Positions 1-64,000 of a DNA stretch of 64,000 bases are shown here, piece by piece. The position numbers and the translations under genes are program-made. Position 1 is the first letter of the stretch. Every line of letters starts with the position of its first letter. This stretch comes from Rhodocyclales bacterium (GTDB taxonomy: Bacteria > Pseudomonadota > Gammaproteobacteria > Burkholderiales > Rhodocyclaceae). Below the pieces are notes generated by a model. It was given only the letters and a program-made list of their open reading frames with translations, did no database searches and was not told where the DNA came from. The stretch covers positions 124,001-188,000 of the forward strand of contig JAPLQY010000071.1 in assembly GCA_026399475.1 (NCBI GenBank), given 5' to 3'.

Positions 1-1
1 G

Positions 2-1144
2 ATGATTGCCGCGCCGATGGCGGATGCGGCGGTGCGTGCAGCGCTGGCGCCGGTGCGTCCCGATCCATCCGAGGTGGCGACGATGCTGCTGTCGGGCGGC
101 ACGACGTCGCTGTCCAAGCTGATTCCGCGTACCCACGACGATTACGTGCTGAACGCCCGGCTATGCGGCCGTGCCGGTGGCTTCAATGATGCCACGGTGT
201 TCATGGCCATCCTGCCACTGGGCCACAACTACAACCTGGCCTCGCCGGGCATGCTCGGCACCTGGTATCACGGCGGCACCGTGGTGCTGGCACCCTCGGG
301 CGATGCGGCCGAGGTGTTTTCACTGGTCGAGCGCGAGAAGGTGACGACGATTGCGGCGGTCGTACCGCTTATCTCGAACTGGCTCAACTCGACGGTTCCC
401 GACAACTACGATCTGTCGTCATTGAAGGTGATCCAGAACGGTGGCGCCCGTCTCGCGCCGGAACTGCGCAGCCGTCTGCGAGCCCGCTTCGGCTGCACAC
501 CGCAGGAAATCTACGGCACGGCCGAAGGCCTGATCAACATGGTGCCCCTCGACGCGCCCGAGGAAATGCTGCTCAACAGCTCCGGCGTGCCGGTCTGCGA
601 AGACGACGAGATCAAGGTGCTCGACGACGAGGGTCGCGAAGTGCCGGACGGCGAACCGGGCGAACTGGCGACGCGCGGGCCCTACACCATCCACGGCTAC
701 TACAAGGCGCCGGAAAAGAATGCCGAGGCCTTCACGCCCGACGGCTTCTACCGCATGGGCGACATCGTGCGCAAGGAGGGCCGCCATGTGTTCACCGAAG
801 GGCGCAAGAAGGACTTGATCAATCGCGGCGGCGAGAAGATCAGCTGCGAGGAAGTGGAGAACCTGATCTTCGGCCATCCGCGCGTCAAGGCGGTCACGCT
901 GGTGGCGATGCCCGACCCGGTGTTCGGCGAGAAGGCCTGCGCCTTCGTCATTACCAGGGACGGGCAGGGCCTCGAGTTCGGCGAACTGATCGCTTTTCTG
1001 AAACGGCAGAACATCGCCAGCTTCAAGTTGCCGGAGCGGCTGGAGGTCGTCAGCGAATTTCCCCTGAGCCCGGTGGGCAAGATCCTCAAGCGCCAGTTGC
1101 GTGAGGCCATTGCTGAAAAGATGGATCGGGAGAGGACAGCATGA
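2..1144 (+). CDS. Aryl-CoA/aryl-AMP ligase (EntE/DhbE-like), 5' truncated
   Basis: This is the C-terminal 380 residues of an AMP-forming acyl-acid ligase; the frame is open to the window edge, so about 150 N-terminal residues lie outside. The ATP-binding core motif SGGTTSLSK is near residue 32, YGTAEG near residue 171, the motif YRMGDIV near residue 250 and the C-terminal catalytic lysine region SPVGKILKR near residue 360. Overall it resembles 2,3-dihydroxybenzoate or salicylate AMP ligases (EntE, DhbE, SdgA) more than benzoate-CoA ligases. Its stop overlaps the start of the monooxygenase gene (ATGA), so the two are translationally coupled and probably share a substrate. That substrate could be anthranilate or salicylate; sequence alone does not decide, and a second, better anthranilate-CoA ligase lies downstream. 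Confidence 0.8.
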   Translation: MIAAPMADAAVRAALAPVRPDPSEVATMLLSGGTTSLSKLIPRTHDDYVLNARLCGRAGGFNDATVFMAILPLGHNYNLASPGMLGTWYHGGTVVLAPSGDAAEVFSLVEREKVTTIAAVVPLISNWLNSTVPDNYDLSSLKVIQNGGARLAPELRSRLRARFGCTPQEIYGTAEGLINMVPLDAPEEMLLNSSGVPVCEDDEIKVLDDEGREVPDGEPGELATRGPYTIHGYYKAPEKNAEAFTPDGFYRMGDIVRKEGRHVFTEGRKKDLINRGGEKISCEEVENLIFGHPRVKAVTLVAMPDPVFGEKACAFVITRDGQGLEFGELIAFLKRQNIASFKLPERLEVVSEFPLSPVGKILKRQLREAIAEKMDRERTA

Positions 1145-2292
1145 AGATACGCATCATCGGCGGCGGCCCGGCCGGACTCTACTTCGCGTCCCTGATGAAA
1201 CGCGAGGATCCATCGCACGACATCGTGATCTACGAGCGCGGGCCGCGCAACGCGACCTGGGGCTTCGGCGTGGTGTTTTCCGATCGTGCGCTGGAATTCC
1301 TCCGCGCCGACGACGAAGCCATGTATCAAAAGCTGACGCCGCTCATGCAGACCTGGCCGAACCTCACCATCATGCACAACGACACCCGCGTTCCCATCGC
1401 CGGCAACGGCTTTGCCGCGGTCGGCCGCCTGGAACTGCTGTCCCTGTTCTACGCCCATGCCGAGGCCCTGGGCGTGCGGATCGAGTTCGACAGCGAGGTG
1501 ACGGCCCTGGATCAGCCTGCGCTGGCCGGTGCCGATCTCGTGGTCGCTGCCAATGGCGCCTTCTCCTGGGTCCGCAACGAGAACGCGGACAAGTTCGGCA
1601 CGACCAGCGACCTGCGCCGCAACCGCTTCATCTGGTTCGGCACCAGCAAGGCTTTCGACAGCCTGTCGCTGACTTTCCGTGAAACCGGGCATGGCGTCTT
1701 CTGCGCCCATCACTACCGTTACAGCCCGCGCATGAGCACCTTCCTGGTCGAGGTCACGGACGCTACCTGGCAGCGGGTCGGGTTCGCCGACATGAGCGAG
1801 GAGGATACGATCCGCCACTGCGAACAGGTTTTCGCCAAGGACCTGGATGGCGAGCCGATACTTTCCAACAAGTCTTGCTGGCGCCAGTTTCCTGCGGTCT
1901 CGAACCGGCAATGGAGCGTCGGCAATGTCGTGCTGATGGGCGATGCCCTGCGTACGGCACATTTTTCGATTGGTTCCGGCACCCGGCTGGCCATGGAGGA
2001 TGCGATCGCCCTGTGGAAGGGCCTGCGCGATACGAAGAGTCTGGCCGAGGGATTGGCGCTCTACCAGGAACGCCGCCTGCCGCCGATGACGAAAATTCTC
2101 GACGCGGCCAATGCGAGCATTCGCTGGTACGAGCGCATGGACGAACTGATCCACCTGTCGCCGCTCGATTTTGCCTATAGCTACATGACGCGCACCGGTC
2201 GCGTTGACCATTCCGAAGTGACGCGCCGCGACCCGCGGCTGGCCGTCGCGTGGGAGCGAAGCCACCCCGAAATCTTCGGCGATTCGTATTGA
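1141..2292 (+). CDS. FAD-dependent aryl-CoA monooxygenase (anthraniloyl-CoA/salicylyl-CoA hydroxylase-like)
   Basis: A 383-residue class A flavoprotein hydroxylase. The N-terminal FAD dinucleotide fold GGGPAGLYFA is at residues 7-16, and the second FAD motif MGDALRTAHF is near residue 270, followed by SGTRLAMEDA. Proteins of this type form the N-terminal half of the fused 2-aminobenzoyl-CoA monooxygenase/reductase of Azoarcus evansii and of salicylyl-CoA 5-hydroxylases. Here the protein ends at the hydroxylase domain and the reductase is a separate gene. The likely reaction is oxygen- and NAD(P)H-dependent ring hydroxylation of 2-aminobenzoyl-CoA (alternatively salicylyl-CoA) in the cytoplasm. 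Its start overlaps the upstream ligase stop. The gap to the next gene is 86 bp and contains a putative GntR operator. Confidence 0.82.
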   Translation: MKIRIIGGGPAGLYFASLMKREDPSHDIVIYERGPRNATWGFGVVFSDRALEFLRADDEAMYQKLTPLMQTWPNLTIMHNDTRVPIAGNGFAAVGRLELLSLFYAHAEALGVRIEFDSEVTALDQPALAGADLVVAANGAFSWVRNENADKFGTTSDLRRNRFIWFGTSKAFDSLSLTFRETGHGVFCAHHYRYSPRMSTFLVEVTDATWQRVGFADMSEEDTIRHCEQVFAKDLDGEPILSNKSCWRQFPAVSNRQWSVGNVVLMGDALRTAHFSIGSGTRLAMEDAIALWKGLRDTKSLAEGLALYQERRLPPMTKILDAANASIRWYERMDELIHLSPLDFAYSYMTRTGRVDHSEVTRRDPRLAVAWERSHPEIFGDSY

Positions 2293-2315
2293 CGCACCAA
2301 TGCTTTGCCCTTAAT

Positions 2316-2329
2316 GTATACAGTATCCA
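2316..2329. promoter_or_regulatory. Putative GntR operator upstream of the reductase gene
   Basis: The sequence GTATACAGTATCCA lies in the 86-bp gap before the reductase gene. The same 14 bases occur in inverted orientation in the promoter of the GntR gene (44710-44723), and related copies lie upstream of the TrpB-like gene and of the dehydrogenase/hydratase fusion gene. The core TGTATACA is palindromic, as expected for FCD-type GntR regulators. It probably marks a second, regulated promoter for the reductase-ligase-RidA genes. Confidence 0.55.
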
Positions 2330-2378
2330 ATAACATTTTCGGCTTGCGCCGATGGCAGGACCACAGGAGGAAGCAAAA

Positions 2379-4346
2379 GTGACCAGACCGGGAGAAGCAA
2401 AGCTCAATCACCTGTTCCAGCCGGGGAAAATCGGCAAGTTCGAGGTCAAGAACCGCATCAAGTACGGTGCCTGCTGCGTGTCCAACTACAACGGCCGCGA
2501 TGGCACCATCACGCCGCGCGAACTGGCGCGGGTTCGGGTGATTGCCGGCACCGGCTGCGGCCTGATCACCAACCAGGGTGCCTACCCCGATGCGCTGGGC
2601 GAGGGCAAGTCCTACTTTCGCCAGATCGCCATCCACGACGACAAGTTCCTGCCGCAGTTCGAGATGATTGCCCGCTACATCCATGATGCCGGCGCCATGG
2701 CGATGCAGCAGATCCTTCATGCCGGCCGCTACGGCGGCATCGACCTCGGCTACTGCGTGCAGCCCTCCGTGGTGCCGCAAACCCTGCCGCATTTCCGTCC
2801 GCCGCGCGAATTGACCAAGGACCAGATCAAGGTCGTCATCACGCAGCACGCCGACGCGGCAAAGCGTGCGATTCGCGCCGGCTTCGATGCCACCGAGGTC
2901 ACCAGTTTCATGGGCTACCTGCTGGCCAACTTCAATTCCCGTTTCACCAACCAGCGCACCGATGAATACGGCGGCTCGGTGGAAAACCGCGGCCGCTTCA
3001 TGCGTGAGCTGATCGACGCCATCAAGCAGGCCACGCCCGACAACCCACTCTCGATACGTTTGAACGGCGCCGAGCTGATGGACCGCTGGGGCGGCAATAC
3101 CCAGGATGAATCCTTCGAGCTGATGCAGCAGGCCGCCGATTGCGGTGTGGACATGATTTCGGTTACCGTCGGCTGGCAGGAAGCGCCGGAATCCTCTTTC
3201 GGTCGCGACGTCGAGCCGGGTTACTGGAACTTCCTGTCCGAGAAGGCCAAGAAGATGTTCCCCAACGTGCTGGTGGCCTTCGGCAATCGCCTGCCCGAAC
3301 CGGCCATGGCCAACCAGTGCGTGAAGGATGGCGTGTTCGATTACTGGGAAGTCTGCCGCCCGCTGCTGGCCGACCCGGAGATGATCCACAAGGCCGCCGA
3401 GGACCGCATGGAGGAAGTCCGTCCCTGCATCGGTTCGCTCAACTGCCTGTCGCGCCTGTTCCGCGACCTGCCTTACACCTGCACCATGAACCCGATGCTG
3501 GGCCATGAAGTCGAGCCCGAGTACCACGTCACCGAGGCCACCGAGAAGAAGCGCATCATGATCATCGGCGCAGGCCCCGCTGGCATGGAAGCGGCCATCA
3601 CCGCCCGCAAGCGCGGCCATGCGGTGACGGTGTTCGACAAGGCGGACAAGATCGGCGGCAACCTCTCCGCCTATGCGGCCAACGACCTGGCGCGACCCGC
3701 CGACCTGCAGGACGTCATCAAGTATTACGGCGTGATGGCGAAGAAGCTCGGCATCGAAATGCGCCTGAACACCGAGGCCAATGCCAAGTTCATGCGCAGC
3801 GTGCTGCACGAATACGATGTCTGCATCGTTGCGGCGGGTGCCCGCACCGACATGGCGGTGTTCCAGTACCTCGACGGCGCCGAACTGCTGGTCGATGCGC
3901 TGGAAGTCGCGCATGGCCGGATCAAGCCTGGCAAGCGCGTGGTGATGATAGGCGGCGGCGTGATCGGCCTGACCATCTCCGAGTTCCTCGCCAAGGCCGG
4001 GCACGAGGTCACCGTGATCGAAAAGGACAAGCGCATCGGCGGCGACATCATGCCGACCTTCAAGTGGCGTCATACGGCCTGGGTGGATGAACTGGGCATC
4101 AAGACCGTGACCCTGGCGCAACTGGTCAAGGTGACGAAGGAGGGGGCAACGGTGAAAACGCCCAAGGGCGAGCAGTTCATCCCCTGCGACAGCGTCATCG
4201 TGTCCAGCCCGCGCAAGGCCAACCATGACCTGTTCTACGAGTTTCAGTGGATGGTCGACGAACTGCACGGCGGCGGCGACGCCACGGTGCCGCGCGGGCT
4301 CGATGCCGCGATCCAGGAAGGCTATCGTCTCGGCGTCAGAATCTGA
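2379..4346 (+). CDS. Old-yellow-enzyme/2,4-dienoyl-CoA reductase-type flavoprotein
   Basis: A 655-residue three-domain protein: an FMN-binding TIM barrel of the OYE family (about 1-370), then a Rossmann FAD domain (IIGAGPAGMEAA near 402) and a second nucleotide fold (MIGGGVIGLTISE near 530). I choose the GTG at 2379 because AGGAGG stands eight bases before it; the upstream in-frame ATG has no such site. In the 2,4-dienoyl-CoA reductase family a 4Fe-4S cluster sits after the barrel. Here the region reads CIGSLNC then CTMNP, so one of the four usual cysteines is a serine and the spacing is one residue shorter. Its expected role is reduction of the hydroxylated anthraniloyl-CoA ring, the job of the C-terminal half of the fused Azoarcus enzyme. 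That enzyme lacks the extra domains seen here. Confidence 0.8.
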   Translation: MTRPGEAKLNHLFQPGKIGKFEVKNRIKYGACCVSNYNGRDGTITPRELARVRVIAGTGCGLITNQGAYPDALGEGKSYFRQIAIHDDKFLPQFEMIARYIHDAGAMAMQQILHAGRYGGIDLGYCVQPSVVPQTLPHFRPPRELTKDQIKVVITQHADAAKRAIRAGFDATEVTSFMGYLLANFNSRFTNQRTDEYGGSVENRGRFMRELIDAIKQATPDNPLSIRLNGAELMDRWGGNTQDESFELMQQAADCGVDMISVTVGWQEAPESSFGRDVEPGYWNFLSEKAKKMFPNVLVAFGNRLPEPAMANQCVKDGVFDYWEVCRPLLADPEMIHKAAEDRMEEVRPCIGSLNCLSRLFRDLPYTCTMNPMLGHEVEPEYHVTEATEKKRIMIIGAGPAGMEAAITARKRGHAVTVFDKADKIGGNLSAYAANDLARPADLQDVIKYYGVMAKKLGIEMRLNTEANAKFMRSVLHEYDVCIVAAGARTDMAVFQYLDGAELLVDALEVAHGRIKPGKRVVMIGGGVIGLTISEFLAKAGHEVTVIEKDKRIGGDIMPTFKWRHTAWVDELGIKTVTLAQLVKVTKEGATVKTPKGEQFIPCDSVIVSSPRKANHDLFYEFQWMVDELHGGGDATVPRGLDAAIQEGYRLGVRI

Positions 4347-4366
4347 CCAACCTCGGGAGGAATGAC

Positions 4367-5995
4367 ATGACCTACAGCGCCCATGTCGATACCTTTACGC
4401 GCGACAACCTGCCGCCGGCCGAGCAACAGCCGGAGTTTCTTTTCGACCTGCCGGAACTGCAGTTTCCCGAGCGGCTGAACTGCTCCGATTTGCTGCTCGA
4501 CAGGCATGTGGCCGAAGGGCGCGGCGGGCGTCTGTGCATCCAGGCTCCGGGCTTGCGCTGGACCTACGCTGACCTGCAGGAACGCGCCAACCGCATCGCC
4601 AATGTATTGGTGAATGATCTCGGCGTAGTGCCGGGCAACCGCGTGCTGCTGCGCGCGCCCAACAATCCCATGATGGCGGCCTGCTGGTTCGCCGTGATGA
4701 AGGCCGGCGCGGTGGCGGTGGCGACCATGCCGCTCTTGCGCGCCAAGGAACTCAAGCACGTCATCGCCAAGGCGAAAGTGACCCACGCGCTGTGCGACCT
4801 GCGCCTGGCCGAGGAACTGAAGCTCGCCGCTGCCGAAGCTCCCGATCTGAAGCACATCCGCTATTTCAACGACACGTCGGCGGACGGGCTCGAGGCGGCA
4901 ATGGCGCAGCATTCCGCGGCCTTCAGCAACGTCGACACGGCATGTGACGATACCTGCATCCTCGCTTTCACGTCCGGCACCACCGGGCAACCCAAGGCCA
5001 CCATGCACTTCCATCGTGACGTCATGGCGTCCTGTGTCTGCTGGCCGCCGCATGTCCTGCGCCCGGTCGCTGACGACGTGTTCATGGGCACGCCGCCGCT
5101 GGCCTTTACCTTTGGTCTGGGCGGCCTGCTGCTGTTCCCCTTGAGCGTGGGGGCGTCGACGGTGTTGCTGGAGCAGGGCGCGCCACAGGACCTGGTCGAC
5201 GCGGTTGCCAAATACAAGGCCACGGTGCTGTTTACCGCGCCGACCTCCTATCGGGCCATCGCGCCGATTGCCGGGCCCCTGCGCAACAGCAGCCTGAAGA
5301 AGTGTGTGTCGGCCGGCGAGGCGCTGCCCGCGGCGACACGCGCGCTGTGGAAGGAGGCGACCGGCATCGAGATGATCGACGGCATTGGCGCCACCGAACT
5401 GATGCACATCTTCATCTCGGCCGACGAGGCGCATGCGCTTCCCGGTGCCACCGGCACCGTGGTTCCCGGCTATGTCGCCTGCGTGATGGACGACAGGGGC
5501 ATGCCGACGCCGGTGGGTGAGGTGGGCAATCTGGCGGTGAAGGGCCCTACCGGCTGTCGCTATCTCGCCGACGAGCGCCAGGCCAGGTACGTCAAGGACG
5601 GCTGGAACTACACGGGCGATGCCTATTCGGTCGATGCCGGGGGCTACTACCACTACCATTCGCGCACTGATGACATGATCATTTCCGCGGGCTACAACAT
5701 TGCCGGGCCGGAGGTGGAGGATGCCCTGTTGCGCCACCCCAAGGTCGCCGAATGCGGAGTGATCGGCGCGGCCGACGAGGAGCGCGGCCAGATCGTCAAG
5801 GCCATCGTCGTGCTGCGACCAGGCTTTGATCCGACGCCCGATACGGCGAAGGAACTGCAGGATTTCGTCAAGCAGAGCATCGCTCCCTATAAATATCCGA
5901 GAAGCATCGAGTTCGTCAGCGCATTGCCGCGCACCGAGACCGGCAAACTGCAACGCTTCCGGCTGCGTCAAACCAATCAAGGAGAAACAAAATGA
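4367..5995 (+). CDS. abmG: 2-aminobenzoate-CoA ligase (benzoate-CoA ligase family)
   Basis: A 542-residue AMP-forming ligase that would convert 2-aminobenzoate, ATP and CoA to 2-aminobenzoyl-CoA. The phosphate loop FTSGTTGQPKATMH is near residue 199. The aromatic-acid pocket region resembles the benzoate-CoA ligase family (TFGLGGLLLFPL), and the motif YTGDAY and the C-terminal PRTETGKLQR are present. The ATG at 4367 follows GGGAGG by six bases and gives the start MTYSAHVDTF, which I recognise from anthranilate-CoA ligases of Azoarcus. It is preceded by the reductase gene and overlaps the RidA gene (ATGA), in an operon of 2-aminobenzoyl-CoA oxidation. Confidence 0.85.
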   Translation: MTYSAHVDTFTRDNLPPAEQQPEFLFDLPELQFPERLNCSDLLLDRHVAEGRGGRLCIQAPGLRWTYADLQERANRIANVLVNDLGVVPGNRVLLRAPNNPMMAACWFAVMKAGAVAVATMPLLRAKELKHVIAKAKVTHALCDLRLAEELKLAAAEAPDLKHIRYFNDTSADGLEAAMAQHSAAFSNVDTACDDTCILAFTSGTTGQPKATMHFHRDVMASCVCWPPHVLRPVADDVFMGTPPLAFTFGLGGLLLFPLSVGASTVLLEQGAPQDLVDAVAKYKATVLFTAPTSYRAIAPIAGPLRNSSLKKCVSAGEALPAATRALWKEATGIEMIDGIGATELMHIFISADEAHALPGATGTVVPGYVACVMDDRGMPTPVGEVGNLAVKGPTGCRYLADERQARYVKDGWNYTGDAYSVDAGGYYHYHSRTDDMIISAGYNIAGPEVEDALLRHPKVAECGVIGAADEERGQIVKAIVVLRPGFDPTPDTAKELQDFVKQSIAPYKYPRSIEFVSALPRTETGKLQRFRLRQTNQGETK

Positions 5996-6390
5996 AAAAG
6001 CTGCTGCCACCGGGCTGGATGGATGCCAAGGGATACAGCCATGGCGTCGTGGCCCCGCGCGGCCGGATGGTGTTTGTCGCCGGCCAGGTGGGATGGGACG
6101 GGCAGTGCCAGTTTCACGCCGATGATCTGGTCGGGCAAGCCGCGCAGGCGCTGAAGAACATCGTTGCAATACTGGCGGAGGCGGGTGCCAGGCCGGAACA
6201 CATCGTGCGCATGACCTGGTATCTCGGCGACAAGGACGAGTATGACGTATCGCAAAAGGCACTCGGCCGGGTTTTCCGCGAAATCATCGGCACCTACGGC
6301 GCGGCCATGACCGCGGTGCAAGTTGCCGGATTTGTCGAGAAGGGCGCGAAAGTCGAGATCGAGGCGACGGCCGTAATTCCGGACGCATGA
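5992..6390 (+). CDS. RidA (YjgF/UK114) family protein
   Basis: A 132-residue single-domain protein with typical RidA features: VFVAGQVGWD near residue 26, a central helix, and the C-terminal strand VEIEATAVIP. Archetypal RidA hydrolyses enamine/imine intermediates with a conserved arginine before the final strand pair. In this protein that stretch reads GAAMTAVQV, so the arginine appears to be missing and classical imine deaminase activity is doubtful. The start codon overlaps the ligase stop and the end overlaps the next gene, so it is part of the anthraniloyl-CoA operon. That pathway creates a 2-amino-enone (enamine) CoA ester, which makes a role in deamination of the intermediate an attractive inference. 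Confidence 0.85.
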   Translation: MKKLLPPGWMDAKGYSHGVVAPRGRMVFVAGQVGWDGQCQFHADDLVGQAAQALKNIVAILAEAGARPEHIVRMTWYLGDKDEYDVSQKALGRVFREIIGTYGAAMTAVQVAGFVEKGAKVEIEATAVIPDA

Positions 6391-6773
6391 GGTTGAATGA
6401 ATCGACCTGGCGGCAACTGCTGGCCGTATTGCCCGCCGCGGAAGGCGACGTGGACAAAGCTCTGGCGGTCGCTTTCGTCGATTCGGATGACTATGCCGCG
6501 AAGAACGGGTCGGCATGGCTGTGGTGGCCTGATGCCAGCCAACCGGCCGGGCGCTGCGACTTCGACGGAAGCTTTCCGCCGCAATGGGGCATGCTGCTGG
6601 TGATGGGAGAATCTGCGCTGGAGACCGTGTGCCTCGAAGGCGAATCATGCATGGCGGGCCTGGTGCGGCGACTGCAGATCAAGCCCTTCCTCCTGCAGCA
6701 GCGGGATGCTCTGGAAGCCGCCGGCATCCTCGACTTTATCGAAACCCTTGAACTGGCGACGCCAAAACACTGA
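6387..6773 (+). CDS. Conserved-looking hypothetical protein, anthranilate operon
   Basis: A 128-residue protein that I do not recognise. It has no membrane segment or signal peptide. It is acidic in its N-terminal half and tryptophan-rich around residues 44-70 (AWLWWPD), with two cysteines near residues 79 and 85. The reality of the gene is supported by its tight packing: its ATG overlaps the RidA stop (ATGA) and its stop overlaps the next ATG (TGATG). It is therefore co-translated with RidA and the CoA ligase, and probably serves as an accessory or assembly factor in 2-aminobenzoyl-CoA metabolism. No function can be named. Confidence 0.65.
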   Translation: MRLNESTWRQLLAVLPAAEGDVDKALAVAFVDSDDYAAKNGSAWLWWPDASQPAGRCDFDGSFPPQWGMLLVMGESALETVCLEGESCMAGLVRRLQIKPFLLQQRDALEAAGILDFIETLELATPKH

Positions 6774-7237
6774 TGACTACAGCCACGGATCCAACTTTCG
6801 GCGAGATCGCCCCATGGCAGTCCATGCTGGATCGCTATCGCGAACTGTTCGTCGAAATGCAGGCGGGTTCGCGCATCGGTTTTGTTTCACGCGAAGCCTC
6901 GGGCATCCTTCCCGGAAAGCGGCTGGAAGGCGTCCAGGTCGCGACAGAAGTGTCAATGCTGGCGTGGCAGCTTGAGAACGGCGGCATGTCGGCGCGCATC
7001 GAGCGCTTCGCCGGTATGGCGTCGACCAAGGTGGATCTTCTGTTGGTGGCCGACGAGGAGGCCATGGCCACGATGCTCGGCGAACTCGAGGGCGATACCC
7101 CGACGGTGATAAAGCGCCTGATCCGGCGTGGCCGCATGATGTTCTTCGTGTTCAAGAACAAGACCCAGCTCCAGGATGCGGGCTACGAGGACTTTCTTGA
7201 TTCGCTGGGACTGGCCTTCCTGGGAGCCTGCCGATGA
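6773..7237 (+). CDS. Hypothetical protein, anthranilate operon
   Basis: A 154-residue soluble protein without a recognised domain. The predicted fold is mixed alpha/beta, with a hydrophobic strand VDLLLVADEEAMATM near residue 90 and a basic segment IKRLIRRGRMMFFVFKN near residue 120. Both ends overlap neighbours (TGATG at the start, ATGA at the end), so it is the middle gene of a three-gene cassette of unknowns behind ridA. The family is unknown to me. The C-terminal half has the look of a regulatory or subunit-interaction domain, which is only an impression. Confidence 0.65.
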   Translation: MTTATDPTFGEIAPWQSMLDRYRELFVEMQAGSRIGFVSREASGILPGKRLEGVQVATEVSMLAWQLENGGMSARIERFAGMASTKVDLLLVADEEAMATMLGELEGDTPTVIKRLIRRGRMMFFVFKNKTQLQDAGYEDFLDSLGLAFLGACR

Positions 7238-7428
7238 TATTCCTCAATCCTCATGGTGCTCCCGAACTTGCCTGCGATCACTGCGGCTGCCGCTGGGTCG
7301 ACCGGACCAATGGCGCGCACTGCTACGAATGCGGCAGCGAAATCACCGCCGATTCAATCGCGGAATTTCAGCGCGCCCTGCAGGAGTTCGCCTCGAAGGG
7401 ACTTCAGCCGGGCGGGGGCACCAGATAG
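7234..7428 (+). CDS. Small zinc-ribbon protein
   Basis: A 64-residue protein with two CxxC knuckles, CDHC at residues 15-18 and CYEC at residues 30-33, spaced as in rubredoxin-like zinc ribbons. A short helix follows (about residues 40-55). It ends the anthranilate operon and overlaps the preceding gene by four bases. It could bind zinc or iron and may act as a partner of the two unknown proteins before it. Its 3' end overlaps the convergent thioesterase remnant by 25 bp. Confidence 0.65.
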   Translation: MIFLNPHGAPELACDHCGCRWVDRTNGAHCYECGSEITADSIAEFQRALQEFASKGLQPGGGTR

Positions 7429-7667
7429 CGCTCGAGCTTCGCCCTGAAGTCGTCCGGGAACGCGACCGAACGGTGGTTTTTCAATGAGGCAAGAACGACC
7501 GTAAGAGTCGCCTGTACGCGTATTTTGTCGCCGGATTTTCCGGTGACGTTGAGTTCCAGCGAACTCTTGCCGATCCGGTTGATCGACAGCGACAGACGCA
7601 GCGTCTCGCCCACCTTGCTTGGTGAAAGAAACCTGCATGCGATGCTGCCCATTGGAATCCATAGCAT
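7404..7667 (-). pseudogene. Truncated hotdog-fold thioesterase (4HBT-like) remnant
   Basis: The 87-residue frame reads like the C-terminal two thirds of a 4-hydroxybenzoyl-CoA thioesterase-type protein: a strand ending in IACRFLSP, then SPSKVGETLRLSLSINRIGKSSLEL, then terminal strands and FRAKLERY. Family members are about 140 residues long, and their catalytic Asp lies in an N-terminal segment (FGDxDxxGxVFYxxY) that is absent here. The frame stays open upstream but runs straight into the hairpin terminator of the trpB-like gene without any homologous N-terminus. It is most likely a gene remnant cut by a rearrangement; a short functional protein starting at the Met is less likely. Confidence 0.5.
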
Positions 7668-7720
7668 GGGGTCGCGGTCACTATGATGTTCTCCGGGGCT
7701 GCAGTTGGCTGGGCTATAAA

Positions 7721-7750
7721 AAAGAAAGAGAGCTTGCGCTCTCTTTCTTT
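7721..7750 (-). terminator. Rho-independent terminator of the trpB-like gene
   Basis: A perfect 13-bp stem (AAAGAAAGAGAGC against GCTCTCTTTCTTT) with a four-base loop lies 28 bp beyond the minus-strand stop of the trpB-like gene. In the minus-strand transcript it is followed directly by a run of T residues (TTTTTTATAG including the stem end), the classic intrinsic terminator layout. Confidence 0.85.
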
Positions 7751-7777
7751 GCGGGCTGATTCCCGGTGGCCTGCGAA

Positions 7778-9160
7778 TCAGGCTGCCTTGGGCGGCCAGT
7801 CAACCTTCGGCAGGTGCGCCAGCGATGCCTGAATGGCCTCGGCCGGATACTCGAAGTCCTCGAGCTTGCCGGAGAAATAGCTCTCGTACGCCGCCATGTC
7901 GAAATGGCCGTGGCCGGAAAGATTGAAGAACAGGGTCTTGGGCTCACCACTGGCCTTGCAGCGCAGCGCTTCGTCGATACAGGCGCGAATGCCGTGGGCC
8001 GACTCCGGCGCCGGGATGATGCCTTCGGCCCGCGCGAACATCACGCCGGCCTCGAAGGTTGCGGTCTGATGCACGGCGACCGCTTCGATCAGCTTCTCGT
8101 GGTAGAGCTGCGAAATCAGCGGGCTGTCACCGTGGTAGCGCAGGCCGCCGGCATGGATGCCGGGAGGCATGAAGTCGTGGCCCAGCGTATACATCTTCAT
8201 CATCGGCGTGAAGCCGGAGGCGTCGCCGTAATCGTAGGCATAGACGCCCTTGGTCAGCGTCGGGCAGGAAGCCGGCTCGACGGCGACAAAGCGAATCTTT
8301 TGCGCACGCTTGTCCCCGGCGGCTGCATCGGCCAGGAAGGGGAAGCTGACGCCGGCGAAGTTGCAGCCGCCGCCGCAGGGCGCGAAGATCATGTCGGGAT
8401 ACTCGCCGAATTTCTCGAACTGCTTCTTGGCTTCGAGGCCGATCACGGTCTGGTGCAGCAGCACGTGGTTGAGCACCGAGCCCAGCGCGTACTTGCTGCC
8501 CGGGTTTGTCACCACCGATTCGATCGCCTCCGAAATCGCGATGCCGAGGCTGCCTTCGTTGTTCGGATCCCTGGCGAGGATGTCGCGTCCGGTCTTGGTC
8601 CGTTCGGACGGGCTGGCGACCACGTCGCCGCCCCAGGTCTGCATCATCAGGCGGCGATAGGGTTTTTGCCCGTAGCTCACCTTGACCATGAAAATCTCTA
8701 CCGGCAGACCAAATATCTGGCCGGCAAAGGCGAGCGATGAGCCCCACTGTCCCGCGCCAGTCTCGGTGACCAGGCGCTTGGTGCCGGCAATCTTGTTGAG
8801 ATAGGCCTGCGGCACCGCCGAATTGGGCTTGTGCGAACCGGCCGGGGATACGCCCTCGTATTTGTAGAAGATTTTCGCCGGCGTGCCCAGCATCTGCTCC
8901 AGGCGCTCGGCGCGGCACAGCGGGCTCGGTCGCCACAGCGCGTAGATCTTGCGCACTTCCTCGGGGATCGCGATCCAGCGCTCGGCGGACATCTCCTGCT
9001 CCAGCACCGGTCCGGGAAAGATTGCCAGCATCTGTTCCGGGCCCACTGGATTGCCGTCCGGCCCCAGGGGCGGGTAAGGCGGATTCTTCAGATCGGCGGC
9101 GATGTTGTACCAGTGAGTCGGGATTTCACTTTCGTCAAGAATGATGCGGGTCTGGCTCAT
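7778..9160 (-). CDS. trpB: TrpB-like PLP enzyme (TrpB2-type tryptophan synthase beta)
   Basis: A 460-residue protein of the TrpB2 class, longer at the N-terminus than canonical TrpB. The PLP lysine lies in GSHKPNSA near residue 112, and the cofactor phosphate loop GGGCNFAG is near residue 265. Tryptophan synthase beta joins indole and serine; TrpB2 enzymes act without the alpha subunit, and no trpA is present here. It stands alone on the minus strand between the anthranilate operon and the Mo-enzyme maturation operon, with its own terminator and an upstream copy of the putative GntR operator. This suggests a job in indole or tryptophan turnover rather than amino acid biosynthesis. Other roles of TrpB2-type lyases cannot be excluded. 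Confidence 0.88.
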
Positions 9161-9503
9161 GTCTTGTCTCCTTGATGATTATTTTGGGCGGCTCAGGCAG
9201 CGACTATATGTCAATCCTGGATTAGCAACGGGTCGAAGGCGAGTTGAGGTTTGTATTCGCCTTTGGTCGGCAAGTCTAATACCGGATACGGTACACTGTA
9301 TGCAAACTAACGCCGGAATGTCAATCCTTTTGGGATGGTTTTTTGCCCTCGCGGCGAATGGCAATTCTTGTGGCCTAAAGTAGTAGCCTGTCGATTGTCG
9401 GCAGTGTAATTTTGTTTGGCGCAATTACGGCACAATCCACGAGTCAAAAAAGCGGATGTCGCCCACCATTGTCCTGGATGGCCACGGAGAGACGGAAAAG
9501 AAA
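9161..9503. promoter_or_regulatory. Divergent promoter region trpB-like / xdhC with GntR-like site
   Basis: This 343-bp intergenic stretch separates two divergently transcribed genes and must hold both promoters. At 9279-9303 the minus strand carries GTGTACCGTATCCGGTAT, preceded by GCATACA. It differs at three of 18 positions from GTATACAGTATCCAGTAT in the GntR promoter. I see no convincing RNA structure or coding sequence; a 27-codon plus-strand frame at 9299 has no ribosome site. Confidence 0.5.
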
Positions 9504-9827
9504 GTGCATACAGACACCGAATCCCTGTTTGAAACCCTCCGCCAGTGGCGTGCTGCGGGCAAGTCTGCGGCACTTGCCACCGTAGTCAGCACCTGGGGCT
9601 CTTCCCCGCGTCCCGAGGGCAGTCATCTTGCGGTCGATGAGGCCGGTCATTTTGTCGGCTCGGTATCCGGTGGTTGTATCGAAGGCGCCGTGATAGAAGC
9701 GGCGGCCCAGGTCATGGCCTCCGGTCGCCCGCAGCTGCTGGAGTTCGGCGTCAGCGACGAGCAGGCGTGGCAGGTTGGACTCGCCTGCGGCGGTCGCGTT
9801 CAGGTCTTCGTGGAGCCGGTCGAATGA
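9504..9827 (+). CDS. XdhC N-terminal (CoxI) domain protein
   Basis: A 107-residue protein equal to the N-terminal XdhC_CoxI domain: LATVVSTWGSSPRPEGSHL, then the conserved GSVSGGCIEGAVIE and LACGGRVQVFVEP. XdhC-type proteins bind the molybdenum cofactor, protect it, promote its sulfuration and hand it to enzymes of the xanthine dehydrogenase family. I prefer the GTG at 9504, which has GGAGAG upstream; an in-frame ATG at 9456 would add 16 residues unlike the family. It overlaps the next gene (ATGA), which supplies the missing C-terminal domain, so XdhC is split into two polypeptides. The target is presumably the Mo hydroxylase at 30.3-34.1 kb. Confidence 0.85.
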   Translation: MHTDTESLFETLRQWRAAGKSAALATVVSTWGSSPRPEGSHLAVDEAGHFVGSVSGGCIEGAVIEAAAQVMASGRPQLLEFGVSDEQAWQVGLACGGRVQVFVEPVE

Positions 9828-10519
9828 AGCCCGAGGCCCTGGCACGAATAACCGAGGCGCAGCGCCAACGGCGTGCGCTGGTGCTTGTCACCCGCCTCAA
9901 CGACGGTGCGCAGTGCCTGGTGGACGCCGACAAGTCCGACGGAGAGTTGTTCTTGTCTTCGACGCAGGTGACCGAGGCCAGAAGCCTGCTGAGTTCGGGG
10001 CGCAGCGCTTCACTTTCCGACGCGGACGGCTTGTTCGCCCGGGCCTACGTGCCATCGCCGCGCCTGCTGATCGTCGGCGCCGTGCATATCGCCCAGGCGC
10101 TGGCACCGATGGCGGCGGCAGCCGGTTTCGAGGTGGTGGTGATCGATCCGCGCGGCGCCTTCGCCTCGGCCGAGCGTTTTCCCGGCATCGAATTGAGCAC
10201 CGAGTGGCCGGACGAAGCGCTGGCACGCCTCGGTCTGGATGCCGCAACCGCGCTGGTGGCGCTTTCCCATGACCCGAAACTCGACGATCCAGCACTCGAA
10301 CTGGCCTTGCCCAGTGCGGTCTTCTACATCGGCGCACTGGGCAGTCGGCGCACGCATCAAAAGCGCCTGGAGCGTCTGCGGGCAGCCGGGCTGGATTCAT
10401 TGGTCGGCCGCATTCATTCGCCGATCGGCCTCGACCTCGGCGGCCGCTCGCCCGCGGAAATCGCGGTGTCCATCCTGGCCGAGATCATCCAGGTCCGCTA
10501 TCGCGGCGAGCGCGCGTGA
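9824..10519 (+). CDS. XdhC C-terminal Rossmann domain protein
   Basis: A 231-residue protein. The C-terminal part (about 85-231) is the XdhC Rossmann-like domain with LLIVGAVHIAQALAP, VVVIDPRGAFA, VALSHDPKLDDPAL, FYIGALGSRRTHQKR and GLDLGGRSPAEIAVSILAEI. It pairs with the preceding CoxI-domain gene to make a complete XdhC-type molybdenum-cofactor chaperone. The ATG at 9824 overlaps the upstream stop. Its stop overlaps the GTG start of the next gene (GTGA), which indicates tight translational coupling. Confidence 0.85.
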   Translation: MKPEALARITEAQRQRRALVLVTRLNDGAQCLVDADKSDGELFLSSTQVTEARSLLSSGRSASLSDADGLFARAYVPSPRLLIVGAVHIAQALAPMAAAAGFEVVVIDPRGAFASAERFPGIELSTEWPDEALARLGLDAATALVALSHDPKLDDPALELALPSAVFYIGALGSRRTHQKRLERLRAAGLDSLVGRIHSPIGLDLGGRSPAEIAVSILAEIIQVRYRGERA

Positions 10520-12144
10520 TCTTCGGCAAATTTCCCCTGGCGGAGTGCGAAGGCCTGCTGCTGGCCCATAGCCTGCGCCTGCCGGATCGCATCATGAAGA
10601 AAGGCCGCCGTCTCACCGCCGCCGACCTTCAGGCTCTCGGCGCTGCGGGAATCATGCAGGTGAACGGCGCCCGGCTGGACGCCGACGATTTCGATGAAAA
10701 CGCCGCTGCCGGCGCGGTCGCCGTTGCCCTTGGCGGCCCCGGCATTGCCGCGCGCGCGCCGCATGCCGGCCGCTGCAATATCTTCGCCGCGGAACGCGGG
10801 CTGGTGGCCGTCGATGCCGACATCATCAATCGCATCAACCGGCTCGACGAGTCGGTCACGGTGGCCACCTTGCCTCCGCTGTCGGCGGTCAGGGGCGGCG
10901 CAGTCGTCGCCACGGTCAAGATCATTCCGCTGGCAGTCAGCCGCGCGCTGGTCGAGGCCTGCCTCGGCGAGGCGGGGCAGGCAGGGCAGGGCGCTGCCTT
11001 GCGGCTGCTGCCCTTCCAGCCGCAGCGCGCGGCGCTGATCGTCACCGAACAGCCCAATGATCCGCAGCGCAACTACACCGCTGCCGTGACCAGCAGCCGC
11101 CGGCGCCTGGAAGATCTCGGCAGCCATCTCGGTTTGGTGCAGCGTTGCGCGCATCGCAGGGCTGCCGTCACGGCCGCGCTGCAGGAAGCGCTGGCAGCTG
11201 GCTGCTCGCTGATCCTGATATCCGGCACCACCGTGCCGAAAGACCGGGCAGATACGGTTCCCGCCGGCATCGTCGCGGCGGGTGGCGAGATCATCCATTT
11301 CGGCATGCCGGTGGAACCCGGCAACATGCTGTTGCTGGCGTGTATCGGTGCGGTGCCGGTCATCATCCTGCCGGGCTGTGCCCGCTCGCGACGCAGCAAT
11401 GGCCTCGACTGGGTCTTGCAGCGCATGCTGGCGGGATTGCCGATGGCTACCGGGGAGATCATGGCGATGGGCGTCGGCGGCCTGATCCGCAGCCCGCTGG
11501 AAGCCGGCGATGACGAGAATGCGTCCGAGCCGGAACCGGTCAGGGCGCCCGTCGGTCGCCGGGTTGCGGCACTGGTGCTGGCGGCCGGCAGCGGCCGGCG
11601 CATGGGCGGCGGCAACAAGTTGCTGCAGCCGGTCGGCGGGGTGCCCATGCTGCGCCGTGTGGCGAATGCGGCACTGGCTTCGCGCTGCACCTCGGTGGTG
11701 GTGGTCACCGGCTTCGCGGCGGAGGAGGTTCAATCCTGCCTGGCCGGACTGGAAGTACATTTCGCACACAACGCGGAGCACCTGACGGGGATGGCCTCTT
11801 CGCTGCGCTGCGGACTGGCTGCGCTGGCACCCGATGTAGATGCGGTAGTGGTTCTCCTGGGCGACATGCCCTGCATTCATGGCGGGCACATCGATCGCCT
11901 GATCGCTGCCTTCGATCCGCAGCGGCCGAAGATCGTGGTGCCGATGAAAGACGGACGGCGCGGCAACCCGATCATCTGGCCGCGCAGTTTCTTCGCCGAA
12001 ATGCAGACGGTGGAGGGCGATGTCGGCGCCCGCGATTTGTTGCGCCGTCATGCGGACCAGATCGAAGCCGTGGCATTCGATGACGATGCAATTTTCGCCG
12101 ACGTGGATACTTCCGCAGCGCTGGCCGGGTTGGCGGGCCAATGA
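10516..12144 (+). CDS. MoCF-domain/MobA-like nucleotidyltransferase fusion
   Basis: A 542-residue two-domain protein. Residues 1 to about 335 resemble the molybdopterin-binding MoCF_biosynth/MoeA-like family (LILISGTTVPKDRADTVPAG near 230). Residues 345-542 are a MobA/MocA-type NTP transferase with LVLAAGSGRRMGGGNKLL and VVLLGDMP. Such fusions accompany xanthine dehydrogenase-type enzymes and probably make the cytosine dinucleotide form of the molybdenum cofactor. Translation starts at a GTG overlapping the stop of the XdhC gene, and the end overlaps the cysteine desulfurase gene. It is part of the maturation operon for the Mo hydroxylase. Confidence 0.85.
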   Translation: MIFGKFPLAECEGLLLAHSLRLPDRIMKKGRRLTAADLQALGAAGIMQVNGARLDADDFDENAAAGAVAVALGGPGIAARAPHAGRCNIFAAERGLVAVDADIINRINRLDESVTVATLPPLSAVRGGAVVATVKIIPLAVSRALVEACLGEAGQAGQGAALRLLPFQPQRAALIVTEQPNDPQRNYTAAVTSSRRRLEDLGSHLGLVQRCAHRRAAVTAALQEALAAGCSLILISGTTVPKDRADTVPAGIVAAGGEIIHFGMPVEPGNMLLLACIGAVPVIILPGCARSRRSNGLDWVLQRMLAGLPMATGEIMAMGVGGLIRSPLEAGDDENASEPEPVRAPVGRRVAALVLAAGSGRRMGGGNKLLQPVGGVPMLRRVANAALASRCTSVVVVTGFAAEEVQSCLAGLEVHFAHNAEHLTGMASSLRCGLAALAPDVDAVVVLLGDMPCIHGGHIDRLIAAFDPQRPKIVVPMKDGRRGNPIIWPRSFFAEMQTVEGDVGARDLLRRHADQIEAVAFDDDAIFADVDTSAALAGLAGQ

Positions 12145-13355
12145 GCGCGATGCCGGCTTCCCTGCGCGACGAGTTTCCGCTGCTGGCGGCGGAGCCCGAT
12201 CTGCACTATCTGGATAGTGCTGCGACGTCGCAGATCCACCGTTCCGCAATGGACGCGGTGCTGCATCATGAAACCACCAGCCGCGCCAACGTGTCGCGCG
12301 GCACCTACCGTCTTGCCGAGGCGGCGGACCTGGCCTACGAGCGGGCACGGCAGACGGCGGCGCGCTTCCTCAATGCCGGCTCGCCCGATGAAATCATCTT
12401 TACCTCGGGCGCCACGGCCGCCCTCAACCTGGTCGCTCACGCCTTCGGCAATACATTGCAGGCCGGCGACCGGGTGCTGATCTCGGTCGCCGAGCATCAC
12501 AGCAATTTCGTGCCCTGGCAGATGTTGCGCGAGCGGACGGGCATCGAACTGGCAATGATTCCGGTGACCGCCTCGGGACAACTCGACCTCGCCCTCCTGC
12601 CCGAATTGATGGACAGCAAGTGCCGCCTGGTGGCCGTTACGCATCTTTCCAATGTCACCGGGGCGTGGACCGATGTGGCCACGCTGGTCGAGGCAGCGCG
12701 CAAGGTGGGCGCGAAGGTTCTGCTCGATGGCGCCCAGGCCGTGCAGCACGGCCCGCAGGATGTGCGCGCATTGGGCGTCGATTTTTACGCATTTTCCGGG
12801 CACAAGTGTTTCGCTCCCGGTGGCGTCGGCGTGCTCTGGGGCAGGGGCGAAGTGCTGGCGGCCATGCCGCCCTTCCTCGCCGGCGGCGGCATGATAGCCT
12901 CGGTCAGCCTTGAAGCAACCACCTGGGCCGAGCCGCCGCAACGCTTCGAAGCCGGCACGCCGCCGATCGCCCAGGCCGTGGGGCTGGCCGCCGCGCTGGA
13001 GTGGATGATGGGCCTCGACTGGCGGCAGGTTCATGCCCGTGAAAGTCGTCTGTGCGAATTGTTGATCGAGGGTCTGCAGCGCATTCCGGGCTTGCGCCTG
13101 CTCGGACCGGAGATGTCTGCGCAGCGAGCGCCGATCGTCTCTTTCGACATTCCCGGCCTGCATCCACACGACATTTGCCAGGTACTCGATACGCACCGAC
13201 TGGCGCTGCGCGGCGGTCACCATTGCGCCCAGCCGCTGCTGGCGGCGCTCGGCGTCGAGGTCTGCACCCGCGCCAGCATCGCGCTCTACAACGATGAGGC
13301 CGACATCCACGCGCTGCTGGATGGGCTGACTTTCGCGTTGCGGGAGTTGGCATGA
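12141..13355 (+). CDS. SufS/NifS-like cysteine desulfurase
   Basis: A 404-residue class V aminotransferase-fold enzyme that takes sulfur from cysteine. The PLP lysine is in FSGHKCFAPGG near residue 223 and the persulfide cysteine in LRGGHHCAQP near residue 360, the SufS-type arrangement. The start overlaps the upstream stop (ATGA) and the end overlaps the SufU-like gene. In Rhodobacter capsulatus a NifS-type desulfurase (NifS4) sulfurates the cofactor held by XdhC. The operon position here suggests the same terminal sulfuration role, although general Fe-S assembly is possible because a scaffold-like gene follows. Confidence 0.88.
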   Translation: MSAMPASLRDEFPLLAAEPDLHYLDSAATSQIHRSAMDAVLHHETTSRANVSRGTYRLAEAADLAYERARQTAARFLNAGSPDEIIFTSGATAALNLVAHAFGNTLQAGDRVLISVAEHHSNFVPWQMLRERTGIELAMIPVTASGQLDLALLPELMDSKCRLVAVTHLSNVTGAWTDVATLVEAARKVGAKVLLDGAQAVQHGPQDVRALGVDFYAFSGHKCFAPGGVGVLWGRGEVLAAMPPFLAGGGMIASVSLEATTWAEPPQRFEAGTPPIAQAVGLAAALEWMMGLDWRQVHARESRLCELLIEGLQRIPGLRLLGPEMSAQRAPIVSFDIPGLHPHDICQVLDTHRLALRGGHHCAQPLLAALGVEVCTRASIALYNDEADIHALLDGLTFALRELA

Positions 13356-13792
13356 CGGACAGCCATGGGCTCTACCAGGAGGCCATCAAGCAGTTTGCCC
13401 AGGCCGCCCACGGCCATGGCCAACTGGCAACGGCAACGAGCGAGGCGAAGCTGGACAATCCGCTGTGCGGTGATCGGGTCCGCATGCAGGCCGCCATGGC
13501 ATCCGGCCGCATCGCAGCGGTCGCCCATGAGACCAAAGGCTGCCTGCTGTGCCGTGCCGCGGCATCACTGATCGGCTTGCGCGCGGTCGGGCAGGACGAG
13601 GCCGGCATCGCAGCGGTAGTCGATGGCCTGGACAGCATGCTGAAGAATGGCTCTGCGCCGCCGGCTGCCTGGCCCGAGCTTGCGATGTTCGAGCCGGCAT
13701 GCGCCCATACGAGCCGCCACAGATGCATCCTGCTGCCATTCCGTGCACTGCTTGCCGCAGTTCGAAATTCCCCTTCATGCGGTGCGCATTGA
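13352..13792 (+). CDS. IscU/SufU-like sulfur-transfer or scaffold protein
   Basis: A 146-residue SufU/IscU-type protein with three conserved ligand positions: NPLCGDRV near residue 37, GCLLCRAA near residue 66, and the C-terminal RHRCILLPFRALLAAV near residue 124. SufU-type proteins accept sulfur from SufS; some act as zinc-dependent relays rather than scaffolds. It is coupled to the desulfurase gene by a four-base overlap. A dedicated sulfur relay for the Mo-enzyme or its 2Fe-2S subunit is a reasonable inference. The last 15 residues look atypical for the family. Confidence 0.75.
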   Translation: MTDSHGLYQEAIKQFAQAAHGHGQLATATSEAKLDNPLCGDRVRMQAAMASGRIAAVAHETKGCLLCRAAASLIGLRAVGQDEAGIAAVVDGLDSMLKNGSAPPAAWPELAMFEPACAHTSRHRCILLPFRALLAAVRNSPSCGAH

Positions 13793-13807
13793 ATGGCAGT
13801 CCTTTGA

Positions 13808-14410
13808 TTGCCCCATGCGGATTTTTTTACAGCGAGAACAAACGTGTCCACAGATAACGAGCGCGAACTGGTGCATACGCGGCAGGTAACGTGCCGCGCC
13901 TTCCGGCTGAAAAACGGATGGCTTGAAATCGAAGCCACGCTGAGCGACGAAAAGGGCCAGGAAGTAGCCTTCCGTTCCCGCCCGCCGGTGTTGCCCGGGC
14001 AGTTCATGCACCGCATGTCCGTGACGATGACCATCGACAGCGACTACGTCATCAGGGATGTCAAGGCGCAGACCCTGCTGGCGCCCTGGCCGATGTGCGG
14101 CGGCACCGACGCTGCCTACCGCGGGCTGGTCGGGCTGCGCATCGGCGCAGGTTTTTCGCAGCAGGTGAGGGAAATCCTCGGCGGTATCCAGGGCTGCACC
14201 CATGTCACGGAACTGGTTTCCCAGATCGCCAACACCTATATGCAGGCCTCATGGCCGGACCGCATCGCGCGGCAGATGGACGTCGATCAGGACCCGCGGC
14301 GCTGGCCCGACAAGAGCACCCTGACCTTCGTCAATCATTGCCACGCCTGGCGGCAGGATGGCGAGACGCTGGTGCAGGAATATCCCGAACTGGTGCCGGG
14401 GGAAAAATAA
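13808..14410 (+). CDS. DUF2889 domain protein
   Basis: A 200-residue protein of the DUF2889 type, with the conserved-looking segments RAFRLKNGWLEIEATLSD, MHRMSVTMTID, MCGGTDAAYRGLVGLRIG and a cysteine/histidine-bearing region GCTHVTELV. The function is unknown. The longest frame begins at a TTG; a GTG at 13844 is an equally possible start, and neither has a strong ribosome site. It lies 15 bp after the SufU-like gene on the same strand, with its end only three bases from the convergent fusion gene. DUF2889 genes are often near CoA-dependent aromatic catabolism genes, as here. Confidence 0.75.
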   Translation: MPHADFFTARTNVSTDNERELVHTRQVTCRAFRLKNGWLEIEATLSDEKGQEVAFRSRPPVLPGQFMHRMSVTMTIDSDYVIRDVKAQTLLAPWPMCGGTDAAYRGLVGLRIGAGFSQQVREILGGIQGCTHVTELVSQIANTYMQASWPDRIARQMDVDQDPRRWPDKSTLTFVNHCHAWRQDGETLVQEYPELVPGEK

Positions 14411-14413
14411 CGG

Positions 14414-16426
14414 CTACTTCGTCTTGCTGAAATCCGGCTGGCGCTTTTCCTTGAACGATGAAATGCCTTCGCGGGCGCTCTCCGTGCAAGCCGAGAGGCC
14501 GAAGGCCTTGTAGCCGACTTCCAGCGCGGCGGCAAAGGTATGTGCCGCCGCGGCTTCCAGGATGGCCTGTTCCATGAGGTCGATGCATTCGCGGCTCAGC
14601 ACCTGGCCGCTGGCGGCCCTGGCTTCGACGGCTTCGATGCTGACGGCCACGGGGGCATCGCCGATCGGCGTGACGCGTCCCGATAGTTCGCGCACGCGCG
14701 CAACAGCCATGCCGATCAGCGCGGAATAGTCTTCCGCCAGGCCGCAAACGATGCCCAACTCATGCGCCCGGGTCGCCTTCAGGCGCTCGGCAGTGCGCAG
14801 CATGGCGTTGAAGGTAGCCGTTGCATGCGGCCAGCGCCGGTAGGGCACCACCATGGCACCGATGCCATGGACAATGCCCAGCGTGACTTCGGGCATCTGG
14901 ATCCAGGCGCGCTTCAGCGCCACGATGCCATGGCAGCGCGCTGCCAGCTCGAAACCGCCGCCCAGCGCCATGCCGTTGAGCGCCGCGACTACCGGCTTCT
15001 TCATCTGGTCCAGATGCACCAGCAGCCGCGAACAGTCGCGTGCGTACTGCTCGGAGGCCGGCGCATCGCCCAGCATGTCTACGAAGCGGCCGATGTCGCC
15101 GCCGGCGCAGAAGGCGCGCGTGCCATAGCCGGTGAGGACGAAGCCGGTGACCTTGGGGTCGTTCTCGTAGCGTTGAATGACCGACAGGATCTCGTCGTTC
15201 ATTTCGTCATGCAGCGCATTCATCGCTTCGGGCCGGCGCAGGGTGATGACTTGCACGCCGTCGATGTCATCAACCAGGATGTGGCGCAGGAAGCCCTGGT
15301 AGGCCTTGAAAGGGCGCTGCGGCATTGGCATGCCGCGGCGTTCCTCGCGCAGGCGCATCAGCGCGCCGCCGCTGGTCGCTTCGCCCAGTGTGCGCATCAG
15401 GTCGAGCGGGCCGCTCTTGAAGCCCAGTGCAAGGCGGCAGCCGAGGTCGAGGTCGGCCGAGTCGCCGATCTTGCGGTCGACGATGTCCACGCTCTGCGAG
15501 AAAAGAATGCCGAGCAGTCGCTCGCGCACTGCCTGGGCCGTGCCTGCCGCCACCTCGACGCTCTTGCCGGGCGGCACCGTGATCCAGGTGTCTACCGAGC
15601 GGAACACCGGCGCCGGACGATAGTGTTCGCCTTCTTCTTTGGCCTGCAATGTGTTGGTTTCGGTGATGATCGGATTGCCGCGCGCCAGGTTCAGCACGAA
15701 GAAGGGGCCGGCGTGCACAAACTCGGCGGCGACGCTATCGACTTCGGCGGCGGTGGCGCGGTCGAGCAGCAGTGCGGACTCGTTGCACCAGTTGTCGAAA
15801 ATGCGGTCGAGCATGAAGCAGGCGACGTCGGCCGTCACCAGCGGCACTTTGCCGGTCATGCAGAATACCCAGCGCAGATATTCCACAACGGCCGGATCGG
15901 CCTTGTTCCAGCGGATGACTTCAACCGCCGGATTGCGCCAGGCCGGGGCGAAGAAGTGCGTCACCGTAGCCCGCTCCGGGTGTTTCAGTTGCGAGAATAT
16001 CTGCGCCGCGGGCAGGGAACTGGTGTTGGAGGTGATCAGCGCATCGGGTCGCACCACGGCCTCGATCTGGGCAAAGATCTTGCGCTTGAGGGCAAGGTTT
16101 TCCGTGGCGGCTTCAATGACCCAGTCGCACCCGGCGATGTCGGCATAGTCCAGGGTGCCGACCAGGTTCGAGGTCACCGACGTGGCGTCGGCCTCGCTCA
16201 TCTTGCCCTTGGCCACTGCTTTCTTCGAATAGTCCTGAAAGCGCAGCAGGGCGCCATCCACGGCCTTTTGCGAAACATCGACGAGATAAAGCTTCAGGCC
16301 CGGCAGCGCGCTCTTGAGGTAATAACCGATGTCGGGCCCGATGGTGCCGGCGCCGATCACCGCGACGGCTCGCGGCAGGGCGCGGGCGTGGGTGGCAAGC
16401 AGCGGATTGGCGAAGGCTTTGGTCAT
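14414..16426 (-). CDS. 3-hydroxyacyl-CoA dehydrogenase/enoyl-CoA hydratase fusion
   Basis: A 670-residue bifunctional protein. Residues about 18-380 are the NAD-binding and C-terminal domains of a 3-hydroxyacyl-CoA dehydrogenase (VAVIGAGTIGPDIGYYL, VIEAATENLALKRKIF, TSNTSSLPAAQI, THFFAPAWRNPAVEVI). Residues about 390-670 are a crotonase domain (ALNGMALGGGFELAARCH, FCAGGDIGRF). The order is the reverse of FadB. A fusion of these two activities is part of the indoleacetate cluster of Aromatoleum, where it would hydrate and oxidise 2-aminocinnamoyl-CoA to the 3-oxo ester cleaved by the thiolase. A putative GntR operator stands just upstream of the start, linking it to the main cluster although it sits 8 kb away. 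Confidence 0.85.
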   Translation of the reverse strand: MTKAFANPLLATHARALPRAVAVIGAGTIGPDIGYYLKSALPGLKLYLVDVSQKAVDGALLRFQDYSKKAVAKGKMSEADATSVTSNLVGTLDYADIAGCDWVIEAATENLALKRKIFAQIEAVVRPDALITSNTSSLPAAQIFSQLKHPERATVTHFFAPAWRNPAVEVIRWNKADPAVVEYLRWVFCMTGKVPLVTADVACFMLDRIFDNWCNESALLLDRATAAEVDSVAAEFVHAGPFFVLNLARGNPIITETNTLQAKEEGEHYRPAPVFRSVDTWITVPPGKSVEVAAGTAQAVRERLLGILFSQSVDIVDRKIGDSADLDLGCRLALGFKSGPLDLMRTLGEATSGGALMRLREERRGMPMPQRPFKAYQGFLRHILVDDIDGVQVITLRRPEAMNALHDEMNDEILSVIQRYENDPKVTGFVLTGYGTRAFCAGGDIGRFVDMLGDAPASEQYARDCSRLLVHLDQMKKPVVAALNGMALGGGFELAARCHGIVALKRAWIQMPEVTLGIVHGIGAMVVPYRRWPHATATFNAMLRTAERLKATRAHELGIVCGLAEDYSALIGMAVARVRELSGRVTPIGDAPVAVSIEAVEARAASGQVLSRECIDLMEQAILEAAAAHTFAAALEVGYKAFGLSACTESAREGISSFKEKRQPDFSKTK

Positions 16427-16443
16427 GGCGGAGTCCTGTGTGT

Positions 16444-16456
16444 GTATGCGGTATAC
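16444..16456. promoter_or_regulatory. Putative GntR operator upstream of the fusion gene
   Basis: The sequence GTATGCGGTATAC lies 18 bp before the start codon of the dehydrogenase/hydratase gene. Read on the minus strand it is GTATACCGCATAC, which shares the GTATAC core with the sites at 2316 and 44710. The position close to the start suits a repressor. Confidence 0.45.
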
Positions 16457-16553
16457 AATGGAAATTATCCAACATTATCGCGGCGGACACAATCGCCATG
16501 AGACTCGGCCGCGCGGGCAATTCCTGCCAATCGGCTGAAGACGCCCCCGGCGC

Positions 16554-18017
16554 TTAATAGACCGGTCGGGTCCAGCACTTCGTCGTTTTCATCGCGACGA
16601 GGTGCTTGACCAGTTTCATCTTGAGCTTGTAGGCGGTGAAATCGACGGCGGCAATTTCTTCCTTGCGCAATGTTTCCGTCGCCTCCACGATCCCTGCGAC
16701 AGCGCCCGCGACCTTTGGCAGGCGGCTCTCCATGACCCAGTGGAAGTCGTCTTCCTCGTTCAGCAGGTACACCGGATTCGAGATGAAGTTGACCAGCGGG
16801 ACGCCGGCCAGATACCAGTCGCCGCCGTCGGTGGGAGGGTAGGGGCCGAGCGGACCTTCGGGCGGGAGCAGAAAGGCGCGGTCCACGCCGTTGTCCTCGA
16901 GGTTGGCGAGAACCGCATCGACCATGGCCTGGTTGAACGGCAGGAACACGCCGGTTCCTTCGGCGAGGCCGCTTTCGACCAGCTCGCCCGCCGCATTTTC
17001 GATGGCTTCCTTGGCGACGTGCTCGACGGTGATCTCCAGCGCCACCCTGGGCACGACATCGGCGGCGTGGTCCGCAATGAACCTGCGGGTGCCGATCGAG
17101 CCGTAGAAGTGGCCCGCGGTAAACAGCACGATGATTTTCCGTCGCGGCCTTTTCCCCGCGGCGAAATGTTTCGCCAGCGCCAGGATCACCGAGCAGCCGG
17201 AGGCGTCCTCGACCGGCGAGATGAAGGGCGAGTCATGGTGGCAGTGCAGGATCACGCACTCGTCGGTCTCGCCGGATATCTCGCCGACGATGTTGTGGGT
17301 CACCGAGGGTGAGCGTTCGCCGGTGAGGGTCAGGCGGACCCTGGCCCCGTTCCTCGCGAGCCGGCGAATTTCGGGGCCGTCGCCGCGGCCTACCCAGAAG
17401 CCCGGAAGCGGTTTGTCGAGGATGTCCTTTTCCTTGAATCCGTAGGGGGCGTACATCCGATGGGAGCCGCCCGGCTGGTCCTTGAGGATGCCGATGAAGC
17501 CTATGGCGCCCCGCTCGAATGCCTTGCGGTAGAGGTGCCAGCCGAGCCGCACCCAGGTGGCCGGATGTTTGACATCCTTGATGTTGTCGTCGGGGTCGTA
17601 TTTCCCCATCGAGAAATTTCCGATCAGCTCGACATCGAGGAGCGGGAACCCGATATCGGTGACGACCACCTTGCCGGTCCAGTCGGCGGAATGCGTGAAG
17701 GCGCTGGAGTCCGCATAGACGAGGCTTGATTCGAGCCCTTCGGCGGGAGTGAACCGGCAATAGGGTATCCATTGGGCATTGAACGACCTGAAGCCCGCGC
17801 CGGCATCGATCTCGACCAGTGATTTTTCCGGTTGATGGCATTCGACCGGTATCGCTTCCTTGCGGATATTGGCGAGTCCGAACTCTTCGAGTTTGCGGAC
17901 AAGGTAATCCTCGTTCGCCAGCCCGGCCGGCGAGCCCGCCCGCCGGGCGCCAAACGACGCCATTTCACGAATCCACGCCATCATCTCGGTGCTTGAAAAC
18001 GCTGACTGGTAGTCCAC
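16554..18017 (-). CDS. M28-like peptidase/amidohydrolase with PA-type insert, altered active site
   Basis: A 487-residue cytoplasmic protein without a signal peptide. The central part resembles M28 aminopeptidases: VILHCHHDSPFISPVEDASGCSVIL near residue 255 holds the expected His-x-Asp and bridging Asp. A PA-like insertion domain spans about residues 90-240. The usual Glu-Glu pair, normally after the next strand, is replaced: the sequence reads FTAGHFYGSIGTRRF, so the general base and one zinc ligand seem to be missing. It starts at GTG preceded by GAGGAG. It is on the same strand as the fusion gene but upstream of that gene's own promoter. It may have a changed hydrolytic activity or none; the substrate is unknown. 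Confidence 0.75.
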   Translation of the reverse strand: MDYQSAFSSTEMMAWIREMASFGARRAGSPAGLANEDYLVRKLEEFGLANIRKEAIPVECHQPEKSLVEIDAGAGFRSFNAQWIPYCRFTPAEGLESSLVYADSSAFTHSADWTGKVVVTDIGFPLLDVELIGNFSMGKYDPDDNIKDVKHPATWVRLGWHLYRKAFERGAIGFIGILKDQPGGSHRMYAPYGFKEKDILDKPLPGFWVGRGDGPEIRRLARNGARVRLTLTGERSPSVTHNIVGEISGETDECVILHCHHDSPFISPVEDASGCSVILALAKHFAAGKRPRRKIIVLFTAGHFYGSIGTRRFIADHAADVVPRVALEITVEHVAKEAIENAAGELVESGLAEGTGVFLPFNQAMVDAVLANLEDNGVDRAFLLPPEGPLGPYPPTDGGDWYLAGVPLVNFISNPVYLLNEEDDFHWVMESRLPKVAGAVAGIVEATETLRKEEIAAVDFTAYKLKMKLVKHLVAMKTTKCWTRPVY

Positions 18018-18295
18018 TGCCGGGTCTCCTCGAAATGCGGCTATTTATATTTGGCTATTTGGAATTCGCGATTTATATTCAATGTGCATGCTGTTGCGCC
18101 GCGTCTTTGCGGGCAAATCCGGTCAAACGCTAAAGTCAGCCATGTCTGTTTCGTGCCCACTGCCGCCGGTAGTCATGCGGACGACCTCTGAAACGTCTGC
18201 TGTTGAGTCGTTTGAAGACACTTTAATGCTCCCATCCTGATCCGCATGACAGGCTGCTCCTGGCCGGATGCGGAAGACCAGTTCTACTCACCAAG

Positions 18296-18616
18296 TTAAC
18301 CCCAAGCTCGAGTTAGCAGTTCATCAAGAGCATCCATGATGCGACTACCCTGCGAACTCAGGGATTCCACATACTCGCCAAGTAACTCGTTAGGAACCGA
18401 GACAATTTCGAGCGGATGCAGGACCACTTGAACATTTTCGATTTTGAACGATGGGTTGAATCGCGGATTACTTATCTTCCCGAGGGCAGCTTTTCGAACC
18501 ATGGGGACAACCACCCGCCGACGGTAACTGTCATACAACGAGGATTGGACAAGCACCACATAGGGAATATCGTCCCGATGCTTTCCTGTGTTCCGATGCA
18601 CATCGAATTGAGCCAT
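18296..18616 (-). CDS. ccdB: CcdB-type toxin
   Basis: A 106-residue protein of the CcdB family (MAQFDVHRN, YVVLVQSSLYD, RVVVPMVR, a C-terminal helix with LGEYVESLSSQGSRIMDALDELLT and the tail RAWG). CcdB poisons DNA gyrase; the C-terminal Gly-Ser-Arg...Ala-Trp-Gly-type ending resembles that needed for toxicity. The gene is nine bases downstream of the antitoxin gene, the usual order. As a chromosomal copy it may be a stability module or relic of transfer; it shows no visible damage. Confidence 0.9.
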   Translation of the reverse strand: MAQFDVHRNTGKHRDDIPYVVLVQSSLYDSYRRRVVVPMVRKAALGKISNPRFNPSFKIENVQVVLHPLEIVSVPNELLGEYVESLSSQGSRIMDALDELLTRAWG

Positions 18617-18625
18617 GACACGGGT

Positions 18626-18880
18626 TCAAAGCGACGAATACTCATCAGCGAATGACCCATGCGTGGCGTTGAATGCGTTCCACATGGACATGGTCGCCTC
18701 AAGAGTCCTGGCCTTGGCCATGCGCTGCTGATATTCGTGTTCGACATAGTCCGCAAGCAGCGACTCAACCACTCCGGAGAGATTGTTGGTCAGACCGCGT
18801 ACCTGAACAACCAGGTCTTCATTCAAGGTCAGATTTACCGGGCGCTTCCTGGCTTCACTATTAAACGTAGTTGCCTTCAT
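18626..18880 (-). CDS. ccdA: CcdA-type antitoxin
   Basis: An 84-residue protein with an N-terminal ribbon-helix-helix (KRPVNLTLNEDLVVQVRGLTN) and a C-terminal helix rich in charged residues ending MWNAFNATHGSFADEYSSL, the CcdB-binding tail typical of CcdA. A strong ribosome site GGAGGTG precedes the ATG. CcdA dimers bind DNA at their own promoter; tandem ATGCGCAT palindromes directly upstream are the candidate operator. It forms an operon with ccdB. Confidence 0.9.
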   Translation of the reverse strand: MKATTFNSEARKRPVNLTLNEDLVVQVRGLTNNLSGVVESLLADYVEHEYQQRMAKARTLEATMSMWNAFNATHGSFADEYSSL

Positions 18881-18891
18881 CGTACACCTCC

Positions 18892-18912
18892 AATGCGCAT
18901 TGTATGCGCATT
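18892..18912. promoter_or_regulatory. Candidate CcdA operator
   Basis: Two copies of ATGCGCATT stand one after the other (AATGCGCATT at 18892-18901, TATGCGCATT at 18903-18912), 11 bases above the ccdA start. Each contains the palindrome ATGCGCAT. Tandem palindromes suit cooperative binding by ribbon-helix-helix antitoxin dimers. Confidence 0.6.
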
Positions 18913-18951
18913 CTGATGGAAATGGAATGCCATGCCCGGCGTCACAGGGCG

Positions 18952-19956
18952 CTAGGCGGATGCAGGCGCTCCGATGAATCGCGGGTTCTCGAACAGGGAG
19001 GCGATCCTGACCTGGCGCACCTCGGGGTGGTCGGGCACCAGGTAGATTACCGGCGTCAGCATTTCCTCGAAAATCCCGCGCAGGCTGCGCGCACCGACCC
19101 GGTATTCCATGGCGAGGTCGGCGATCTGGCCGAATACCTGCGGGTCGATTATCAGCTCGACCCCATCGTTCTGCAGGATCTGGTGGTACTGTTTGTAGAT
19201 CGAGTTTTCCGGTTCGGTCATGATCCTGACCATCATCTCGCGAGAGAGCGGCTTCAGGGACGCGACGATCGGCAGGCGGCCGGCGAATTCCTGGATCAGC
19301 CCGTATTCGAACAGGTCGGTCGGCTTGACGCGCGCGTTGAGGCGATCGAGCAGCTTCTCGTTGTCGTCCTCCGATGTGGCGATGAAGCCGAAAGAGCGGG
19401 TCTTCGAGAGGATCTCGTCGATCCCGACGAAGGCGCCGCCGCAGATGAAGAGAATCTGCGTGGTGTCGATGTAGCGCGCGTCCTTGATCTTGACCGGCAC
19501 GCCCTCCATGATCTTCAACAGCGCATGCTGGACGCCTTCGCCGGAGGTTCCGCGCGACTGGCTGTTTTGACTGCTGATGGCTTTGAGCTTGTCGATCTCG
19601 TCGATGAAAACGATGCCGCGCTGGGCCTGCGCAATATCGCCCTCGGCCTTGTCGATCAGCCGCTGCAGGATCGCCTCGATTTCCTCATTGACATATTCGC
19701 TTTGCGCCAGCGAGGTGGCGTTGGCCGTGACGAAAGGCACCCCGAGCACCCTGGAGAGCGTTTCGCACAGCAGCGTCTTGCCGGTGCCGGTGGGACCGAT
19801 CAGGAGGACATTGCTCTTGACGATTTCCACCTTGCCAGGCGCGGCGAGTTCGATTTTCTTGTAATGGGTATAGACGGCGACGGCCAGCTGGCGCTTGGCC
19901 TCATCCTGGCCGATGACGTGCTGGTCAAGAAATTTGACGATCTGGCTGGGGGTCAT
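18952..19956 (-). CDS. ClpX-like AAA+ ATPase lacking the zinc-binding domain
   Basis: A 334-residue AAA+ unfoldase core. The Walker A motif GPTGTGKT is near residue 53, Walker B FIDEID near residue 117, and the sensor-2 arginine region VGARSLRGIFEEM near residue 293. ClpX is normally about 420 residues with an N-terminal zinc domain for adaptors; here the protein begins directly at the HxxGQDEAKRQLAVAVY segment. No clpP lies beside it, so it may be a second ClpX paralogue working with ClpP encoded elsewhere or as a stand-alone unfoldase. The typical IGF loop for ClpP docking is not evident: the corresponding region reads SFGFIATSEDD. Confidence 0.85.
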   Translation of the reverse strand: MTPSQIVKFLDQHVIGQDEAKRQLAVAVYTHYKKIELAAPGKVEIVKSNVLLIGPTGTGKTLLCETLSRVLGVPFVTANATSLAQSEYVNEEIEAILQRLIDKAEGDIAQAQRGIVFIDEIDKLKAISSQNSQSRGTSGEGVQHALLKIMEGVPVKIKDARYIDTTQILFICGGAFVGIDEILSKTRSFGFIATSEDDNEKLLDRLNARVKPTDLFEYGLIQEFAGRLPIVASLKPLSREMMVRIMTEPENSIYKQYHQILQNDGVELIIDPQVFGQIADLAMEYRVGARSLRGIFEEMLTPVIYLVPDHPEVRQVRIASLFENPRFIGAPASA

Positions 19957-20035
19957 GATGGAAATCCCGCTTTACAGGTGGAGATGGATGCGGATACCAG
20001 ACTACCAGCATGAATCGGAATGCAGTGAGCCGATT

Positions 20036-21565
20036 TCAGGCAGGCGACCCGCCGCCTGTTGCCAGCAATTCGCGCAACCGGGTCTTCAGCACCTTGCCGG
20101 TATTGTTCTTGGGCAGGGAATCGACCACCACATAGCGCTTGGGTCGCTTGAAGCGGGCGATGTTGTCCAGGCACAGGGCATCGAGTTCGGCGCTGTCGGG
20201 CGCGGCCCCGCGGGGGACGATGAAGGCGATCACGATCTCGCCCCATTCGGGATCGGCCTGGCCCACCACCGAGACCTCGCTCACCGCCGAATGCCGCAGC
20301 AGCACTTCCTCGACTTCGCGCGGATAGATGTTGGAGCCGCCGGAAATGATCACGTCCTTGCTGCGGTCTTTCAGCGTGAGGAAGCCGTCTTCGTCCATGC
20401 TGCCGACATCTCCCGTATGCAGCCAGCCGTCGCGCAAGGTCTCGGCGCTGGCGCCGGGATTGTTCCAGTAGCCCGCCATGACCACATCGCCGCGCACCAG
20501 AACCTCGCCGATCTCGCCCGCGGGCAGCGGCTGGTCGTCGGCATCGGCGACCCGGACCTCGACTCCGGTGAAGGCATGGCCGACCGAGGCCAGGCGCTGC
20601 TCGTAGCGAGGATGCGCGACATCGGCGTGCAGGGCCTTGTCCAGGCAGGTGATGGTCATCGGCGATTCGCCCTGGCCGTAGATCTGCACCAGCTTGAAGC
20701 CGAAGCGGCGCAGCGCCGCCTTGCAGTCGGCCACGTACATCGGTCCGCCGCCGTAGACGATGGTCTTGAGCCCGGAGGTATCGGCGTCGGCCGGGTGATC
20801 GACCAGGCGTTTCACCATGGTCGGTGCGGCGAACAGGGTCACGCCACTGTGTACTTGCAGCAGGGAAAAGATTTCGGCCGGGTCGAAACCGCCCGATTCG
20901 GTCACCACGTTGAGTCCGCCGCGGGCGACGTGGGGCAGCATGTAAAAGCCCGAGCCGTGCGACATCGGCGCGGCGTGGATGATGGCATCGCCGGGCGCGA
21001 TGCTGTCGACGTCCGATGAATAGTTGAGGATCGCCGCCATCACGTTGCGATGGGTCAGGGTCACGCCCTTGGGCCGCCCGGTGGTGCCGCTGGTATAGAA
21101 CAGCCAGGCCGCGTCGTCCGCCGCGCGCGACGCCACCGCCACCGGCGCGGCGGCACAAAGCCTGGCGTAGTCCGGGCCGTCGACATCGACCACCTGTTCC
21201 ATGCCGGTGACGGCGAGCGGGGCGAGGGCGGGGTACAAGTCGGCGGTGGCGAAGCACAAACGCGCGCCGCTGTCGGCGAGGATGAATTCCAGCTCCTTGG
21301 GGTGCAGCTTGGCGTTGATCGGCACGGCGGCCAGGCCCGCATGCCAGCATGCAAACATCAGCTCGACGTACTGAGGGCAGTTCTTCATTACCAGGCCGAC
21401 GCGGTCATTGGGTTTCAGCCGCGCGGCCAGGCCGGCAGCGAGGCGGCCGACGTGTGTGGCCAGTTCGGCATAGCTCGCCAGCAGGCGCTCGCCTCGCGCC
21501 AGCGCGGGACGCTGCGGGTGGATGCACGCGGCGCGGACGAGCAGTTGGGCGATGTTCACGCTCAT
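20036..21565 (-). CDS. AMP-forming acyl-CoA synthetase
   Basis: A 509-residue ANL-superfamily ligase: the phosphate loop WLFYTSGTTGRPKGVTLTH is near residue 155, QIYGQGESP near residue 287, LHTGDVG near residue 385, IISGGSNIYPREVEE near residue 410 and the catalytic lysine in PKNNTGKVLK near residue 490. It resembles long-chain or aromatic acyl-CoA synthetases of unknown specificity. The ATG overlaps the stop of nnrS (ATGA), so the two genes are coupled, an unusual partnership. A frame continuing upstream is only antisense-type extension. The substrate cannot be predicted. Confidence 0.85.
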   Translation of the reverse strand: MSVNIAQLLVRAACIHPQRPALARGERLLASYAELATHVGRLAAGLAARLKPNDRVGLVMKNCPQYVELMFACWHAGLAAVPINAKLHPKELEFILADSGARLCFATADLYPALAPLAVTGMEQVVDVDGPDYARLCAAAPVAVASRAADDAAWLFYTSGTTGRPKGVTLTHRNVMAAILNYSSDVDSIAPGDAIIHAAPMSHGSGFYMLPHVARGGLNVVTESGGFDPAEIFSLLQVHSGVTLFAAPTMVKRLVDHPADADTSGLKTIVYGGGPMYVADCKAALRRFGFKLVQIYGQGESPMTITCLDKALHADVAHPRYEQRLASVGHAFTGVEVRVADADDQPLPAGEIGEVLVRGDVVMAGYWNNPGASAETLRDGWLHTGDVGSMDEDGFLTLKDRSKDVIISGGSNIYPREVEEVLLRHSAVSEVSVVGQADPEWGEIVIAFIVPRGAAPDSAELDALCLDNIARFKRPKRYVVVDSLPKNNTGKVLKTRLRELLATGGGSPA

Positions 21566-22734
21566 GGTGAGGGACGTGGCGCACTTGGCGTCACGAGGAC
21601 TTTCCAGAACACCATGAAATAGAGTGCGAAGGCTGCCGCCCACAGCGCGGCGGAGAGCGCTATCGCTGCGTTCCCCAGGCCATGGACGCTTGCCGCCAGC
21701 CGCAGCAGGGCAGCGACGAACACCAGGACACAAGCCACGAGCATCGCACCCGGCACCACCAGCGGGCGGCCGGTGTGGCGCAGGCTGACGCGGGTCATCA
21801 GTCCCAGCATCATCAGGCCCAGGCTGCCCACCGTGAAGGCGTGCAGCCATGCGGCTTCGGGCACGATGCCGGTCAGTTCGGCGGCGGCCTTGAGGGCGAA
21901 GGCCAGCACCAGCCAGCCGAAGCCGAGGTGCATGACCAGCACCAGCGGCGCGTCGGCCACGCGCCAGCCCTGCCAGCGGGCGGTGCGCCAGCCGTGCAGC
22001 AGCGCGCAGGCCAGTGCAACGCTGCCGGTCCATGCTGGCGGGGCGGTGCCGAGGTCGAGCACGGCGAGCGCGAGCAGCGCGGTGACGGCGGCAATCTCCA
22101 GTTTCATGTTGCACGGCGCCAGTTCGCCGCGGCCTTTTTCGCGCAGCGCGTTGCCGGTAAAAATCGGTGCCAGCACGCCGCCCTTCAGTACGTACAGCAC
22201 GATCAGCGCATAAATGGCCAGACGCAGCGCCAGCCACGCCTCTATGTGGTTTGCCGTGGCCAGGCCGTGGTGGTAGATCAGGTTGGCGGCGAACAGCGCG
22301 AACAGGATCGGCAGCAGCAGCAGGTACAGCCGGTTGGCGGCGCGCAGCAACTGCGGTGCGAGCATGATGAATACGGTGGGGAAGAGAAGGCAATCAATGA
22401 TCGCCGGCAGCAGCGGCGGCAGCCAGGGGGCGGCCCAGAAGGCCAGCCGCCCGCCCAGCCACAGCAGCACCAGCGTGACCAGGCGGCGCCCTCGAATTTC
22501 CTCGGTGCCGGCCCAACTGGGCAGTGCCGTAAGCACGATGCCCGTGATGATCGCCGCCGAGAAGCCGAAGATGAACTCGTGGCCGTGGAGCAACTTCAGC
22601 GGCACGTTGCCTGCGGGCAGGCTCCATAACCCGAGAAATGCTCCCAGCCAGGCCGCAACCAGCAGCGGTGCATACAGCGCACCGAGAAAATAGAAGGGCC
22701 GGAAGGAGCTGACCCAAAGCGGCGATGAGATCAA
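21562..22734 (-). CDS. nnrS: NnrS family membrane protein
   Basis: A 390-residue integral membrane protein with about ten to twelve hydrophobic segments. The family features are LLHGHEFIFGFSAAIITG near residue 48, WLGGRLAFW near residue 92, YHHGL near residue 153, HAFTVGSLGLMMLGLMTRVSLRHTGRPL near residue 300. NnrS is a haem- and copper-containing protein that protects against nitric oxide stress and is typical of denitrifiers. The start is a TTG with no strong ribosome site, so the true start may differ by a few codons. It is followed by an overlapping acyl-CoA synthetase gene. Confidence 0.9.
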   Translation of the reverse strand: MISSPLWVSSFRPFYFLGALYAPLLVAAWLGAFLGLWSLPAGNVPLKLLHGHEFIFGFSAAIITGIVLTALPSWAGTEEIRGRRLVTLVLLWLGGRLAFWAAPWLPPLLPAIIDCLLFPTVFIMLAPQLLRAANRLYLLLLPILFALFAANLIYHHGLATANHIEAWLALRLAIYALIVLYVLKGGVLAPIFTGNALREKGRGELAPCNMKLEIAAVTALLALAVLDLGTAPPAWTGSVALACALLHGWRTARWQGWRVADAPLVLVMHLGFGWLVLAFALKAAAELTGIVPEAAWLHAFTVGSLGLMMLGLMTRVSLRHTGRPLVVPGAMLVACVLVFVAALLRLAASVHGLGNAAIALSAALWAAAFALYFMVFWKVLVTPSAPRPSP

Positions 22735-22957
22735 GGTTAGTCTGACGAAGGGAAAGGGCGAACGGAATTATGCGGCATGCAGCGGGCTTTGCAGTACCGT
22801 CCCTGTGTCGGCATTTTGCATCTCGTCGGTGCCAGTCAATTTTGGCGAGATCCATTCGGTCTATGATGCGCTATCGACTTTATCGACTGGCGTTACCGGG
22901 ATCTCTCCGTGATCCAGAAATGCCACTCCCGTCGAACAATATTGGAGGGAATGCCAC

Positions 22958-23962
22958 ATGAAGGGCTTTCGGCTGTTCGTCACCTGTGCCCTGCTCTCGG
23001 GATGCCCGGCCGCGGCCTTCGTCCAGCAGCCGATTGTCATCAAGTTCAGCCACGTTGCCGCAATCGATACGCCGAAAGGCCAGGGGGCCGAGCGTTTCAA
23101 GAAGCTCGCCGAAGAGCGGACGAAGGGGCGTGTGCAGGTGGATATCTATGCCAACAGTTCCCTGTTCAAGGACAAGGAAGAACTCGAGGCGCTACAGATG
23201 GGCTCGGTGCAGATGCTCGCCCCGTCAATTTCCAAATTCGGGCCCTTCGGCGTCAAGGAGTTCGAGGTTTTTGATCTGCCCTTCGTGACTCCGGATATCG
23301 CCAGTTTTCAGCGGCTGGCGACCAGTGAATTCGGTACTTCCATGCTCAAGAAGCTTGAATCGCGAGGGGTGCGCGGGCTAGCTTACTGGGATGCCGGGTT
23401 TCGCGTCATTACGTCGAACAAGCCCTTGCACAAGCTGGCCGATTTCAAGGGGATGAAAATCCGGATCAACTCGTCCAAGGTCAACGAGGCCACCATGCGC
23501 TCGATAGGTGCGCTGCCCCAGACAATGGCATTCTCGGAGGTCTATATGGGCCTGCAGACCGGCGTCGTCGACGGGGCGGATACCGTGATGTACAACGCGC
23601 TGACGCAAAAATTCTACGAGGTGCAAAAGCATATTTCTCTGTTGCATCACTCGCACCAGGGATACGTCGTGGTCGTCAACAAGAAATTCTGGGACGGACT
23701 GCCAAAGGATATTCGAGTAGCCCTGGAGTCGGCAATGGCCGATGCAACTACCCACGCCAACGCCTTATCCATCGCAGAGGAGCATAGCGCGATGGAGAAG
23801 ATCAAAGCCTCCGGTAGATCCACGATCGATGAGATGACCGTTGCGCAACGAGACGAAATCAAGAAAGCCATGATGACGGTCCATCACGACATGGAAGGCC
23901 GCCTGGGTCGGGAAAACATCCGTGCGATGTACAAGGCAGTGGGCTTTGTTGCGCCGAAGTGA
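22958..23962 (+). CDS. TRAP transporter substrate-binding protein (DctP family), solitary
   Basis: A 334-residue periplasmic binding protein. The N-terminus is a secretion signal with a possible lipobox LSGC (Cys16), so it may be a lipoprotein rather than a free periplasmic protein. DctP features are visible: DFKGMKIRINSSKVNEATMRSIGALP near residue 165 with the carboxylate-binding arginine, and MAFSEVYMGLQTGVVDGADTV. No DctQ or DctM genes adjoin it. The gene points toward the convergent indolepyruvate oxidoreductase gene 37 bp beyond its stop. It may serve the TRAP permease at 50.4-52.3 kb or another one; the ligand is presumably an organic acid. Confidence 0.88.
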   Translation: MKGFRLFVTCALLSGCPAAAFVQQPIVIKFSHVAAIDTPKGQGAERFKKLAEERTKGRVQVDIYANSSLFKDKEELEALQMGSVQMLAPSISKFGPFGVKEFEVFDLPFVTPDIASFQRLATSEFGTSMLKKLESRGVRGLAYWDAGFRVITSNKPLHKLADFKGMKIRINSSKVNEATMRSIGALPQTMAFSEVYMGLQTGVVDGADTVMYNALTQKFYEVQKHISLLHHSHQGYVVVVNKKFWDGLPKDIRVALESAMADATTHANALSIAEEHSAMEKIKASGRSTIDEMTVAQRDEIKKAMMTVHHDMEGRLGRENIRAMYKAVGFVAPK

Positions 23963-23999
23963 AAGCATTTTCATCCTCTCGAGCGCGGCAGCCAGGATG

Positions 24000-26900
24000 T
24001 CAGTCCGCCTTTGTCGTCACACCCGGTGGCCGATCGAAAGCCGCCATCAGTTCCTTCTGTTTTGCCCGGGCCTGAACAATCGAGCGTTGTTTCACCGGGC
24101 CGTAGCCGCGGATGATCTCCGGGATGCTGGCCAGCGCCACCGCGGTTTCCATGCTGCCGGAATCGAGCTGGTCCAGGATGTGCGCTAGCGTGCGCTCATA
24201 GTCGGCGATCAGTTCACGCTCCTGCCGACGTTCGGCAATCCAGCCAAAGGGGTTGAGCGGCGTGCCACGCAGAAACCTGAGATGGGCGAGCAGCTTCATG
24301 GCCGGCATCAGCCACGGGCCGAAGCGGATTTTTTTCGGCTCGTCGCCGGGCTTCGCGCCGCGGCTCCATGGGAGGGTGATGTGGAAGTTCAGCCAGTAGT
24401 CGCCCTCGAAATTGGCCGCCAGCGAGCGCTGGAATTGCGGGTCGCTGAACAGCCGCGCGACTTCATATTCGTCCTTGTAGGCCAGCAGTTTGAAGTAGTT
24501 GCGCGCCACCGCTTCTGTCAGCAGGCTGCTGCCATTGCCGAGTGCCGCTTCATGCTGTCGGGTTTGTTCGACCAGGGCGACATAGCGACCGGCGTAGGCG
24601 GCGTCCTGATAGGCCGTCAGGGTGACACGGCGACGTTCGACGACTTCGTCGATACTGGCGGATAGCCTGTGTGCCGGGGCGCTGCTTTCGCCGGCGGCAA
24701 GCAGCGCCTCGACGCCGGCCGGATCGAGGGCCGTGCGTCGCCCCCAGGAGAAGGCGCGGCGATTTTCCTCGATGGTCGCGCCGTTAAGCTCTATCGCCCG
24801 CAGCAGGGCCTCTGACGACAGCGGTATCAGGCCGCGCTGGAAGGCGTAGCCGAGCATGAATATGTTGGTGGCAATCGCATGCCCCATCAGGCGCGCGGCA
24901 AGCCGGCTGGCATCGATGAGGGTCGTCGCGTCCGCGCCTACGGCATCGATGATCGACTGCTCCATGGCGCCGGCCGGGAAGGCGCGATCCGGATTGCGCA
25001 CGAACTCGCCGGTAATCGCCTGCCCGGTATTCACGATGGCCTGCGTAATGCCGGAAGCAATCTTGGAGAGGGCATCGTCGCTGACGGCAACGACAATGTC
25101 GCAGGCGAGTACCAGGTTGGCTTCCCCGGTGGCAATCCGCGTCGAATGCAACTGCCGCTGGTGATCGGCAATCCGCACATGCGACATCACGGCGCCGCCC
25201 TTCTGCGCCAGGCCCGTCATGTCGAGCACGGTGACGCCTTTGCCTTCGAGATGCGCGGCCATGCCTATCAGGGCGCCGATGGTCACCACGCCGGTGCCGC
25301 CGACACCGGCGACGAGGATGCCATAGGGCTCTCTCAGCGTGGTGCGCGGGGGTTCCGGCAGATCGGCGAAATCGGCCGGGCCGGACGCTACGGCGCGGCC
25401 GCGGCGGACTTCGCCGCCGTGCACGGTGACGATGCTGGGGCAGAAGCCATTGACGCAGGAGTAGTCCTTGTTGCAGGAATGTTGATCGATGGTGCGCTTG
25501 CGGCCGAACTCCGTCTCGACCGGAGTCACCGCCAGGCAGTTGGACTTGATGCTGCAATCGCCACAACCTTCGCAGACCATTTCGTTGATGAAGACGCGTA
25601 CCGCAGGATCCGGAAAGAGGCCGCGTTTGCGCCGGCGGCGCTTCTCGGCAGCGCAGGTCTGGTCATAGATCAGGGCGGTGACGCCAGGGGTTTCGCGCAG
25701 TTCGCGCTGTGTGGCGTCGAGTTCGTCGCGGTGGCGAATATGGATTCCCGGGGCGAAGTCCGTGATGCTTGCGTACTTCTCCGGTTCGTCGGACATCACC
25801 ACAATGTGCTTCACATCTTCGGCCGCCAGCTGGCGCGTCAGTTGCGGCACCGTCAGCGTGCCGTCGAGTGGCTGGCCACCGGTCATGGCGACGGCGTCAT
25901 TGAAGAGAATCTTGTAGGTAATGTTTATTTTCCCGGCGACGGCCGCGCGAATCGCCAGCAGGCCGGAATGAAAGTAGGTGCCATCGCCCAGGTTGGCGAA
26001 TACGTGCTGTGTGCCACTGTGTCCCGAAACACCCAGCCACGCAGCACCTTCGCCGCCCATCTGGGAAATCGTGAGGGTATTGCGGCCCATCGTCACGGCC
26101 ATCAGGTGGCAGCCGACGCCACCCAGGGCGCAACTGCCTTCGGGGACCTTGGTGGACTGATTGTGCGGGCAGCCCGGACAGAAGTAGGGCATGCGCGTCA
26201 GCGTCGATTTCGGCCTGGCCAGGATCCGGGCTTTGTCCTCGAGGAAGGCTAGATGGTTCGTGATGCGCTCCGAGGTGTGGAATCGACCGATGCGTGCAGC
26301 GATGGCGCGGGCCACGATGGCCGGCGTCAGTTCGGCGGTGGGCGGCAGCAGCCAGCGATTTGCCGGTATCGGCCATTCGCCGGATTCGTCGTACTTGCCG
26401 ACCACGCGCGGGCGTACGTCCTCGCGCCAGTTGTAGAGCATTTCCTTCAACTGGTATTCGATGATCTGGCGCTTCTCCTCGACCACCAGGATTTCCTCCA
26501 GGCCTTCGGCAAAATGGCGCACCGAATCGGCTTCCAGCGGCCAGGGCATGCCCACCTTGAACAGGCGCAATCCCACTTCAGCGGCATACTTTTCGTCGAT
26601 CCCGAGATCGTCGAGGGCCTGGCGCACATCGAGGTAGGCCCTGCCGCAGGCGATGATGCCGAGGCGCGGTCGCGGACTGTCGAAAATGATCCGGTTCAGC
26701 CGGTTGGCGCGGGCATAGGCGATCGCCGCATAGACCTTGAACTCCTGCAGGCGATGTTCCTGCGCCAATTGCGGATCGGGCCAGCGGATGTGCACGCCGT
26801 CCGCCGGCAGTTTGAAATCCTCCGGGATCAGGATCTGGACACGCTCGGGATCGACCTCGACCGTGGATGAACTCTCGGCGGTATCGGAGGTAATCTTCAT

Positions 26901-27494
26901 CGCCACCCAGCAACCGGAATAGCGCGACATCGCCCAGCCGTGCAGCCCGAAGTCGAGATATTCCTGCAGGTCGGCGGGGGCCAGTACCGGGATGCCGCAG
27001 GCCGAGAACATGTGTTCGCTCTGGTGCGCAACCGCCGAGGAGCGCGCCGAGGGATCGTCGCCGGCGATCAGCAGCACGCCGCCATGTTTGGACGTACCGG
27101 CGTGGTTGGCATGCTTGAACACGTCGCCGCAGCGGTCGACGCCGGGGCCCTTGCCGTACCACATCGAGAAGATGCCATCGAACCTGGGCTGGGGAAAGAA
27201 ATGCAGTTGCTGTGTGCCCCAGACGGCGGTGGCGGCAATGTCTTCGTTGACGCCCGGCTGGAAGGTGATGTCTTGCGCCTTGAGGAAGGGCCCGGCAGCG
27301 TGCAGCGCGGTATCCAGACCGCCCAGCGGCGAACCGCGATAGCCGGACACATAGCCGGCGGTATGCAGGCCGGCGCTGCGATCGATGGCATGCTGCAGCA
27401 TGGGCAGGCGCGCCAGGGCCTGCATGCCGGTCAGGAAGACGCGACCGTGCTCGATCCGGTATTTGTCCTCGAGTGAAACATTTGCGAGATTCAT
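24000..27494 (-). CDS. Indolepyruvate ferredoxin oxidoreductase (fused alpha-beta)
   Basis: A 1164-residue fused 2-oxoacid:ferredoxin oxidoreductase of the IorA-IorB type. The N-terminal domains carry GYRGSPLGG and the NEDIAATAVWG segment. The thiamine-diphosphate domain has CPGCPHN at 439-445 and LGDGTYFHSG near 502, an iron-sulfur motif CEGCGDCSIKSNC lies at 641-653, and the gamma-like domain has VAGVGGTGVVTIGALIG near 735. Enzymes of this class convert indolepyruvate and other arylpyruvates to arylacetyl-CoA, CO2 and reduced ferredoxin. I choose the ATG at 27494 because GGGGGA precedes it; the longer frame upstream does not look coding. It is the last gene of the indoleacetate array, which fits feeding of indolepyruvate from tryptophan. 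Confidence 0.88.
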   Translation of the reverse strand: MNLANVSLEDKYRIEHGRVFLTGMQALARLPMLQHAIDRSAGLHTAGYVSGYRGSPLGGLDTALHAAGPFLKAQDITFQPGVNEDIAATAVWGTQQLHFFPQPRFDGIFSMWYGKGPGVDRCGDVFKHANHAGTSKHGGVLLIAGDDPSARSSAVAHQSEHMFSACGIPVLAPADLQEYLDFGLHGWAMSRYSGCWVAMKITSDTAESSSTVEVDPERVQILIPEDFKLPADGVHIRWPDPQLAQEHRLQEFKVYAAIAYARANRLNRIIFDSPRPRLGIIACGRAYLDVRQALDDLGIDEKYAAEVGLRLFKVGMPWPLEADSVRHFAEGLEEILVVEEKRQIIEYQLKEMLYNWREDVRPRVVGKYDESGEWPIPANRWLLPPTAELTPAIVARAIAARIGRFHTSERITNHLAFLEDKARILARPKSTLTRMPYFCPGCPHNQSTKVPEGSCALGGVGCHLMAVTMGRNTLTISQMGGEGAAWLGVSGHSGTQHVFANLGDGTYFHSGLLAIRAAVAGKINITYKILFNDAVAMTGGQPLDGTLTVPQLTRQLAAEDVKHIVVMSDEPEKYASITDFAPGIHIRHRDELDATQRELRETPGVTALIYDQTCAAEKRRRRKRGLFPDPAVRVFINEMVCEGCGDCSIKSNCLAVTPVETEFGRKRTIDQHSCNKDYSCVNGFCPSIVTVHGGEVRRGRAVASGPADFADLPEPPRTTLREPYGILVAGVGGTGVVTIGALIGMAAHLEGKGVTVLDMTGLAQKGGAVMSHVRIADHQRQLHSTRIATGEANLVLACDIVVAVSDDALSKIASGITQAIVNTGQAITGEFVRNPDRAFPAGAMEQSIIDAVGADATTLIDASRLAARLMGHAIATNIFMLGYAFQRGLIPLSSEALLRAIELNGATIEENRRAFSWGRRTALDPAGVEALLAAGESSAPAHRLSASIDEVVERRRVTLTAYQDAAYAGRYVALVEQTRQHEAALGNGSSLLTEAVARNYFKLLAYKDEYEVARLFSDPQFQRSLAANFEGDYWLNFHITLPWSRGAKPGDEPKKIRFGPWLMPAMKLLAHLRFLRGTPLNPFGWIAERRQERELIADYERTLAHILDQLDSGSMETAVALASIPEIIRGYGPVKQRSIVQARAKQKELMAAFDRPPGVTTKAD

Positions 27495-27619
27495 TCTGGA
27501 TTTCCCCCTGTGCTGGTTTGCGCGCGGATTTGTGCAACATTCCGTGCCATCCGTCACATGTGCGACCCGTGCCGGATCGCCACGCTCAACACCCGTTAGC
27601 GGGCGTGTCGGGAACTGTG

Positions 27620-27639
27620 CGTGGTGGTGCACCACCACG
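27620..27639. repeat. 20-bp perfect palindrome
   Basis: CGTGGTGGTGCACCACCACG is its own reverse complement. It lies in the 282-bp gap between the ABC binding-protein gene and the indolepyruvate oxidoreductase gene. It could be a regulator site or, in RNA, a hairpin that alters downstream expression. Nothing else is recognised in this gap. Confidence 0.6.
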
Positions 27640-27776
27640 TTCTGTAGCGCGTCGAAATCCTGAAGGAGGGAGTCATGAACGGGGCGCCATTGGGTTGACG
27701 CGACGATTTCGGTGATGGCCGCGCAGGCCGGGATCGAGGGCTGAAGATTGGGTTGCGACCTGCGCGGGCATGGCTG

Positions 27777-28928
27777 TCAGTCGTGGACCAGTGCGAACTT
27801 GCCATCCTTGACGGTCATCAGCACGCGGCCACGATGGTCGAAGCCGGAGTGATCCGTTGCCGTCATGGTGATGACGCCTTGCGAGGCCAGTAGTTCTTTG
27901 GTCCCTTCCAGGGCGTCGCGCAGCGCAGCGCGGAATTCCGCGGTGCCCGGCTTGCCCTTCCTGGCGGCCTCCGGGATGGCGCGCACCAGCAGCAGACCTG
28001 CGTCATAGGTGCCGGCGGCGAAGATCGGCGGGCTGGAACCGAACTGCTTCTCGTAGCTCGTGACCATGTCGAGGGTGACCTTCTTGGTGGCAAAGCTGTC
28101 CGGTATTTCGTTGGGCACCGCCAGGAGGGGGCCGACGACCAGTGCTCCCTCGACCTTCTTGCCGCCGATCTTGATGAAGGCACCCGAGGCCGCGCCATGA
28201 GTCTGGAAAATCGGGCCCTTGTAGCCGGAATCGACCAGTTGCATATGCGGCAGGGCGGCGTCGGCGGCAACGCCGGCGACGAACATGGCATCGGGCTTGG
28301 CAGCGATCAGTTTGAGCGCTTGCGCGATAACGCTGGTGTCCTGCTGGTTGTAGCGCTCGTTGGCGACGATCTTGATGCCGGCCTTTTCCGCCATGGGGGC
28401 GAAGGTCTTGTACCAGTTCTCGCCGTAGGGATCGTTGCGTCCGATGAAGCCGACGGTCTTGACACCGCGCTTGCTCATGGCCGCGACTACGCCGCCGCTG
28501 ATCACGTCGTCATTGGGATGGGTCTTGAACACCCAGCGTTTCTTGTCGTCCATCGGCAGCACGACGGCCGAGGTGCCTACCGGCGCCAGCATGGGTGTCT
28601 GTCCTTCGGCTGCGAACTGCAGCACGCCCATGGCGTTGCCCGAGCCGGACGGTCCGATCAGGGCGTCGATCTTGCTTTCGCCGAGCAGTTTCTTGGTCAC
28701 CTGCACGCTCTGTGTCGGATCGCTGGCGTCATCGAAGACCAGGTACTCGATGCTGTACTCGCCGATCTTCTTCGGTAGCAGGGCGACCGCGTTCTTCTGT
28801 GGAATGCCGACGAACGCTATCGGCCCCGTCGATGATGCGATGACGCCGATTTTTACCTGCGCCTGCACCGACATGGATGCGGCCAGCGCCAGCCCGGAAA
28901 GGGCCAGCAGAAGTTTTCGTGCTTGCAT
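27777..28928 (-). CDS. Branched-chain amino acid-type ABC transporter substrate-binding protein
   Basis: A 383-residue periplasmic protein of the LivJ type. A signal peptide of about 23 residues ends in SVQA-Q, followed by VKIGVIASSTGPIAFVG, the hallmark of this family. Features include VFDDASDPTQSVQVTKKLL and IGPSGSGNAMGVLQFA. No permease or ATPase genes accompany it, so it must use a transporter encoded elsewhere. A periplasmic binding protein of an ABC transporter is one of the indoleacetate-induced proteins encoded in the Azoarcus/Aromatoleum cluster, so indoleacetate or a related aromatic acid is the likely ligand. Confidence 0.88.
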   Translation of the reverse strand: MQARKLLLALSGLALAASMSVQAQVKIGVIASSTGPIAFVGIPQKNAVALLPKKIGEYSIEYLVFDDASDPTQSVQVTKKLLGESKIDALIGPSGSGNAMGVLQFAAEGQTPMLAPVGTSAVVLPMDDKKRWVFKTHPNDDVISGGVVAAMSKRGVKTVGFIGRNDPYGENWYKTFAPMAEKAGIKIVANERYNQQDTSVIAQALKLIAAKPDAMFVAGVAADAALPHMQLVDSGYKGPIFQTHGAASGAFIKIGGKKVEGALVVGPLLAVPNEIPDSFATKKVTLDMVTSYEKQFGSSPPIFAAGTYDAGLLLVRAIPEAARKGKPGTAEFRAALRDALEGTKELLASQGVITMTATDHSGFDHRGRVLMTVKDGKFALVHD

Positions 28929-28997
28929 GGTGTCTCCTCCTTGATTGATGTTGTTTAAATCCGTTTGCCGCGTACCGCAAGAAATCGAGTTTGTCCT

Positions 28998-30191
28998 TCA
29001 GCCGGCAATGATGCCCTGATCCTTCATGTTTGCACACTCTGCCACTGTGAAACCTGCTTCCTTGAGTATCGCCATGGTGTCCTGTCCGTACTTGGCGGGG
29101 AAGCCCAGTTCAGTCGCTATGCCCGGAACATCCACGGCCATGGGCTGCATCCGTATTGTCTTGCCATCGGGTGTTCGTGTGGTCGTCAGTCGGCTGCTGA
29201 CCGCCGGCATTTCGCGCACTGCCGGGATATCGTGGATAGGCGCATGCGGGATGGTCGCCTTGCGGAATTCAGCAGCAATCCCGGCCGTGGTGTGCTGCCG
29301 CGTCACCATTGCCATATCGCGGTGGATGGACTCGCGCTGCTGGTGGCGGCCTTCGTTGGTGACGCGCACGGCGTTGGCAACGGGCGCGAAGTACGTGATT
29401 TCGGTGAGGCGCCGCCACTGCACGTCGCTGCCGATGGCCATGTAGATGAAGCCGTCGGCGGTGGGGTAGACATTGGTCGGGATGAACTTGCGATGCTCGT
29501 TGCCGCAACGGGTGATTTCCGAGGGATCGCAATCGAAGTCGAGCAGGGGCAGGGTGGTGATCAGCCAGGAGGCGGCCGCTTGCAGCATCGACACGTCGAT
29601 GCGGCTGCCCTTGCCGGTCTCGGCGCGCTCCAGCAGTGACATCATCACGCTGGCGTAGACCTCGTCGCCGGCCTTGAGGTCGATCAGCGGTACGCCGGAC
29701 AGGGTCGGGGGGCCATCGGCCGGGCCGGTCAGTTCCATGTAGCCGGCCATCGCCTGTATTACCGGGTCATAGCCGGGTGCATCCGGATATTCCGGTCCCA
29801 TGGCCGAGATGCCGGCCCAGATCAGGTCGGGCTTTACGGCCGAGAGACTTTCGTAGTCAATGCCCAGTTGCTTGTAGCGCTTGGGCACGGTATTGCAGCA
29901 GAACACGTCGACATCGAGGTCCACGATCAGCCGCTTCAGCAGTTCCTGGCCCTGTGGGTCCTTCAGGTTGATCGCGATGGCTTCCTTGCCGACGTTGGGC
30001 GCGATGAAATAGCTGCGGCGGTCGTCATCGGCCACCTTGCCGCCGATATAGCGGTTCGGATCGCCGGGCAGCCCTTCGCCGCTGGGTGTCGACTCGATGC
30101 GGATCACGCGCCAGCCGAGTTGGGCGAAACGCAGCGTCGCATAGGGCAGCGAGAGCGCCTGTTCCATCGATAATACTGTTCGGCGTTTCAT
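28998..30191 (-). CDS. iaaL: Class III CoA transferase, probable (2-aminophenyl)succinyl-CoA transferase
   Basis: A 397-residue CaiB/BaiF-family CoA transferase. The catalytic aspartate is in [19 protein letters not shown] near residue 170, and the family segments [21 protein letters not shown] and [13 protein letters not shown] are present. Class III enzymes move CoA between carboxylic acids without ATP. In Aromatoleum the indoleacetate cluster enzyme IaaL attaches CoA to a phenylsuccinate-type ring-opening product, with succinyl-CoA as donor. Its place here, between the Mo hydroxylase genes and the transport gene, matches that role. A REP palindrome separates it from the Mo-subunit gene. 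Confidence 0.85.
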
Positions 30192-30206
30192 GGCGCGCTG
30201 TCCTGC

Positions 30207-30257
30207 AGGAGCGAGCTTGCTCGCGATTTGCCGCTGTTCGCGAGCAAGCTCGCTCCT
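30207..30257. repeat. REP-like inverted repeat
   Basis: AGGAGCGAGCTTGCTCGCGA at 30207-30226 and its exact reverse complement at 30238-30257 enclose an 11-base loop. The core GTAGGAGCGAGCTTGCTCGCGA-type sequence is the well-known REP unit found in Pseudomonas and some betaproteobacteria. It is in the gap between the CoA transferase and Mo-subunit genes. Confidence 0.85.
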
Positions 30258-30279
30258 ACAAGAGGGGCGTTACCAGTCA

Positions 30280-32709
30280 TCATTCAGCCTTCCAGGGTTT
30301 CCAGTACAGCTTCGGCGTCTGGCCGTGGAGGGCGCGATACACCTTCTCGGGAGTGAAGGGCAGTTCGAACATGCGTACGCCTGTCGCATTGGCGATCGCA
30401 TTGGCTGTGGCGGCAGCGATGCAGATCGACGGCGCTTCGCCGACGCCCTTGGCGCCTTGCGGGCCTTCGCCGTCCATCGACTCGATGAAGGAGATGTCCA
30501 TTTCCGGAATCTCCGGCGCGGTCACCAGTTTGTAGTCGCGGAAGTTTGGGTTTTTCATGACGCCGTTTTCGATCATCAGGTCTTCCGTCAGCGCATAGCC
30601 CTGGCCCATGATTACGCCGCCTTCGATCTGTCCCTCGATGCCGAGCCGGTTCAGCACCCGGCCGACATCGTGCGCGCCGGTGACCCTGGTCATCCTGACG
30701 AGGCCGGTGTCTGTATCGACTTCGACTTCCACCACCTGCGTGCCCCAGGCATAGGCCGCCGAGACATCGCCCTTGAAGCCCTTGTCCTGATGCACGCTGG
30801 GCGGCTCGTAGTAGAAGGTGGTCATCACCAGTTCGGCCTTGTCCTGGAAGTGCAGGTTGCGCAGTAGCTTGGACAACTCAACCACGACTTCACCGCTGGT
30901 GGCCTTGATCACGAAGCCGCCGCGCAGGTCGAGGTCGCTCTCGGCGCTGTCGTACTTTTTTGCCGCCACGGCGAGTATTTTTGTCTTGGCTTTTTTCGCC
31001 GCGCCGATCGCCGAATTGCCGGCGATGAAGGTGGTTCGACTGGCATGCACGCCGACATCCCACGGCGTGATGGCGGTGTCATTGTTGACCACCGTGATGG
31101 CCGAAATCGGCAGGCCGAGTTCCTCGCAGACCAGTTGCGAAAGCACGGTCTCCGAACCCTGCCCGATTTCCGAGGCGCCGGTGATCAGGGTCACGTTGGC
31201 GAAGTCGTCCATCTTGAGAATCGTGCCGCAGCCATCCGACGGGTAGATCTTGGCGCCGCCGCCGACATGCAGCATGGAGGCCATGCCGATGCCGCGCTTT
31301 ACGACGCCGCGCTTGATGTTGCCGGGCTTGCTGCGGTTGGCCGCGTTCTCCTTGAACTTGCGCGTGTAATCGCTGCGCTGCGCTGCCGTGTTGATGCAGT
31401 CCTTGAAGCCGCAGCTCTTGAATACCATGCCCTGGCCAGTGGTCTCGCCCGTGTCCTGGGCGTTCTTGAGGCGGAAGGCGAGGGGGTCCATGCCTATCCT
31501 TTCGGCCAGCATGTCCATGTGCTGCTCGATGGCGAAGGTGGCCTGCAGGTTGCCGTAGCCACGGAAGGAACCGGCATAGGGATTGTTGGTGTACACCGCC
31601 GCCGTGTGGTAATCGCAATGCGGCACACGGTAGAGCGAGGAGAAGGTCTGCATCATGACGAAGGGCGTGGTCGCACCCCAGGACGTGTAGGCGCCGTTGT
31701 CGTGCAAGGTATGCACCTGGCGGAAGGTCAGGGTGCCGTCCTTCTTGCAGCCGCTGCGCAATGTCAGCAGCACCGGCTGGCGCGTCGGCGAGGCGAGGAA
31801 TTCCTCTTCGCGGGTGAACAGCATTTTCACCGGCCGCTTGGCGGCGCGGGCAAGGTACAGGCAGATCACCTCGAAGGGATAGATGTCAAGCTTGGAGCCG
31901 AAGCCGCCGCCGATCGGGGGCTGGATGATGCGGATGCGCGCCGGGTCCATGTTCAGGTATTCGGCGAACTCGCGCTTGTGCAGGAAGGGTACCTGGGTGT
32001 TCGAATACATCAGCAGGTTGCCCGAGGCGTCGAACTCGGCGATCATGCCCGACACACCCATGCAGCAGTGGGTGACGTAGTGCAGCTTGAAGGTATCTTC
32101 GATCACCACATCCGATTCGGCTTCGCCCTGGATCACGTCGCCATGAGCGTAGTCGAAAGTCATCGCCACGTTGTCCGGCTTGCCCTTGTGCGCGATGGTG
32201 GTGCCCTGCTTCAGATGCTCGTGACTGCCATCGGCGCCATGCGGCTCGGGGTGGATCAGGACTGCATTCGGCTTGATTGCGTCCTCCGGGTTGGAAATGA
32301 TCGGCAGATCCTCGTACACCACCTTGATCAGCTTCAGCGCGGCTTCGGCAATCTCCTCGGTTTCGGCGGCCACGGCGGCGATCTCGTCGCGTTCGCTCCT
32401 GACTCGGCCGACCTTTAGCGGGAAGTGGTCGCGGGCGACGCCGATCGGGCGCTGATCGGGAACGTCGGCAGCGGTGATGACCACATGCACGCCGGGCAGG
32501 GCCCTGGCCGCCGAGACGTCAATCGACTTGATCAAGGCATGGATGCGCTCGGATCGCAAAATCTTGCCGTGCAACTGGCCCGAGAGGTTGATGTCGTGGA
32601 TATAGCGCGTCTTGCCGCTGGCTTTCTCGGGCGCATCCATTTTCGGGATGCGCTTGCCGATCAGCGAGTCGGGCTGAATGACTCTGGCTTTCTTTTCTGC
32701 AACGCTCAT
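30280..32709 (-). CDS. Xanthine dehydrogenase-family Mo-binding subunit, probable indoleacetate hydroxylase large subunit
   Basis: An 809-residue molybdopterin-binding subunit. It has the aldehyde oxidase/xanthine dehydrogenase N-terminal domain (about 30-145), then pterin-binding GGGFGSKLDIYPFE near 265, SFRGYGNLQATFAIEQHMD near 378, ITGASEIGQGSETVLSQL near 515, and the catalytic glutamate in GAKGVGEAP (Glu758). Such enzymes hydroxylate carbon next to ring nitrogen or an acyl group using water. In Azoarcus a Mo dehydrogenase of this family makes 2-oxo-indoleacetate. The gene order FAD subunit, 2Fe-2S subunit, Mo subunit, followed by CoA transferase, supports this reaction over 4-hydroxybenzoyl-CoA reduction. 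Cofactor loading is expected from the XdhC-type operon at 9.5-13.8 kb. Confidence 0.85.
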   Translation of the reverse strand: MSVAEKKARVIQPDSLIGKRIPKMDAPEKASGKTRYIHDINLSGQLHGKILRSERIHALIKSIDVSAARALPGVHVVITAADVPDQRPIGVARDHFPLKVGRVRSERDEIAAVAAETEEIAEAALKLIKVVYEDLPIISNPEDAIKPNAVLIHPEPHGADGSHEHLKQGTTIAHKGKPDNVAMTFDYAHGDVIQGEAESDVVIEDTFKLHYVTHCCMGVSGMIAEFDASGNLLMYSNTQVPFLHKREFAEYLNMDPARIRIIQPPIGGGFGSKLDIYPFEVICLYLARAAKRPVKMLFTREEEFLASPTRQPVLLTLRSGCKKDGTLTFRQVHTLHDNGAYTSWGATTPFVMMQTFSSLYRVPHCDYHTAAVYTNNPYAGSFRGYGNLQATFAIEQHMDMLAERIGMDPLAFRLKNAQDTGETTGQGMVFKSCGFKDCINTAAQRSDYTRKFKENAANRSKPGNIKRGVVKRGIGMASMLHVGGGAKIYPSDGCGTILKMDDFANVTLITGASEIGQGSETVLSQLVCEELGLPISAITVVNNDTAITPWDVGVHASRTTFIAGNSAIGAAKKAKTKILAVAAKKYDSAESDLDLRGGFVIKATSGEVVVELSKLLRNLHFQDKAELVMTTFYYEPPSVHQDKGFKGDVSAAYAWGTQVVEVEVDTDTGLVRMTRVTGAHDVGRVLNRLGIEGQIEGGVIMGQGYALTEDLMIENGVMKNPNFRDYKLVTAPEIPEMDISFIESMDGEGPQGAKGVGEAPSICIAAATANAIANATGVRMFELPFTPEKVYRALHGQTPKLYWKPWKAE

Positions 32710-32731
32710 GTACTAGCTCCCAATTCTTCGC

Positions 32732-32751
32732 AGGAGCGAGCTTGCTCCTAC
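32732..32751. repeat. Solo REP half-element
   Basis: AGGAGCGAGCTTGCTCCTAC stands in the 53-bp gap between the Mo and 2Fe-2S subunit genes. It matches one arm of the REP elements at 30207 and 42593 joined to the end of the opposite arm, as if the centre had been deleted. Confidence 0.7.
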
Positions 32752-32762
32752 ATCTGTTGCGT

Positions 32763-33239
32763 TCAAGATGAAGCCCCCTGGCTGACCGCAGCGATGGCGT
32801 CGACGATTTTCTTGTAGCCGGTGCAACGGCAGAGGTTGCCCTCGATGCCGCGCTTGATGCTGTCGGTGTCGCCGCAGCAACCGTTGCGCACCAGATGATC
32901 GGCCTGCATGATCATGCCCGGCGTGCAGAAGCCGCACTGCACGGCGCCGTGTTCGACGAAGGCAGAGCGCAAAGCATCGGCCTTGCTGTCGTTGGCCAGT
33001 CCCTCGATGGTGGTGACGTTGCGCCCGTCGCAATCGACGGCGAACATCAGGCAGGAATTCAGCGACACGCCATCGACCTGGATGGTGCAGGCGCCGCACT
33101 CGCCTTCGCCGCAGCCGTACTTGGTGCCGGTGAGTCCGATGACATCGCGCAACATGGCGAGTGCATTCATCGTGACGTCTACCGTAACGCGGCGCTTGAT
33201 GCCGTTCAGGGTGAATTCGATGTCATGTTTGAGCGACAT
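32763..33239 (-). CDS. 2Fe-2S subunit of the molybdenum hydroxylase
   Basis: A 158-residue two-domain iron-sulfur protein. The N-terminal plant-ferredoxin-type cluster motif CGEGECGACTI is near residue 43, with a further cysteine near residue 63. The C-terminal four-helix domain carries the second cluster in CGFCTPGM near residue 103 and NLCRCTGYKKI near residue 137. It passes electrons from the Mo site to FAD. Its start overlaps the end of the FAD-subunit gene by 17 bp, so the two are co-translated. It is slightly smaller than free-standing carbon monoxide dehydrogenase small subunits but complete. Confidence 0.92.
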   Translation of the reverse strand: MSLKHDIEFTLNGIKRRVTVDVTMNALAMLRDVIGLTGTKYGCGEGECGACTIQVDGVSLNSCLMFAVDCDGRNVTTIEGLANDSKADALRSAFVEHGAVQCGFCTPGMIMQADHLVRNGCCGDTDSIKRGIEGNLCRCTGYKKIVDAIAAVSQGASS

Positions 33240-34089
33240 GGCTGAGTATCCTTTTGGTGATGTTATGGATCATTTCCTTGCGGTACCAGGCGCTGGCGCG
33301 CACATCGTCGATCGGCCTGACCTCGTCGCGCGCGACCTCGGCCACCTTCTCGATGGTGGCCGCATCCAGTCGCTGCCCTTCCAGTGCCTTCTCGGTTTGC
33401 GAGGCACGCACCGGCGTCGGTGCGACCGCGCCGAATGCCACCCGGACATTCGACAGTTTGCCTTCCTTGAGGGTTCCGGCGATGCCGATGGAAATCGTCG
33501 ATATGTCGAGCGCCGGTCGCGTGCCGAGCTTGTGGAATCGCGCCACATGATTCTCGCCCGGCAGCGGGATGCGTACGCAGGTCACCAGTTCGCACAGCGA
33601 CTTGCGCGTTTTGCCGGGCCCGACGAAAAAGGTCGATAGCGGCATGCAATGTCGGTAGATCTTGCTTTCCGGCATCGAGGCCAGTTCCACGCAGGCATCC
33701 AGTACCAGCAGCGGGATCAGGGTGTCGCCGGCCGGCGAGGCATTGCAGATGTTGCCGCCCAGCGTAGCGGCATTGCGGATCTGGTCGCTGGCGAAATGGT
33801 CGCAGGCCTCGACCAGCACCGGCAGGTGCTGCCGCACCAGCGGGTGCTGCATGATTTCGGTAATCGTGGCCAGCGCGCCGATGCGGATTTCCCTGCCTTC
33901 CAGCGTGATGCCTGACAGTTGCGGAATGTGGCGGATGTTCATCAGCGTGTGTTTGATCTTGATCCGCCCGGCCTGACTTTGCGGCGTCAGGTCGGTGCCG
34001 CCGGCGAGTATGGTCACGTCGCCGTCTTTGAGGCACTCGACCGCTAGGTCGAGGCTGGTGGGTGCGAAGTAGTGCTTGAGTTCAGTCAT
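33223..34089 (-). CDS. FAD subunit of the molybdenum hydroxylase
   Basis: A 288-residue FAD-binding subunit of the CoxM/XdhB type: VTILAGGTDLTPQSQAG near residue 24, IRIGALATITEI near residue 68 and the second FAD motif IRNAATLGGNICNASPAGDT near residue 104. The extra 40-residue loop with a 4Fe-4S cluster that marks 4-hydroxybenzoyl-CoA reductase HcrB is not present. The enzyme is therefore an ordinary hydroxylase-type electron chain, which agrees with indoleacetate oxidation. I start at ATG 34089; the longer frame begins with unrelated residues inside a REP-like sequence. Confidence 0.9.
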   Translation of the reverse strand: MTELKHYFAPTSLDLAVECLKDGDVTILAGGTDLTPQSQAGRIKIKHTLMNIRHIPQLSGITLEGREIRIGALATITEIMQHPLVRQHLPVLVEACDHFASDQIRNAATLGGNICNASPAGDTLIPLLVLDACVELASMPESKIYRHCMPLSTFFVGPGKTRKSLCELVTCVRIPLPGENHVARFHKLGTRPALDISTISIGIAGTLKEGKLSNVRVAFGAVAPTPVRASQTEKALEGQRLDAATIEKVAEVARDEVRPIDDVRASAWYRKEMIHNITKRILSHVAQT

Positions 34090-34107
34090 TAGTGTTGTCC
34101 TTGATGC

Positions 34108-34150
34108 AGGAGCGAGCGATTGTGCCGCCATCGCAAGCAAGGTCGCTCCT
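34108..34150. repeat. Degenerate REP element
   Basis: AGGAGCGAGCGATTG and, after a short loop, CAAGCAAGGTCGCTCCTACG form an imperfect inverted repeat in the 93-bp gap between the FAD-subunit and mutase genes. It is a decayed relative of the REP units at 30207 and 42593. Confidence 0.6.
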
Positions 34151-34182
34151 ACGTGGTTCTCAATGGTTTCTTGGTATCACGC

Positions 34183-35796
34183 TCAAAATCTGATCGGTTC
34201 CTGGTAGCGGCCGAATACATTGACAAGCTCTTTGGTCATTTCGCCGACGCTGGCGTAAGCCTTGACCGCTTCGACCAGTGCCGGCATCACGTTGCGTCCG
34301 GCGGCGGCATCGCCGCGCAGGCGGGTCAGGGCAGCATCGACGGCGGCGTTGTCGCGTTCGGCGCGGATGCGCTTGAGGCTGTCGATCTGCACCCGGGCAT
34401 CGTCTTCGTTGTAAGGGTGGAATTCGACCGGGTGGTCTTCCTCCTGCTCATTCTTGTAGCAGTTGACGCCGACCTTGGGGAACTCGCCCGATTCGATCTT
34501 GCGCTGCATGCCATACGCCTGGGCCGAGACCTTGGCCTGGATGGTGCCTTCGGACACCATCTTGACGATGCCGCCCTGGGCATCGGTTTCGGCCATGATC
34601 TCCTCCATCTTCTTGCGCATCTCGTTGGTCATGGTCTCGACGTAGAAGGAGCCCGCCAGCGGATCGACGGTTTCGGTCAGGCCCATTTCCTCGACCAGCA
34701 ACTGCATGGTACGCAGGGAAAGCCGCGCCGAATACTCGGTGGGAATGGTGTAGGCCTCGTCATAAGAGCACAGGGCCATGGTCTGCGTACCGGACAGCGC
34801 GGAGATCAGGGCGTAGTAGGCGCCGCGCACGATGTTGACTTCCGGTTGCTCGAAGGTCAGGCCGCCACCGCCACCCGCGGCGATCATGCGCAGCCACATC
34901 GATCCCGGTTTTTCCGCGCCGTATTCTTCCTTCATGATCTTGGCCCACAGGCTGCGGCCAGCGCGGAATTTGCATACCTGCTCGAAGATGTTGCCGAAGA
35001 TGTTGAAGTTGTAGGACAGGCGCCCGGCGAATTCATCCACCGACAGGCCGCGCTTGATCGCATCGTCGGCATAGGCCTTGGCGATGGAAAACGCATAGGC
35101 CATTTCCTGCGCCGGCGTCGCCCCGGATTCGCGGATGTGGTAGCCGCAGACCGACACCGGAGTGTATTTCGGCGCATGCGTGGCGCAGTATTCGATGGTG
35201 TCGCCCACCAGCCGGATCGACGGCTCCACAGGGAAGATCCAGGTGCCGCGGCCGATGAACTCCTTGAGGATGTCGTTCTGCGCCGTGCCGCGCAACTCCT
35301 TGACGTCATAGCCGCGCTTTTCCGCCATCGCCAGGTACATCGCGATCAGGATCGCCGCGGCGCCGTTGATCGTCAGGGAGACCGTGATTTTCTTCAGGTC
35401 GATGCCGTCGAAGGCGATTTCGAAATCGCGCAGGGTGTCGATCGACATGCCGACGCGGCCGATTTCTCCCTCGGCCAGCGGATCGTCCGAATCGAGGCCG
35501 ATCTGCGTCGGCAGGTCGAAGGCGACGTTGAGGCCGGTCTGGCCGTTGGCGATCAGGTACTTGAAGCGCTGGTTGGTGTCGGCCGGATTGCCGAAGCCGG
35601 CGTACTGGCGCATGGTCCAGGGCTGCTTGCGGTACATCTCGCGGTGGATGCCGCGAGTGAAGGGATACTGGCCGGGTTCGCCGACCATTTCCATGCCGCC
35701 GCTGGCCGCGACGTCCGCCGCGGTGTACAGCGGCTTGACCTCGATGCCGGATTCGTTGATGACCTTCTTTGTGGCGGGATTCTGCGGCGCGTTCAT
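34183..35796 (-). CDS. B12-dependent acyl-CoA mutase large subunit, probable (2-aminophenyl)succinyl-CoA mutase
   Basis: A 537-residue TIM-barrel subunit of the methylmalonyl-CoA mutase family without its own cobalamin domain. The substrate-site residues of methylmalonyl-CoA mutase are retained: Tyr65 in TMRQYAGF, Gln173 and Arg183 in QNDILKEFIGR, with the same 118-residue spacing as Tyr89 and Arg207 of the Propionibacterium enzyme. That arginine holds a free carboxylate, which argues for a succinyl/malonyl-type substrate and against isobutyryl- or 2-hydroxyisobutyryl-CoA. In indoleacetate degradation such a mutase rearranges (2-aminophenyl)succinyl-CoA to 2-aminobenzylmalonyl-CoA. Its start overlaps the small-subunit gene; meaB for its repair lies at 44.8 kb. 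Confidence 0.88.
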   Translation of the reverse strand: MNAPQNPATKKVINESGIEVKPLYTAADVAASGGMEMVGEPGQYPFTRGIHREMYRKQPWTMRQYAGFGNPADTNQRFKYLIANGQTGLNVAFDLPTQIGLDSDDPLAEGEIGRVGMSIDTLRDFEIAFDGIDLKKITVSLTINGAAAILIAMYLAMAEKRGYDVKELRGTAQNDILKEFIGRGTWIFPVEPSIRLVGDTIEYCATHAPKYTPVSVCGYHIRESGATPAQEMAYAFSIAKAYADDAIKRGLSVDEFAGRLSYNFNIFGNIFEQVCKFRAGRSLWAKIMKEEYGAEKPGSMWLRMIAAGGGGGLTFEQPEVNIVRGAYYALISALSGTQTMALCSYDEAYTIPTEYSARLSLRTMQLLVEEMGLTETVDPLAGSFYVETMTNEMRKKMEEIMAETDAQGGIVKMVSEGTIQAKVSAQAYGMQRKIESGEFPKVGVNCYKNEQEEDHPVEFHPYNEDDARVQIDSLKRIRAERDNAAVDAALTRLRGDAAAGRNVMPALVEAVKAYASVGEMTKELVNVFGRYQEPIRF

Positions 35797-36194
35797 TTGA
35801 CCTCCTTGCGGATGAACTCGGTGATGGCATCGAGTTTCGAGCCCGAAGGAAAAATCCCCTTGAAGCCAAGATCGCGCAGCGCCTCATGGTCCTGCGCCGG
35901 CAGGTTGCCGCCGATCACCCAGAGCTTGTCGGTCAGGTCGTTGGCTTCGAGCAGGGGCTTGAGTTTGCGGCAGAAGGGGATATGCGAACCGGCCATGGAG
36001 GACAGTGAAATCACGTCGACGTCCTCTTCGAGTGCGATGCGCGCGATCTGCTCCGGCGTCTGGCGCAGTCCCGTATAGATCACCTCGAAGCCGGCGTCCA
36101 TCATGGCGCGCGCCACGACCTTGGCGCCCTGGTCGTGGCCATCGAGGCCGGGTTTGCCGAGCAGGACCTTGATCCGGCGTGGTGCTTGCGTCAT
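35793..36194 (-). CDS. B12-binding small subunit of the acyl-CoA mutase
   Basis: A 133-residue cobalamin-binding domain protein. The signature DxHxxG is seen as KPGLDGHDQGAKVVA at residues 14-28, with the histidine serving as lower axial ligand; SLSSMAGSH and the glycine-rich WVIGGNLPAQD follow, as in the C-terminal domain of methylmalonyl-CoA mutase. The gene is coupled on both sides by four-base overlaps with the acyl-CoA dehydrogenase and the large-subunit gene. I start at ATG 36194; the upstream continuation in this frame is antisense noise within the dehydrogenase gene. Confidence 0.92.
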   Translation of the reverse strand: MTQAPRRIKVLLGKPGLDGHDQGAKVVARAMMDAGFEVIYTGLRQTPEQIARIALEEDVDVISLSSMAGSHIPFCRKLKPLLEANDLTDKLWVIGGNLPAQDHEALRDLGFKGIFPSGSKLDAITEFIRKEVK

Positions 36195-37324
36195 GACGAT
36201 ACTTCCTTGGCAATGATGAGTTTCAGCATCTCGCTGGTGCCGCCGCCGATCAGGGTGAAGCGCACATCGCGCAGGTAGCGTTGCACCGGATACTCCATGG
36301 CGTAGCCGTAGGAGGCGAACACTCGTGCGGCCTTGTCGCAGACCGTGGCGGCGGTTTCGGTGGCGAACAGTTTCGCCATCGCTGCTTCCTTGTGGTACGG
36401 CTTGCCCGCATCGCGTCGCCACGCCGCGTAATACACCAGGTGGTCGGCGGCTTCGAGTTCGGTGGCCATTTCGGCCAGCTTCATCTGTATCGCCTGGTAG
36501 CGGTTGATCGCCTTGCCGAATTGCTGGCGCTCGCCGGCATAGCGCACGGCTTCCCCCAGAGCGGCGTATGCAACGCCGAGGCCCATTGCGCCGGTAATGA
36601 TGCGGATCTCGCCCAGGGTCTTACGCAGGTGACCCTCGCCATCGCCTTCCGCTCTGGACAGGCGGTGGCTGTCGGGCACGAAGCATTCGTCGAACGCGAC
36701 TTCCGAGGTCGGCAGCGCCCAGACGCCCATCTTGTGGATTTCGCGGCCGACGGTGATGCCCTTGAAATGCTTCTCGACGAGGAAGATGGTGAGCTTCTTC
36801 TCCTCGCCGGCCTTGGCGAATACAGTGAAGAAATCGGCCACCGGCGCCGAGGTGATCCAGGTCTTCTGGCCGTTGATGACGTAGCCGCCGTCGACCTTTT
36901 TTGCGGTGGTTGCGATCGAGCCAAGGTCGGAGCCGGAGTTGGGTTCGGTCATGCAGATCGCTCCGATCTTCTCGCCGCGCAGCGCCGGCTTGAACAGGCG
37001 CTCGATGATGTCTTCATTGCCCAGCTGGTGGAGGAACTTGGTGCCCATCAGCGACTGCATGGCCACGGCACCGGCCAGGGACATCGAGCCGCGCGCGATT
37101 TCCTGCAGGGCGAGGCAGAACTCGGTCAGCGCCATCCCCGTCCCGCCGACATCCTCGGGATAGCGCATGCCGAAGAAGCCCAGGTCGGCCAGTTCCTGAA
37201 ACAATGCACGCGGATACACCTTCGCCTCGTCGAGCGCGGCAGCCTGCGGCGCGATGCGCTCGTCGCAAAAGCGAGCGAAGGTGTCGCGGATGGACTGCTG
37301 TTCGCTGGTCAGTTCAAAGTTCAT
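36191..37324 (-). CDS. iaaF: Decarboxylating acyl-CoA dehydrogenase (benzylmalonyl-CoA dehydrogenase-like)
   Basis: A 377-residue acyl-CoA dehydrogenase with the usual three domains, including the flavin segment ICMTEPNSGSDLGSI near residue 123 and the C-terminal FASYGYAMEYPVQRYLRD. The catalytic glutamate of the motif YEGT is replaced: residues 359-363 read IGGGT, with Gly361 at the base position. No glutamate stands at the alternative isovaleryl-type position either. In Aromatoleum, IaaF oxidises and decarboxylates benzylmalonyl-CoA to cinnamoyl-CoA, and loss of CO2 replaces proton abstraction, so no base is required. The missing glutamate and the position directly before the mutase genes fit that reaction closely. 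Broader acyl-CoA families also contain IGGGT variants. Confidence 0.88.
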   Translation of the reverse strand: MNFELTSEQQSIRDTFARFCDERIAPQAAALDEAKVYPRALFQELADLGFFGMRYPEDVGGTGMALTEFCLALQEIARGSMSLAGAVAMQSLMGTKFLHQLGNEDIIERLFKPALRGEKIGAICMTEPNSGSDLGSIATTAKKVDGGYVINGQKTWITSAPVADFFTVFAKAGEEKKLTIFLVEKHFKGITVGREIHKMGVWALPTSEVAFDECFVPDSHRLSRAEGDGEGHLRKTLGEIRIITGAMGLGVAYAALGEAVRYAGERQQFGKAINRYQAIQMKLAEMATELEAADHLVYYAAWRRDAGKPYHKEAAMAKLFATETAATVCDKAARVFASYGYAMEYPVQRYLRDVRFTLIGGGTSEMLKLIIAKEVSS

Positions 37325-37328
37325 TGTT

Positions 37329-38923
37329 CTAGGCGGCCTCGTAGCCGTAGTCGCGCCGTGCCGACTCGAGGGTGATCACGCCATTCCTGATCTCGTCGGC
37401 CAGCAGCTTCCGGTCGCGCTTCTTCGGATCGCCGTAGCCGCCGCCGCCGCTGGCGACCTGATGGTAGGTGGTGCCCATGGGGACACCGGTGATCAGGTCC
37501 TTGTTCTTCGGCACCACGGTCTGGCCGTCCGGGTAGTGCAGGCGGATGAAGTTGAGGCCGCCTTCGCCGCCGCCGAAGAGGCCGAAGGCCGGTTCGAAAT
37601 CGCCGTCGCCGAAGGTCACCAGTTGCGTGTCATCCGACCCGATCCTGAAAATCGTCTCGACGCCGAGGCCACCGCGCCATTCGCCAGCACCGGCGGAGTC
37701 GGTCAACAGTTCGTGCTTGATCAGGGTGTGCGGCGTCTGCTGCTCGAACATTTCGTAGTCCTGGTCGAGCACGCCGCCCGAGGCGTCGATCATGCCGATA
37801 TGGTCGTAGCCATCGGTGCCGAGCATGGCGCCGGAGCCGCCCTTGAGGCCCATGAAGCCGATGTCGACGTACTTCTCGTTGTTCTTCGGATCGATGCCGG
37901 TGGTCAGCGATGCCAGCAGATTGTTCCAGCCGGCCGTGACGCGATCGGGCATCACCGGGGCCAGCGCGCGCTGGATGGCGTCGGCGTTGGGCGGGCAGAG
38001 GTGGTTGCCGAAGGTGGTGGCCTTCGGGTAGGCGGCATTGAGGATGGTGCCGAGGCGCTCGAGGTGAAGGTGCCATTCACGAAGCCATTGGTCTGGGGAT
38101 CGGTACGCGAGTAGTCGAACTTGATGTGCTTGTCCTTGACTTCGATGTCCACGCGAATGGTGTATTTCGAGCCGACGAAGCGGCCATCGTAGTAGACGTA
38201 GCCTTCGCCCGAGTAGTTGCCGTTGGGAATCTTGGCGATCTCGGCTTCCATCATCTTGCGCGTGGCCTCGAACAGCGCCTGCTTGTGGCTCTCGTAGCTC
38301 GCCACGCCGTATTTCTTCAGCAGTTCCAGCAGGCGGCGCTCGCCGACCGTGCAGGCGCCCATTTCGGCCTTCATGTCGTGCTGCACGATGTCGAGGCGCA
38401 CGTTGGCGAAGATCAGACCCCACACGTCCTTGCGCAGCTTGCCGCGCTCGACCACCTTGACCGGCGGAATGCGCAGGGCTTCCTGCCAGACCTCGACGGC
38501 ATTCGGGTTGTAGCCGCCGGCCACATTGCCGCCGATGTCCGCCTGGTGCCCCTTGACCGCCGTCCATGCCACCAGCTTGTCCTCGAAGAACACCGGCTTG
38601 AAGGCGGCGACATCGTTGTTCTGGTTGCCCAGGCTGAACACGTCGTTGTGGAAGATCACGTCGCCGGGATAGATCTCGTCGCCGAAAAACTCCTTGATGT
38701 ATTTGCACACCGGCGCCAGCGAAAACGCCAGGATGGGCAGGTTCTCGGTCTGCTCCAGCATGTTGCCGTCGGCGTCATAGAGGCCGGTGACGTAGTCCTT
38801 GGCCTCGCAGAGGATCGGCGAGCGCGTGGTCTGCTCCATCGAAATGCTCATCTCGTCGGTGATCGACTTGAAGGTCCGGGCATAGACGGAGAGCAGGATC
38901 GGGTCGATTTTTTGGGCGCTCAT
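37329..38923 (-). pseudogene. Hydantoinase B-like subunit, frameshifted with internal deletion
   Basis: The N-terminal 283 or so residues (MSAQKIDPILLSVYA to TNGFVNGTFTS) and the C-terminal part (from GTILNAAYPKATTFG to YGYEAA) are both clear HyuB-family sequence but lie in different frames. At about 38055-38066 the reading frame changes and roughly 30 residues that normally lie between these segments are missing. This means a deletion of about 80-90 bp that is not a multiple of three. HyuB pairs with HyuA in ATP-dependent hydrolysis of cyclic amides; here the two would open the lactam ring of 2-oxo-indoleacetate. The gene is complete at both ends and keeps four-base coupling to hyuA. Either the strain lost the function or the assembled sequence contains an error. 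Confidence 0.75.
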
Positions 38924-41025
38924 GCCAGTGCCTCCGTGTTTACCTTGGTGTCCTTGAAGCACGATAGCGCGAGATCCTCGCGGCCCTTCTGGTAGATGAC
39001 GAAGGAACCCAGCGCGTCGACGGCACAGTCGTAGGCGTCGCTGACGAAGATCGCCGTGGTGACCTGTTCGATCATCGCCGGGCCGGCGATGCGGTTGCCG
39101 AAGTGCATCTTGTGGCCGTCGTAGACCGGGGTTTCGCGGAAGGTCTTGGTCTCCGGGATGTACATGCTGCGCTTGCCCTTCAAGGCCTTGGACGCATCGG
39201 CGCCGACCCAGACTTCCTGGCGGTAGGTGGGCTTGTCGGTGATGCCGATGGCCTGGACGCGGACGTTGATGATTTCGATCGGCGTCTTCTCGCCTTCCAG
39301 CGAATAGCCGTAGAGCCGGTTGTGCTCGTCGTTGAAGGCGTGGGCGATGGCGGCGGTATCGCGACTGTCGATCAGCTCGCGCGGCACCGTGAAGGACACC
39401 TCGTGGTACTGCTTGATGTAGCGGCAGTCGAACCTGACCTCGTAGCGGCGGCGCTCCTCGGCGATGCGCTCCTCGACCAGTTGCCGCGTGCCGTCCGCCG
39501 ACATCTCGTCGATCATGCCGGTCAGCTTCGGCCAGTCGATGGCTTCCAAACGGGAAACGAAGGTGCGCACGAAGTCGTGCTTGAGTTCGCTCATCAGCAT
39601 GCCGAAGGCGCACAGCACCGAGGATTCGCGCGGCACGATCTGCAGCGGGATTTCGAGCTCGCTGCAGATCAGGCAGGAGTGGATCGGGCCGGCGCCGCCG
39701 GCGGGAATGAAGGGGAACTCGCGCGGATCGAAGCCGCGCTTGATGGTGACCTCGCGCACGCCTTGCGCCATGTTGTTGCAGGCGACGCGATACATGCCGG
39801 CCGCGGCTTCCTCGACGGACAGCCCCATGGGTTTCGCGATGTGCTCCTCGATTGCGGCACGCGCCGCCGCCGCGTCGAGCTTCATCCTGCCGCCGGCGAA
39901 GAAGGCGTCGGTGGTGGCAGGGAGCCGGCCGCCCTTGCTGTAGCAGGCCGGACCGGGGTCGGCGCCGGCGCTTTGCGGGCCCATGCGCAACATGCCGCCT
40001 TCATCGAGCCAGCCGATCGAGCCGCCGCCGGCGCCGATGGTATGGATGTCGAGCATGGGCAGGGCGATCTTGTGGCGGGCGATTTCGCCGTCGTTCTTGA
40101 TCATCGGCGCATCCACCGCGACCGAAGCCTCGAAACTGGTGCCACCCATGTCGGTGGTGATGCACTTGTTCTGGCCGTGCAGGCGGACGTAGAACAGGCC
40201 GGCGCCGGGACCGCCGGCGGGGCCGGAGAGCAGGGTCAGGGCCGCCTTCTCGCGCGCCAGCTGCGGCGAGATGACGCCGCCGTTGGATTGCATGATCAGC
40301 AGCAAATTCCTGAAGCCGATGCCCTTGAGCCGGCCGACCAGCTGGTCGAGGTAATGGTTGAGCTTCGGTCCGACATAGGAGTTGAGCGCCGTGGTGCTGA
40401 CGCGTTCGTAGAAGCGGATCGAGGGCAGGAGGTCGGTCGATACCGAGAGATAGGCGCCGGGCATTTCCTTCTTCACCAGTTCGGCTGCCGCTTGTTCGTG
40501 GACCGGGTTGGCAAAGGAATTCATGAAGCAGATCGAGACTGCCTGCACGCCCTCCTGCTTGAACAGATCGATCGCCTGTTTGATCTGGCCGAGATCGAGC
40601 GGCGCGGTCTCCGCACCATTGCGGTCGAGGCGACCGCTGATGCCGGCGCGCAGATAGCGCGGCACCAGGGGCTTGACGTTGGTGTAGCGGTTGTTGTACT
40701 GCTCCTCGCGGATGCCGCGGCGCATTTCCAGGGCGTCCCTCACGCCTTCCGTGGTAAGCAACCCGCACTTGGCGCCGGTGCCGGTCAGCGTGGCGTTGGT
40801 CGTCACGGTGGTGCCATGCACGATGGTGTCGATGGTCGGCGCGAAGGCCTCCAGAGTCAGCGGCGGGTTCATGCTGGCGGCGATGTCGGTGAGGCCGTTG
40901 ACCACGGCGATCGAGGGATCGGACGGGGTCGATAGCGTCTTGAAGATCGCCGGCTCGGCGTCGTCGCGGGTGACGACGAAGTCGGTGAAGGTTCCGCCGA
41001 CGTCGATTCCGATCTTAAGCGCCAT
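38920..41025 (-). CDS. Hydantoinase A-like subunit (ATP-dependent cyclic amide hydrolase)
   Basis: A 701-residue HyuA/acetophenone-carboxylase-type subunit with an actin-like ATPase fold: KIGIDVGGTFTDFVV at residues 3-17, VHGTTVTTNATLTGTGAK near residue 69, ITTDMGGTSFEASV near residue 290, and GGAGPIHSCLICSELEIP near residue 440. The indoleacetate clusters of Azoarcus and Aromatoleum contain a hydantoinase-like enzyme thought to open the oxindole ring to a phenylsuccinate derivative. The gene stands between the CoA-ligase gene and the broken B-subunit gene, with which it overlaps by ATGA. Carboxylase or oxoprolinase activity is formally possible from the family alone. Confidence 0.88.
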   Translation of the reverse strand: MALKIGIDVGGTFTDFVVTRDDAEPAIFKTLSTPSDPSIAVVNGLTDIAASMNPPLTLEAFAPTIDTIVHGTTVTTNATLTGTGAKCGLLTTEGVRDALEMRRGIREEQYNNRYTNVKPLVPRYLRAGISGRLDRNGAETAPLDLGQIKQAIDLFKQEGVQAVSICFMNSFANPVHEQAAAELVKKEMPGAYLSVSTDLLPSIRFYERVSTTALNSYVGPKLNHYLDQLVGRLKGIGFRNLLLIMQSNGGVISPQLAREKAALTLLSGPAGGPGAGLFYVRLHGQNKCITTDMGGTSFEASVAVDAPMIKNDGEIARHKIALPMLDIHTIGAGGGSIGWLDEGGMLRMGPQSAGADPGPACYSKGGRLPATTDAFFAGGRMKLDAAAARAAIEEHIAKPMGLSVEEAAAGMYRVACNNMAQGVREVTIKRGFDPREFPFIPAGGAGPIHSCLICSELEIPLQIVPRESSVLCAFGMLMSELKHDFVRTFVSRLEAIDWPKLTGMIDEMSADGTRQLVEERIAEERRRYEVRFDCRYIKQYHEVSFTVPRELIDSRDTAAIAHAFNDEHNRLYGYSLEGEKTPIEIINVRVQAIGITDKPTYRQEVWVGADASKALKGKRSMYIPETKTFRETPVYDGHKMHFGNRIAGPAMIEQVTTAIFVSDAYDCAVDALGSFVIYQKGREDLALSCFKDTKVNTEALA

Positions 41026-41052
41026 GGCATGTGCTCCGTGTCTGTATGTTTG

Positions 41053-42579
41053 TCATTGGGGTGCTTCGGCGCGCGCGACCATCTTGCGTACGTCTTCCTT
41101 TCTCACCTTGCCCAGGGCAGTTTTCGGCAAAGCCTCGACCACCAACACTTCCTTGGGATACTTGTAGCGGGCGATGCGGCCTTCCAGGAGCTTCAGCACC
41201 TGTTCGCCGGTAACCACGCGGTCGGCTCGCGGCACGACAACGGCGACGACGATTTCGCCCCAGCGCTCGTCGGGCCGGCCGATCACCGAGGCTTCGGCGA
41301 TATCGGGACATTCGATCAGCAGGTTTTCGATCTCGGCCGGATAGATGTTCTCGCCGCCGGAGATGATCATCTCCTTGCTGCGGCCAACGACGGTGAGGTA
41401 GCCTTCGGCGTCGAAATAGCCGATGTCGCCTGTACGGTACCAGCCGTCCTTGAGCGCCGCATCGGTGGTCTGCGGAGACTTCCAGTAACCCGCCATGACA
41501 TTGCGGCCCTTGACGAGAATTTCGCCGGCTTGCCCCGGCGGCAGGTCGGTTGCATTGCCAGCAACGATGCGAAGCTGGCAATGCGCGGCCGAACGGCCGG
41601 TTGATCCGACTTTGCGCACGGCCTCTTCGCGCGTGAGGTAGGCGGCGATCGGGCAGGTTTCCGTGGCGCCGTAGACCTGCGGCATCGGCACGCCGCGGGC
41701 GTGCACGGCCTCGATCAGGTGCGTGGGCACGATCGACGAGCCGATGCTCATCATGCGCAGGCTGGAGAGGTCGGTGGTGGCCCAGTGCGGGCTGGCCATC
41801 ATCATGTCGACCACGGCGGGCACCACCAGCATCAGCGTGATCCGTTCGCGCTCGATGGCCTCCAGCGCCGCGTCGGGATCGAAGCGCGGATGCAGCACCA
41901 GCGTGCAGCCCGCGCGCAGCGCCGGCGTGGTCTGGATGTTGAGGCCGCCGACATGAAACAGGGGCAGCACCGTCAGCACGCGGTCGTCGGGCGACAGGGC
42001 GTGCATGTCCGCACTGTTGTCGGCGTTGCAGGCGATGGCGCCCTGGGTGAGCAGCACGCCCTTGGGTTTTCCGGTCGAGCCGGAGGTGTAGCAGATCAGC
42101 AGCGGCGTGTCCTCGCCGACCGCCGGATCACGCGGCGCCGGACCCTTGGCCTGGCCACAAAACTCGGTCCAGGAGATCCAGCCCCGATCGGCGGCGCCGA
42201 AGCTGATCAGCGTCAGCGGACCCAAGTCGTCGCGCAAGGCGTCCGTCTGGGCGACATACTGAGGCTCGACGAAGAGCAGGGCAGGCGGACAGTCCTGCAG
42301 CATTTGCAGGTGTTCGGCGCCGGCCAGTCGCCAGTTGAGCGGCATGAAAAGCGCGCCGAGGCGGGCGCAGGCAAACAGCAGCGCCAGCATTTCCGGGCTG
42401 TTGCAGCCGAGGTATGCCACGCAGTTGCCGCGTTGTACGCCGGAGGCCGCAAGGGTGGCCGCCAGCCGGTCGATCAGATTCGCCAGCTCCGCGTACGAAA
42501 CGTCGCGTCCCGAAAAGCGAATGGCCGTCTTGTCCGGAACCCGCCCGGCGTTATCCGATATCCAGTCGGCGAGGTTCAC
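41053..42579 (-). CDS. iaaB: Aryl-CoA ligase, probable indoleacetate-CoA ligase
   Basis: A 508-residue AMP-forming ligase: LICYTSGSTGKPKGVLLTQG near residue 155, QVYGATETCP near residue 288, YRTGDIG near residue 377, ISGGENIYPAEIENLL and the catalytic lysine in PKTALGKVRK near residue 487. The start is GTG at 42579, where the conserved sequence NLADWISDNAGRVPDKTA begins; the longer frame reads into a REP palindrome. In Aromatoleum the cluster ligase IaaB activates indoleacetate to indoleacetyl-CoA. That ester may serve signalling or a side route, because the main path starts with free indoleacetate. It lies between the thiolase and hydantoinase genes as in that cluster type. Confidence 0.82.
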   Translation of the reverse strand: MNLADWISDNAGRVPDKTAIRFSGRDVSYAELANLIDRLAATLAASGVQRGNCVAYLGCNSPEMLALLFACARLGALFMPLNWRLAGAEHLQMLQDCPPALLFVEPQYVAQTDALRDDLGPLTLISFGAADRGWISWTEFCGQAKGPAPRDPAVGEDTPLLICYTSGSTGKPKGVLLTQGAIACNADNSADMHALSPDDRVLTVLPLFHVGGLNIQTTPALRAGCTLVLHPRFDPDAALEAIERERITLMLVVPAVVDMMMASPHWATTDLSSLRMMSIGSSIVPTHLIEAVHARGVPMPQVYGATETCPIAAYLTREEAVRKVGSTGRSAAHCQLRIVAGNATDLPPGQAGEILVKGRNVMAGYWKSPQTTDAALKDGWYRTGDIGYFDAEGYLTVVGRSKEMIISGGENIYPAEIENLLIECPDIAEASVIGRPDERWGEIVVAVVVPRADRVVTGEQVLKLLEGRIARYKYPKEVLVVEALPKTALGKVRKEDVRKMVARAEAPQ

Positions 42580-42592
42580 TGTGTAGATCTCT

Positions 42593-42648
42593 TGTAGGAG
42601 CGAGCTTGCTCGCGATCGGCGCCGATCGCGAGCAAGCTCGCTCCTACA
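42593..42648. repeat. Perfect 56-bp REP palindrome
   Basis: Two 28-base arms with no loop (arm begins TGTAGGAGCGAGCTTGCTCG and runs to 42620; the mirror arm is 42621-42648) form a perfect palindrome in the 94-bp gap between the thiolase and ligase genes. The unit is the same as at 30207. It sits only 13 bases above the ligase GTG, so in RNA it would fold a long hairpin close to the ribosome site. Confidence 0.9.
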
Positions 42649-42673
42649 GGGGATGGATTCAACATGGCTGGCT

Positions 42674-43879
42674 TTACGCGTCGCAGACTTCCAGCACCAC
42701 CGACATCGCGGTGTCGCCCGCGGCGCAGCCGGTGAACAGGCCAAAGCCGCCACCGCGCAGCGCCAGTTCCTCGATCAGTTCGATGATCGCTCGCGTGCCC
42801 ATCGGCGCCTGGGGATGCCCCCACACCAGCGAGCAGCCGTAGTTGTTCATCGACTTCAGGTCGGCGCCGGTCTGCTTGGCAAAAAACAGGTCGCTAACCG
42901 CAAACGGGTTATGCGTCTTGATCGCGGTCATCTGCGCAACGCTGCGTCCCGCCTGGTTCAGCGCGCACTGCGCTGCCGGCAGCATCGCTTCGGGCATATA
43001 CGCGAGTGCGACACGCGCGAGGCCGAAGCCGTGAAGACGCACGGCGATTTTCGGGTCGGCGGACAGCTCCCGCGCCTTTTCACGCGTGGTGACAACAATT
43101 GCCGCGTTGCCGTCGGCCGGATGAGTCTGCGCACCGAAGGTAACGGTGCCGCCCGGCATGACCGGCTTCAATTTTGCCAGGCCTTCGGGGGTTGACTGCG
43201 ATATGCCTTCGTCACCCGCCATGGTGCTTGCGGTTTTCTTGAAGTTGGGTGCCGGTACGTCGAAGGGCAGGGTCATGAAGCGCCTGAGGAAGGCCGAGTC
43301 ATTCTCCTGCGAACGCCGGTACTGCTCTTCGCGCCGCAGGACCAGTTCGTGCTGTTCCGCCGTACCGATGCCGTGTCTGGCGGCGACGTTTTCCGCCGTC
43401 TGCAGCATCGCGTGCCCACCGAGTGGATCATTGCCGAAGTTATCCATCACCCAGTCCTCTGCTGCGCCGGTGCCGCCGGGGCCGCGCGGATTGGGGTAAT
43501 AAATATGCGGTCCGTTCGAAGTGCGGTCGCAATTGATGGCGAGCACAGTGCTGGCCAGGCCGACTTCGATTTCCTGAGCCGCGCAGAGCAGTGTGCGCAC
43601 GCCGGTAGCGCAGGCCTGCATCAGCGTCGGGCCGCCGGCCTGGGTGGCGCCGATCAATCCGGTAAGCCACGGCAGGCCATAAAAGGAGTGTTTCTGCGGC
43701 ACCGAAAAACCCAGCACTCCGTAGTCGAAGCTCTTGGGGTCGATCTTGCGTTTGGCCAATTCCATTCGCGCCACATGCGCAGCGAACTCAATGCTGTGCA
43801 GGTTGGCGAAGCTGCCCTGCCAGCGGGCAAAGGGCGTACTCCAATAGGCACCGTAGGGGATTTCTGCTTTGTAGGTCAT
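42674..43879 (-). CDS. Thiolase, probable 2-aminobenzoylacetyl-CoA thiolase
   Basis: A 401-residue thiolase of the SCP2/acetyl-CoA acetyltransferase type. The nucleophilic cysteine is Cys90 in MQACATGVR, the histidine is His355 in WGHPQAPMGTR, and the second cysteine is Cys385 in FTGCAAGDTA. A beta-ketothiolase is part of the indoleacetate gene cluster, where it would cleave 2-aminobenzoylacetyl-CoA with CoA to 2-aminobenzoyl-CoA and acetyl-CoA. It is the first enzyme gene after the regulator in this minus-strand array. The product would feed directly into the anthraniloyl-CoA module at the start of the window. Confidence 0.88.
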   Translation of the reverse strand: MTYKAEIPYGAYWSTPFARWQGSFANLHSIEFAAHVARMELAKRKIDPKSFDYGVLGFSVPQKHSFYGLPWLTGLIGATQAGGPTLMQACATGVRTLLCAAQEIEVGLASTVLAINCDRTSNGPHIYYPNPRGPGGTGAAEDWVMDNFGNDPLGGHAMLQTAENVAARHGIGTAEQHELVLRREEQYRRSQENDSAFLRRFMTLPFDVPAPNFKKTASTMAGDEGISQSTPEGLAKLKPVMPGGTVTFGAQTHPADGNAAIVVTTREKARELSADPKIAVRLHGFGLARVALAYMPEAMLPAAQCALNQAGRSVAQMTAIKTHNPFAVSDLFFAKQTGADLKSMNNYGCSLVWGHPQAPMGTRAIIELIEELALRGGGFGLFTGCAAGDTAMSVVLEVCDA

Positions 43880-43960
43880 TTCGATTTCTCTTTATGCGTG
43901 GCGCATGGATGTCCGGCGTGCAGATTTGCGTCTCGCCGGTATTTGAAGCAAGCTTCCTTG

Positions 43961-44668
43961 CTATTGTGCAGAGGCATTTTTCTCCGCCTCTTTTTCCCTG
44001 TCGATCTGGGCTATCGCCTCGATAAGAAAGTGCTTGGCCGCCTCCAGATGCTTGTGCATTGCGGCAGCGGCTGCGTCCGCGTCGCGCTTTTTGAACGCGC
44101 CATGAATGTTCTTCATGCCAGTCAGGGCGGCTTTCCTTGCGGTCGCGTCACCCAGCGTCAGGACGCGCAGGAAACGCACATGACCAACGTACTGGTCGAG
44201 GAGTTTCGACATCCGCCGATTGGGCACCAGTGCGCGCCAGGCGTTGTGGAAGCGGCTGTTGGCGTCCAGGAATGCGCGGAAGTCACCGCCTTTTTCTGCG
44301 GCCACAGCATCGTCGATCGCCGACGCCATGCTCGCCAGGTCGGCGGCGCCGGTGATTTCGGCGATGGCACTGCGGGCTGCCGCGGGTTCCAGCAGAAAGC
44401 GCAACTGGTAGATTTCCTCAACGTCGGCATCGGTCAGTTCGGGAACAACGAAGCCGCGCCCCTCGACGGAAATCATGCCTTCGTTTTCGAGGCGTGCCAA
44501 AGCTTCACGCACTGGGGTTCGCGAAACGCCGAGTTGTGCTGCCAGGCTCACCTCCTGCAAGCGCTCTCCGGGTCGAATCTGGTGGCTGCCGATGTTGTCG
44601 CGCAACTGGTGATAGACCCGATCCGCCAAGCCTGCGGGCCGGTCAAGGGGCTTGATTGACGTGTTCAT
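43961..44668 (-). CDS. GntR family (FCD) transcriptional regulator
   Basis: A 235-residue regulator. The N-terminal winged helix-turn-helix (about 14-80) reads LADRVYHQLRDNIGSHQIRPGERLQEVSLAAQLGVSRTPVREALARLENEGMI in two halves; the C-terminal all-helical FCD domain (about 90-215) has metal- or acid-binding-type residues FHNAWRAL and MHKHLEAAK. FCD regulators usually repress catabolic genes and release on binding the substrate or its CoA ester. The gene heads the indoleacetate array, is divergent from meaB, and has a candidate operator 42 bp upstream. Motif copies elsewhere suggest it controls the whole indole/anthranilate regulon. Confidence 0.92.
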   Translation of the reverse strand: MNTSIKPLDRPAGLADRVYHQLRDNIGSHQIRPGERLQEVSLAAQLGVSRTPVREALARLENEGMISVEGRGFVVPELTDADVEEIYQLRFLLEPAAARSAIAEITGAADLASMASAIDDAVAAEKGGDFRAFLDANSRFHNAWRALVPNRRMSKLLDQYVGHVRFLRVLTLGDATARKAALTGMKNIHGAFKKRDADAAAAAMHKHLEAAKHFLIEAIAQIDREKEAEKNASAQ

Positions 44669-44709
44669 GGCAGAATCAAATGTGCTATTGCACTCGCGTC
44701 ACGGAATAC

Positions 44710-44723
44710 TGGATACTGTATAC
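44710..44723. promoter_or_regulatory. Putative GntR operator in the gntR-meaB promoter region
   Basis: TGGATACTGTATAC is the exact reverse complement of the 14-base motif at 2316-2329. It lies in the 95-bp gap between the divergent gntR and meaB genes and could control both. Confidence 0.6.
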
Positions 44724-44763
44724 GCAGTAAGTCAGGGGTGTCAATAGGAACGGGCGACAATTG

Positions 44764-45858
44764 ATGAGTCTTTTGCTTGATGATTTGGCAGCGCGGGTGG
44801 CGGCCGGAGAGCGCCCCGCACTGGCGCGGGCGCTTTCACTGGCCGAACGGGATTCGGCCTCCGCCGCGGAGCTTCTCTCGCGTCTCGCGGGCAGCCTGGG
44901 CCGGGCTCATGTAATCGGCATTACCGGACCGCCGGGCGCAGGCAAGTCCACCCTGGTTGGCGCGATGCTGCGGCACTTTCTGCAACTGGGGAAGCGTGTG
45001 GCGGTGCTTGCCGTGGACCCGTCAAGCCCGGTGACTGGAGGGGCTTTGCTGGGAGATCGATTTCGCATAGGCGAGTCCGCTGCTGACGATCGGTCGTTCA
45101 TCCGCTCGACAGCAACGCGTGGCAGTCTGGGCGGACTGACCCGCGCCGCCCGGCAAATGGTCGAACTGATGGATGCAGCGGGATTCGATCTGGTGATCGT
45201 CGAAACCGTCGGCACCGGCCAGTCCGAGATCGATGTCGCACGGCTGGCCGACACAACGCTGGTCGTGTTCCCGCCGGGTCTGGGTGACGAACTGCAGGCG
45301 ATCAAGGCCGGCATCCTTGAACTGGCGGATTTGCTCGTGGTTACCAAGAGCGATACGCCGGGTGCGAATCTGGCCTGCCAGGCATTGCAAACCGTTGCGC
45401 CGCTGTGGAGTAACTCACCGCCAATCCACCCCGTCAGCGCGCTGACAGGCGAAGGAATTCCTGATCTGGCAGAAGCGATTTTGGCCAGCGCTCAAGCTCC
45501 ACGGCGAACGGCGCGGAGTGCCAGTCAAACCACGGAACAAGCGCCATCTTCCCTGGCGAACATGTTTCAGCGCCTGCGGGTCGAACTGGATATTCGCTTG
45601 CCCTTCGATCTGGTTGAGGGTTTATCGATGCAGTTGTTGGATACTGAAGCCGATCCTCAATCCGCCGGTCTGCAGGTTCTGCTGAGTGTCCGCCCTGGCG
45701 GTGACACATTTCAACTTGGTGCCGTAGCGGGGGCGCTGATTGTCCTTGCCAGCGAAATCGACTTGAATTGCAGCGTGCAGGATCTGGATCTCGCAGGCGG
45801 CAGGATGCAGTTGCTGCTGGAATTGAGGAAGGAATCTTCTGGCACGAGTCGTTCCTGA
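44764..45858 (+). CDS. meaB: MeaB-type GTPase chaperone of B12-dependent mutase
   Basis: A 364-residue G3E GTPase. The P-loop GPPGAGKST is near residue 58, the switch region VDPSSPVTGGALLGDR near residue 86, DLVIVETVGTGQSE near residue 143 and the guanine motif VTKSD near residue 196. MeaB loads adenosylcobalamin into acyl-CoA mutases and protects or reactivates them. The only mutase in the window is the two-subunit enzyme at 34.2-36.2 kb. The location divergent to the GntR gene, with a shared operator, supports service to that enzyme. Translation is taken from ATG 44764; the preceding TTG is less likely. Confidence 0.9.
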   Translation: MSLLLDDLAARVAAGERPALARALSLAERDSASAAELLSRLAGSLGRAHVIGITGPPGAGKSTLVGAMLRHFLQLGKRVAVLAVDPSSPVTGGALLGDRFRIGESAADDRSFIRSTATRGSLGGLTRAARQMVELMDAAGFDLVIVETVGTGQSEIDVARLADTTLVVFPPGLGDELQAIKAGILELADLLVVTKSDTPGANLACQALQTVAPLWSNSPPIHPVSALTGEGIPDLAEAILASAQAPRRTARSASQTTEQAPSSLANMFQRLRVELDIRLPFDLVEGLSMQLLDTEADPQSAGLQVLLSVRPGGDTFQLGAVAGALIVLASEIDLNCSVQDLDLAGGRMQLLLELRKESSGTSRS

Positions 45859-45894
45859 CGATATGGCATTCGCCGGGGACATGTCCGGGGACAT

Positions 45895-45918
45895 AAAAAA
45901 CGGGGACCGCAGTCCCCG
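45895..45918 (-). terminator. Intrinsic terminator after dodecin gene
   Basis: The stem CGGGGAC/GTCCCCG (45901-45907 and 45912-45918) with a four-base loop lies 25 bp after the dodecin stop. It is followed in the minus-strand transcript by six T residues. Confidence 0.8.
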
Positions 45919-45943
45919 CTGGCCAAACCGGATCTGTACCGGT

Positions 45944-46171
45944 TCAGTCTTCGTACTTGAACGACATCGACACGCGTGCCCGGTAAGCCACTACCTTGCC
46001 ATTGTCCAGTTTCATGTCCAGTTTGGTTATTTCGGCAACGCGCAAATCGCGCAGTGTCTTTGCCGCTGATTCGACCGCCGAACGTGCGGCATCCTCCCAG
46101 GACGTTGGGCTGGAACCTACAACCTCGACGATCTTATAGACGGCATTCTCGTCCTTTGATTTCTTTGCCAT
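45944..46171 (-). CDS. Dodecin family flavin-binding protein
   Basis: A 75-residue protein that matches dodecins: VYKIVEVVGSSPTSWEDAARSA at the N-terminal strand-helix, and VAEITKLDMKLDNGKV and YRARVSMSFKYED at the C-terminal strands. Dodecins form hollow dodecamers that store riboflavin or FMN and buffer free flavin. A strong ribosome site GGAGGTGA precedes ATG 46171; the longer upstream frame is unlikely. It is a single gene with its own terminator, placed between meaB and the first aldehyde oxidoreductase. Flavin buffering would suit the many flavoproteins of this island. Confidence 0.92.
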   Translation of the reverse strand: MAKKSKDENAVYKIVEVVGSSPTSWEDAARSAVESAAKTLRDLRVAEITKLDMKLDNGKVVAYRARVSMSFKYED

Positions 46172-46285
46172 GGTCACCTCCGATGAAATATGGGTTAAGC
46201 CGATTTCTGCGATCAGCGAATCGATCATAGCCCAATCAGCTGCGGCAGAGGAAAACAGATGATTTTGGCCGTGAATGGCCGCGAT

Positions 46286-48619
46286 TCATCCGCCGGCAAT
46301 GATGGGCACCAACTGCACCTGGTCACCGCTGTGCAAGGCTTTGGCGCTTTCTCCGAACAGGAGCATCTCGCCATTGACCGTGACATTCCAGGAAGGGTCA
46401 TCCAGCGCCGAGCGTGCCTCGGGCAGATGGCGGCGCAGGGCGCTGCGCAGCTCGCTGACGTTGGCCACGGGCCGGTCGATGACGATGGACTTGTCCGGGG
46501 CGCCGGGCAGGGGTCCTGGCAGTTCGACGCGCAGCGCGAAGCCGGTGGCGGCCAGAGCCAGTTGCTGATGCCAGTCGGCGCGCGGCATGCCTTCGCTGTT
46601 GAGGCCGGTCAATTCGTAGAAACGTGATTTCATCGAGTTGAACTGGGCACGGTCGATCTTCTCGCCCTTGAACGGCCCTGTATCGATGGATTCGTCAAAC
46701 CAGCGAGGGGGCAGGGTATCGTCCCTCGCCCGCAAGCCCAGGCGGAAATTGAGCAGGTGTTCCAGGCCGGTGATGTTGCGCCCGATCTCGTCCATCTGCT
46801 CGGCAGTCACCGGATGGCCGGTCATGGTGCTGACCTGGGTCGCGAAATCGCCGCAGTCGGGCAGGGTGGGGGAGTTGAACAGCTTGGTGTTGAAGCGGCA
46901 CATGCCGACCGAGTCGCCGACGGCGAAGGTGTTTTCGCAGCGGCGCACGGCGATTTCCTTGCCCTCGTAGCTGTTCGGCTGCGGCGCCACGGTGCCGCCA
47001 TAGAGCTGGGCCTTGAACGGCGCATCGTCGTTGACGCGGGCGTTGATTTCCAGCGTGACGCGGTTGCGCAGGTGATCCATGCCACGGGTGGCCACCGAAA
47101 GTCCGAGGGCGAAGGCCTTGAGGATGCGCGCATCGTGCGGGTCTGACTGGAACAGGCCCTTGACCGCCATACGGTATTCGAGCGCTGCTTGCGGGTATTT
47201 TCCCTTGTCGACCGCGCGTGCCGAGTCGGCGATGGTGTCGCCGAAGCCTTCGCGCTTGGCGGTCATGAACAGGAGCTTCTCGATGGTCTCGTAATTGCCC
47301 CAGGACAGGTCGAGGCCGCCGGTGTGGCTGGCGTCGATGATGCCGCGCTGCCAGAGTTCCATGGCCCAGGAAATGGCGCTGCCGGTGGATGCCGAATCGA
47401 GCCCGAGGTCGTTGAGGATGTTGTTGAGCCGCAGCACTTGCTCCGGCTCGGAGAGGCCGATCATCGGGCCGAACTTGCCGACAGTGACGTACTCGGGGCC
47501 GTCGCCCTTGTCGTACTTGTCGAACTTTCCGTCGCCCTTGATGCCCTTGTAGGTACGCAACTTGTGGTGGTCGATGTCGGCCTGGGCCCTCGGGTTCGCT
47601 GCGTAGCTGGCGTTGCCCCTGAGTCCCATCAGCGCGGCCGAGCCCCAGCCGCCCTTGCCCTCCGGCGTCATGTCGTTCTGGTTGCGGCATTGCACCGGGC
47701 ACTTGAAGCAGCCATCCATGCCGGGTCGATAGGGATCGAAATTGTCGGCATCGAGCGACTCGTGCCAGGCGGTGGTCTGGTTGTTGAGCGTGCCCAGCGC
47801 GCCCAGCACCCGCGAAGGCTTGTAGAGGAAGGGCGTGCCGACCTGCTTCAGCGCGTTCTTGATCACCGAGGTCGAGGTGATCTTCTTGCCGATGATCTTG
47901 TTGTGGGCCTTGAGTTCCTTCACCATCGGCGCCTCCGCGGGCTTGCCCTGGATCATGATGGCCTTCAGGCGCAGCGCGCCCATCTTGGCGCCGCCGCCGC
48001 CGCGCGCCCAGATCGACTTGATGCCACCCATGATGCCGCTGCACAGCACGAGGTTTTCGCCGGCGCTGGTGATGCGGGCCAGCGCCATGTCCTTGCGTTC
48101 GGTGCAGTGGAAATCGCGTTCGATCGCCGCGGCGGTGTCGAGGTTGTCGAGGCCGACATAGGGTGTGGCGTCGAGGAACTCGATTGAATCAGGCGATATT
48201 TTCAGCAGCGTCCACTGCGCAGCCAGGCCATACAGCACGATGTGGTCATAGCCGAGGCGCTTGGTGAAAGCGGGGAAATAGTCGCCCGCGCTGGCATCGA
48301 GAAAAGCATAGCTGTCGGGCGAGCGACTGGTGAAATTGCCGCGCGTGGCCGAGGGCATGCTGCCGGTCAGCGTACCGGCGCCGAAGATCAGCGGGACTTC
48401 GGGATCGAGCGCGTCCTTGTCCTCATCGAGCAGGTTGTAGAGCAGCACCATGTTGGCCCCGCGCCCGCCGAGGAAGGTCTGCATGATTTCCGCGGGGAGG
48501 TACTTGCTGCGGGTTTCGCGGCGTTCGAGATCGACGAACAGCACCGCACCCTGCGTCGGGTACTGCGGCGCATCGTGCATGCGCGCGCACAAGAGATCGA
48601 CCTTGCTTCTGACGCCCAT
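46286..48619 (-). CDS. Tungsten aldehyde:ferredoxin oxidoreductase with C-terminal MoaD-like domain
   Basis: A 777-residue protein. Residues 1 to about 640 are a complete AOR: N-terminal domain with GGRGANMVLLYNLL near residue 51, ARGGGGAKMG near residue 205, and the 4Fe-4S ligands C304, C307, C311 (CFKCPVQC) with C574 in SVGMCRFN. About 80 further residues form a ubiquitin-like MoaD/ThiS domain that ends VPIIAGG, an exposed Gly-Gly as in MoaD. AORs oxidise aldehydes to acids and reduce ferredoxin; phenylacetaldehyde and indoleacetaldehyde are plausible substrates. In Aromatoleum the MoaD-like protein is a separate gene of the aor operon. A MarR gene lies upstream on the same strand. Confidence 0.85.
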   Translation of the reverse strand: MGVRSKVDLLCARMHDAPQYPTQGAVLFVDLERRETRSKYLPAEIMQTFLGGRGANMVLLYNLLDEDKDALDPEVPLIFGAGTLTGSMPSATRGNFTSRSPDSYAFLDASAGDYFPAFTKRLGYDHIVLYGLAAQWTLLKISPDSIEFLDATPYVGLDNLDTAAAIERDFHCTERKDMALARITSAGENLVLCSGIMGGIKSIWARGGGGAKMGALRLKAIMIQGKPAEAPMVKELKAHNKIIGKKITSTSVIKNALKQVGTPFLYKPSRVLGALGTLNNQTTAWHESLDADNFDPYRPGMDGCFKCPVQCRNQNDMTPEGKGGWGSAALMGLRGNASYAANPRAQADIDHHKLRTYKGIKGDGKFDKYDKGDGPEYVTVGKFGPMIGLSEPEQVLRLNNILNDLGLDSASTGSAISWAMELWQRGIIDASHTGGLDLSWGNYETIEKLLFMTAKREGFGDTIADSARAVDKGKYPQAALEYRMAVKGLFQSDPHDARILKAFALGLSVATRGMDHLRNRVTLEINARVNDDAPFKAQLYGGTVAPQPNSYEGKEIAVRRCENTFAVGDSVGMCRFNTKLFNSPTLPDCGDFATQVSTMTGHPVTAEQMDEIGRNITGLEHLLNFRLGLRARDDTLPPRWFDESIDTGPFKGEKIDRAQFNSMKSRFYELTGLNSEGMPRADWHQQLALAATGFALRVELPGPLPGAPDKSIVIDRPVANVSELRSALRRHLPEARSALDDPSWNVTVNGEMLLFGESAKALHSGDQVQLVPIIAGG

Positions 48620-48753
48620 CGCCCATTCTCCGTGGTGGCAATCCGATAAGAGTGATCAATATAACCTACTGATTGTTGGATGTCCATCAATACTGGCGGG
48701 AAATGCGCCTGGCCGGGCTCGTTGGCGGGGCGCGGATTGGAGCCGGTGAAGCT

Positions 48754-49224
48754 TCAGCGGTGTTCGGGGAACACTTTCTGCAAAAGCGCGAGAAAGAGTT
48801 CGCGTTCGGCAGTGCTGAAATTACTCAGCAAGCGTTTTTCGTGCTGGCTGACCTGGCGCTTCAGCTTGCGCAACAGGGCGCTGCCGTCGGCGGTCAGGCG
48901 GATGGCATTGGAGCGGCGGTCATGCGCGGCCGCACGTCGTTCCACCAGGCCGCGCCGCTCGAGATTGTCGATGACGGTGACGACCGTTGAACGATCAAGC
49001 TGGGTGGCGCGGGCAAGATCGCTTTGCTTGAGATCGGGGTTGGCTTCGATGATGACGAGAACGCCAAACAGGCCTGGCGTGACTTCAAGTTCTCCCGGGC
49101 CCTGGGCAAAGTCGCGAAACAGGGCGATTTGCGCGAGGCGCAACTGGTAGCCGACCAGGCCGGGCAAAAGTCCGAGATCCAGTCTCGCATTTTTCTGCTT
49201 GTCGAATGTTTTGGCAGGGGTCAT
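48754..49224 (-). CDS. MarR family transcriptional regulator
   Basis: A 156-residue winged-helix regulator: the recognition region LKQSDLARATQLDRSTVVTVIDNLERRGLVERR spans residues 64-97, followed by the wing HDRRSNAIRLTADGSALL. MarR proteins commonly sense aromatic acids or their CoA esters. The gene stands 134 bp upstream of the first AOR gene and downstream of a TRAP transporter, all on the minus strand, so both are candidate targets. Confidence 0.92.
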   Translation of the reverse strand: MTPAKTFDKQKNARLDLGLLPGLVGYQLRLAQIALFRDFAQGPGELEVTPGLFGVLVIIEANPDLKQSDLARATQLDRSTVVTVIDNLERRGLVERRAAAHDRRSNAIRLTADGSALLRKLKRQVSQHEKRLLSNFSTAERELFLALLQKVFPEHR

Positions 49225-49263
49225 TGTCTGGGGTTCAAAGTACGCAAAGCCTTGCGTTGGAAC

Positions 49264-49294
49264 GGATGGCCACCGGGTCTCCCGGCGGCCATCC
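49264..49294. terminator. GC-rich hairpin after dctP, possible terminator
   Basis: GGATGGCCACCGGG and CCCGGCGGCCATCC (one mismatch) form a 14-bp stem with a three-base loop four bases beyond the dctP stop. No T-run follows on the minus strand, so it may act as an attenuator or RNA-stabilising element rather than a full intrinsic terminator. Confidence 0.5.
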
Positions 49295-49297
49295 GGC

Positions 49298-50335
49298 TTA
49301 CCTGTCGTACTGATTCAGCAGGGCTTTGGCTGAGTCCAGCAGCTTGTTGCCGTCGCCGCCTTTGGCCGTCACATCCTTGATCCAGTCCTGGGCTACGTTT
49401 TCAGTCGCTTTCTCCCAGCGCTGGTACTCCGCTGGCGACAGGACATTGACGATGTTGCCCCTGTCCGTTGCCGACTTGCGCCCCGGCACGATGGTGCTGT
49501 CCCACACCTTGCCTGCCCAGGCGGAGGCTTCGGCGCCGCTGTTGGCATCGATCACTTTCCTGAGGTCGGCTGGCAGGCTGTTGTACTTGGCTTCGTTCAT
49601 GGCCACGACAAAGATCGTGTTGGACATCTTGCGCTGGCCGGGTCCGGTTTCCGTGGACGTCTTGGTGACCTCATTGACCTTGAGGCCCGGCACCACTTCC
49701 CAGGGCAGCGACGCGCCGTCGACTACGCCCTTGGAGATCGCTTCCTGAGCCTGCGGCGCCGGCATCTGGATCGGTGTCGCACCCAGGGCGGTCAGCATGC
49801 GCGTACCGATGCGGGTCGGCGCACGTACCTTGAGGCCCTTCAGGTCTTCGAGAACTTTCACCTGCTTGCTGGCAAAGTGCAACTCGGCGCCGTCATGCAC
49901 ATGCGCCATGAGGATTTTGGTGCCCTTGAATTCGTCGAGGGAATTCCTTTGCATGTATTCCCAGAAGGCGCGGCTGCTGCCCTCGGCGGTCTTGGTCATG
50001 AAAGGCAGCTCGAACACTTCGGACTTGATGAAACGTCCCGCCTGATAGGTGGGTACGGTCCAGATGATATCGGCGACACCGTCCTTGGCCTGGTCGAAAA
50101 GTTGCGGCGGAGTGCCGCCCAGCTGCATGGCCGGGTAAATCTGGCATTTGAGGCGGTTGTTGGATTCCTTGGCGATTTTTTCACACCACGGTCCCAGCAG
50201 AAGCTTCTGCGAGGTCGCATTCGGCGACAGGAAATGATGGACCTTGAGGGTGACTTCCTGCGCCCAGGACGAGCCGGCGCCAAATGCGAAGATCGTCGCT
50301 GCCACCAGCGGGCTGAATGTTTTGCGCAATTGCAT
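49298..50335 (-). CDS. TRAP transporter substrate-binding protein (DctP type)
   Basis: A 345-residue periplasmic protein. A typical signal peptide of about 25 residues ends SSWA-Q. The conserved DctP core is LKGLKVRAPTRIGTRMLTALGATPIQMPAPQAQEAI in two halves near residue 165, with the ligand-binding arginine in VRAP, then KGVVDGASLPWEV. It forms an operon with dctM and dctQ upstream. The operon neighbours are aldehyde oxidoreductases and a PaaK-like ligase, so an aromatic acid or other carboxylate is a likely ligand. Confidence 0.92.
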   Translation of the reverse strand: MQLRKTFSPLVAATIFAFGAGSSWAQEVTLKVHHFLSPNATSQKLLLGPWCEKIAKESNNRLKCQIYPAMQLGGTPPQLFDQAKDGVADIIWTVPTYQAGRFIKSEVFELPFMTKTAEGSSRAFWEYMQRNSLDEFKGTKILMAHVHDGAELHFASKQVKVLEDLKGLKVRAPTRIGTRMLTALGATPIQMPAPQAQEAISKGVVDGASLPWEVVPGLKVNEVTKTSTETGPGQRKMSNTIFVVAMNEAKYNSLPADLRKVIDANSGAEASAWAGKVWDSTIVPGRKSATDRGNIVNVLSPAEYQRWEKATENVAQDWIKDVTAKGGDGNKLLDSAKALLNQYDR

Positions 50336-50379
50336 GTGTAATCTCCTCTTTTATAAGTATGGAACAGGGTGAATTCTTA

Positions 50380-51711
50380 TCAACCGCCGAAGGTGCGCAC
50401 CAGATACAGCGAGACGATCGGGAAAAATACCAGCAGGGTGATGCGTATGAAGTCCGAAATCAGGAAGGGGATGACGCCCTTGAAGGTTTCCATCAGCGGA
50501 ACATCGACAGCCAGCCGGTTGATGACGTAGACGTTCATGCCGACGGGCGGGTGTACAAGGCCGATCTCGACCACCATGAGTGCGAGGATACCAAACCAGA
50601 TCGACTTGTCGACCGGTGGCAGGCCAAAGAAATCCAGGCCCATGATCATGGGGTAGAAAATCGGAATGGTTAGCAGGATCATGGCCAGCGCATCCATGAC
50701 GCAACCGAGCAGGATGTAGATGACCAGGATCATGCCCATCACCAGCAAGGGCGACATGCCGCTGCCCTTGACCCATTCGGCGAGTTCGACCGGCATCTGC
50801 GACACGGCCAGCGCGGTGTTCATCATGTCGGCGCCCAGTAGCACGAGGTAGATCATGGCCGTGGCCATCGCGGTGCCGAGCAGGGTCTTTTCCACCTGCT
50901 CCCAGCGCATGTTGCCGGACAGGAATGCAAGGATGCCGCACGAGGCGGCGCCGATGGACGCGGCTTCGGTCGGATTGGCCCAGCCGCCATAGATGCCGAC
51001 GATGACCACCACGAACACCAGCAGCACGGGCAGCACCTGGAGCAGGCAGCGGATGCGTTCCGGCCAGGGCACGCGCGGTCCGGCGGGTCCGGCCGCCGGG
51101 TTCAGGGTCACCACGATCTGCACCACCAGCATGTAGCCGAGCATGGCGATGATGCCCGGCAAGACGGCGGCCATGAACAGCTTGCCGATCGACTCCTGGG
51201 TCAGGATGGCGTAGATCACCAGCGGCACCGAAGGCGGAATCATGATGCCCAGCGTGCCGCCCGCGGCCAGTGCGCCGGTGGCCAGCGAACCGGAATAGCC
51301 ATAGCGCCTCAGTTCGGGGAGCGCGACCTGGCCCATGGTGGCCGCCGTTGCCAGGGACGAACCGCAGATCGCGCCGAAGCCGGCACAGGCGCCTATCGCC
51401 GCCATGGCGATGCCACCCTTGCGATGACCGATGAAAGCGCTGACGAACCTGAACAAGGAACGACTCAGCCCGCCGTGCGTGGCGAACTGTCCCATCAGCA
51501 GGAACAGCGGGATTACCACCAGGTCGTAGTTGGACAGCCGGGCGTAGGCGAGATTCTTGAGCGAGTTGAGCAGCGGTCCGGTTTCGCCGCCGGTAAGGTA
51601 AAAATATCCGCCGCCGCCGGCAATGAACATGGCGACGCCGATCGGCACACGCAGCACCAGCAGCATCAACAGAAAGCCGAAAATGATGAAGCCGACCTGT
51701 GTCCCGCTCAT
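50380..51711 (-). CDS. dctM: TRAP transporter large permease (DctM)
   Basis: A 443-residue membrane protein with about 12 hydrophobic segments, typical of DctM. Family segments include GFGAICGSSLATAATMGQVALPELRRYGYSGSLATGALAAGGTLGIMIPPSVPLVIYA and a C-terminal HPPVGMNVYVINRLA. It forms the sodium-driven channel subunit for uptake of the ligand held by DctP. The ATG at 51711 overlaps the stop of dctQ (ATGA); the longer frame is antisense to dctQ-region sequence. Confidence 0.92.
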   Translation of the reverse strand: MSGTQVGFIIFGFLLMLLVLRVPIGVAMFIAGGGGYFYLTGGETGPLLNSLKNLAYARLSNYDLVVIPLFLLMGQFATHGGLSRSLFRFVSAFIGHRKGGIAMAAIGACAGFGAICGSSLATAATMGQVALPELRRYGYSGSLATGALAAGGTLGIMIPPSVPLVIYAILTQESIGKLFMAAVLPGIIAMLGYMLVVQIVVTLNPAAGPAGPRVPWPERIRCLLQVLPVLLVFVVVIVGIYGGWANPTEAASIGAASCGILAFLSGNMRWEQVEKTLLGTAMATAMIYLVLLGADMMNTALAVSQMPVELAEWVKGSGMSPLLVMGMILVIYILLGCVMDALAMILLTIPIFYPMIMGLDFFGLPPVDKSIWFGILALMVVEIGLVHPPVGMNVYVINRLAVDVPLMETFKGVIPFLISDFIRITLLVFFPIVSLYLVRTFGG

Positions 51712-52250
51712 GATCTGACCCCGCGCTGCGTCCAGGTTTGCACGCACATGTAGAAACCGGCCAGTGCCAGCAGAATGAAACTGGGCACCATCAGCGCCTG
51801 CGCAATCCAAACAGGAACTTCGAGGATGGCGGATGACTCACCGGCTTCCCTGAGGCTCATTGCGCCTACCCAGGAGCGCCACGCCAGGAGTGCCCCGACC
51901 AGGCCGACCAGCAAAGAGCCCATGGCATCCAGAAAGCAGCGCCGGATGCTGGATATATTGGCGGTAAAGAAGTCCACCTTGACGTCGCCATGCATCAGGT
52001 GGCAATAGGCAAAAAAGCTCGCCGAAGCGAAGGCGGCGAGCATTTGCAGCACTTCGACATCGCCCGGCACCGGCGCGCTGAACAACTTGCGGCCGACAAT
52101 CGAAACGATGGACATGATCACCAGGCCGGTAAATATCACACCGCCGGCGAAGGCAAACCATTTGGCTATTGTCAGCAGCAGGCGGCCGTAAGGGCCGCTT
52201 TCAGCAATTCCCGCGTGATGGGCCGGGGCGGAACTGGATCCTTCTTGCAC
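51708..52250 (-). CDS. dctQ: TRAP transporter small permease (DctQ)
   Basis: A 180-residue membrane protein with four hydrophobic segments: at about 28-50, 62-80 (AFASASFFAYCHLMHGDVKVDFFT follows), 100-120 and 145-165. The HGDVKVDF segment is characteristic of DctQ. It precedes and overlaps dctM in the usual dctQ-dctM-dctP order. Confidence 0.9.
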   Translation of the reverse strand: MQEGSSSAPAHHAGIAESGPYGRLLLTIAKWFAFAGGVIFTGLVIMSIVSIVGRKLFSAPVPGDVEVLQMLAAFASASFFAYCHLMHGDVKVDFFTANISSIRRCFLDAMGSLLVGLVGALLAWRSWVGAMSLREAGESSAILEVPVWIAQALMVPSFILLALAGFYMCVQTWTQRGVRS

Positions 52251-52357
52251 TTATTGTTCTCCTCTTGTCGTTGTTTCAGCGTCGGCTGACGATCATTGCC
52301 GCCTTCAACCCTTGCCGGTCGCGATGTGTCATTGGTGCATGCCGATATGCCAGCGCT

Positions 52358-53656
52358 TCATTCATCGAGTTTCACATGGAAACGCCTGGCCTTCATCTCG
52401 AAGCGGGGCAGGGCGTTACGCGCGACGTGATGCACGCGCGGACGGAAGGCCAGCATCGAATCCAGTTTTATGGCGATCTCGTGCACCACCTCGGGATCGG
52501 CGCCCTCGCACAGCTCCACCTCGATGTCCATTTCGTCCATCTGCTTGACCTTGTTTACCGTGATGCGGAACTCGTCCACCTCGGCAAACTTGCGAATGAT
52601 GTTTTCCACGCCGGCCGGGAAGACATTGACCCCACGCACCGTCACCATGTCGTCGGCGCGACCGAGGATTCCCCCCTCGAAGCGCAGGAAGCTGCGACCG
52701 CAGTCGCAGCGATCGAGGTTCATCTTGACCAGGTCGCCGGTACGATAGCGGATCACCGGGAAGCCCCAGCGGCCGAGATTGGTGAGCACCAGTTCGCCAC
52801 GCTCCCCCGGTGCAACGGCCTCGCCCGTGAGCGGATTGATCACTTCGGCGATGTATTCGCTTTCGATCAGATGCGTGCCGCCGGGTTGCATGTGGCATTC
52901 GAAGGAATGGGCGCCGACTTCCGATGCGCCGGCGTGGTCGAAACACTTGGCGGTCCATGCCGTTTCGATACGTTGTTTGGTCGAAGGTACATTGGCACCA
53001 GCTTCGCCCGCGTGAACCGTGGCTTTCATTGGAATCGTGCCGATATCGAAGCCGATTTCGCGGGCGACCTCTGCCAGGCGCAGGGCATACGTCGGCGTGC
53101 AGCACAGGACTGTTGCGCCGGCTTCGCGCATCAATTCAAGACGCTGCTGCGAATCGCGGCCACCACCGGGAATCATCACGGCGCCGATCTTGCGCGCGCC
53201 TTCGACAGCGGCCCAGAAACCGATGAAGGGGCCGAAGGCAAAGGCCATGAACAGGCGGTCGGAGGCCGTGACTCCGGCACCGGCCAGGACATGTCCCCAG
53301 CAGCGCCCCCACCAGTCCCAGGACTCATTCGTGTCCATGACCTTCAACGGCACGCCGGTGGTGCCGGAGGTCTGGTGCATGCGCACGTAGGCTTCCACGG
53401 GATAGGTCAGGTTGGTGCCGAAGGGACCGTGGGCGGCCTGGTCCTCCATCAGCTCGCCCTTTTTGGTCAGGGGCAGGCGTACCAGGTCGTCCAGCGACCT
53501 GATGTCCGACGGATGGACGCCGGCGGCTTGCCATTTGCGGGTGTAGAACCGGTTCTTGCCCCACAGTTCGGCCAGCATCGCCTGCAGCTTCTCCAACTGC
53601 AAGGCCGCCAGTTGCTCGCGCGGCAGTGTCTCGGTCGCTTCGTCGAAATATGTCAT
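52358..53656 (-). CDS. Phenylacetate-CoA ligase-like (PaaK family) enzyme
   Basis: A 432-residue AMP-forming ligase of the PaaK type, shorter than the other ligases in the window. Family features: WAKNRFY-like WGKNRFYTRKW near residue 38, the phosphate loop HQTSGTTGVPLKVM near residue 96, GASEVGAHSFECH near residue 240, RYRTGDLVKMN near residue 308 and LGRADDMVTVRGVNVFPAGVEN near residue 337. PaaK activates phenylacetate and related arylacetates to CoA esters. Upstream of the second AOR on the plus side of coordinates and downstream in transcription, it could activate the acids that AOR produces. Exact substrate unknown. Confidence 0.85.
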   Translation of the reverse strand: MTYFDEATETLPREQLAALQLEKLQAMLAELWGKNRFYTRKWQAAGVHPSDIRSLDDLVRLPLTKKGELMEDQAAHGPFGTNLTYPVEAYVRMHQTSGTTGVPLKVMDTNESWDWWGRCWGHVLAGAGVTASDRLFMAFAFGPFIGFWAAVEGARKIGAVMIPGGGRDSQQRLELMREAGATVLCCTPTYALRLAEVAREIGFDIGTIPMKATVHAGEAGANVPSTKQRIETAWTAKCFDHAGASEVGAHSFECHMQPGGTHLIESEYIAEVINPLTGEAVAPGERGELVLTNLGRWGFPVIRYRTGDLVKMNLDRCDCGRSFLRFEGGILGRADDMVTVRGVNVFPAGVENIIRKFAEVDEFRITVNKVKQMDEMDIEVELCEGADPEVVHEIAIKLDSMLAFRPRVHHVARNALPRFEMKARRFHVKLDE

Positions 53657-53705
53657 TGGTTTTTGACCATTGTCGGGTGGGAGAGCTTGCGCGCGATCGA
53701 TTCCA

Positions 53706-56030
53706 TCATCCGCCGGCAATGATGGGCACCAGGGCGACCCGATCTCCGCTGGAGATGCGCACCGCCCGTTCTCCTGACAGCACCATGTCGCCATTCACCG
53801 CGATGTTCCACGAACTGTCGTTCAGTTCTTCGGCCGCCTCGGGAAGTTTGCGCAACAGTGCCTTGCGCAGCTGGGCCACGTCGCTCACGTTCTCGTCGAT
53901 GATCACGACCTTTTCCGGAGCCCCGGGCAGTTGTTTTGGAAGTTCGACGCGCACCGAAAATCCGGTGATCAGGCGTGAGAGCTTTTCGTGCCATTCCACC
54001 GCCGGCGTGCCCTCTGCGTTCAGGCCGGTAAGCTTGTAGAAGCGCTCCTTCATCCCTTCGAACTCGGTGCGGTCGATCTTTTCTCCGGTGAAGGGTCCGG
54101 CCGTCAGGGCTTCCTCGAACCAGCGACGGGGCAGGGTGTCGTCCCTGGCGCGCAGGCCGAAGCGGAAATTCAGCATGCGCTCGATGCCTGTGACGTTGCG
54201 TCCGATCTCGTCCAATTCCTTTTCGACAAAGGTCTGACCGGTCAGCGAGGTCAACTGGGTCGCGAAATCGTTCAGGTCGGGCAGGGTAGGGGAGTTGAAC
54301 AGCTTGGTATTGAAGCGGCACATGCCAACCGAATCACCCACCGCGTAATTGTTCTCGCACTTGCGAACGGCATACTCCTTGCCCTCGTAGCTGTTCGGCG
54401 CTGCTGACACGGTGCCGTTGTACAGGGCGGTCTTGAACGCGGGATCGTCGTTGATGCGCGCATTGATTTCCAGCGTGACGCGGTTGCGCAGGTGATCCAT
54501 GCCCCGAGTCGCCACCGAAAGCCCGAGGGCAAAAGCCTTGAGGATGCGCGAATCGTGGGGATCGGACTGGAACAGGCCCTTGACCGCCATGCGGTAGTCG
54601 AGCGCGGCAGCCGGGTACTTGCCGCGTTCGACGGCGCGCGCCGAGTCGGCGATGGTGTCGCCGAAGCCTTCGCGTTTTGCGGTCATGAACAACAGCTTCT
54701 CGATGACCTCGTAGTTGCCCCAGGTCAGGTCGATGCCACCGGTCTCCTTCTGCGTGATGATGCCGCGCTGATAGAGTTCCATGGCCCAGGCGATCGAACT
54801 TCCGGTGGACGCCGAATCCAGCCCCAGGTCGTTGAGGATGTTGTTCAGACGCAGGACCTGCTCGGGTTCCCTGATGCCTATCATCGGGCCGAACTTGCCG
54901 AGGGTGACGTACTCAGGACCGTCGCCCTTGTCGAACTTGTCGTACTTCCCGTCGCCGTGGATGCCCTGGTAGGTGCGCTGCTTGCCATGCTCGACCGAGG
55001 CCTGGTCCTTGTCGTAACTGGCATTGCCGGTAAGTCCCTTGAGCGCCGAGGCGCCCCAGCCGCTTATGGCGCCGGGCGTCATGTCGTTCTGGTTGCGACA
55101 ATGCACGGGGCACAGATAGCACCCGTCCATGCCGGGACGATAGGGATCGAAATTGTCGGCGTCGAGGGCTTCCGTCCAGCTCGTCTCCTGGTTGTTCTTG
55201 GTGCCGAGGGCGCACAGGACGCGGCTGGGCTTGTAGAGGAAGGGTGTGCCGACCATCTTCAGCGCATTCTTGATCACGCTGGTCGAAATGATTTTTTTGC
55301 CGATGATCTTGTTGTACCTGGCCATCGGCTGGACCGGCTGCAGATCCTTCGGTGCGCCATGGATCATGATGGCCTTGAGTTTCAGCGAGCCCATCTTGGC
55401 GCCGCCGCCGCCGCGCGCCCAGATCGCCTTGATGCCGCCCATGATGCCGCTGCACAGGACCTGGTTCTCTCCCGAAGTGGTGATCCGCGCCAGCGCCATG
55501 TCCTCGCGCTCGACGCAATTGAAGTCGCGCTGAATCGCTGCCGCCATGTCGAGGTTGTCGAGTCCGACCCAGGGTGCGGCATCGACGAATTCCTCGGTGC
55601 CATAGGAGAGCTTGAGCAGGGTCCAGTTTGCGGCGCAACCGTAGAGGACGACGTGGTCGTAGCCGTGGCAACGCAGGAAAGACGGGAAGTAGTCGCCGGC
55701 GTTGGCGTCGAGAATGGCATAGCTGTCCGGCGATTTGCTGGTGATGTTGCCGCGCGTGGCCGACGGCATGCTGCTGGTCAGGACGCCGGACCCGAAGATC
55801 AGGGGAATTTCCGGATCGAGCGCATCGCGCTCCTCTTCCATCAGGTTGTAGAGCAGCCACATGTTGGCACCGCGTCCGCCGAGGAAATTGCGCAGGACAT
55901 CCAGAGGCAGGTACTTCTTCAGCGTCTTGCGTTGTTCGAGATCGACGAACAGCACCGCGCCCTGCGAGTTGTACTGCGGCGCGTCGTGCATGCGGGCGAC
56001 GAGTCGCTCAAGTTTGTCTCTGATGCCCAT
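53706..56030 (-). CDS. Second tungsten aldehyde:ferredoxin oxidoreductase with C-terminal MoaD-like domain
   Basis: A 774-residue protein nearly collinear with the AOR at 46.3-48.6 kb and clearly a paralogue. It has ARGGGGAKMG near residue 205 and cluster cysteines C304, C307, C311 (CYLCPVHC) with a later cysteine in SVGMCRFN. The C-terminal ubiquitin-like domain again ends VPIIAGG. It is in a minus-strand operon after genes for ferredoxin, ferritin-like protein and 2-oxoacid oxidoreductase, so the ferredoxin gene 25 bp upstream is the likely electron partner. The two copies may differ in aldehyde specificity or regulation. Confidence 0.85.
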   Translation of the reverse strand: MGIRDKLERLVARMHDAPQYNSQGAVLFVDLEQRKTLKKYLPLDVLRNFLGGRGANMWLLYNLMEEERDALDPEIPLIFGSGVLTSSMPSATRGNITSKSPDSYAILDANAGDYFPSFLRCHGYDHVVLYGCAANWTLLKLSYGTEEFVDAAPWVGLDNLDMAAAIQRDFNCVEREDMALARITTSGENQVLCSGIMGGIKAIWARGGGGAKMGSLKLKAIMIHGAPKDLQPVQPMARYNKIIGKKIISTSVIKNALKMVGTPFLYKPSRVLCALGTKNNQETSWTEALDADNFDPYRPGMDGCYLCPVHCRNQNDMTPGAISGWGASALKGLTGNASYDKDQASVEHGKQRTYQGIHGDGKYDKFDKGDGPEYVTLGKFGPMIGIREPEQVLRLNNILNDLGLDSASTGSSIAWAMELYQRGIITQKETGGIDLTWGNYEVIEKLLFMTAKREGFGDTIADSARAVERGKYPAAALDYRMAVKGLFQSDPHDSRILKAFALGLSVATRGMDHLRNRVTLEINARINDDPAFKTALYNGTVSAAPNSYEGKEYAVRKCENNYAVGDSVGMCRFNTKLFNSPTLPDLNDFATQLTSLTGQTFVEKELDEIGRNVTGIERMLNFRFGLRARDDTLPRRWFEEALTAGPFTGEKIDRTEFEGMKERFYKLTGLNAEGTPAVEWHEKLSRLITGFSVRVELPKQLPGAPEKVVIIDENVSDVAQLRKALLRKLPEAAEELNDSSWNIAVNGDMVLSGERAVRISSGDRVALVPIIAGG

Positions 56031-56055
56031 TTCTGAACTCCTTCCGTTTGACTGG

Positions 56056-56901
<846 letters not shown>

Positions 56902-56905
<4 letters not shown>

Positions 56906-57738
56906 AGCGCAAATCCTGCTTCGAGTCCTGCGACCGAACCGCTGGTCCGCTCGAATTCCGGACGGAATGGCGGGCGTTCGCCCTTGTACAGGACCTTGCC
57001 CACGTTGAAGCCGTCATCGGTCATCAGGCGGCGCGCGGCGCGTGCGGCATCGTCCGTGAAGTCGACCACGGCGGTACGCACGATGTCACGCCACTCGGCC
57101 TGTTCCGGGCGGAAGGTGACGCAGGGACTCAGCACCTGCACCAGTGAAAAACCGGGATGGCGGATGGCCTCGACGATGATCTGCGCCATGTTGACCGGGT
57201 CGCTGCTCGACACGCGGGCGATGAAATTCGCGCCCGATGCCAGGCCGACCACCAGGGGCTGGAAGGGATTGATGCCGGTTCCTTCCGGAGTCAGTTTGCT
57301 GCCCTCCCAGTCCGGCGAGGTCGTCGGCGAGGCCTGCCCCTTGGTCATGCCGTACACCTGGTTGTCCATGACGATATAGGTCATGTCCACATTGCGTCGG
57401 CAGGCGTGCAGGAAATGGTTGCCGCCGATCGAGAACCCGTCGCCGTCACCGCCGGTGACGATGACCGTCAGATCGGGGCGTGCCAGCTTGAGGCCGGTGG
57501 CGACGGGCAGGGCGCGACCATGCACGCCGTGGAAGCCGTATACGCTGGTATAGGCGGGTATGCGCGAGGAGCAGCCTATGCCCGAGACGACCGCGACCTG
57601 CTCCGGCGGCAAGCCGAGCTCCGCCAATGCCCGGGTCAGCGCGTTGAGCACCGTGTAGTCGCCACAGCCCGGACACCAGATCGGCTTGAGTTCGGACTTG
57701 TAATCCTTTGCTTTGTATTTCCGCTCGGCAACTTCCAT
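56902..57738 (-). CDS. korB: 2-oxoacid:ferredoxin oxidoreductase beta subunit
   Basis: A 278-residue thiamine-diphosphate subunit: WCPGCGDYTVLNALTRAL near residue 21, GIGCSSRIPAYTSVYGFHGVHGRALPVATG near residue 53, the TPP/Mg motif GGDGDGFSIGGNHFLHACRRN near residue 96 in two halves, and NQVYGMTKGQASPTT. It works with the alpha/gamma subunit encoded just upstream to convert a 2-oxoacid (2-oxoglutarate in the Thauera enzyme that feeds benzoyl-CoA reductase) into acyl-CoA with reduced ferredoxin. The gene overlaps both neighbours. Confidence 0.9.
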
Positions 57739-59474
57739 CAGGCGCTCCAGGTGTTGAGTTGTTCGAGGATCCGGCCGGGGCCGAAGGAGAGCGGGCCGGC
57801 CTGGTGCAGGGAACGGGTGTCCGCCGGCAGGTCGTAGAAGGCCCTCAGCATGCGGTAGAACTGCCCGCTGTGCGATTGTTCCACCACCACGGCACGGGTG
57901 ATGCCCGCCAGGGCCGCGGCCATCTTTTCCGGTTGCACGGGGGCGATCAGTCGCACCGAAATCAGGCGCGCCTTGCCGCCGGCATCCGAGAAGCGGCGCA
58001 GGGCCTCGCGCGCCGGGCCGGTCGAGGAGCCCCAGGTAATGATCGCCATGTCGCCCGGCCCGCCGTCGGCATCGATGATCTCGGCCCAGTGGTCGCCGTA
58101 GTTGAACTGCGTCAGTTTCCTGCTGCGTTTGTCCATCTGCGCCAGATGATCGGAGGCCTGCGAAGAGGGAGTGCCGAACTCGTTGTGCTCAAGCCCGTCT
58201 GCGGTATGGGTCAGGCCCGGGGTGCCGGGAATCGCCATGGGCGAAACGCCGGAGCCTGTCACGGCATAGCGCTTGTAGCGTTCGCCCTCGACGGCAGCCC
58301 TGGCCGTTTCGCGCTGGCCGATGAAGGCCAGTTCTGCGGGACGCGGGACAATCGCCCGCGCCTGGCCCATCGCCTGATCGGTCAGGACCAGGGTCGGTGT
58401 CTGCATCGCTTCGGCCAGATGCACGGCCCACTGGGTGGTGAATAGGCAGTCGGCCACCGAGTTTGCCGCCACCACGATATGCGGCGCATCGCCGTGCAAT
58501 CCGTAAACCGCGATGTTGAGGTCGCTCTGCTCCGACTTGGTGGCAATCCCGGTCGAGGGTCCGACGCGCATCACGTCTACAACCACGATCGGCACCTCGG
58601 CGGCAACGGCCAGCCCAAGGGATTCGGCCATCAGGGAAAGGCCCGGCCCCGACGTGGCCGTCATCGCCGGAACACCGCCGTAGGAAGCCCCTATGATCTG
58701 GTTGATGGAGGCCAGTTCATCTTCGGCCTGGACCAGCACTCCGCCGACTTTGGCCAGGGACGGCGCCAGCCATTCCAGCACCTCGGTCGCCGGCGTGATC
58801 GGATAGGCGGCGACAAAGCGCACGCCGCCACGAATCACACCGAGGCCGGTGGCTTCGTTGCCGGTAATGCTCCAGCGCGGTTCGGTTGCGGCGGCAACCG
58901 CCGGCAGGCGCGGGATCTCTGGCAGATCGGCTGCAGCGGCGATGCCAGCGTGAAATGCAGCCATGCTGGCGTCGATCGCCGCCTGGCCCTTGCGCCGCAG
59001 GTTCTTTTCGACCACGGCCTGCATGGCATCGGCCGGCAGGCCGATCATGGCGGCAATGGCGCCCAGGGCCACCATGTTGGGGCGACCGTTCTCGATCTTT
59101 CCCGCAATGTCCGTCATCGGCAGCGCGGCCTCACGCGGCTTGCCTCCCAGCAATGCGGCAGGAGCAGGGCCGTGGGCCGGATCGCCGACGATCAGGCTTG
59201 CGGCGACCAGCGGTATTTCGGCCGAGAAGCGACCGATGTTGTCCCAGTCAATGGCCATCAGCAGGTGGAAGCTGTCATCGTGCGACATGATCGGCTCGGT
59301 TGCAAAACGCAACATCGCCGCCGCCTCGCCGCCACGAATCTGCGGTCCAGAGGAACGGCTCATCAAGGCGTACCAGCCGGCCTGGGCCGCCGCGTCGAGC
59401 AGCAGCGAACCGGCGGTAACGACTCCCGCGCCGCCGCTGCCGGCGATTACCAGGGAAACACTTTGGACTGTCAC
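57738..59474 (-). CDS. korA: 2-oxoacid:ferredoxin oxidoreductase gamma-alpha fusion subunit
   Basis: A 578-residue subunit with an N-terminal gamma domain (about 1-190; IAGSGGAGVVTAGSLLLDAAAQAG, SSGPQIRGGEAAAMLR) and a C-terminal alpha domain (about 195-578; FVAAYPITPATEVLEWLA, EDELASINQIIGASYGGVPAMTATSGPGLSLMAE). It binds the 2-oxoacid and CoA parts of the reaction. It is the first gene of the minus-strand operon; an AT-rich region at 59520-59590 holds the likely promoter. The start ATG overlaps no other gene. Generation of low-potential ferredoxin for anaerobic aromatic metabolism is the probable purpose. Confidence 0.9.
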   Translation of the reverse strand: MTVQSVSLVIAGSGGAGVVTAGSLLLDAAAQAGWYALMSRSSGPQIRGGEAAAMLRFATEPIMSHDDSFHLLMAIDWDNIGRFSAEIPLVAASLIVGDPAHGPAPAALLGGKPREAALPMTDIAGKIENGRPNMVALGAIAAMIGLPADAMQAVVEKNLRRKGQAAIDASMAAFHAGIAAAADLPEIPRLPAVAAATEPRWSITGNEATGLGVIRGGVRFVAAYPITPATEVLEWLAPSLAKVGGVLVQAEDELASINQIIGASYGGVPAMTATSGPGLSLMAESLGLAVAAEVPIVVVDVMRVGPSTGIATKSEQSDLNIAVYGLHGDAPHIVVAANSVADCLFTTQWAVHLAEAMQTPTLVLTDQAMGQARAIVPRPAELAFIGQRETARAAVEGERYKRYAVTGSGVSPMAIPGTPGLTHTADGLEHNEFGTPSSQASDHLAQMDKRSRKLTQFNYGDHWAEIIDADGGPGDMAIITWGSSTGPAREALRRFSDAGGKARLISVRLIAPVQPEKMAAALAGITRAVVVEQSHSGQFYRMLRAFYDLPADTRSLHQAGPLSFGPGRILEQLNTWSA

Positions 59475-59674
59475 GAGCCTCCTCCTCCGTTCGAATTTCG
59501 CCGCAGTTTCGATCCGCGTGCTGTTTGTTTAACCCTAATTTAATTAGAGCTAAATAACCCTACTCTAGACGCAGGATAAGTATAATAAAGGTGGAAGTCA
59601 AATCATTTGTTGTCCATCATAAAACGCTGATACAGGTCACCGTGCCGCCGCCGTCGACTCCTGTTTCCGGCAAC

Positions 59675-60409
59675 TCAGGCGTGTGCGGTCTGCAGGAAAC
59701 TGCGCGACGCGCCATCGAGCACCAGGCAGGTGAGCACGCCGCTGCGATAGGCCCCGGTGTCGATGCCGATGCGGTTGTGGCGCAGCACGGGTTGCGTGCT
59801 GATGCTGTGACCGTGTACCACCACAGCGCCATGATCGTCTTCGGAGTCCAGAAAGGCCTTTCGGATCCACATGCAGTCATGATCCTTCTGCTCTGCCAGC
59901 GGTACACCGGGACGCACGCCACCATGGACGAAGCAGTAGCCACCGGCCTGATAGCTGACCTGCAGCGATCTGAAAAAATCCTGATGCGATTTCGGCAGGG
60001 TGGCCACAAAGCGATCACGCAGGACAGCCACGCTTGCATCATCGCGGGCCTGCCGGTTGGGGATGCCGACTCCATAGCTGGCCAGGGTGTCGAGGCCGCC
60101 GTAGTCGAACCAGTGCCGTCCGGCATCCAGTTCGCCACCAAAAAAGCGCAGCAGCAGATCTTCGTGGTTGCCTTTGAGTGTTATTCGCTGGAAGCCCTCC
60201 GGCAGCCATGCGTGCACCCGTTCCACCACCCCCGGCGAATCCTTGCCGCGGCTGACATAGTCTCCAAGATAGACCACCAGCCAGCGCTGTGCGGATCGCT
60301 GGCAGGCGTCCGCCATGATGAGGTCATGCAGCACCGAGAGCAGTTCGGCGCAACCGTGAATGTCGCCTATGGCGTAGATGACCGTGTCCGGCGGCGTCTG
60401 GCTGGTCAT
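59675..60409 (-). CDS. Metallophosphoesterase (serine/threonine phosphatase-like)
   Basis: A 244-residue PP1/Apah-type phosphoesterase with all core motifs: YAIGDIHGCAE near residue 12, VYLGDYVSRGKDS near residue 44, LKGNHEDLLL near residue 77, FVHGGVRPG near residue 165 and VVHGHSI near residue 201. These bind two metal ions in the cytoplasm. The substrate could be a phosphoprotein or a dinucleotide such as Ap4A. Start taken at ATG 60409. The gene is ten bases downstream of the PNPOx-like gene in a small housekeeping-type group. Confidence 0.9.
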   Translation of the reverse strand: MTSQTPPDTVIYAIGDIHGCAELLSVLHDLIMADACQRSAQRWLVVYLGDYVSRGKDSPGVVERVHAWLPEGFQRITLKGNHEDLLLRFFGGELDAGRHWFDYGGLDTLASYGVGIPNRQARDDASVAVLRDRFVATLPKSHQDFFRSLQVSYQAGGYCFVHGGVRPGVPLAEQKDHDCMWIRKAFLDSEDDHGAVVVHGHSISTQPVLRHNRIGIDTGAYRSGVLTCLVLDGASRSFLQTAHA

Positions 60410-60419
60410 TCCCCGAGCT

Positions 60420-60893
60420 TCACTTGAAGTCGCGCATTTCAGCGTACACCGCCTGTTCCATCCTGAGCATGGCCTCGCGTTGCTTGTCCGGCCATTCATA
60501 AGTCAGTGCCGTGCTTGTCACGCCAGGCCAGGACTGGTCCTTGACCGCCAGGACGTCCATTTCCCACAGCATGATCGACGCCGGTGCCGAGGCCTCGATG
60601 CGCTCCTTGACCGGGCGCGCCGTACCTTTTGCCAAAAAACTCAGGTCGCCCGGGCCGAGGATCTGGATCGACACCTGGCCGCTGTGCTGGAGGTTTTCCA
60701 GGGACGAGCTACCGAAGTCGACGCCGAAGCGCAGCCGTGTGGCATCGATCCCCACGACCCAGGTATAGGCGGAGCCGGCATAGCCGTCGGCGCCCATGGT
60801 GAGCATCAGGGCCGGGGCACCGGGACGAAGGTAAGCGATGAGTTTTTCCGTCAGGCTGGAGGTGGCATTGCCGGTCAAGTGCTTGCCCTCCAT
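60420..60893 (-). CDS. Pyridoxamine 5'-phosphate oxidase-like flavin-binding protein
   Basis: A 157-residue split-barrel protein. ALMLTMGADGYAGSAYTWVVGID (in halves near residue 33) and VSIQILGPGDLSFLAKGTARPVKERIE are typical of the PNPOx-like family. Family members bind FMN or F420 and act in diverse reductions or merely bind flavin. The gene lies between Nudix and phosphoesterase genes with gaps of 7 and 10 bp. No substrate can be named. Confidence 0.75.
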   Translation of the reverse strand: MEGKHLTGNATSSLTEKLIAYLRPGAPALMLTMGADGYAGSAYTWVVGIDATRLRFGVDFGSSSLENLQHSGQVSIQILGPGDLSFLAKGTARPVKERIEASAPASIMLWEMDVLAVKDQSWPGVTSTALTYEWPDKQREAMLRMEQAVYAEMRDFK

Positions 60894-60900
60894 TCATTGG

Positions 60901-61425
60901 CTAACAGGATGCAGCGTGCTGCCACGGCGCAGTCACTTCGAGGATCACCGCATGCAGCCAGCGATCCGTTGCCGTTCCCGCCGCCGGTGCCTGTTGTGCC
61001 GGCAATTGCCCGCGGGCAAACAAACCGACCTCGCTGGCGTCGTCGCCAGCGATCAGGCGTCCGCCGGTCGAGCGGGCTCGATAGGCGACAATCAGCACCT
61101 CGACATCGGCCTGCGAATACACCCCGGCCAGTTCATCGAGCACAATTACCAGCCCGCATTCCTCGCGTGCTTCACGTATCACTGCGTCGGGCACCGACTC
61201 GCCGGTTTCGACGTAGCCTGCCGGTGGCGCCCAATAGCCGGCGAGGGGCGCTTCGCCGCGGCGAATCAACACCAGTTTCCGCTCGTGCTCGATCAATGCC
61301 ATCGCGACCGGCGCCGGGTTGCGCCAGGCGATGAAGCCGCAGACCGGGCACTGTTCGCGCTGTCGTTCGCCGATGCCGGCAAGTACCATGCGCGCGCCAC
61401 ACTGGCTGCAGTGTCGCGCTGTCAC
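60901..61425 (-). CDS. Nudix hydrolase with N-terminal zinc ribbon
   Basis: A 174-residue protein. An N-terminal zinc ribbon (CSQC at residues 6-9 and CPVC at 26-29) is followed by a Nudix domain with the box GYVETGESVPDAVIREAREECG near residue 70 in two parts, all catalytic Gly, Glu and Arg positions intact. Zinc-ribbon Nudix proteins include NADH pyrophosphatases and nucleoside diphosphate hydrolases. The four-base overlap with the ubiX-like remnant's reading-through frame has no importance. Confidence 0.9.
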   Translation of the reverse strand: MTARHCSQCGARMVLAGIGERQREQCPVCGFIAWRNPAPVAMALIEHERKLVLIRRGEAPLAGYWAPPAGYVETGESVPDAVIREAREECGLVIVLDELAGVYSQADVEVLIVAYRARSTGGRLIAGDDASEVGLFARGQLPAQQAPAAGTATDRWLHAVILEVTAPWQHAASC

Positions 61426-61464
61426 GCCAATCCAGTCCTGTGTTTCAGTCGATACCGGGGGGCG

Positions 61465-61976
61465 CTACTGTGACTTGGCGCGTTCGCGTTCTTCATTGCC
61501 GGTCCAGCGTTTGAACAGGTTGAGTTCCACCCCCAGGTTGAACTGATCGAGCGCCTTGTTGACCGACTGGTTGATGATGTCGTCGAGCGTCTTCGGTTGA
61601 TGATAGAAGGCCGGCGAATCATCAGCACCAGCCTGCGCCGCTCTTTCAGTGTGACATCGGCGGAGCGGATCAGCAGGTTGGTATTGAACGAGTTGGCCAG
61701 CGCCGACAGCGTCTTGATCGAACACGGCGCGATGACCATGCCGTCATGCCTGAATGAACCGGATGAGATGCAGGCGCCGACGTCGTTTATGTCGTGTACG
61801 TAGGTAGCCAGCTTCTTGACGGCGTCGATCGTGTAGTCGGTTTCGTACACGATCGTGCGCTTGGCGGAATCCGACATCACCAGGTGCGTTTCCACCCCGA
61901 CCTGCTGCAACACTTCCAGAATCCTCAGTCCGTAGATGGCGCCGCTCGCGCCCGAGATTCCGACTACCAGTTTCAT
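61465..61976 (-). pseudogene. ubiX: UbiX-like flavin prenyltransferase, frameshifted with internal deletion
   Basis: The first 120 or so residues are intact UbiX: VVGISGASGAIYGLRILEVL, SGSFRHDGMVIAPCSIKTLSALANSFNTNLL and ADVTLKERRRLVLM. The C-terminal part PAFYHQPKTLDDIINQSVNKALDQFNL continues in another frame. At about 61611-61622 some 27 residues that normally include RETPLxxxHL and the MPPVPAFY lead are missing, a deletion of roughly 80 bp not divisible by three. UbiX makes prenylated FMN for UbiD-type decarboxylases. The product would lack part of the active site, so the gene is inactive or the assembly is in error here. Confidence 0.78.
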
Positions 61977-62060
61977 GGTTCTTTCCCTGTATCAGAAGTG
62001 TGGCTGGCATGATCCGCAGTCCGGTCGGTTGCCGAAGTCAGACGCATTGTTTCACTCCTG

Positions 62061-62780
62061 TCATCGTTTGTCAGCGTTTCCTGCGCTGTCCTGAATCGAT
62101 TGCGGGCAATCGGGACTCCGCATCTCGGTCGATTCGATGACCGGGAATCCGGCAGCCTCCAGCGCGGCCACCACGTCCTGCCCCGCGTCGGCATGAAAGC
62201 GCAGGATGATCTTCTTCTCGGGATAGCCCCATTGCGTCTGGTCATCCGGACGTCCAATCGGGTACACCGCCTGCAACACCGCCCCTGACGCTTCAACGAC
62301 ATCCACAATCCGCCCGAGTACGCCCGGACCCAGCCTGACGGGCGCCAGCGTAACACCGCTGCGCCGCTCCCATGCGCCCAGGCAGTGGGCGGCTAGCTGG
62401 AATATTTCGTTGGCGGAAATAACCCCCACCACTTCATCCTTGTCGATCACCGGGAGCTGTGCCACGCCGAGTTCCTGGCCTTTCTGCAGGCAGTGCTCCA
62501 TGGTATCGCTGGCCTGAATTGTTGCCGGGTTGCGCACCATGATGTCGCGTACCTTGAGCCGCGTGACAAAGAAATTGAATTCGTCCGTATTCTGCGTGCG
62601 CAGAACAAAACTGCCCATGCGCAGGAGATTGGCCCGCGTTACCAAGCCACGCAACCTGCCGTTGTCGACTACCGGCAAGGCATGCAGATTGTTTTCGCTG
62701 ATGATCCGCTTTGCCTCCGACACGAGCGTGTCGCTCGGGATGATCGTCGGGTTTGCCTGCATCCAGTTGCGCACCATCAT
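62061..62780 (-). CDS. CBS-domain pair protein with C-terminal ACT-like domain
   Basis: A 239-residue protein. Two CBS repeats (MQANPTIIPSDTLVSEAKRII from residue 7 and MVRNPATIQASDTMEHCLQKG from residue 81, each ending in LPVVDxGRLRGLVT- or LPVIDKDEVVGVIS-type strands) form a likely adenosyl-nucleotide sensor. The last 90 residues include GVLGRIVDVVEASGAVLQAVYP and resemble an ACT-like ligand domain. It overlaps the Tm-1-like gene by four bases. A regulatory role is probable; the target is unknown. Confidence 0.85.
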   Translation of the reverse strand: MMVRNWMQANPTIIPSDTLVSEAKRIISENNLHALPVVDNGRLRGLVTRANLLRMGSFVLRTQNTDEFNFFVTRLKVRDIMVRNPATIQASDTMEHCLQKGQELGVAQLPVIDKDEVVGVISANEIFQLAAHCLGAWERRSGVTLAPVRLGPGVLGRIVDVVEASGAVLQAVYPIGRPDDQTQWGYPEKKIILRFHADAGQDVVAALEAAGFPVIESTEMRSPDCPQSIQDSAGNADKR

Positions 62781-64000
62781 GGCCGTGTCTCCTTGGTCTT
62801 TGCTTCTTTATGCAAACGGATGAATTCGTCGACGGCCACGCGGGCGAATTCCGGGGTATACAGGTGCAGCGGAACCTCCCTGAGGTGCTTCGGATCGTCG
62901 AGTTTTTCCTTCAGCCGGGCGACGAAGGCGGCGTCGGCAATCGGGTCGTAAATCGGTCGCCCTTCCTTGTCGAGCGATGACCAGCCCTTCTGCGGAATCA
63001 GGAAGGTCCACGGTCCCCTGGCTCGATTGAGCCTTTCCGCGATCACGTCGGCGGCCTGGCGCAGTTCGTCGACCGTGGTGCGGACCTGGACGCGCAGGGA
63101 ATCCTGCACATACTGCACGCGGTCTTTGGTGCGCTCCAGCATGTCGGCGCGACCACCATACGAGAGGATGTCGAGGCCGCAGGGTGCCAGTACCATGGGA
63201 ATGCCGGTTTCGACAGCGGCCATCAGCCGGTCCGGCCCGGGGTCGCGGTTGCCCTTGAACAGGTGTTCCATGACGCCGCCGATGCAGATGTCGAGCACGC
63301 CGTGAAAGGCGCCGTCGCGGATCATCTCTTCCATTGCCTTGTCGCCCTTGCCCTGGGCGTGGCAGACGATGGGCGTGAACCCCGCTTCCTCCAGCATGCC
63401 GATCGCGGTCTGTACTGCCATCTCGCCGAAGCCGAACGAGGAGATGGCGACGCAGGGCTTGTCGAATTTGATGTCGGTACCCTGGGTCATCTCGACCATG
63501 CCGCAGATGGCGCCGACCGCGTTGATGATCTGCGCGCGCAGCAAGGGATTCATCTTGACGATGTCGAGCACCGTGTGATGCATGGTGATGTCGCGCGTGC
63601 CGACGTACTTGTCGATGTATGCGGGGTGCGCTGCCATCGGCGAGGCCATCAGCTTGGGCATGCCAAAAGGCAGTTGCTTCATGATCGACGTGGCGACCAG
63701 GGTGGCGGTGCCGCCGCCGATGCCGATGATGCCATGCACCCGTCCCTCCGCCTGCAGATCCTGGACGATCGCCGCGGCGCCCCGGATCTGGTTGTTGGTG
63801 GCAGTGTCGCGGTCGGAGCGGTATTTCTCGCGCACCACTTCGATGGGCAGGCCGCCGCGCGTTGCGACGTCCTCGGTACGGATGTCGCCGGGGAAGGGCG
63901 GCGGCTCCTCCATGCTGAAATCGAGCAGGATCGGCTGGTGGCCGCGATCGGCAATAAGTTGCCTGACGAAGACGATGTCCTCGCCGCGGGTGTCCAGGTT
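62777..64000 (-). CDS. Tm-1-like ATP-binding domain protein (UPF0261), 5' truncated
   Basis: At least 407 residues are present; the frame is open to the right edge (the codons there encode NLDTRGEDIVFVRQLIADRG), so only about ten N-terminal residues are missing. The N-terminal Tm-1-like ATP-binding domain has GIIGIGGGTATLVATSIMKQLPFGMPKLM; the C-terminal TIM-barrel-like domain has SFGFGEMAVQTAIGMLEEAGFTPIVCHAQGKGDKAMEEM and a GVLDICIGGVMEHLF segment. Plant Tm-1 blocks a viral replicase; the bacterial function is unknown. It is the first visible gene of the group with the CBS protein. Confidence 0.88.
   Translation of the reverse strand, partial: NLDTRGEDIVFVRQLIADRGHQPILLDFSMEEPPPFPGDIRTEDVATRGGLPIEVVREKYRSDRDTATNNQIRGAAAIVQDLQAEGRVHGIIGIGGGTATLVATSIMKQLPFGMPKLMASPMAAHPAYIDKYVGTRDITMHHTVLDIVKMNPLLRAQIINAVGAICGMVEMTQGTDIKFDKPCVAISSFGFGEMAVQTAIGMLEEAGFTPIVCHAQGKGDKAMEEMIRDGAFHGVLDICIGGVMEHLFKGNRDPGPDRLMAAVETGIPMVLAPCGLDILSYGGRADMLERTKDRVQYVQDSLRVQVRTTVDELRQAADVIAERLNRARGPWTFLIPQKGWSSLDKEGRPIYDPIADAAFVARLKEKLDDPKHLREVPLHLYTPEFARVAVDEFIRLHKEAKTKETRP

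Follow-up and report, generated by a model that had tools for sequence, protein, structure and literature searches.

A candidate gene for anaerobic 2-aminobenzoyl-CoA reductase near an iaa operon of known type in a Rhodocyclales bacterium

Earlier work on the iaa pathway of indoleacetate degradation is reportedly that of papers from 2012 and 2016, and the primary work on anaerobic anthranilate and salicylate metabolism is said to be that of Lochmeyer, Koch and Fuchs (1992) and of Bonting and Fuchs (1996). The aerobic 2-aminobenzoyl-CoA monooxygenase/reductase (ACMR) of the abm operon is a fused protein. For A. evansii, PMC4539516 describes an anaerobic route from anthranilate by way of a 2-aminobenzoyl-CoA reductase to benzoyl-CoA, and the open literature searched names no gene for this enzyme. 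Two further reference points are 2-naphthoyl-CoA reductase (NCR), whose structure is 6QKG (PMC12093976, PMC6502838), and the diagnostic replacement of YEG by GGG in IaaF (PMC8360864). Here we describe a window, the whole 64,000-nucleotide stretch of a Rhodocyclales contig that was analysed, in which the type of iaa operon is known and what we propose as new is a candidate gene for the anaerobic 2-aminobenzoyl-CoA reductase.

The iaa operon and its surroundings

Judged by its sequence, the region at 14.4-45.9 kb is an iaa operon of known type. Every gene class that a first-pass annotation had named there was found by Pfam, so that the window holds the full set (regulator, thiolase, ligase, hydantoinase A and B, IaaF, mutase, Mo hydroxylase, CoA transferase and binding protein), with MeaB found beside these classes. 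Unless given otherwise, assignments below were made with Pfam and by comparison with an A. aromaticum EbN1-type genome.

14414-16426, minus: 3-hydroxyacyl-CoA dehydrogenase/enoyl-CoA hydratase fusion (Pfam; counterpart near iaa genes in A. evansii)
24000-27500 (start approximate; region 24.0-27.6 kb), minus: indolepyruvate:ferredoxin oxidoreductase (NF009588, 1738 bits, cut-off 952)
27777-28928, minus: iaaM-like periplasmic binding protein (A. evansii also compared)
28998-30191, minus: iaaL-like class III CoA transferase (A. evansii also compared)
30280-32709, minus: molybdenum hydroxylase large subunit
32763-33239, minus: molybdenum hydroxylase 2Fe-2S subunit
33223-34140, minus: molybdenum hydroxylase FAD subunit
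34183-35796, minus: mutase large subunit, iaaGH-like
35793-36200 (start approximate), minus: mutase B12-binding subunit
36191-37324, minus: iaaF, benzylmalonyl-CoA dehydrogenase (also by its GGG motif)
37329-38925 (start approximate), minus: hydantoinase B, frame broken (Pfam; comparison with other loci)
38920-41025, minus: hydantoinase A
41053-42600 (start approximate), minus: iaaB-like indoleacetate-CoA ligase
42674-43879, minus: thiolase
43961-44668, minus: GntR/FCD regulator
44761-45858, plus: MeaB-type mutase-associated GTPase (Pfam)

The first-pass annotation had seen an auxin-degradation gene set of the Aromatoleum kind, and this held when proteins were aligned and gene order was compared with the EbN1-type and A. 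evansii iaa clusters: the operon is collinear with both, and the order is conserved. The arrangement GntR-thiolase-B-HyuA-HyuB-F-GH-Mo-L-M is common to the window and the EbN1-type genome at 47-86% identity, and two A. evansii iaa clusters run in matching order, traced in the second row as far as the CoA transferase in L163 and the binding protein in L164. The window IaaF carries the diagnostic GGG at residue 360, and the gene-specific parts of both iaaF primers given in PMC8360864 match the iaa operon of the EbN1-type genome exactly.

Two claims of the annotation stood in part. The gene set had been called near-complete, and all classes are indeed present, but hydantoinase B is split over two frames as assembled, a 91-base deletion near 38,048 breaking the frame of a gene that is intact in 45/45 sampled non-window loci (some being one genome under two locus ids); this break could be a true lesion or an assembly error in a metagenome-type bin. 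The genes had also been taken for a single island, and all iaa genes are there, but the run is interrupted at 16.5-24 kb by other genes (M28 peptidase, CcdB, ClpX-like ATPase, a further CoA ligase, NnrS and a TRAP binding protein). The indolepyruvate:ferredoxin oxidoreductase, absent from the annotation's list, adjoins the operon.

The module at 1-7.4 kb and its flavoenzyme

At the left end of the window lies a second group of genes, all on the plus strand.

1-1144, plus: lig1, salicylate-type aryl ligase of the (2,3-dihydroxybenzoyl)adenylate-synthase type, 3' part (gene start upstream of the window, L135:456-2144)
1141-2292, plus: stand-alone FAD monooxygenase resembling salicylyl-CoA 5-hydroxylase or ACMR in their N halves
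2352-4346, plus: OYE-family three-domain flavoenzyme, 664 aa (proposed 2-aminobenzoyl-CoA reductase)
4367-5995 (start approximate), plus: probable 2-aminobenzoate-CoA ligase, 69% to the ligase of an A. evansii abm operon whose ACMR is fused
5992-6390, plus: RidA-type enamine/imine deaminase (family match)
6387-6773, plus: small orphan protein, paralogous to that at 6773-7237 (sequence comparison)
6773-7237, plus: small orphan protein with relatives near the flavoenzyme gene (sequence comparison)

The flavoenzyme, directly followed 3' by the probable anthranilate ligase and then RidA, combines an FMN-barrel with FAD/NAD-type domains and is homologous to NCR over its full length, and its best PDB match is 6qkg (3.3e-116, 35% identity full-length), ahead of FadH, 1ps9 (2.9e-67). 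The NCR proton donor Y197 and E341, which is Ser in FadH, are kept in 39/39 flavoenzyme orthologs and Y82 in 38/39, with one gap. All 39 keep three of the four cysteines of the NCR [4Fe-4S] site, with one lost, and all 39 have Gln in place of H284; because of these two changes, electron transfer may differ from that in NCR.

Searches with the small orphan proteins returned no useful Pfam match (one member 0.0013, to an unrelated family, and one 0.14) and nothing credible among PDB sequences (best 0.04). An AlphaFold model was poor (mean pLDDT 56.1) and gave no fold-search match at E <= 0.001, and an SCP2-like fold suspected by eye drew no support from Pfam, PDB or fold search.

Distribution of the flavoenzyme and rival readings

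Flavoenzyme orthologs (E <= 1e-200) are rare, being present in 4/399 Burkholderiales genomes and 1/398 genomes of a phylum sample, the window's own genome counted in both, with no pattern match in virus contigs and no plasmid match at 1e-100. A. evansii KB740 carries two copies, and EbN1 one at E <= 1e-200 (G538:C1:1232521-1234497). Among 150 genomes of the family sample the gene occurred in 21 and iaaF in 18, with both in 16; all 14 genomes with bzd and iaa had it versus 4/12 with bzd alone (BzdN matches of 25-28% identity, the sole matches in G035, G490, G553 and G555, being left out of the bzd count), and two iaa-positive genomes lacked it. Co-occurrence odds ratios were 91 with benzoyl-CoA reductase, 203 with iaa and 13 with the stand-alone monooxygenase, in tables compiled by hand from the family-sample searches, where counts are non-independent because the genomes are related and loci partly so because some genomes were entered under two handles or locus ids (for example G063/G457, G071/G011 and L028/L035). 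Five loci (L121, L128, L129, L141, L148) share the order bzd (divergent), 868-aa gene, dch, had, oah, flavoenzyme, GntR, thiolase, iaaB, and on the contig studied here bzdN, O, Q, had and oah, all passing NCBIfam cut-offs, lie upstream of the window.

The first-pass annotation had placed an anthranilate module close to the iaa genes, which is borne out, A. evansii likewise having an abm operon adjoining iaa; its view of 1-7.4 kb as an oxygen-dependent attack on 2-aminobenzoyl-CoA is doubtful, and probably a misreading of the ring step, as the fused aerobic enzyme is absent from the window, where monooxygenase and flavoenzyme are separate genes. We had ourselves considered first a closely related reading, a split ACMR in which the monooxygenase would hydroxylate C5 and the flavoenzyme reduce the ring, and demoted it on distribution, neighbourhood, the fused homolog and the salicylate-type ligase; we now regard it as unlikely. 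Monooxygenase and flavoenzyme genes stand side by side in the window, as they do in L126, L127, L134 and L136, and the monooxygenase lies within 7 kb of the flavoenzyme in 9 of 38 loci other than the window, three being deep branches (10 if L153 and L161, from one genome, are merged). Its best NCBIfam match is bifunctional salicylyl-CoA 5-hydroxylase/oxidoreductase, of which it resembles the N half; this also suits a split enzyme, as does its presence in 5/21 flavoenzyme genomes versus 3/129 others, which is more than chance. Yet the stand-alone monooxygenase, counted from 60% identity with lower matches (fused or distant) excluded, is missing from 16/21 flavoenzyme genomes, and the flavoenzyme from 3/8 monooxygenase genomes; moreover, a fused ACMR homolog sits with ECH-, ACDH- and RidA-like genes on another contig of the same genome (G000:C77), and in three loci the flavoenzyme adjoins a fused ACMR. 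Fused-ACMR-type frames occur in 17/21 flavoenzyme genomes versus 22/129 others, so an aerobic route is often present in such genomes, a point against the anaerobic role proposed below. As the monooxygenase lies directly 3' of a 2,3-dihydroxybenzoate/salicylate-type ligase in the window and beside a gentisate-dioxygenase-like gene in one relative, salicyl-CoA fits it better, and we take the product of 1141-2292 to be probably a salicyl-CoA 5-hydroxylase.

The flavoenzyme itself might act primarily on salicyl-CoA (2-hydroxybenzoyl-CoA), or on ortho-substituted benzoyl-CoAs in general, leaving the anthranilate link secondary. Orthologs of lig1 (43-88% identity) accompany it in L123, L124, L125, L126, L150, L151, L159, L160 and L161, the A. 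buckelii locus L123 reads ligase, had, flavoenzyme, small protein, oah, had, RidA, and on chemical grounds a two-electron reduction of salicyl-CoA would give the Oah substrate directly. Because several loci have the salicylate-type ligase and lack an anthranilate marker, salicyl-CoA may serve part of the family as substrate. For the window, this primary role seems improbable: all 29 rows of its clade, the window's among them, have RidA, iaa genes or fused ACMR nearby (within 7 kb, identity floors 45-60% by gene), versus 2/10 outside the clade, an anthranilate-type ligase follows the flavoenzyme, and the iaa product is an amino compound. A further reading, in which the flavoenzyme is an unrelated reductase of enoyl-CoA or dienoyl-CoA that serves general beta-oxidation and is clustered here by chance, would agree with a family that includes FadH and BaiCD-type enzymes, but the orthologs are rare, as counted above, and track iaa and bzd, which makes this reading very improbable.

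The proposed route and its comparison with known systems

We think it somewhat probable, with substrate, product and mechanism that we infer, that the iaa operon yields 2-aminobenzoyl-CoA and that the flavoenzyme, as a candidate anaerobic 2-aminobenzoyl-CoA reductase, then feeds the benzoyl-CoA pathway. Indoleacetate would reach 2-aminobenzoyl-CoA via Mo hydroxylase, ring opening by hydantoinase, CoA activation and transfer, B12 mutase, the decarboxylating dehydrogenase IaaF and beta-oxidation, steps whose activity here is presumed from homology and gene order. In the flavoenzyme, low-potential electrons would be taken up at FAD, passed on to FMN and delivered as hydride to the thioester-activated ring, and the product would be handed to the benzoyl-CoA pathway of the upstream bzd genes. 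A second route would avoid the ATP-dependent reductase. This fuller version we put forward tentatively, as falling slightly short of an even call: an ATP-independent OYE relative, its Fe-S site altered to three cysteines and a small orphan protein its partner, would reduce monocyclic 2-aminobenzoyl-CoA anaerobically, perhaps giving the Oah substrate via RidA and so bypassing benzoyl-CoA reductase.

The flavoenzyme gene may be the missing link from the iaa product to benzoate breakdown without oxygen. If this is true, an oxygen-free route from auxin, a plant hormone, to central metabolism would be complete, and ATP-independent aryl-CoA reduction would extend from polycyclic to monocyclic rings. 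As the candidate is a single rare, well-conserved gene carried by culturable Aromatoleum, the question is experimentally testable.

Compared with the iaa operons of A. aromaticum EbN1 and A. evansii, the window is alike in genes, order and the IaaF GGG motif, and it alone has a broken hydantoinase B (as assembled) and an adjoining indolepyruvate:ferredoxin oxidoreductase. Counterparts of its anthranilate-type ligase (69%) and of its RidA (58%) occur in the A. evansii abm operon, whereas the fused ACMR of that operon is represented in this genome by the homolog on the other contig. With bzd-type benzoyl-CoA reductase clusters the contig shares bzdN, O, Q, had and oah, though beyond the window. 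Set against NCR, a type III aryl-CoA reductase, the flavoenzyme has equivalents of Y197, Y82, R245 and E341, but in the window protein Fe-S Cys370 is lost with a one-residue deletion, H284 is replaced by Gln and W459 by Leu; and whereas the NCR substrate is bicyclic, the context here is monocyclic aryl-CoA metabolism, in which the ring is harder to reduce.

A candidate enzyme for 2-aminobenzoyl-CoA reduction

2-Aminobenzoyl-CoA, the product of the indoleacetate-degradation (iaa) operon, would need an enzyme for oxygen-free entry into the benzoyl-CoA pathway, and one candidate is indicated by where its gene lies, what it co-occurs with and the fold family to which it belongs:

2352-4346, +, 664-aa flavoenzyme, proposed anaerobic 2-aminobenzoyl-CoA reductase

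Among solved structures, 2-naphthoyl-CoA reductase (NCR) is the best match, and mapping the NCR residues named in PMC6502838 onto the flavoenzyme revealed that Y197, Y82, R245 and E341 are conserved, whereas H284 is replaced by Gln, V38 by Cys and W459 by Leu. The NCR cluster cysteines 367, 374 and 386 are also conserved whereas 370 is missing, and the resulting motif, C-x2-S-x2-C-x11-C, occurs in all 39 distinct orthologs (window included), as do the Gln for H284 and E333 (39/39 each), with Y88 in 38/39 and one gap. In the open-access literature searched we found no gene named for anaerobic 2-aminobenzoyl-CoA reduction, but an assignment may have been published. PMC4539516, PMC8271443 and PMC3737221 mention 2-aminobenzoyl-CoA reductase activity or the enzyme name, and PMC7500099 suggests a different enzyme type for 4-aminobenzoyl-CoA in Desulfatiglans.

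At E <= 1e-200, the flavoenzyme was detected in 4/399 Burkholderiales genomes and 1/398 genomes of the phylum sample, the window's own counted in each. Among 150 family genomes it occurred in 21, benzoyl-CoA reductase (bzdN-like, >=66%) genes in 26, iaaF in 18, the stand-alone monooxygenase (>=60%) in 8 and frames of the fused 2-aminobenzoyl-CoA monooxygenase/reductase (ACMR) type in 39; of the 21 flavoenzyme genomes, 18 also had bzd, 16 iaaF, 5 the monooxygenase and 17 a fused-ACMR-type frame. The flavoenzyme was present in 14/14 genomes with bzd and iaa versus 4/12 with bzd alone (Fisher p 0.0003, in tests that ignore kinship), and all 10 iaa genera fell among the 13 flavoenzyme genera (68 genera). 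Three flavoenzyme genomes lacking bzdN at >=66% (G490, G541, G555) each carry a BcrA/D-type gene pair over the Pfam cut-off, which suggests the other class I subtype, though less strongly because the family also exceeds the cut-off in 8/14 control genomes. Two iaa genomes lack the flavoenzyme (G035, G464), and Pfam reported no BcrA/D-type match in G464.

Neighbourhood, phylogeny and two possible products

The 40 kb upstream of the window (G000:C32:84001-124000) hold the following genes, whose names, where no NCBIfam or ligase cut-off supports them, come from position and sequence reading:

boxA-, boxB-, boxC- and boxR-like genes (boxB over its NCBIfam cut-off)
bzdN, bzdO and bzdQ (NCBIfam, over cut-offs)
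two ATPase subunits and a ferredoxin
868-aa NAD(P)-oxidoreductase-like protein
had and oah (NCBIfam, over cut-offs)
dch (the gene's best NCBIfam match, under its cut-off)
L115:11191-12771, benzoate-CoA ligase (over the benzoate-CoA ligase cut-off)
Liv-type transporter

Five loci share the order bzd (divergent), 868-aa gene, dch, had, oah, flavoenzyme, GntR, thiolase, iaaB and HyuA, with the last nine genes, from the 868-aa gene to HyuA, running in one direction. Across the 38 non-window flavoenzyme loci, some shortened by contig ends, the neighbours included RidA (24), any of dch/had/oah (10), an anthranilate-type ligase (9), the monooxygenase (9), bzd or the 868-aa gene (6), iaa genes (6) and fused ACMR (3). 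Phylogenetic analysis placed the window flavoenzyme within a clade of 29 rows (support 100/98), and RidA, iaa genes or fused ACMR lay near the window gene and all 28 others of this clade versus 2/10 rows outside.

As for what the flavoenzyme would make, reductive deamination would yield benzoyl-CoA, whereas an alternative product would be a dihydro compound that RidA might open to the Oah substrate. The five bzd-flavoenzyme-iaa loci, with no RidA in the stretch read, would favour benzoyl-CoA, while in some loci the RidA and oah/had neighbours would favour the dihydro compound, as in Aromatoleum buckelii (L123), where oah and had are present, and dch and bzd absent, in the stretch read.

The anthranilate module and its monooxygenase

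From the 5' end, the module comprises a divergent LysR gene (identified by sequence reading and its relatives), a salicylate-type ligase, the stand-alone monooxygenase, the flavoenzyme, an anthranilate-type ligase, RidA and two small paralogous orphan proteins. The latter (6387-7237) belong to no known family. Many loci have relatives of these proteins close to the flavoenzyme, and the small-protein gene and the end of the flavoenzyme gene overlap in several of them (L123, L124, L125, L151). A TrpB-like PLP enzyme (7778-9160; NF009057 over cut-off) lies between this module and XdhC-, MobA-, SufS- and NifU-type genes (9456-13792) that likely supply molybdenum cofactor and Fe-S to the hydroxylase.

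The window genome also carries, on contig C77, a fused ACMR homolog (785-aa open frame) that is 38% identical to the monooxygenase over its N part and 59% identical to the fused ACMR of G490, and that has ECH-, ACDH- and RidA-like genes with it. The ligase partner of the monooxygenase scored best, under cut-off, as (2,3-dihydroxybenzoyl)adenylate synthase, as did its counterparts in L123, L124, L125, L156 and L161. In L159, the gene adjoining the monooxygenase resembles gentisate 1,2-dioxygenase (under cut-off). Two more genes lie ~6-8 kb off, one for a maiA-type isomerase that passes its cut-off and one of the fumarylacetoacetate-hydrolase family that does not; in L124, a gene of the latter family lies ~1 kb away, and two more neighbours were identified by visual inspection alone. 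We infer from these two loci that the monooxygenase could serve a salicyl-CoA to gentisate route; in the window, the search for gentisate-route genes next to it found none. On the flavoenzyme tree, the monooxygenase was present in 4/28 rows inside the clade and 5/10 outside, its label requiring 6 changes, and it was therefore gained or lost repeatedly.

The auxin operon and its known counterparts

The window HyuB is split over two frames. A HyuB motif matched 45 non-window loci, all 45 of which keep the frame whole across the site, and the span between two fixed points is 144 bases in relatives versus 53 in the window, a 91-base loss on which 53/53 matched stretches agree (repeated genomes among them). 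The window genome has one HyuA copy only (E <= 1e-100). The window itself (G000:C32:124001-188000) belongs to an assembly of 4.2 Mb in 114 contigs that is recorded as 9.08% contaminated. If real, the deletion would block the pathway in this genome; if an assembly error, the pathway would be whole.

Searching the genome collection with the CoA-transferase gene revealed 177 stretches that encode it, and the analysis used the best 80 loci; its closest relatives were mostly bins titled Sulfuritalea or Rhodocyclales (top rows 93-91% identity). These otherwise similar iaa clusters (window 30280-34140; L035-L114) hold two Mo hydroxylase kinds, the large subunit being >=60% identical to the window's in 48 loci and less so (mostly 51-56%) in 21, among the 69 of 80 loci where it was covered by more than half, while the neighbouring mutase is >=67% identical in nearly all (exception L109). 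An indolepyruvate:ferredoxin oxidoreductase adjoins the operon (24000-27500), recurs at >=60% identity in 23/42 related loci of >=20 kb, and could supply tryptophan-derived indoleacetyl-CoA directly to the IaaL step. A CcdB-family gene (18296-18616) sits inside the lowest-G+C 2-kb stretch (0.563, 18-20 kb), near a 334-aa ClpX-like AAA ATPase (18952-19956) in which Pfam reported no zinc-binding ClpX domain. Two aldehyde:ferredoxin oxidoreductases, a TRAP transporter, a phenylacetate-CoA ligase-type gene, rubrerythrin and a KorAB-type pair (46286-59474) look like an aryl-aldehyde/arylacetate module.

The first-pass annotation had proposed an auxin-degradation island like that of Aromatoleum; Pfam recovered all of its gene classes, and the gene-order comparison bore it out. 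An EbN1-type genome is collinear with the window at 47% (GntR) to 86% identity, in the order GntR, thiolase, ligase, HyuA, HyuB, IaaF, mutase small and large subunits, Mo hydroxylase M/S/L, CoA transferase and binding protein, and it carries the flavoenzyme, RidA and a small protein ~13 kb beyond the binding-protein end. Both published iaaF primers are identical to this genome over their gene-specific parts, and A. aromaticum EbN1 is only its likely strain name because the primers match A. buckelii (L072) too. Azoarcus evansii has two iaa rows like the window's: the second (L163, continuing into L164) adjoins an abm operon with fused ACMR, whose ligase is 69% identical to the window's anthranilate-type ligase, and beside the first (L162), L066 has these neighbours too, up to where it is cut off inside the ACMR-like stretch. 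Given these collinear rows, the window auxin operon is therefore a member of an already known kind.
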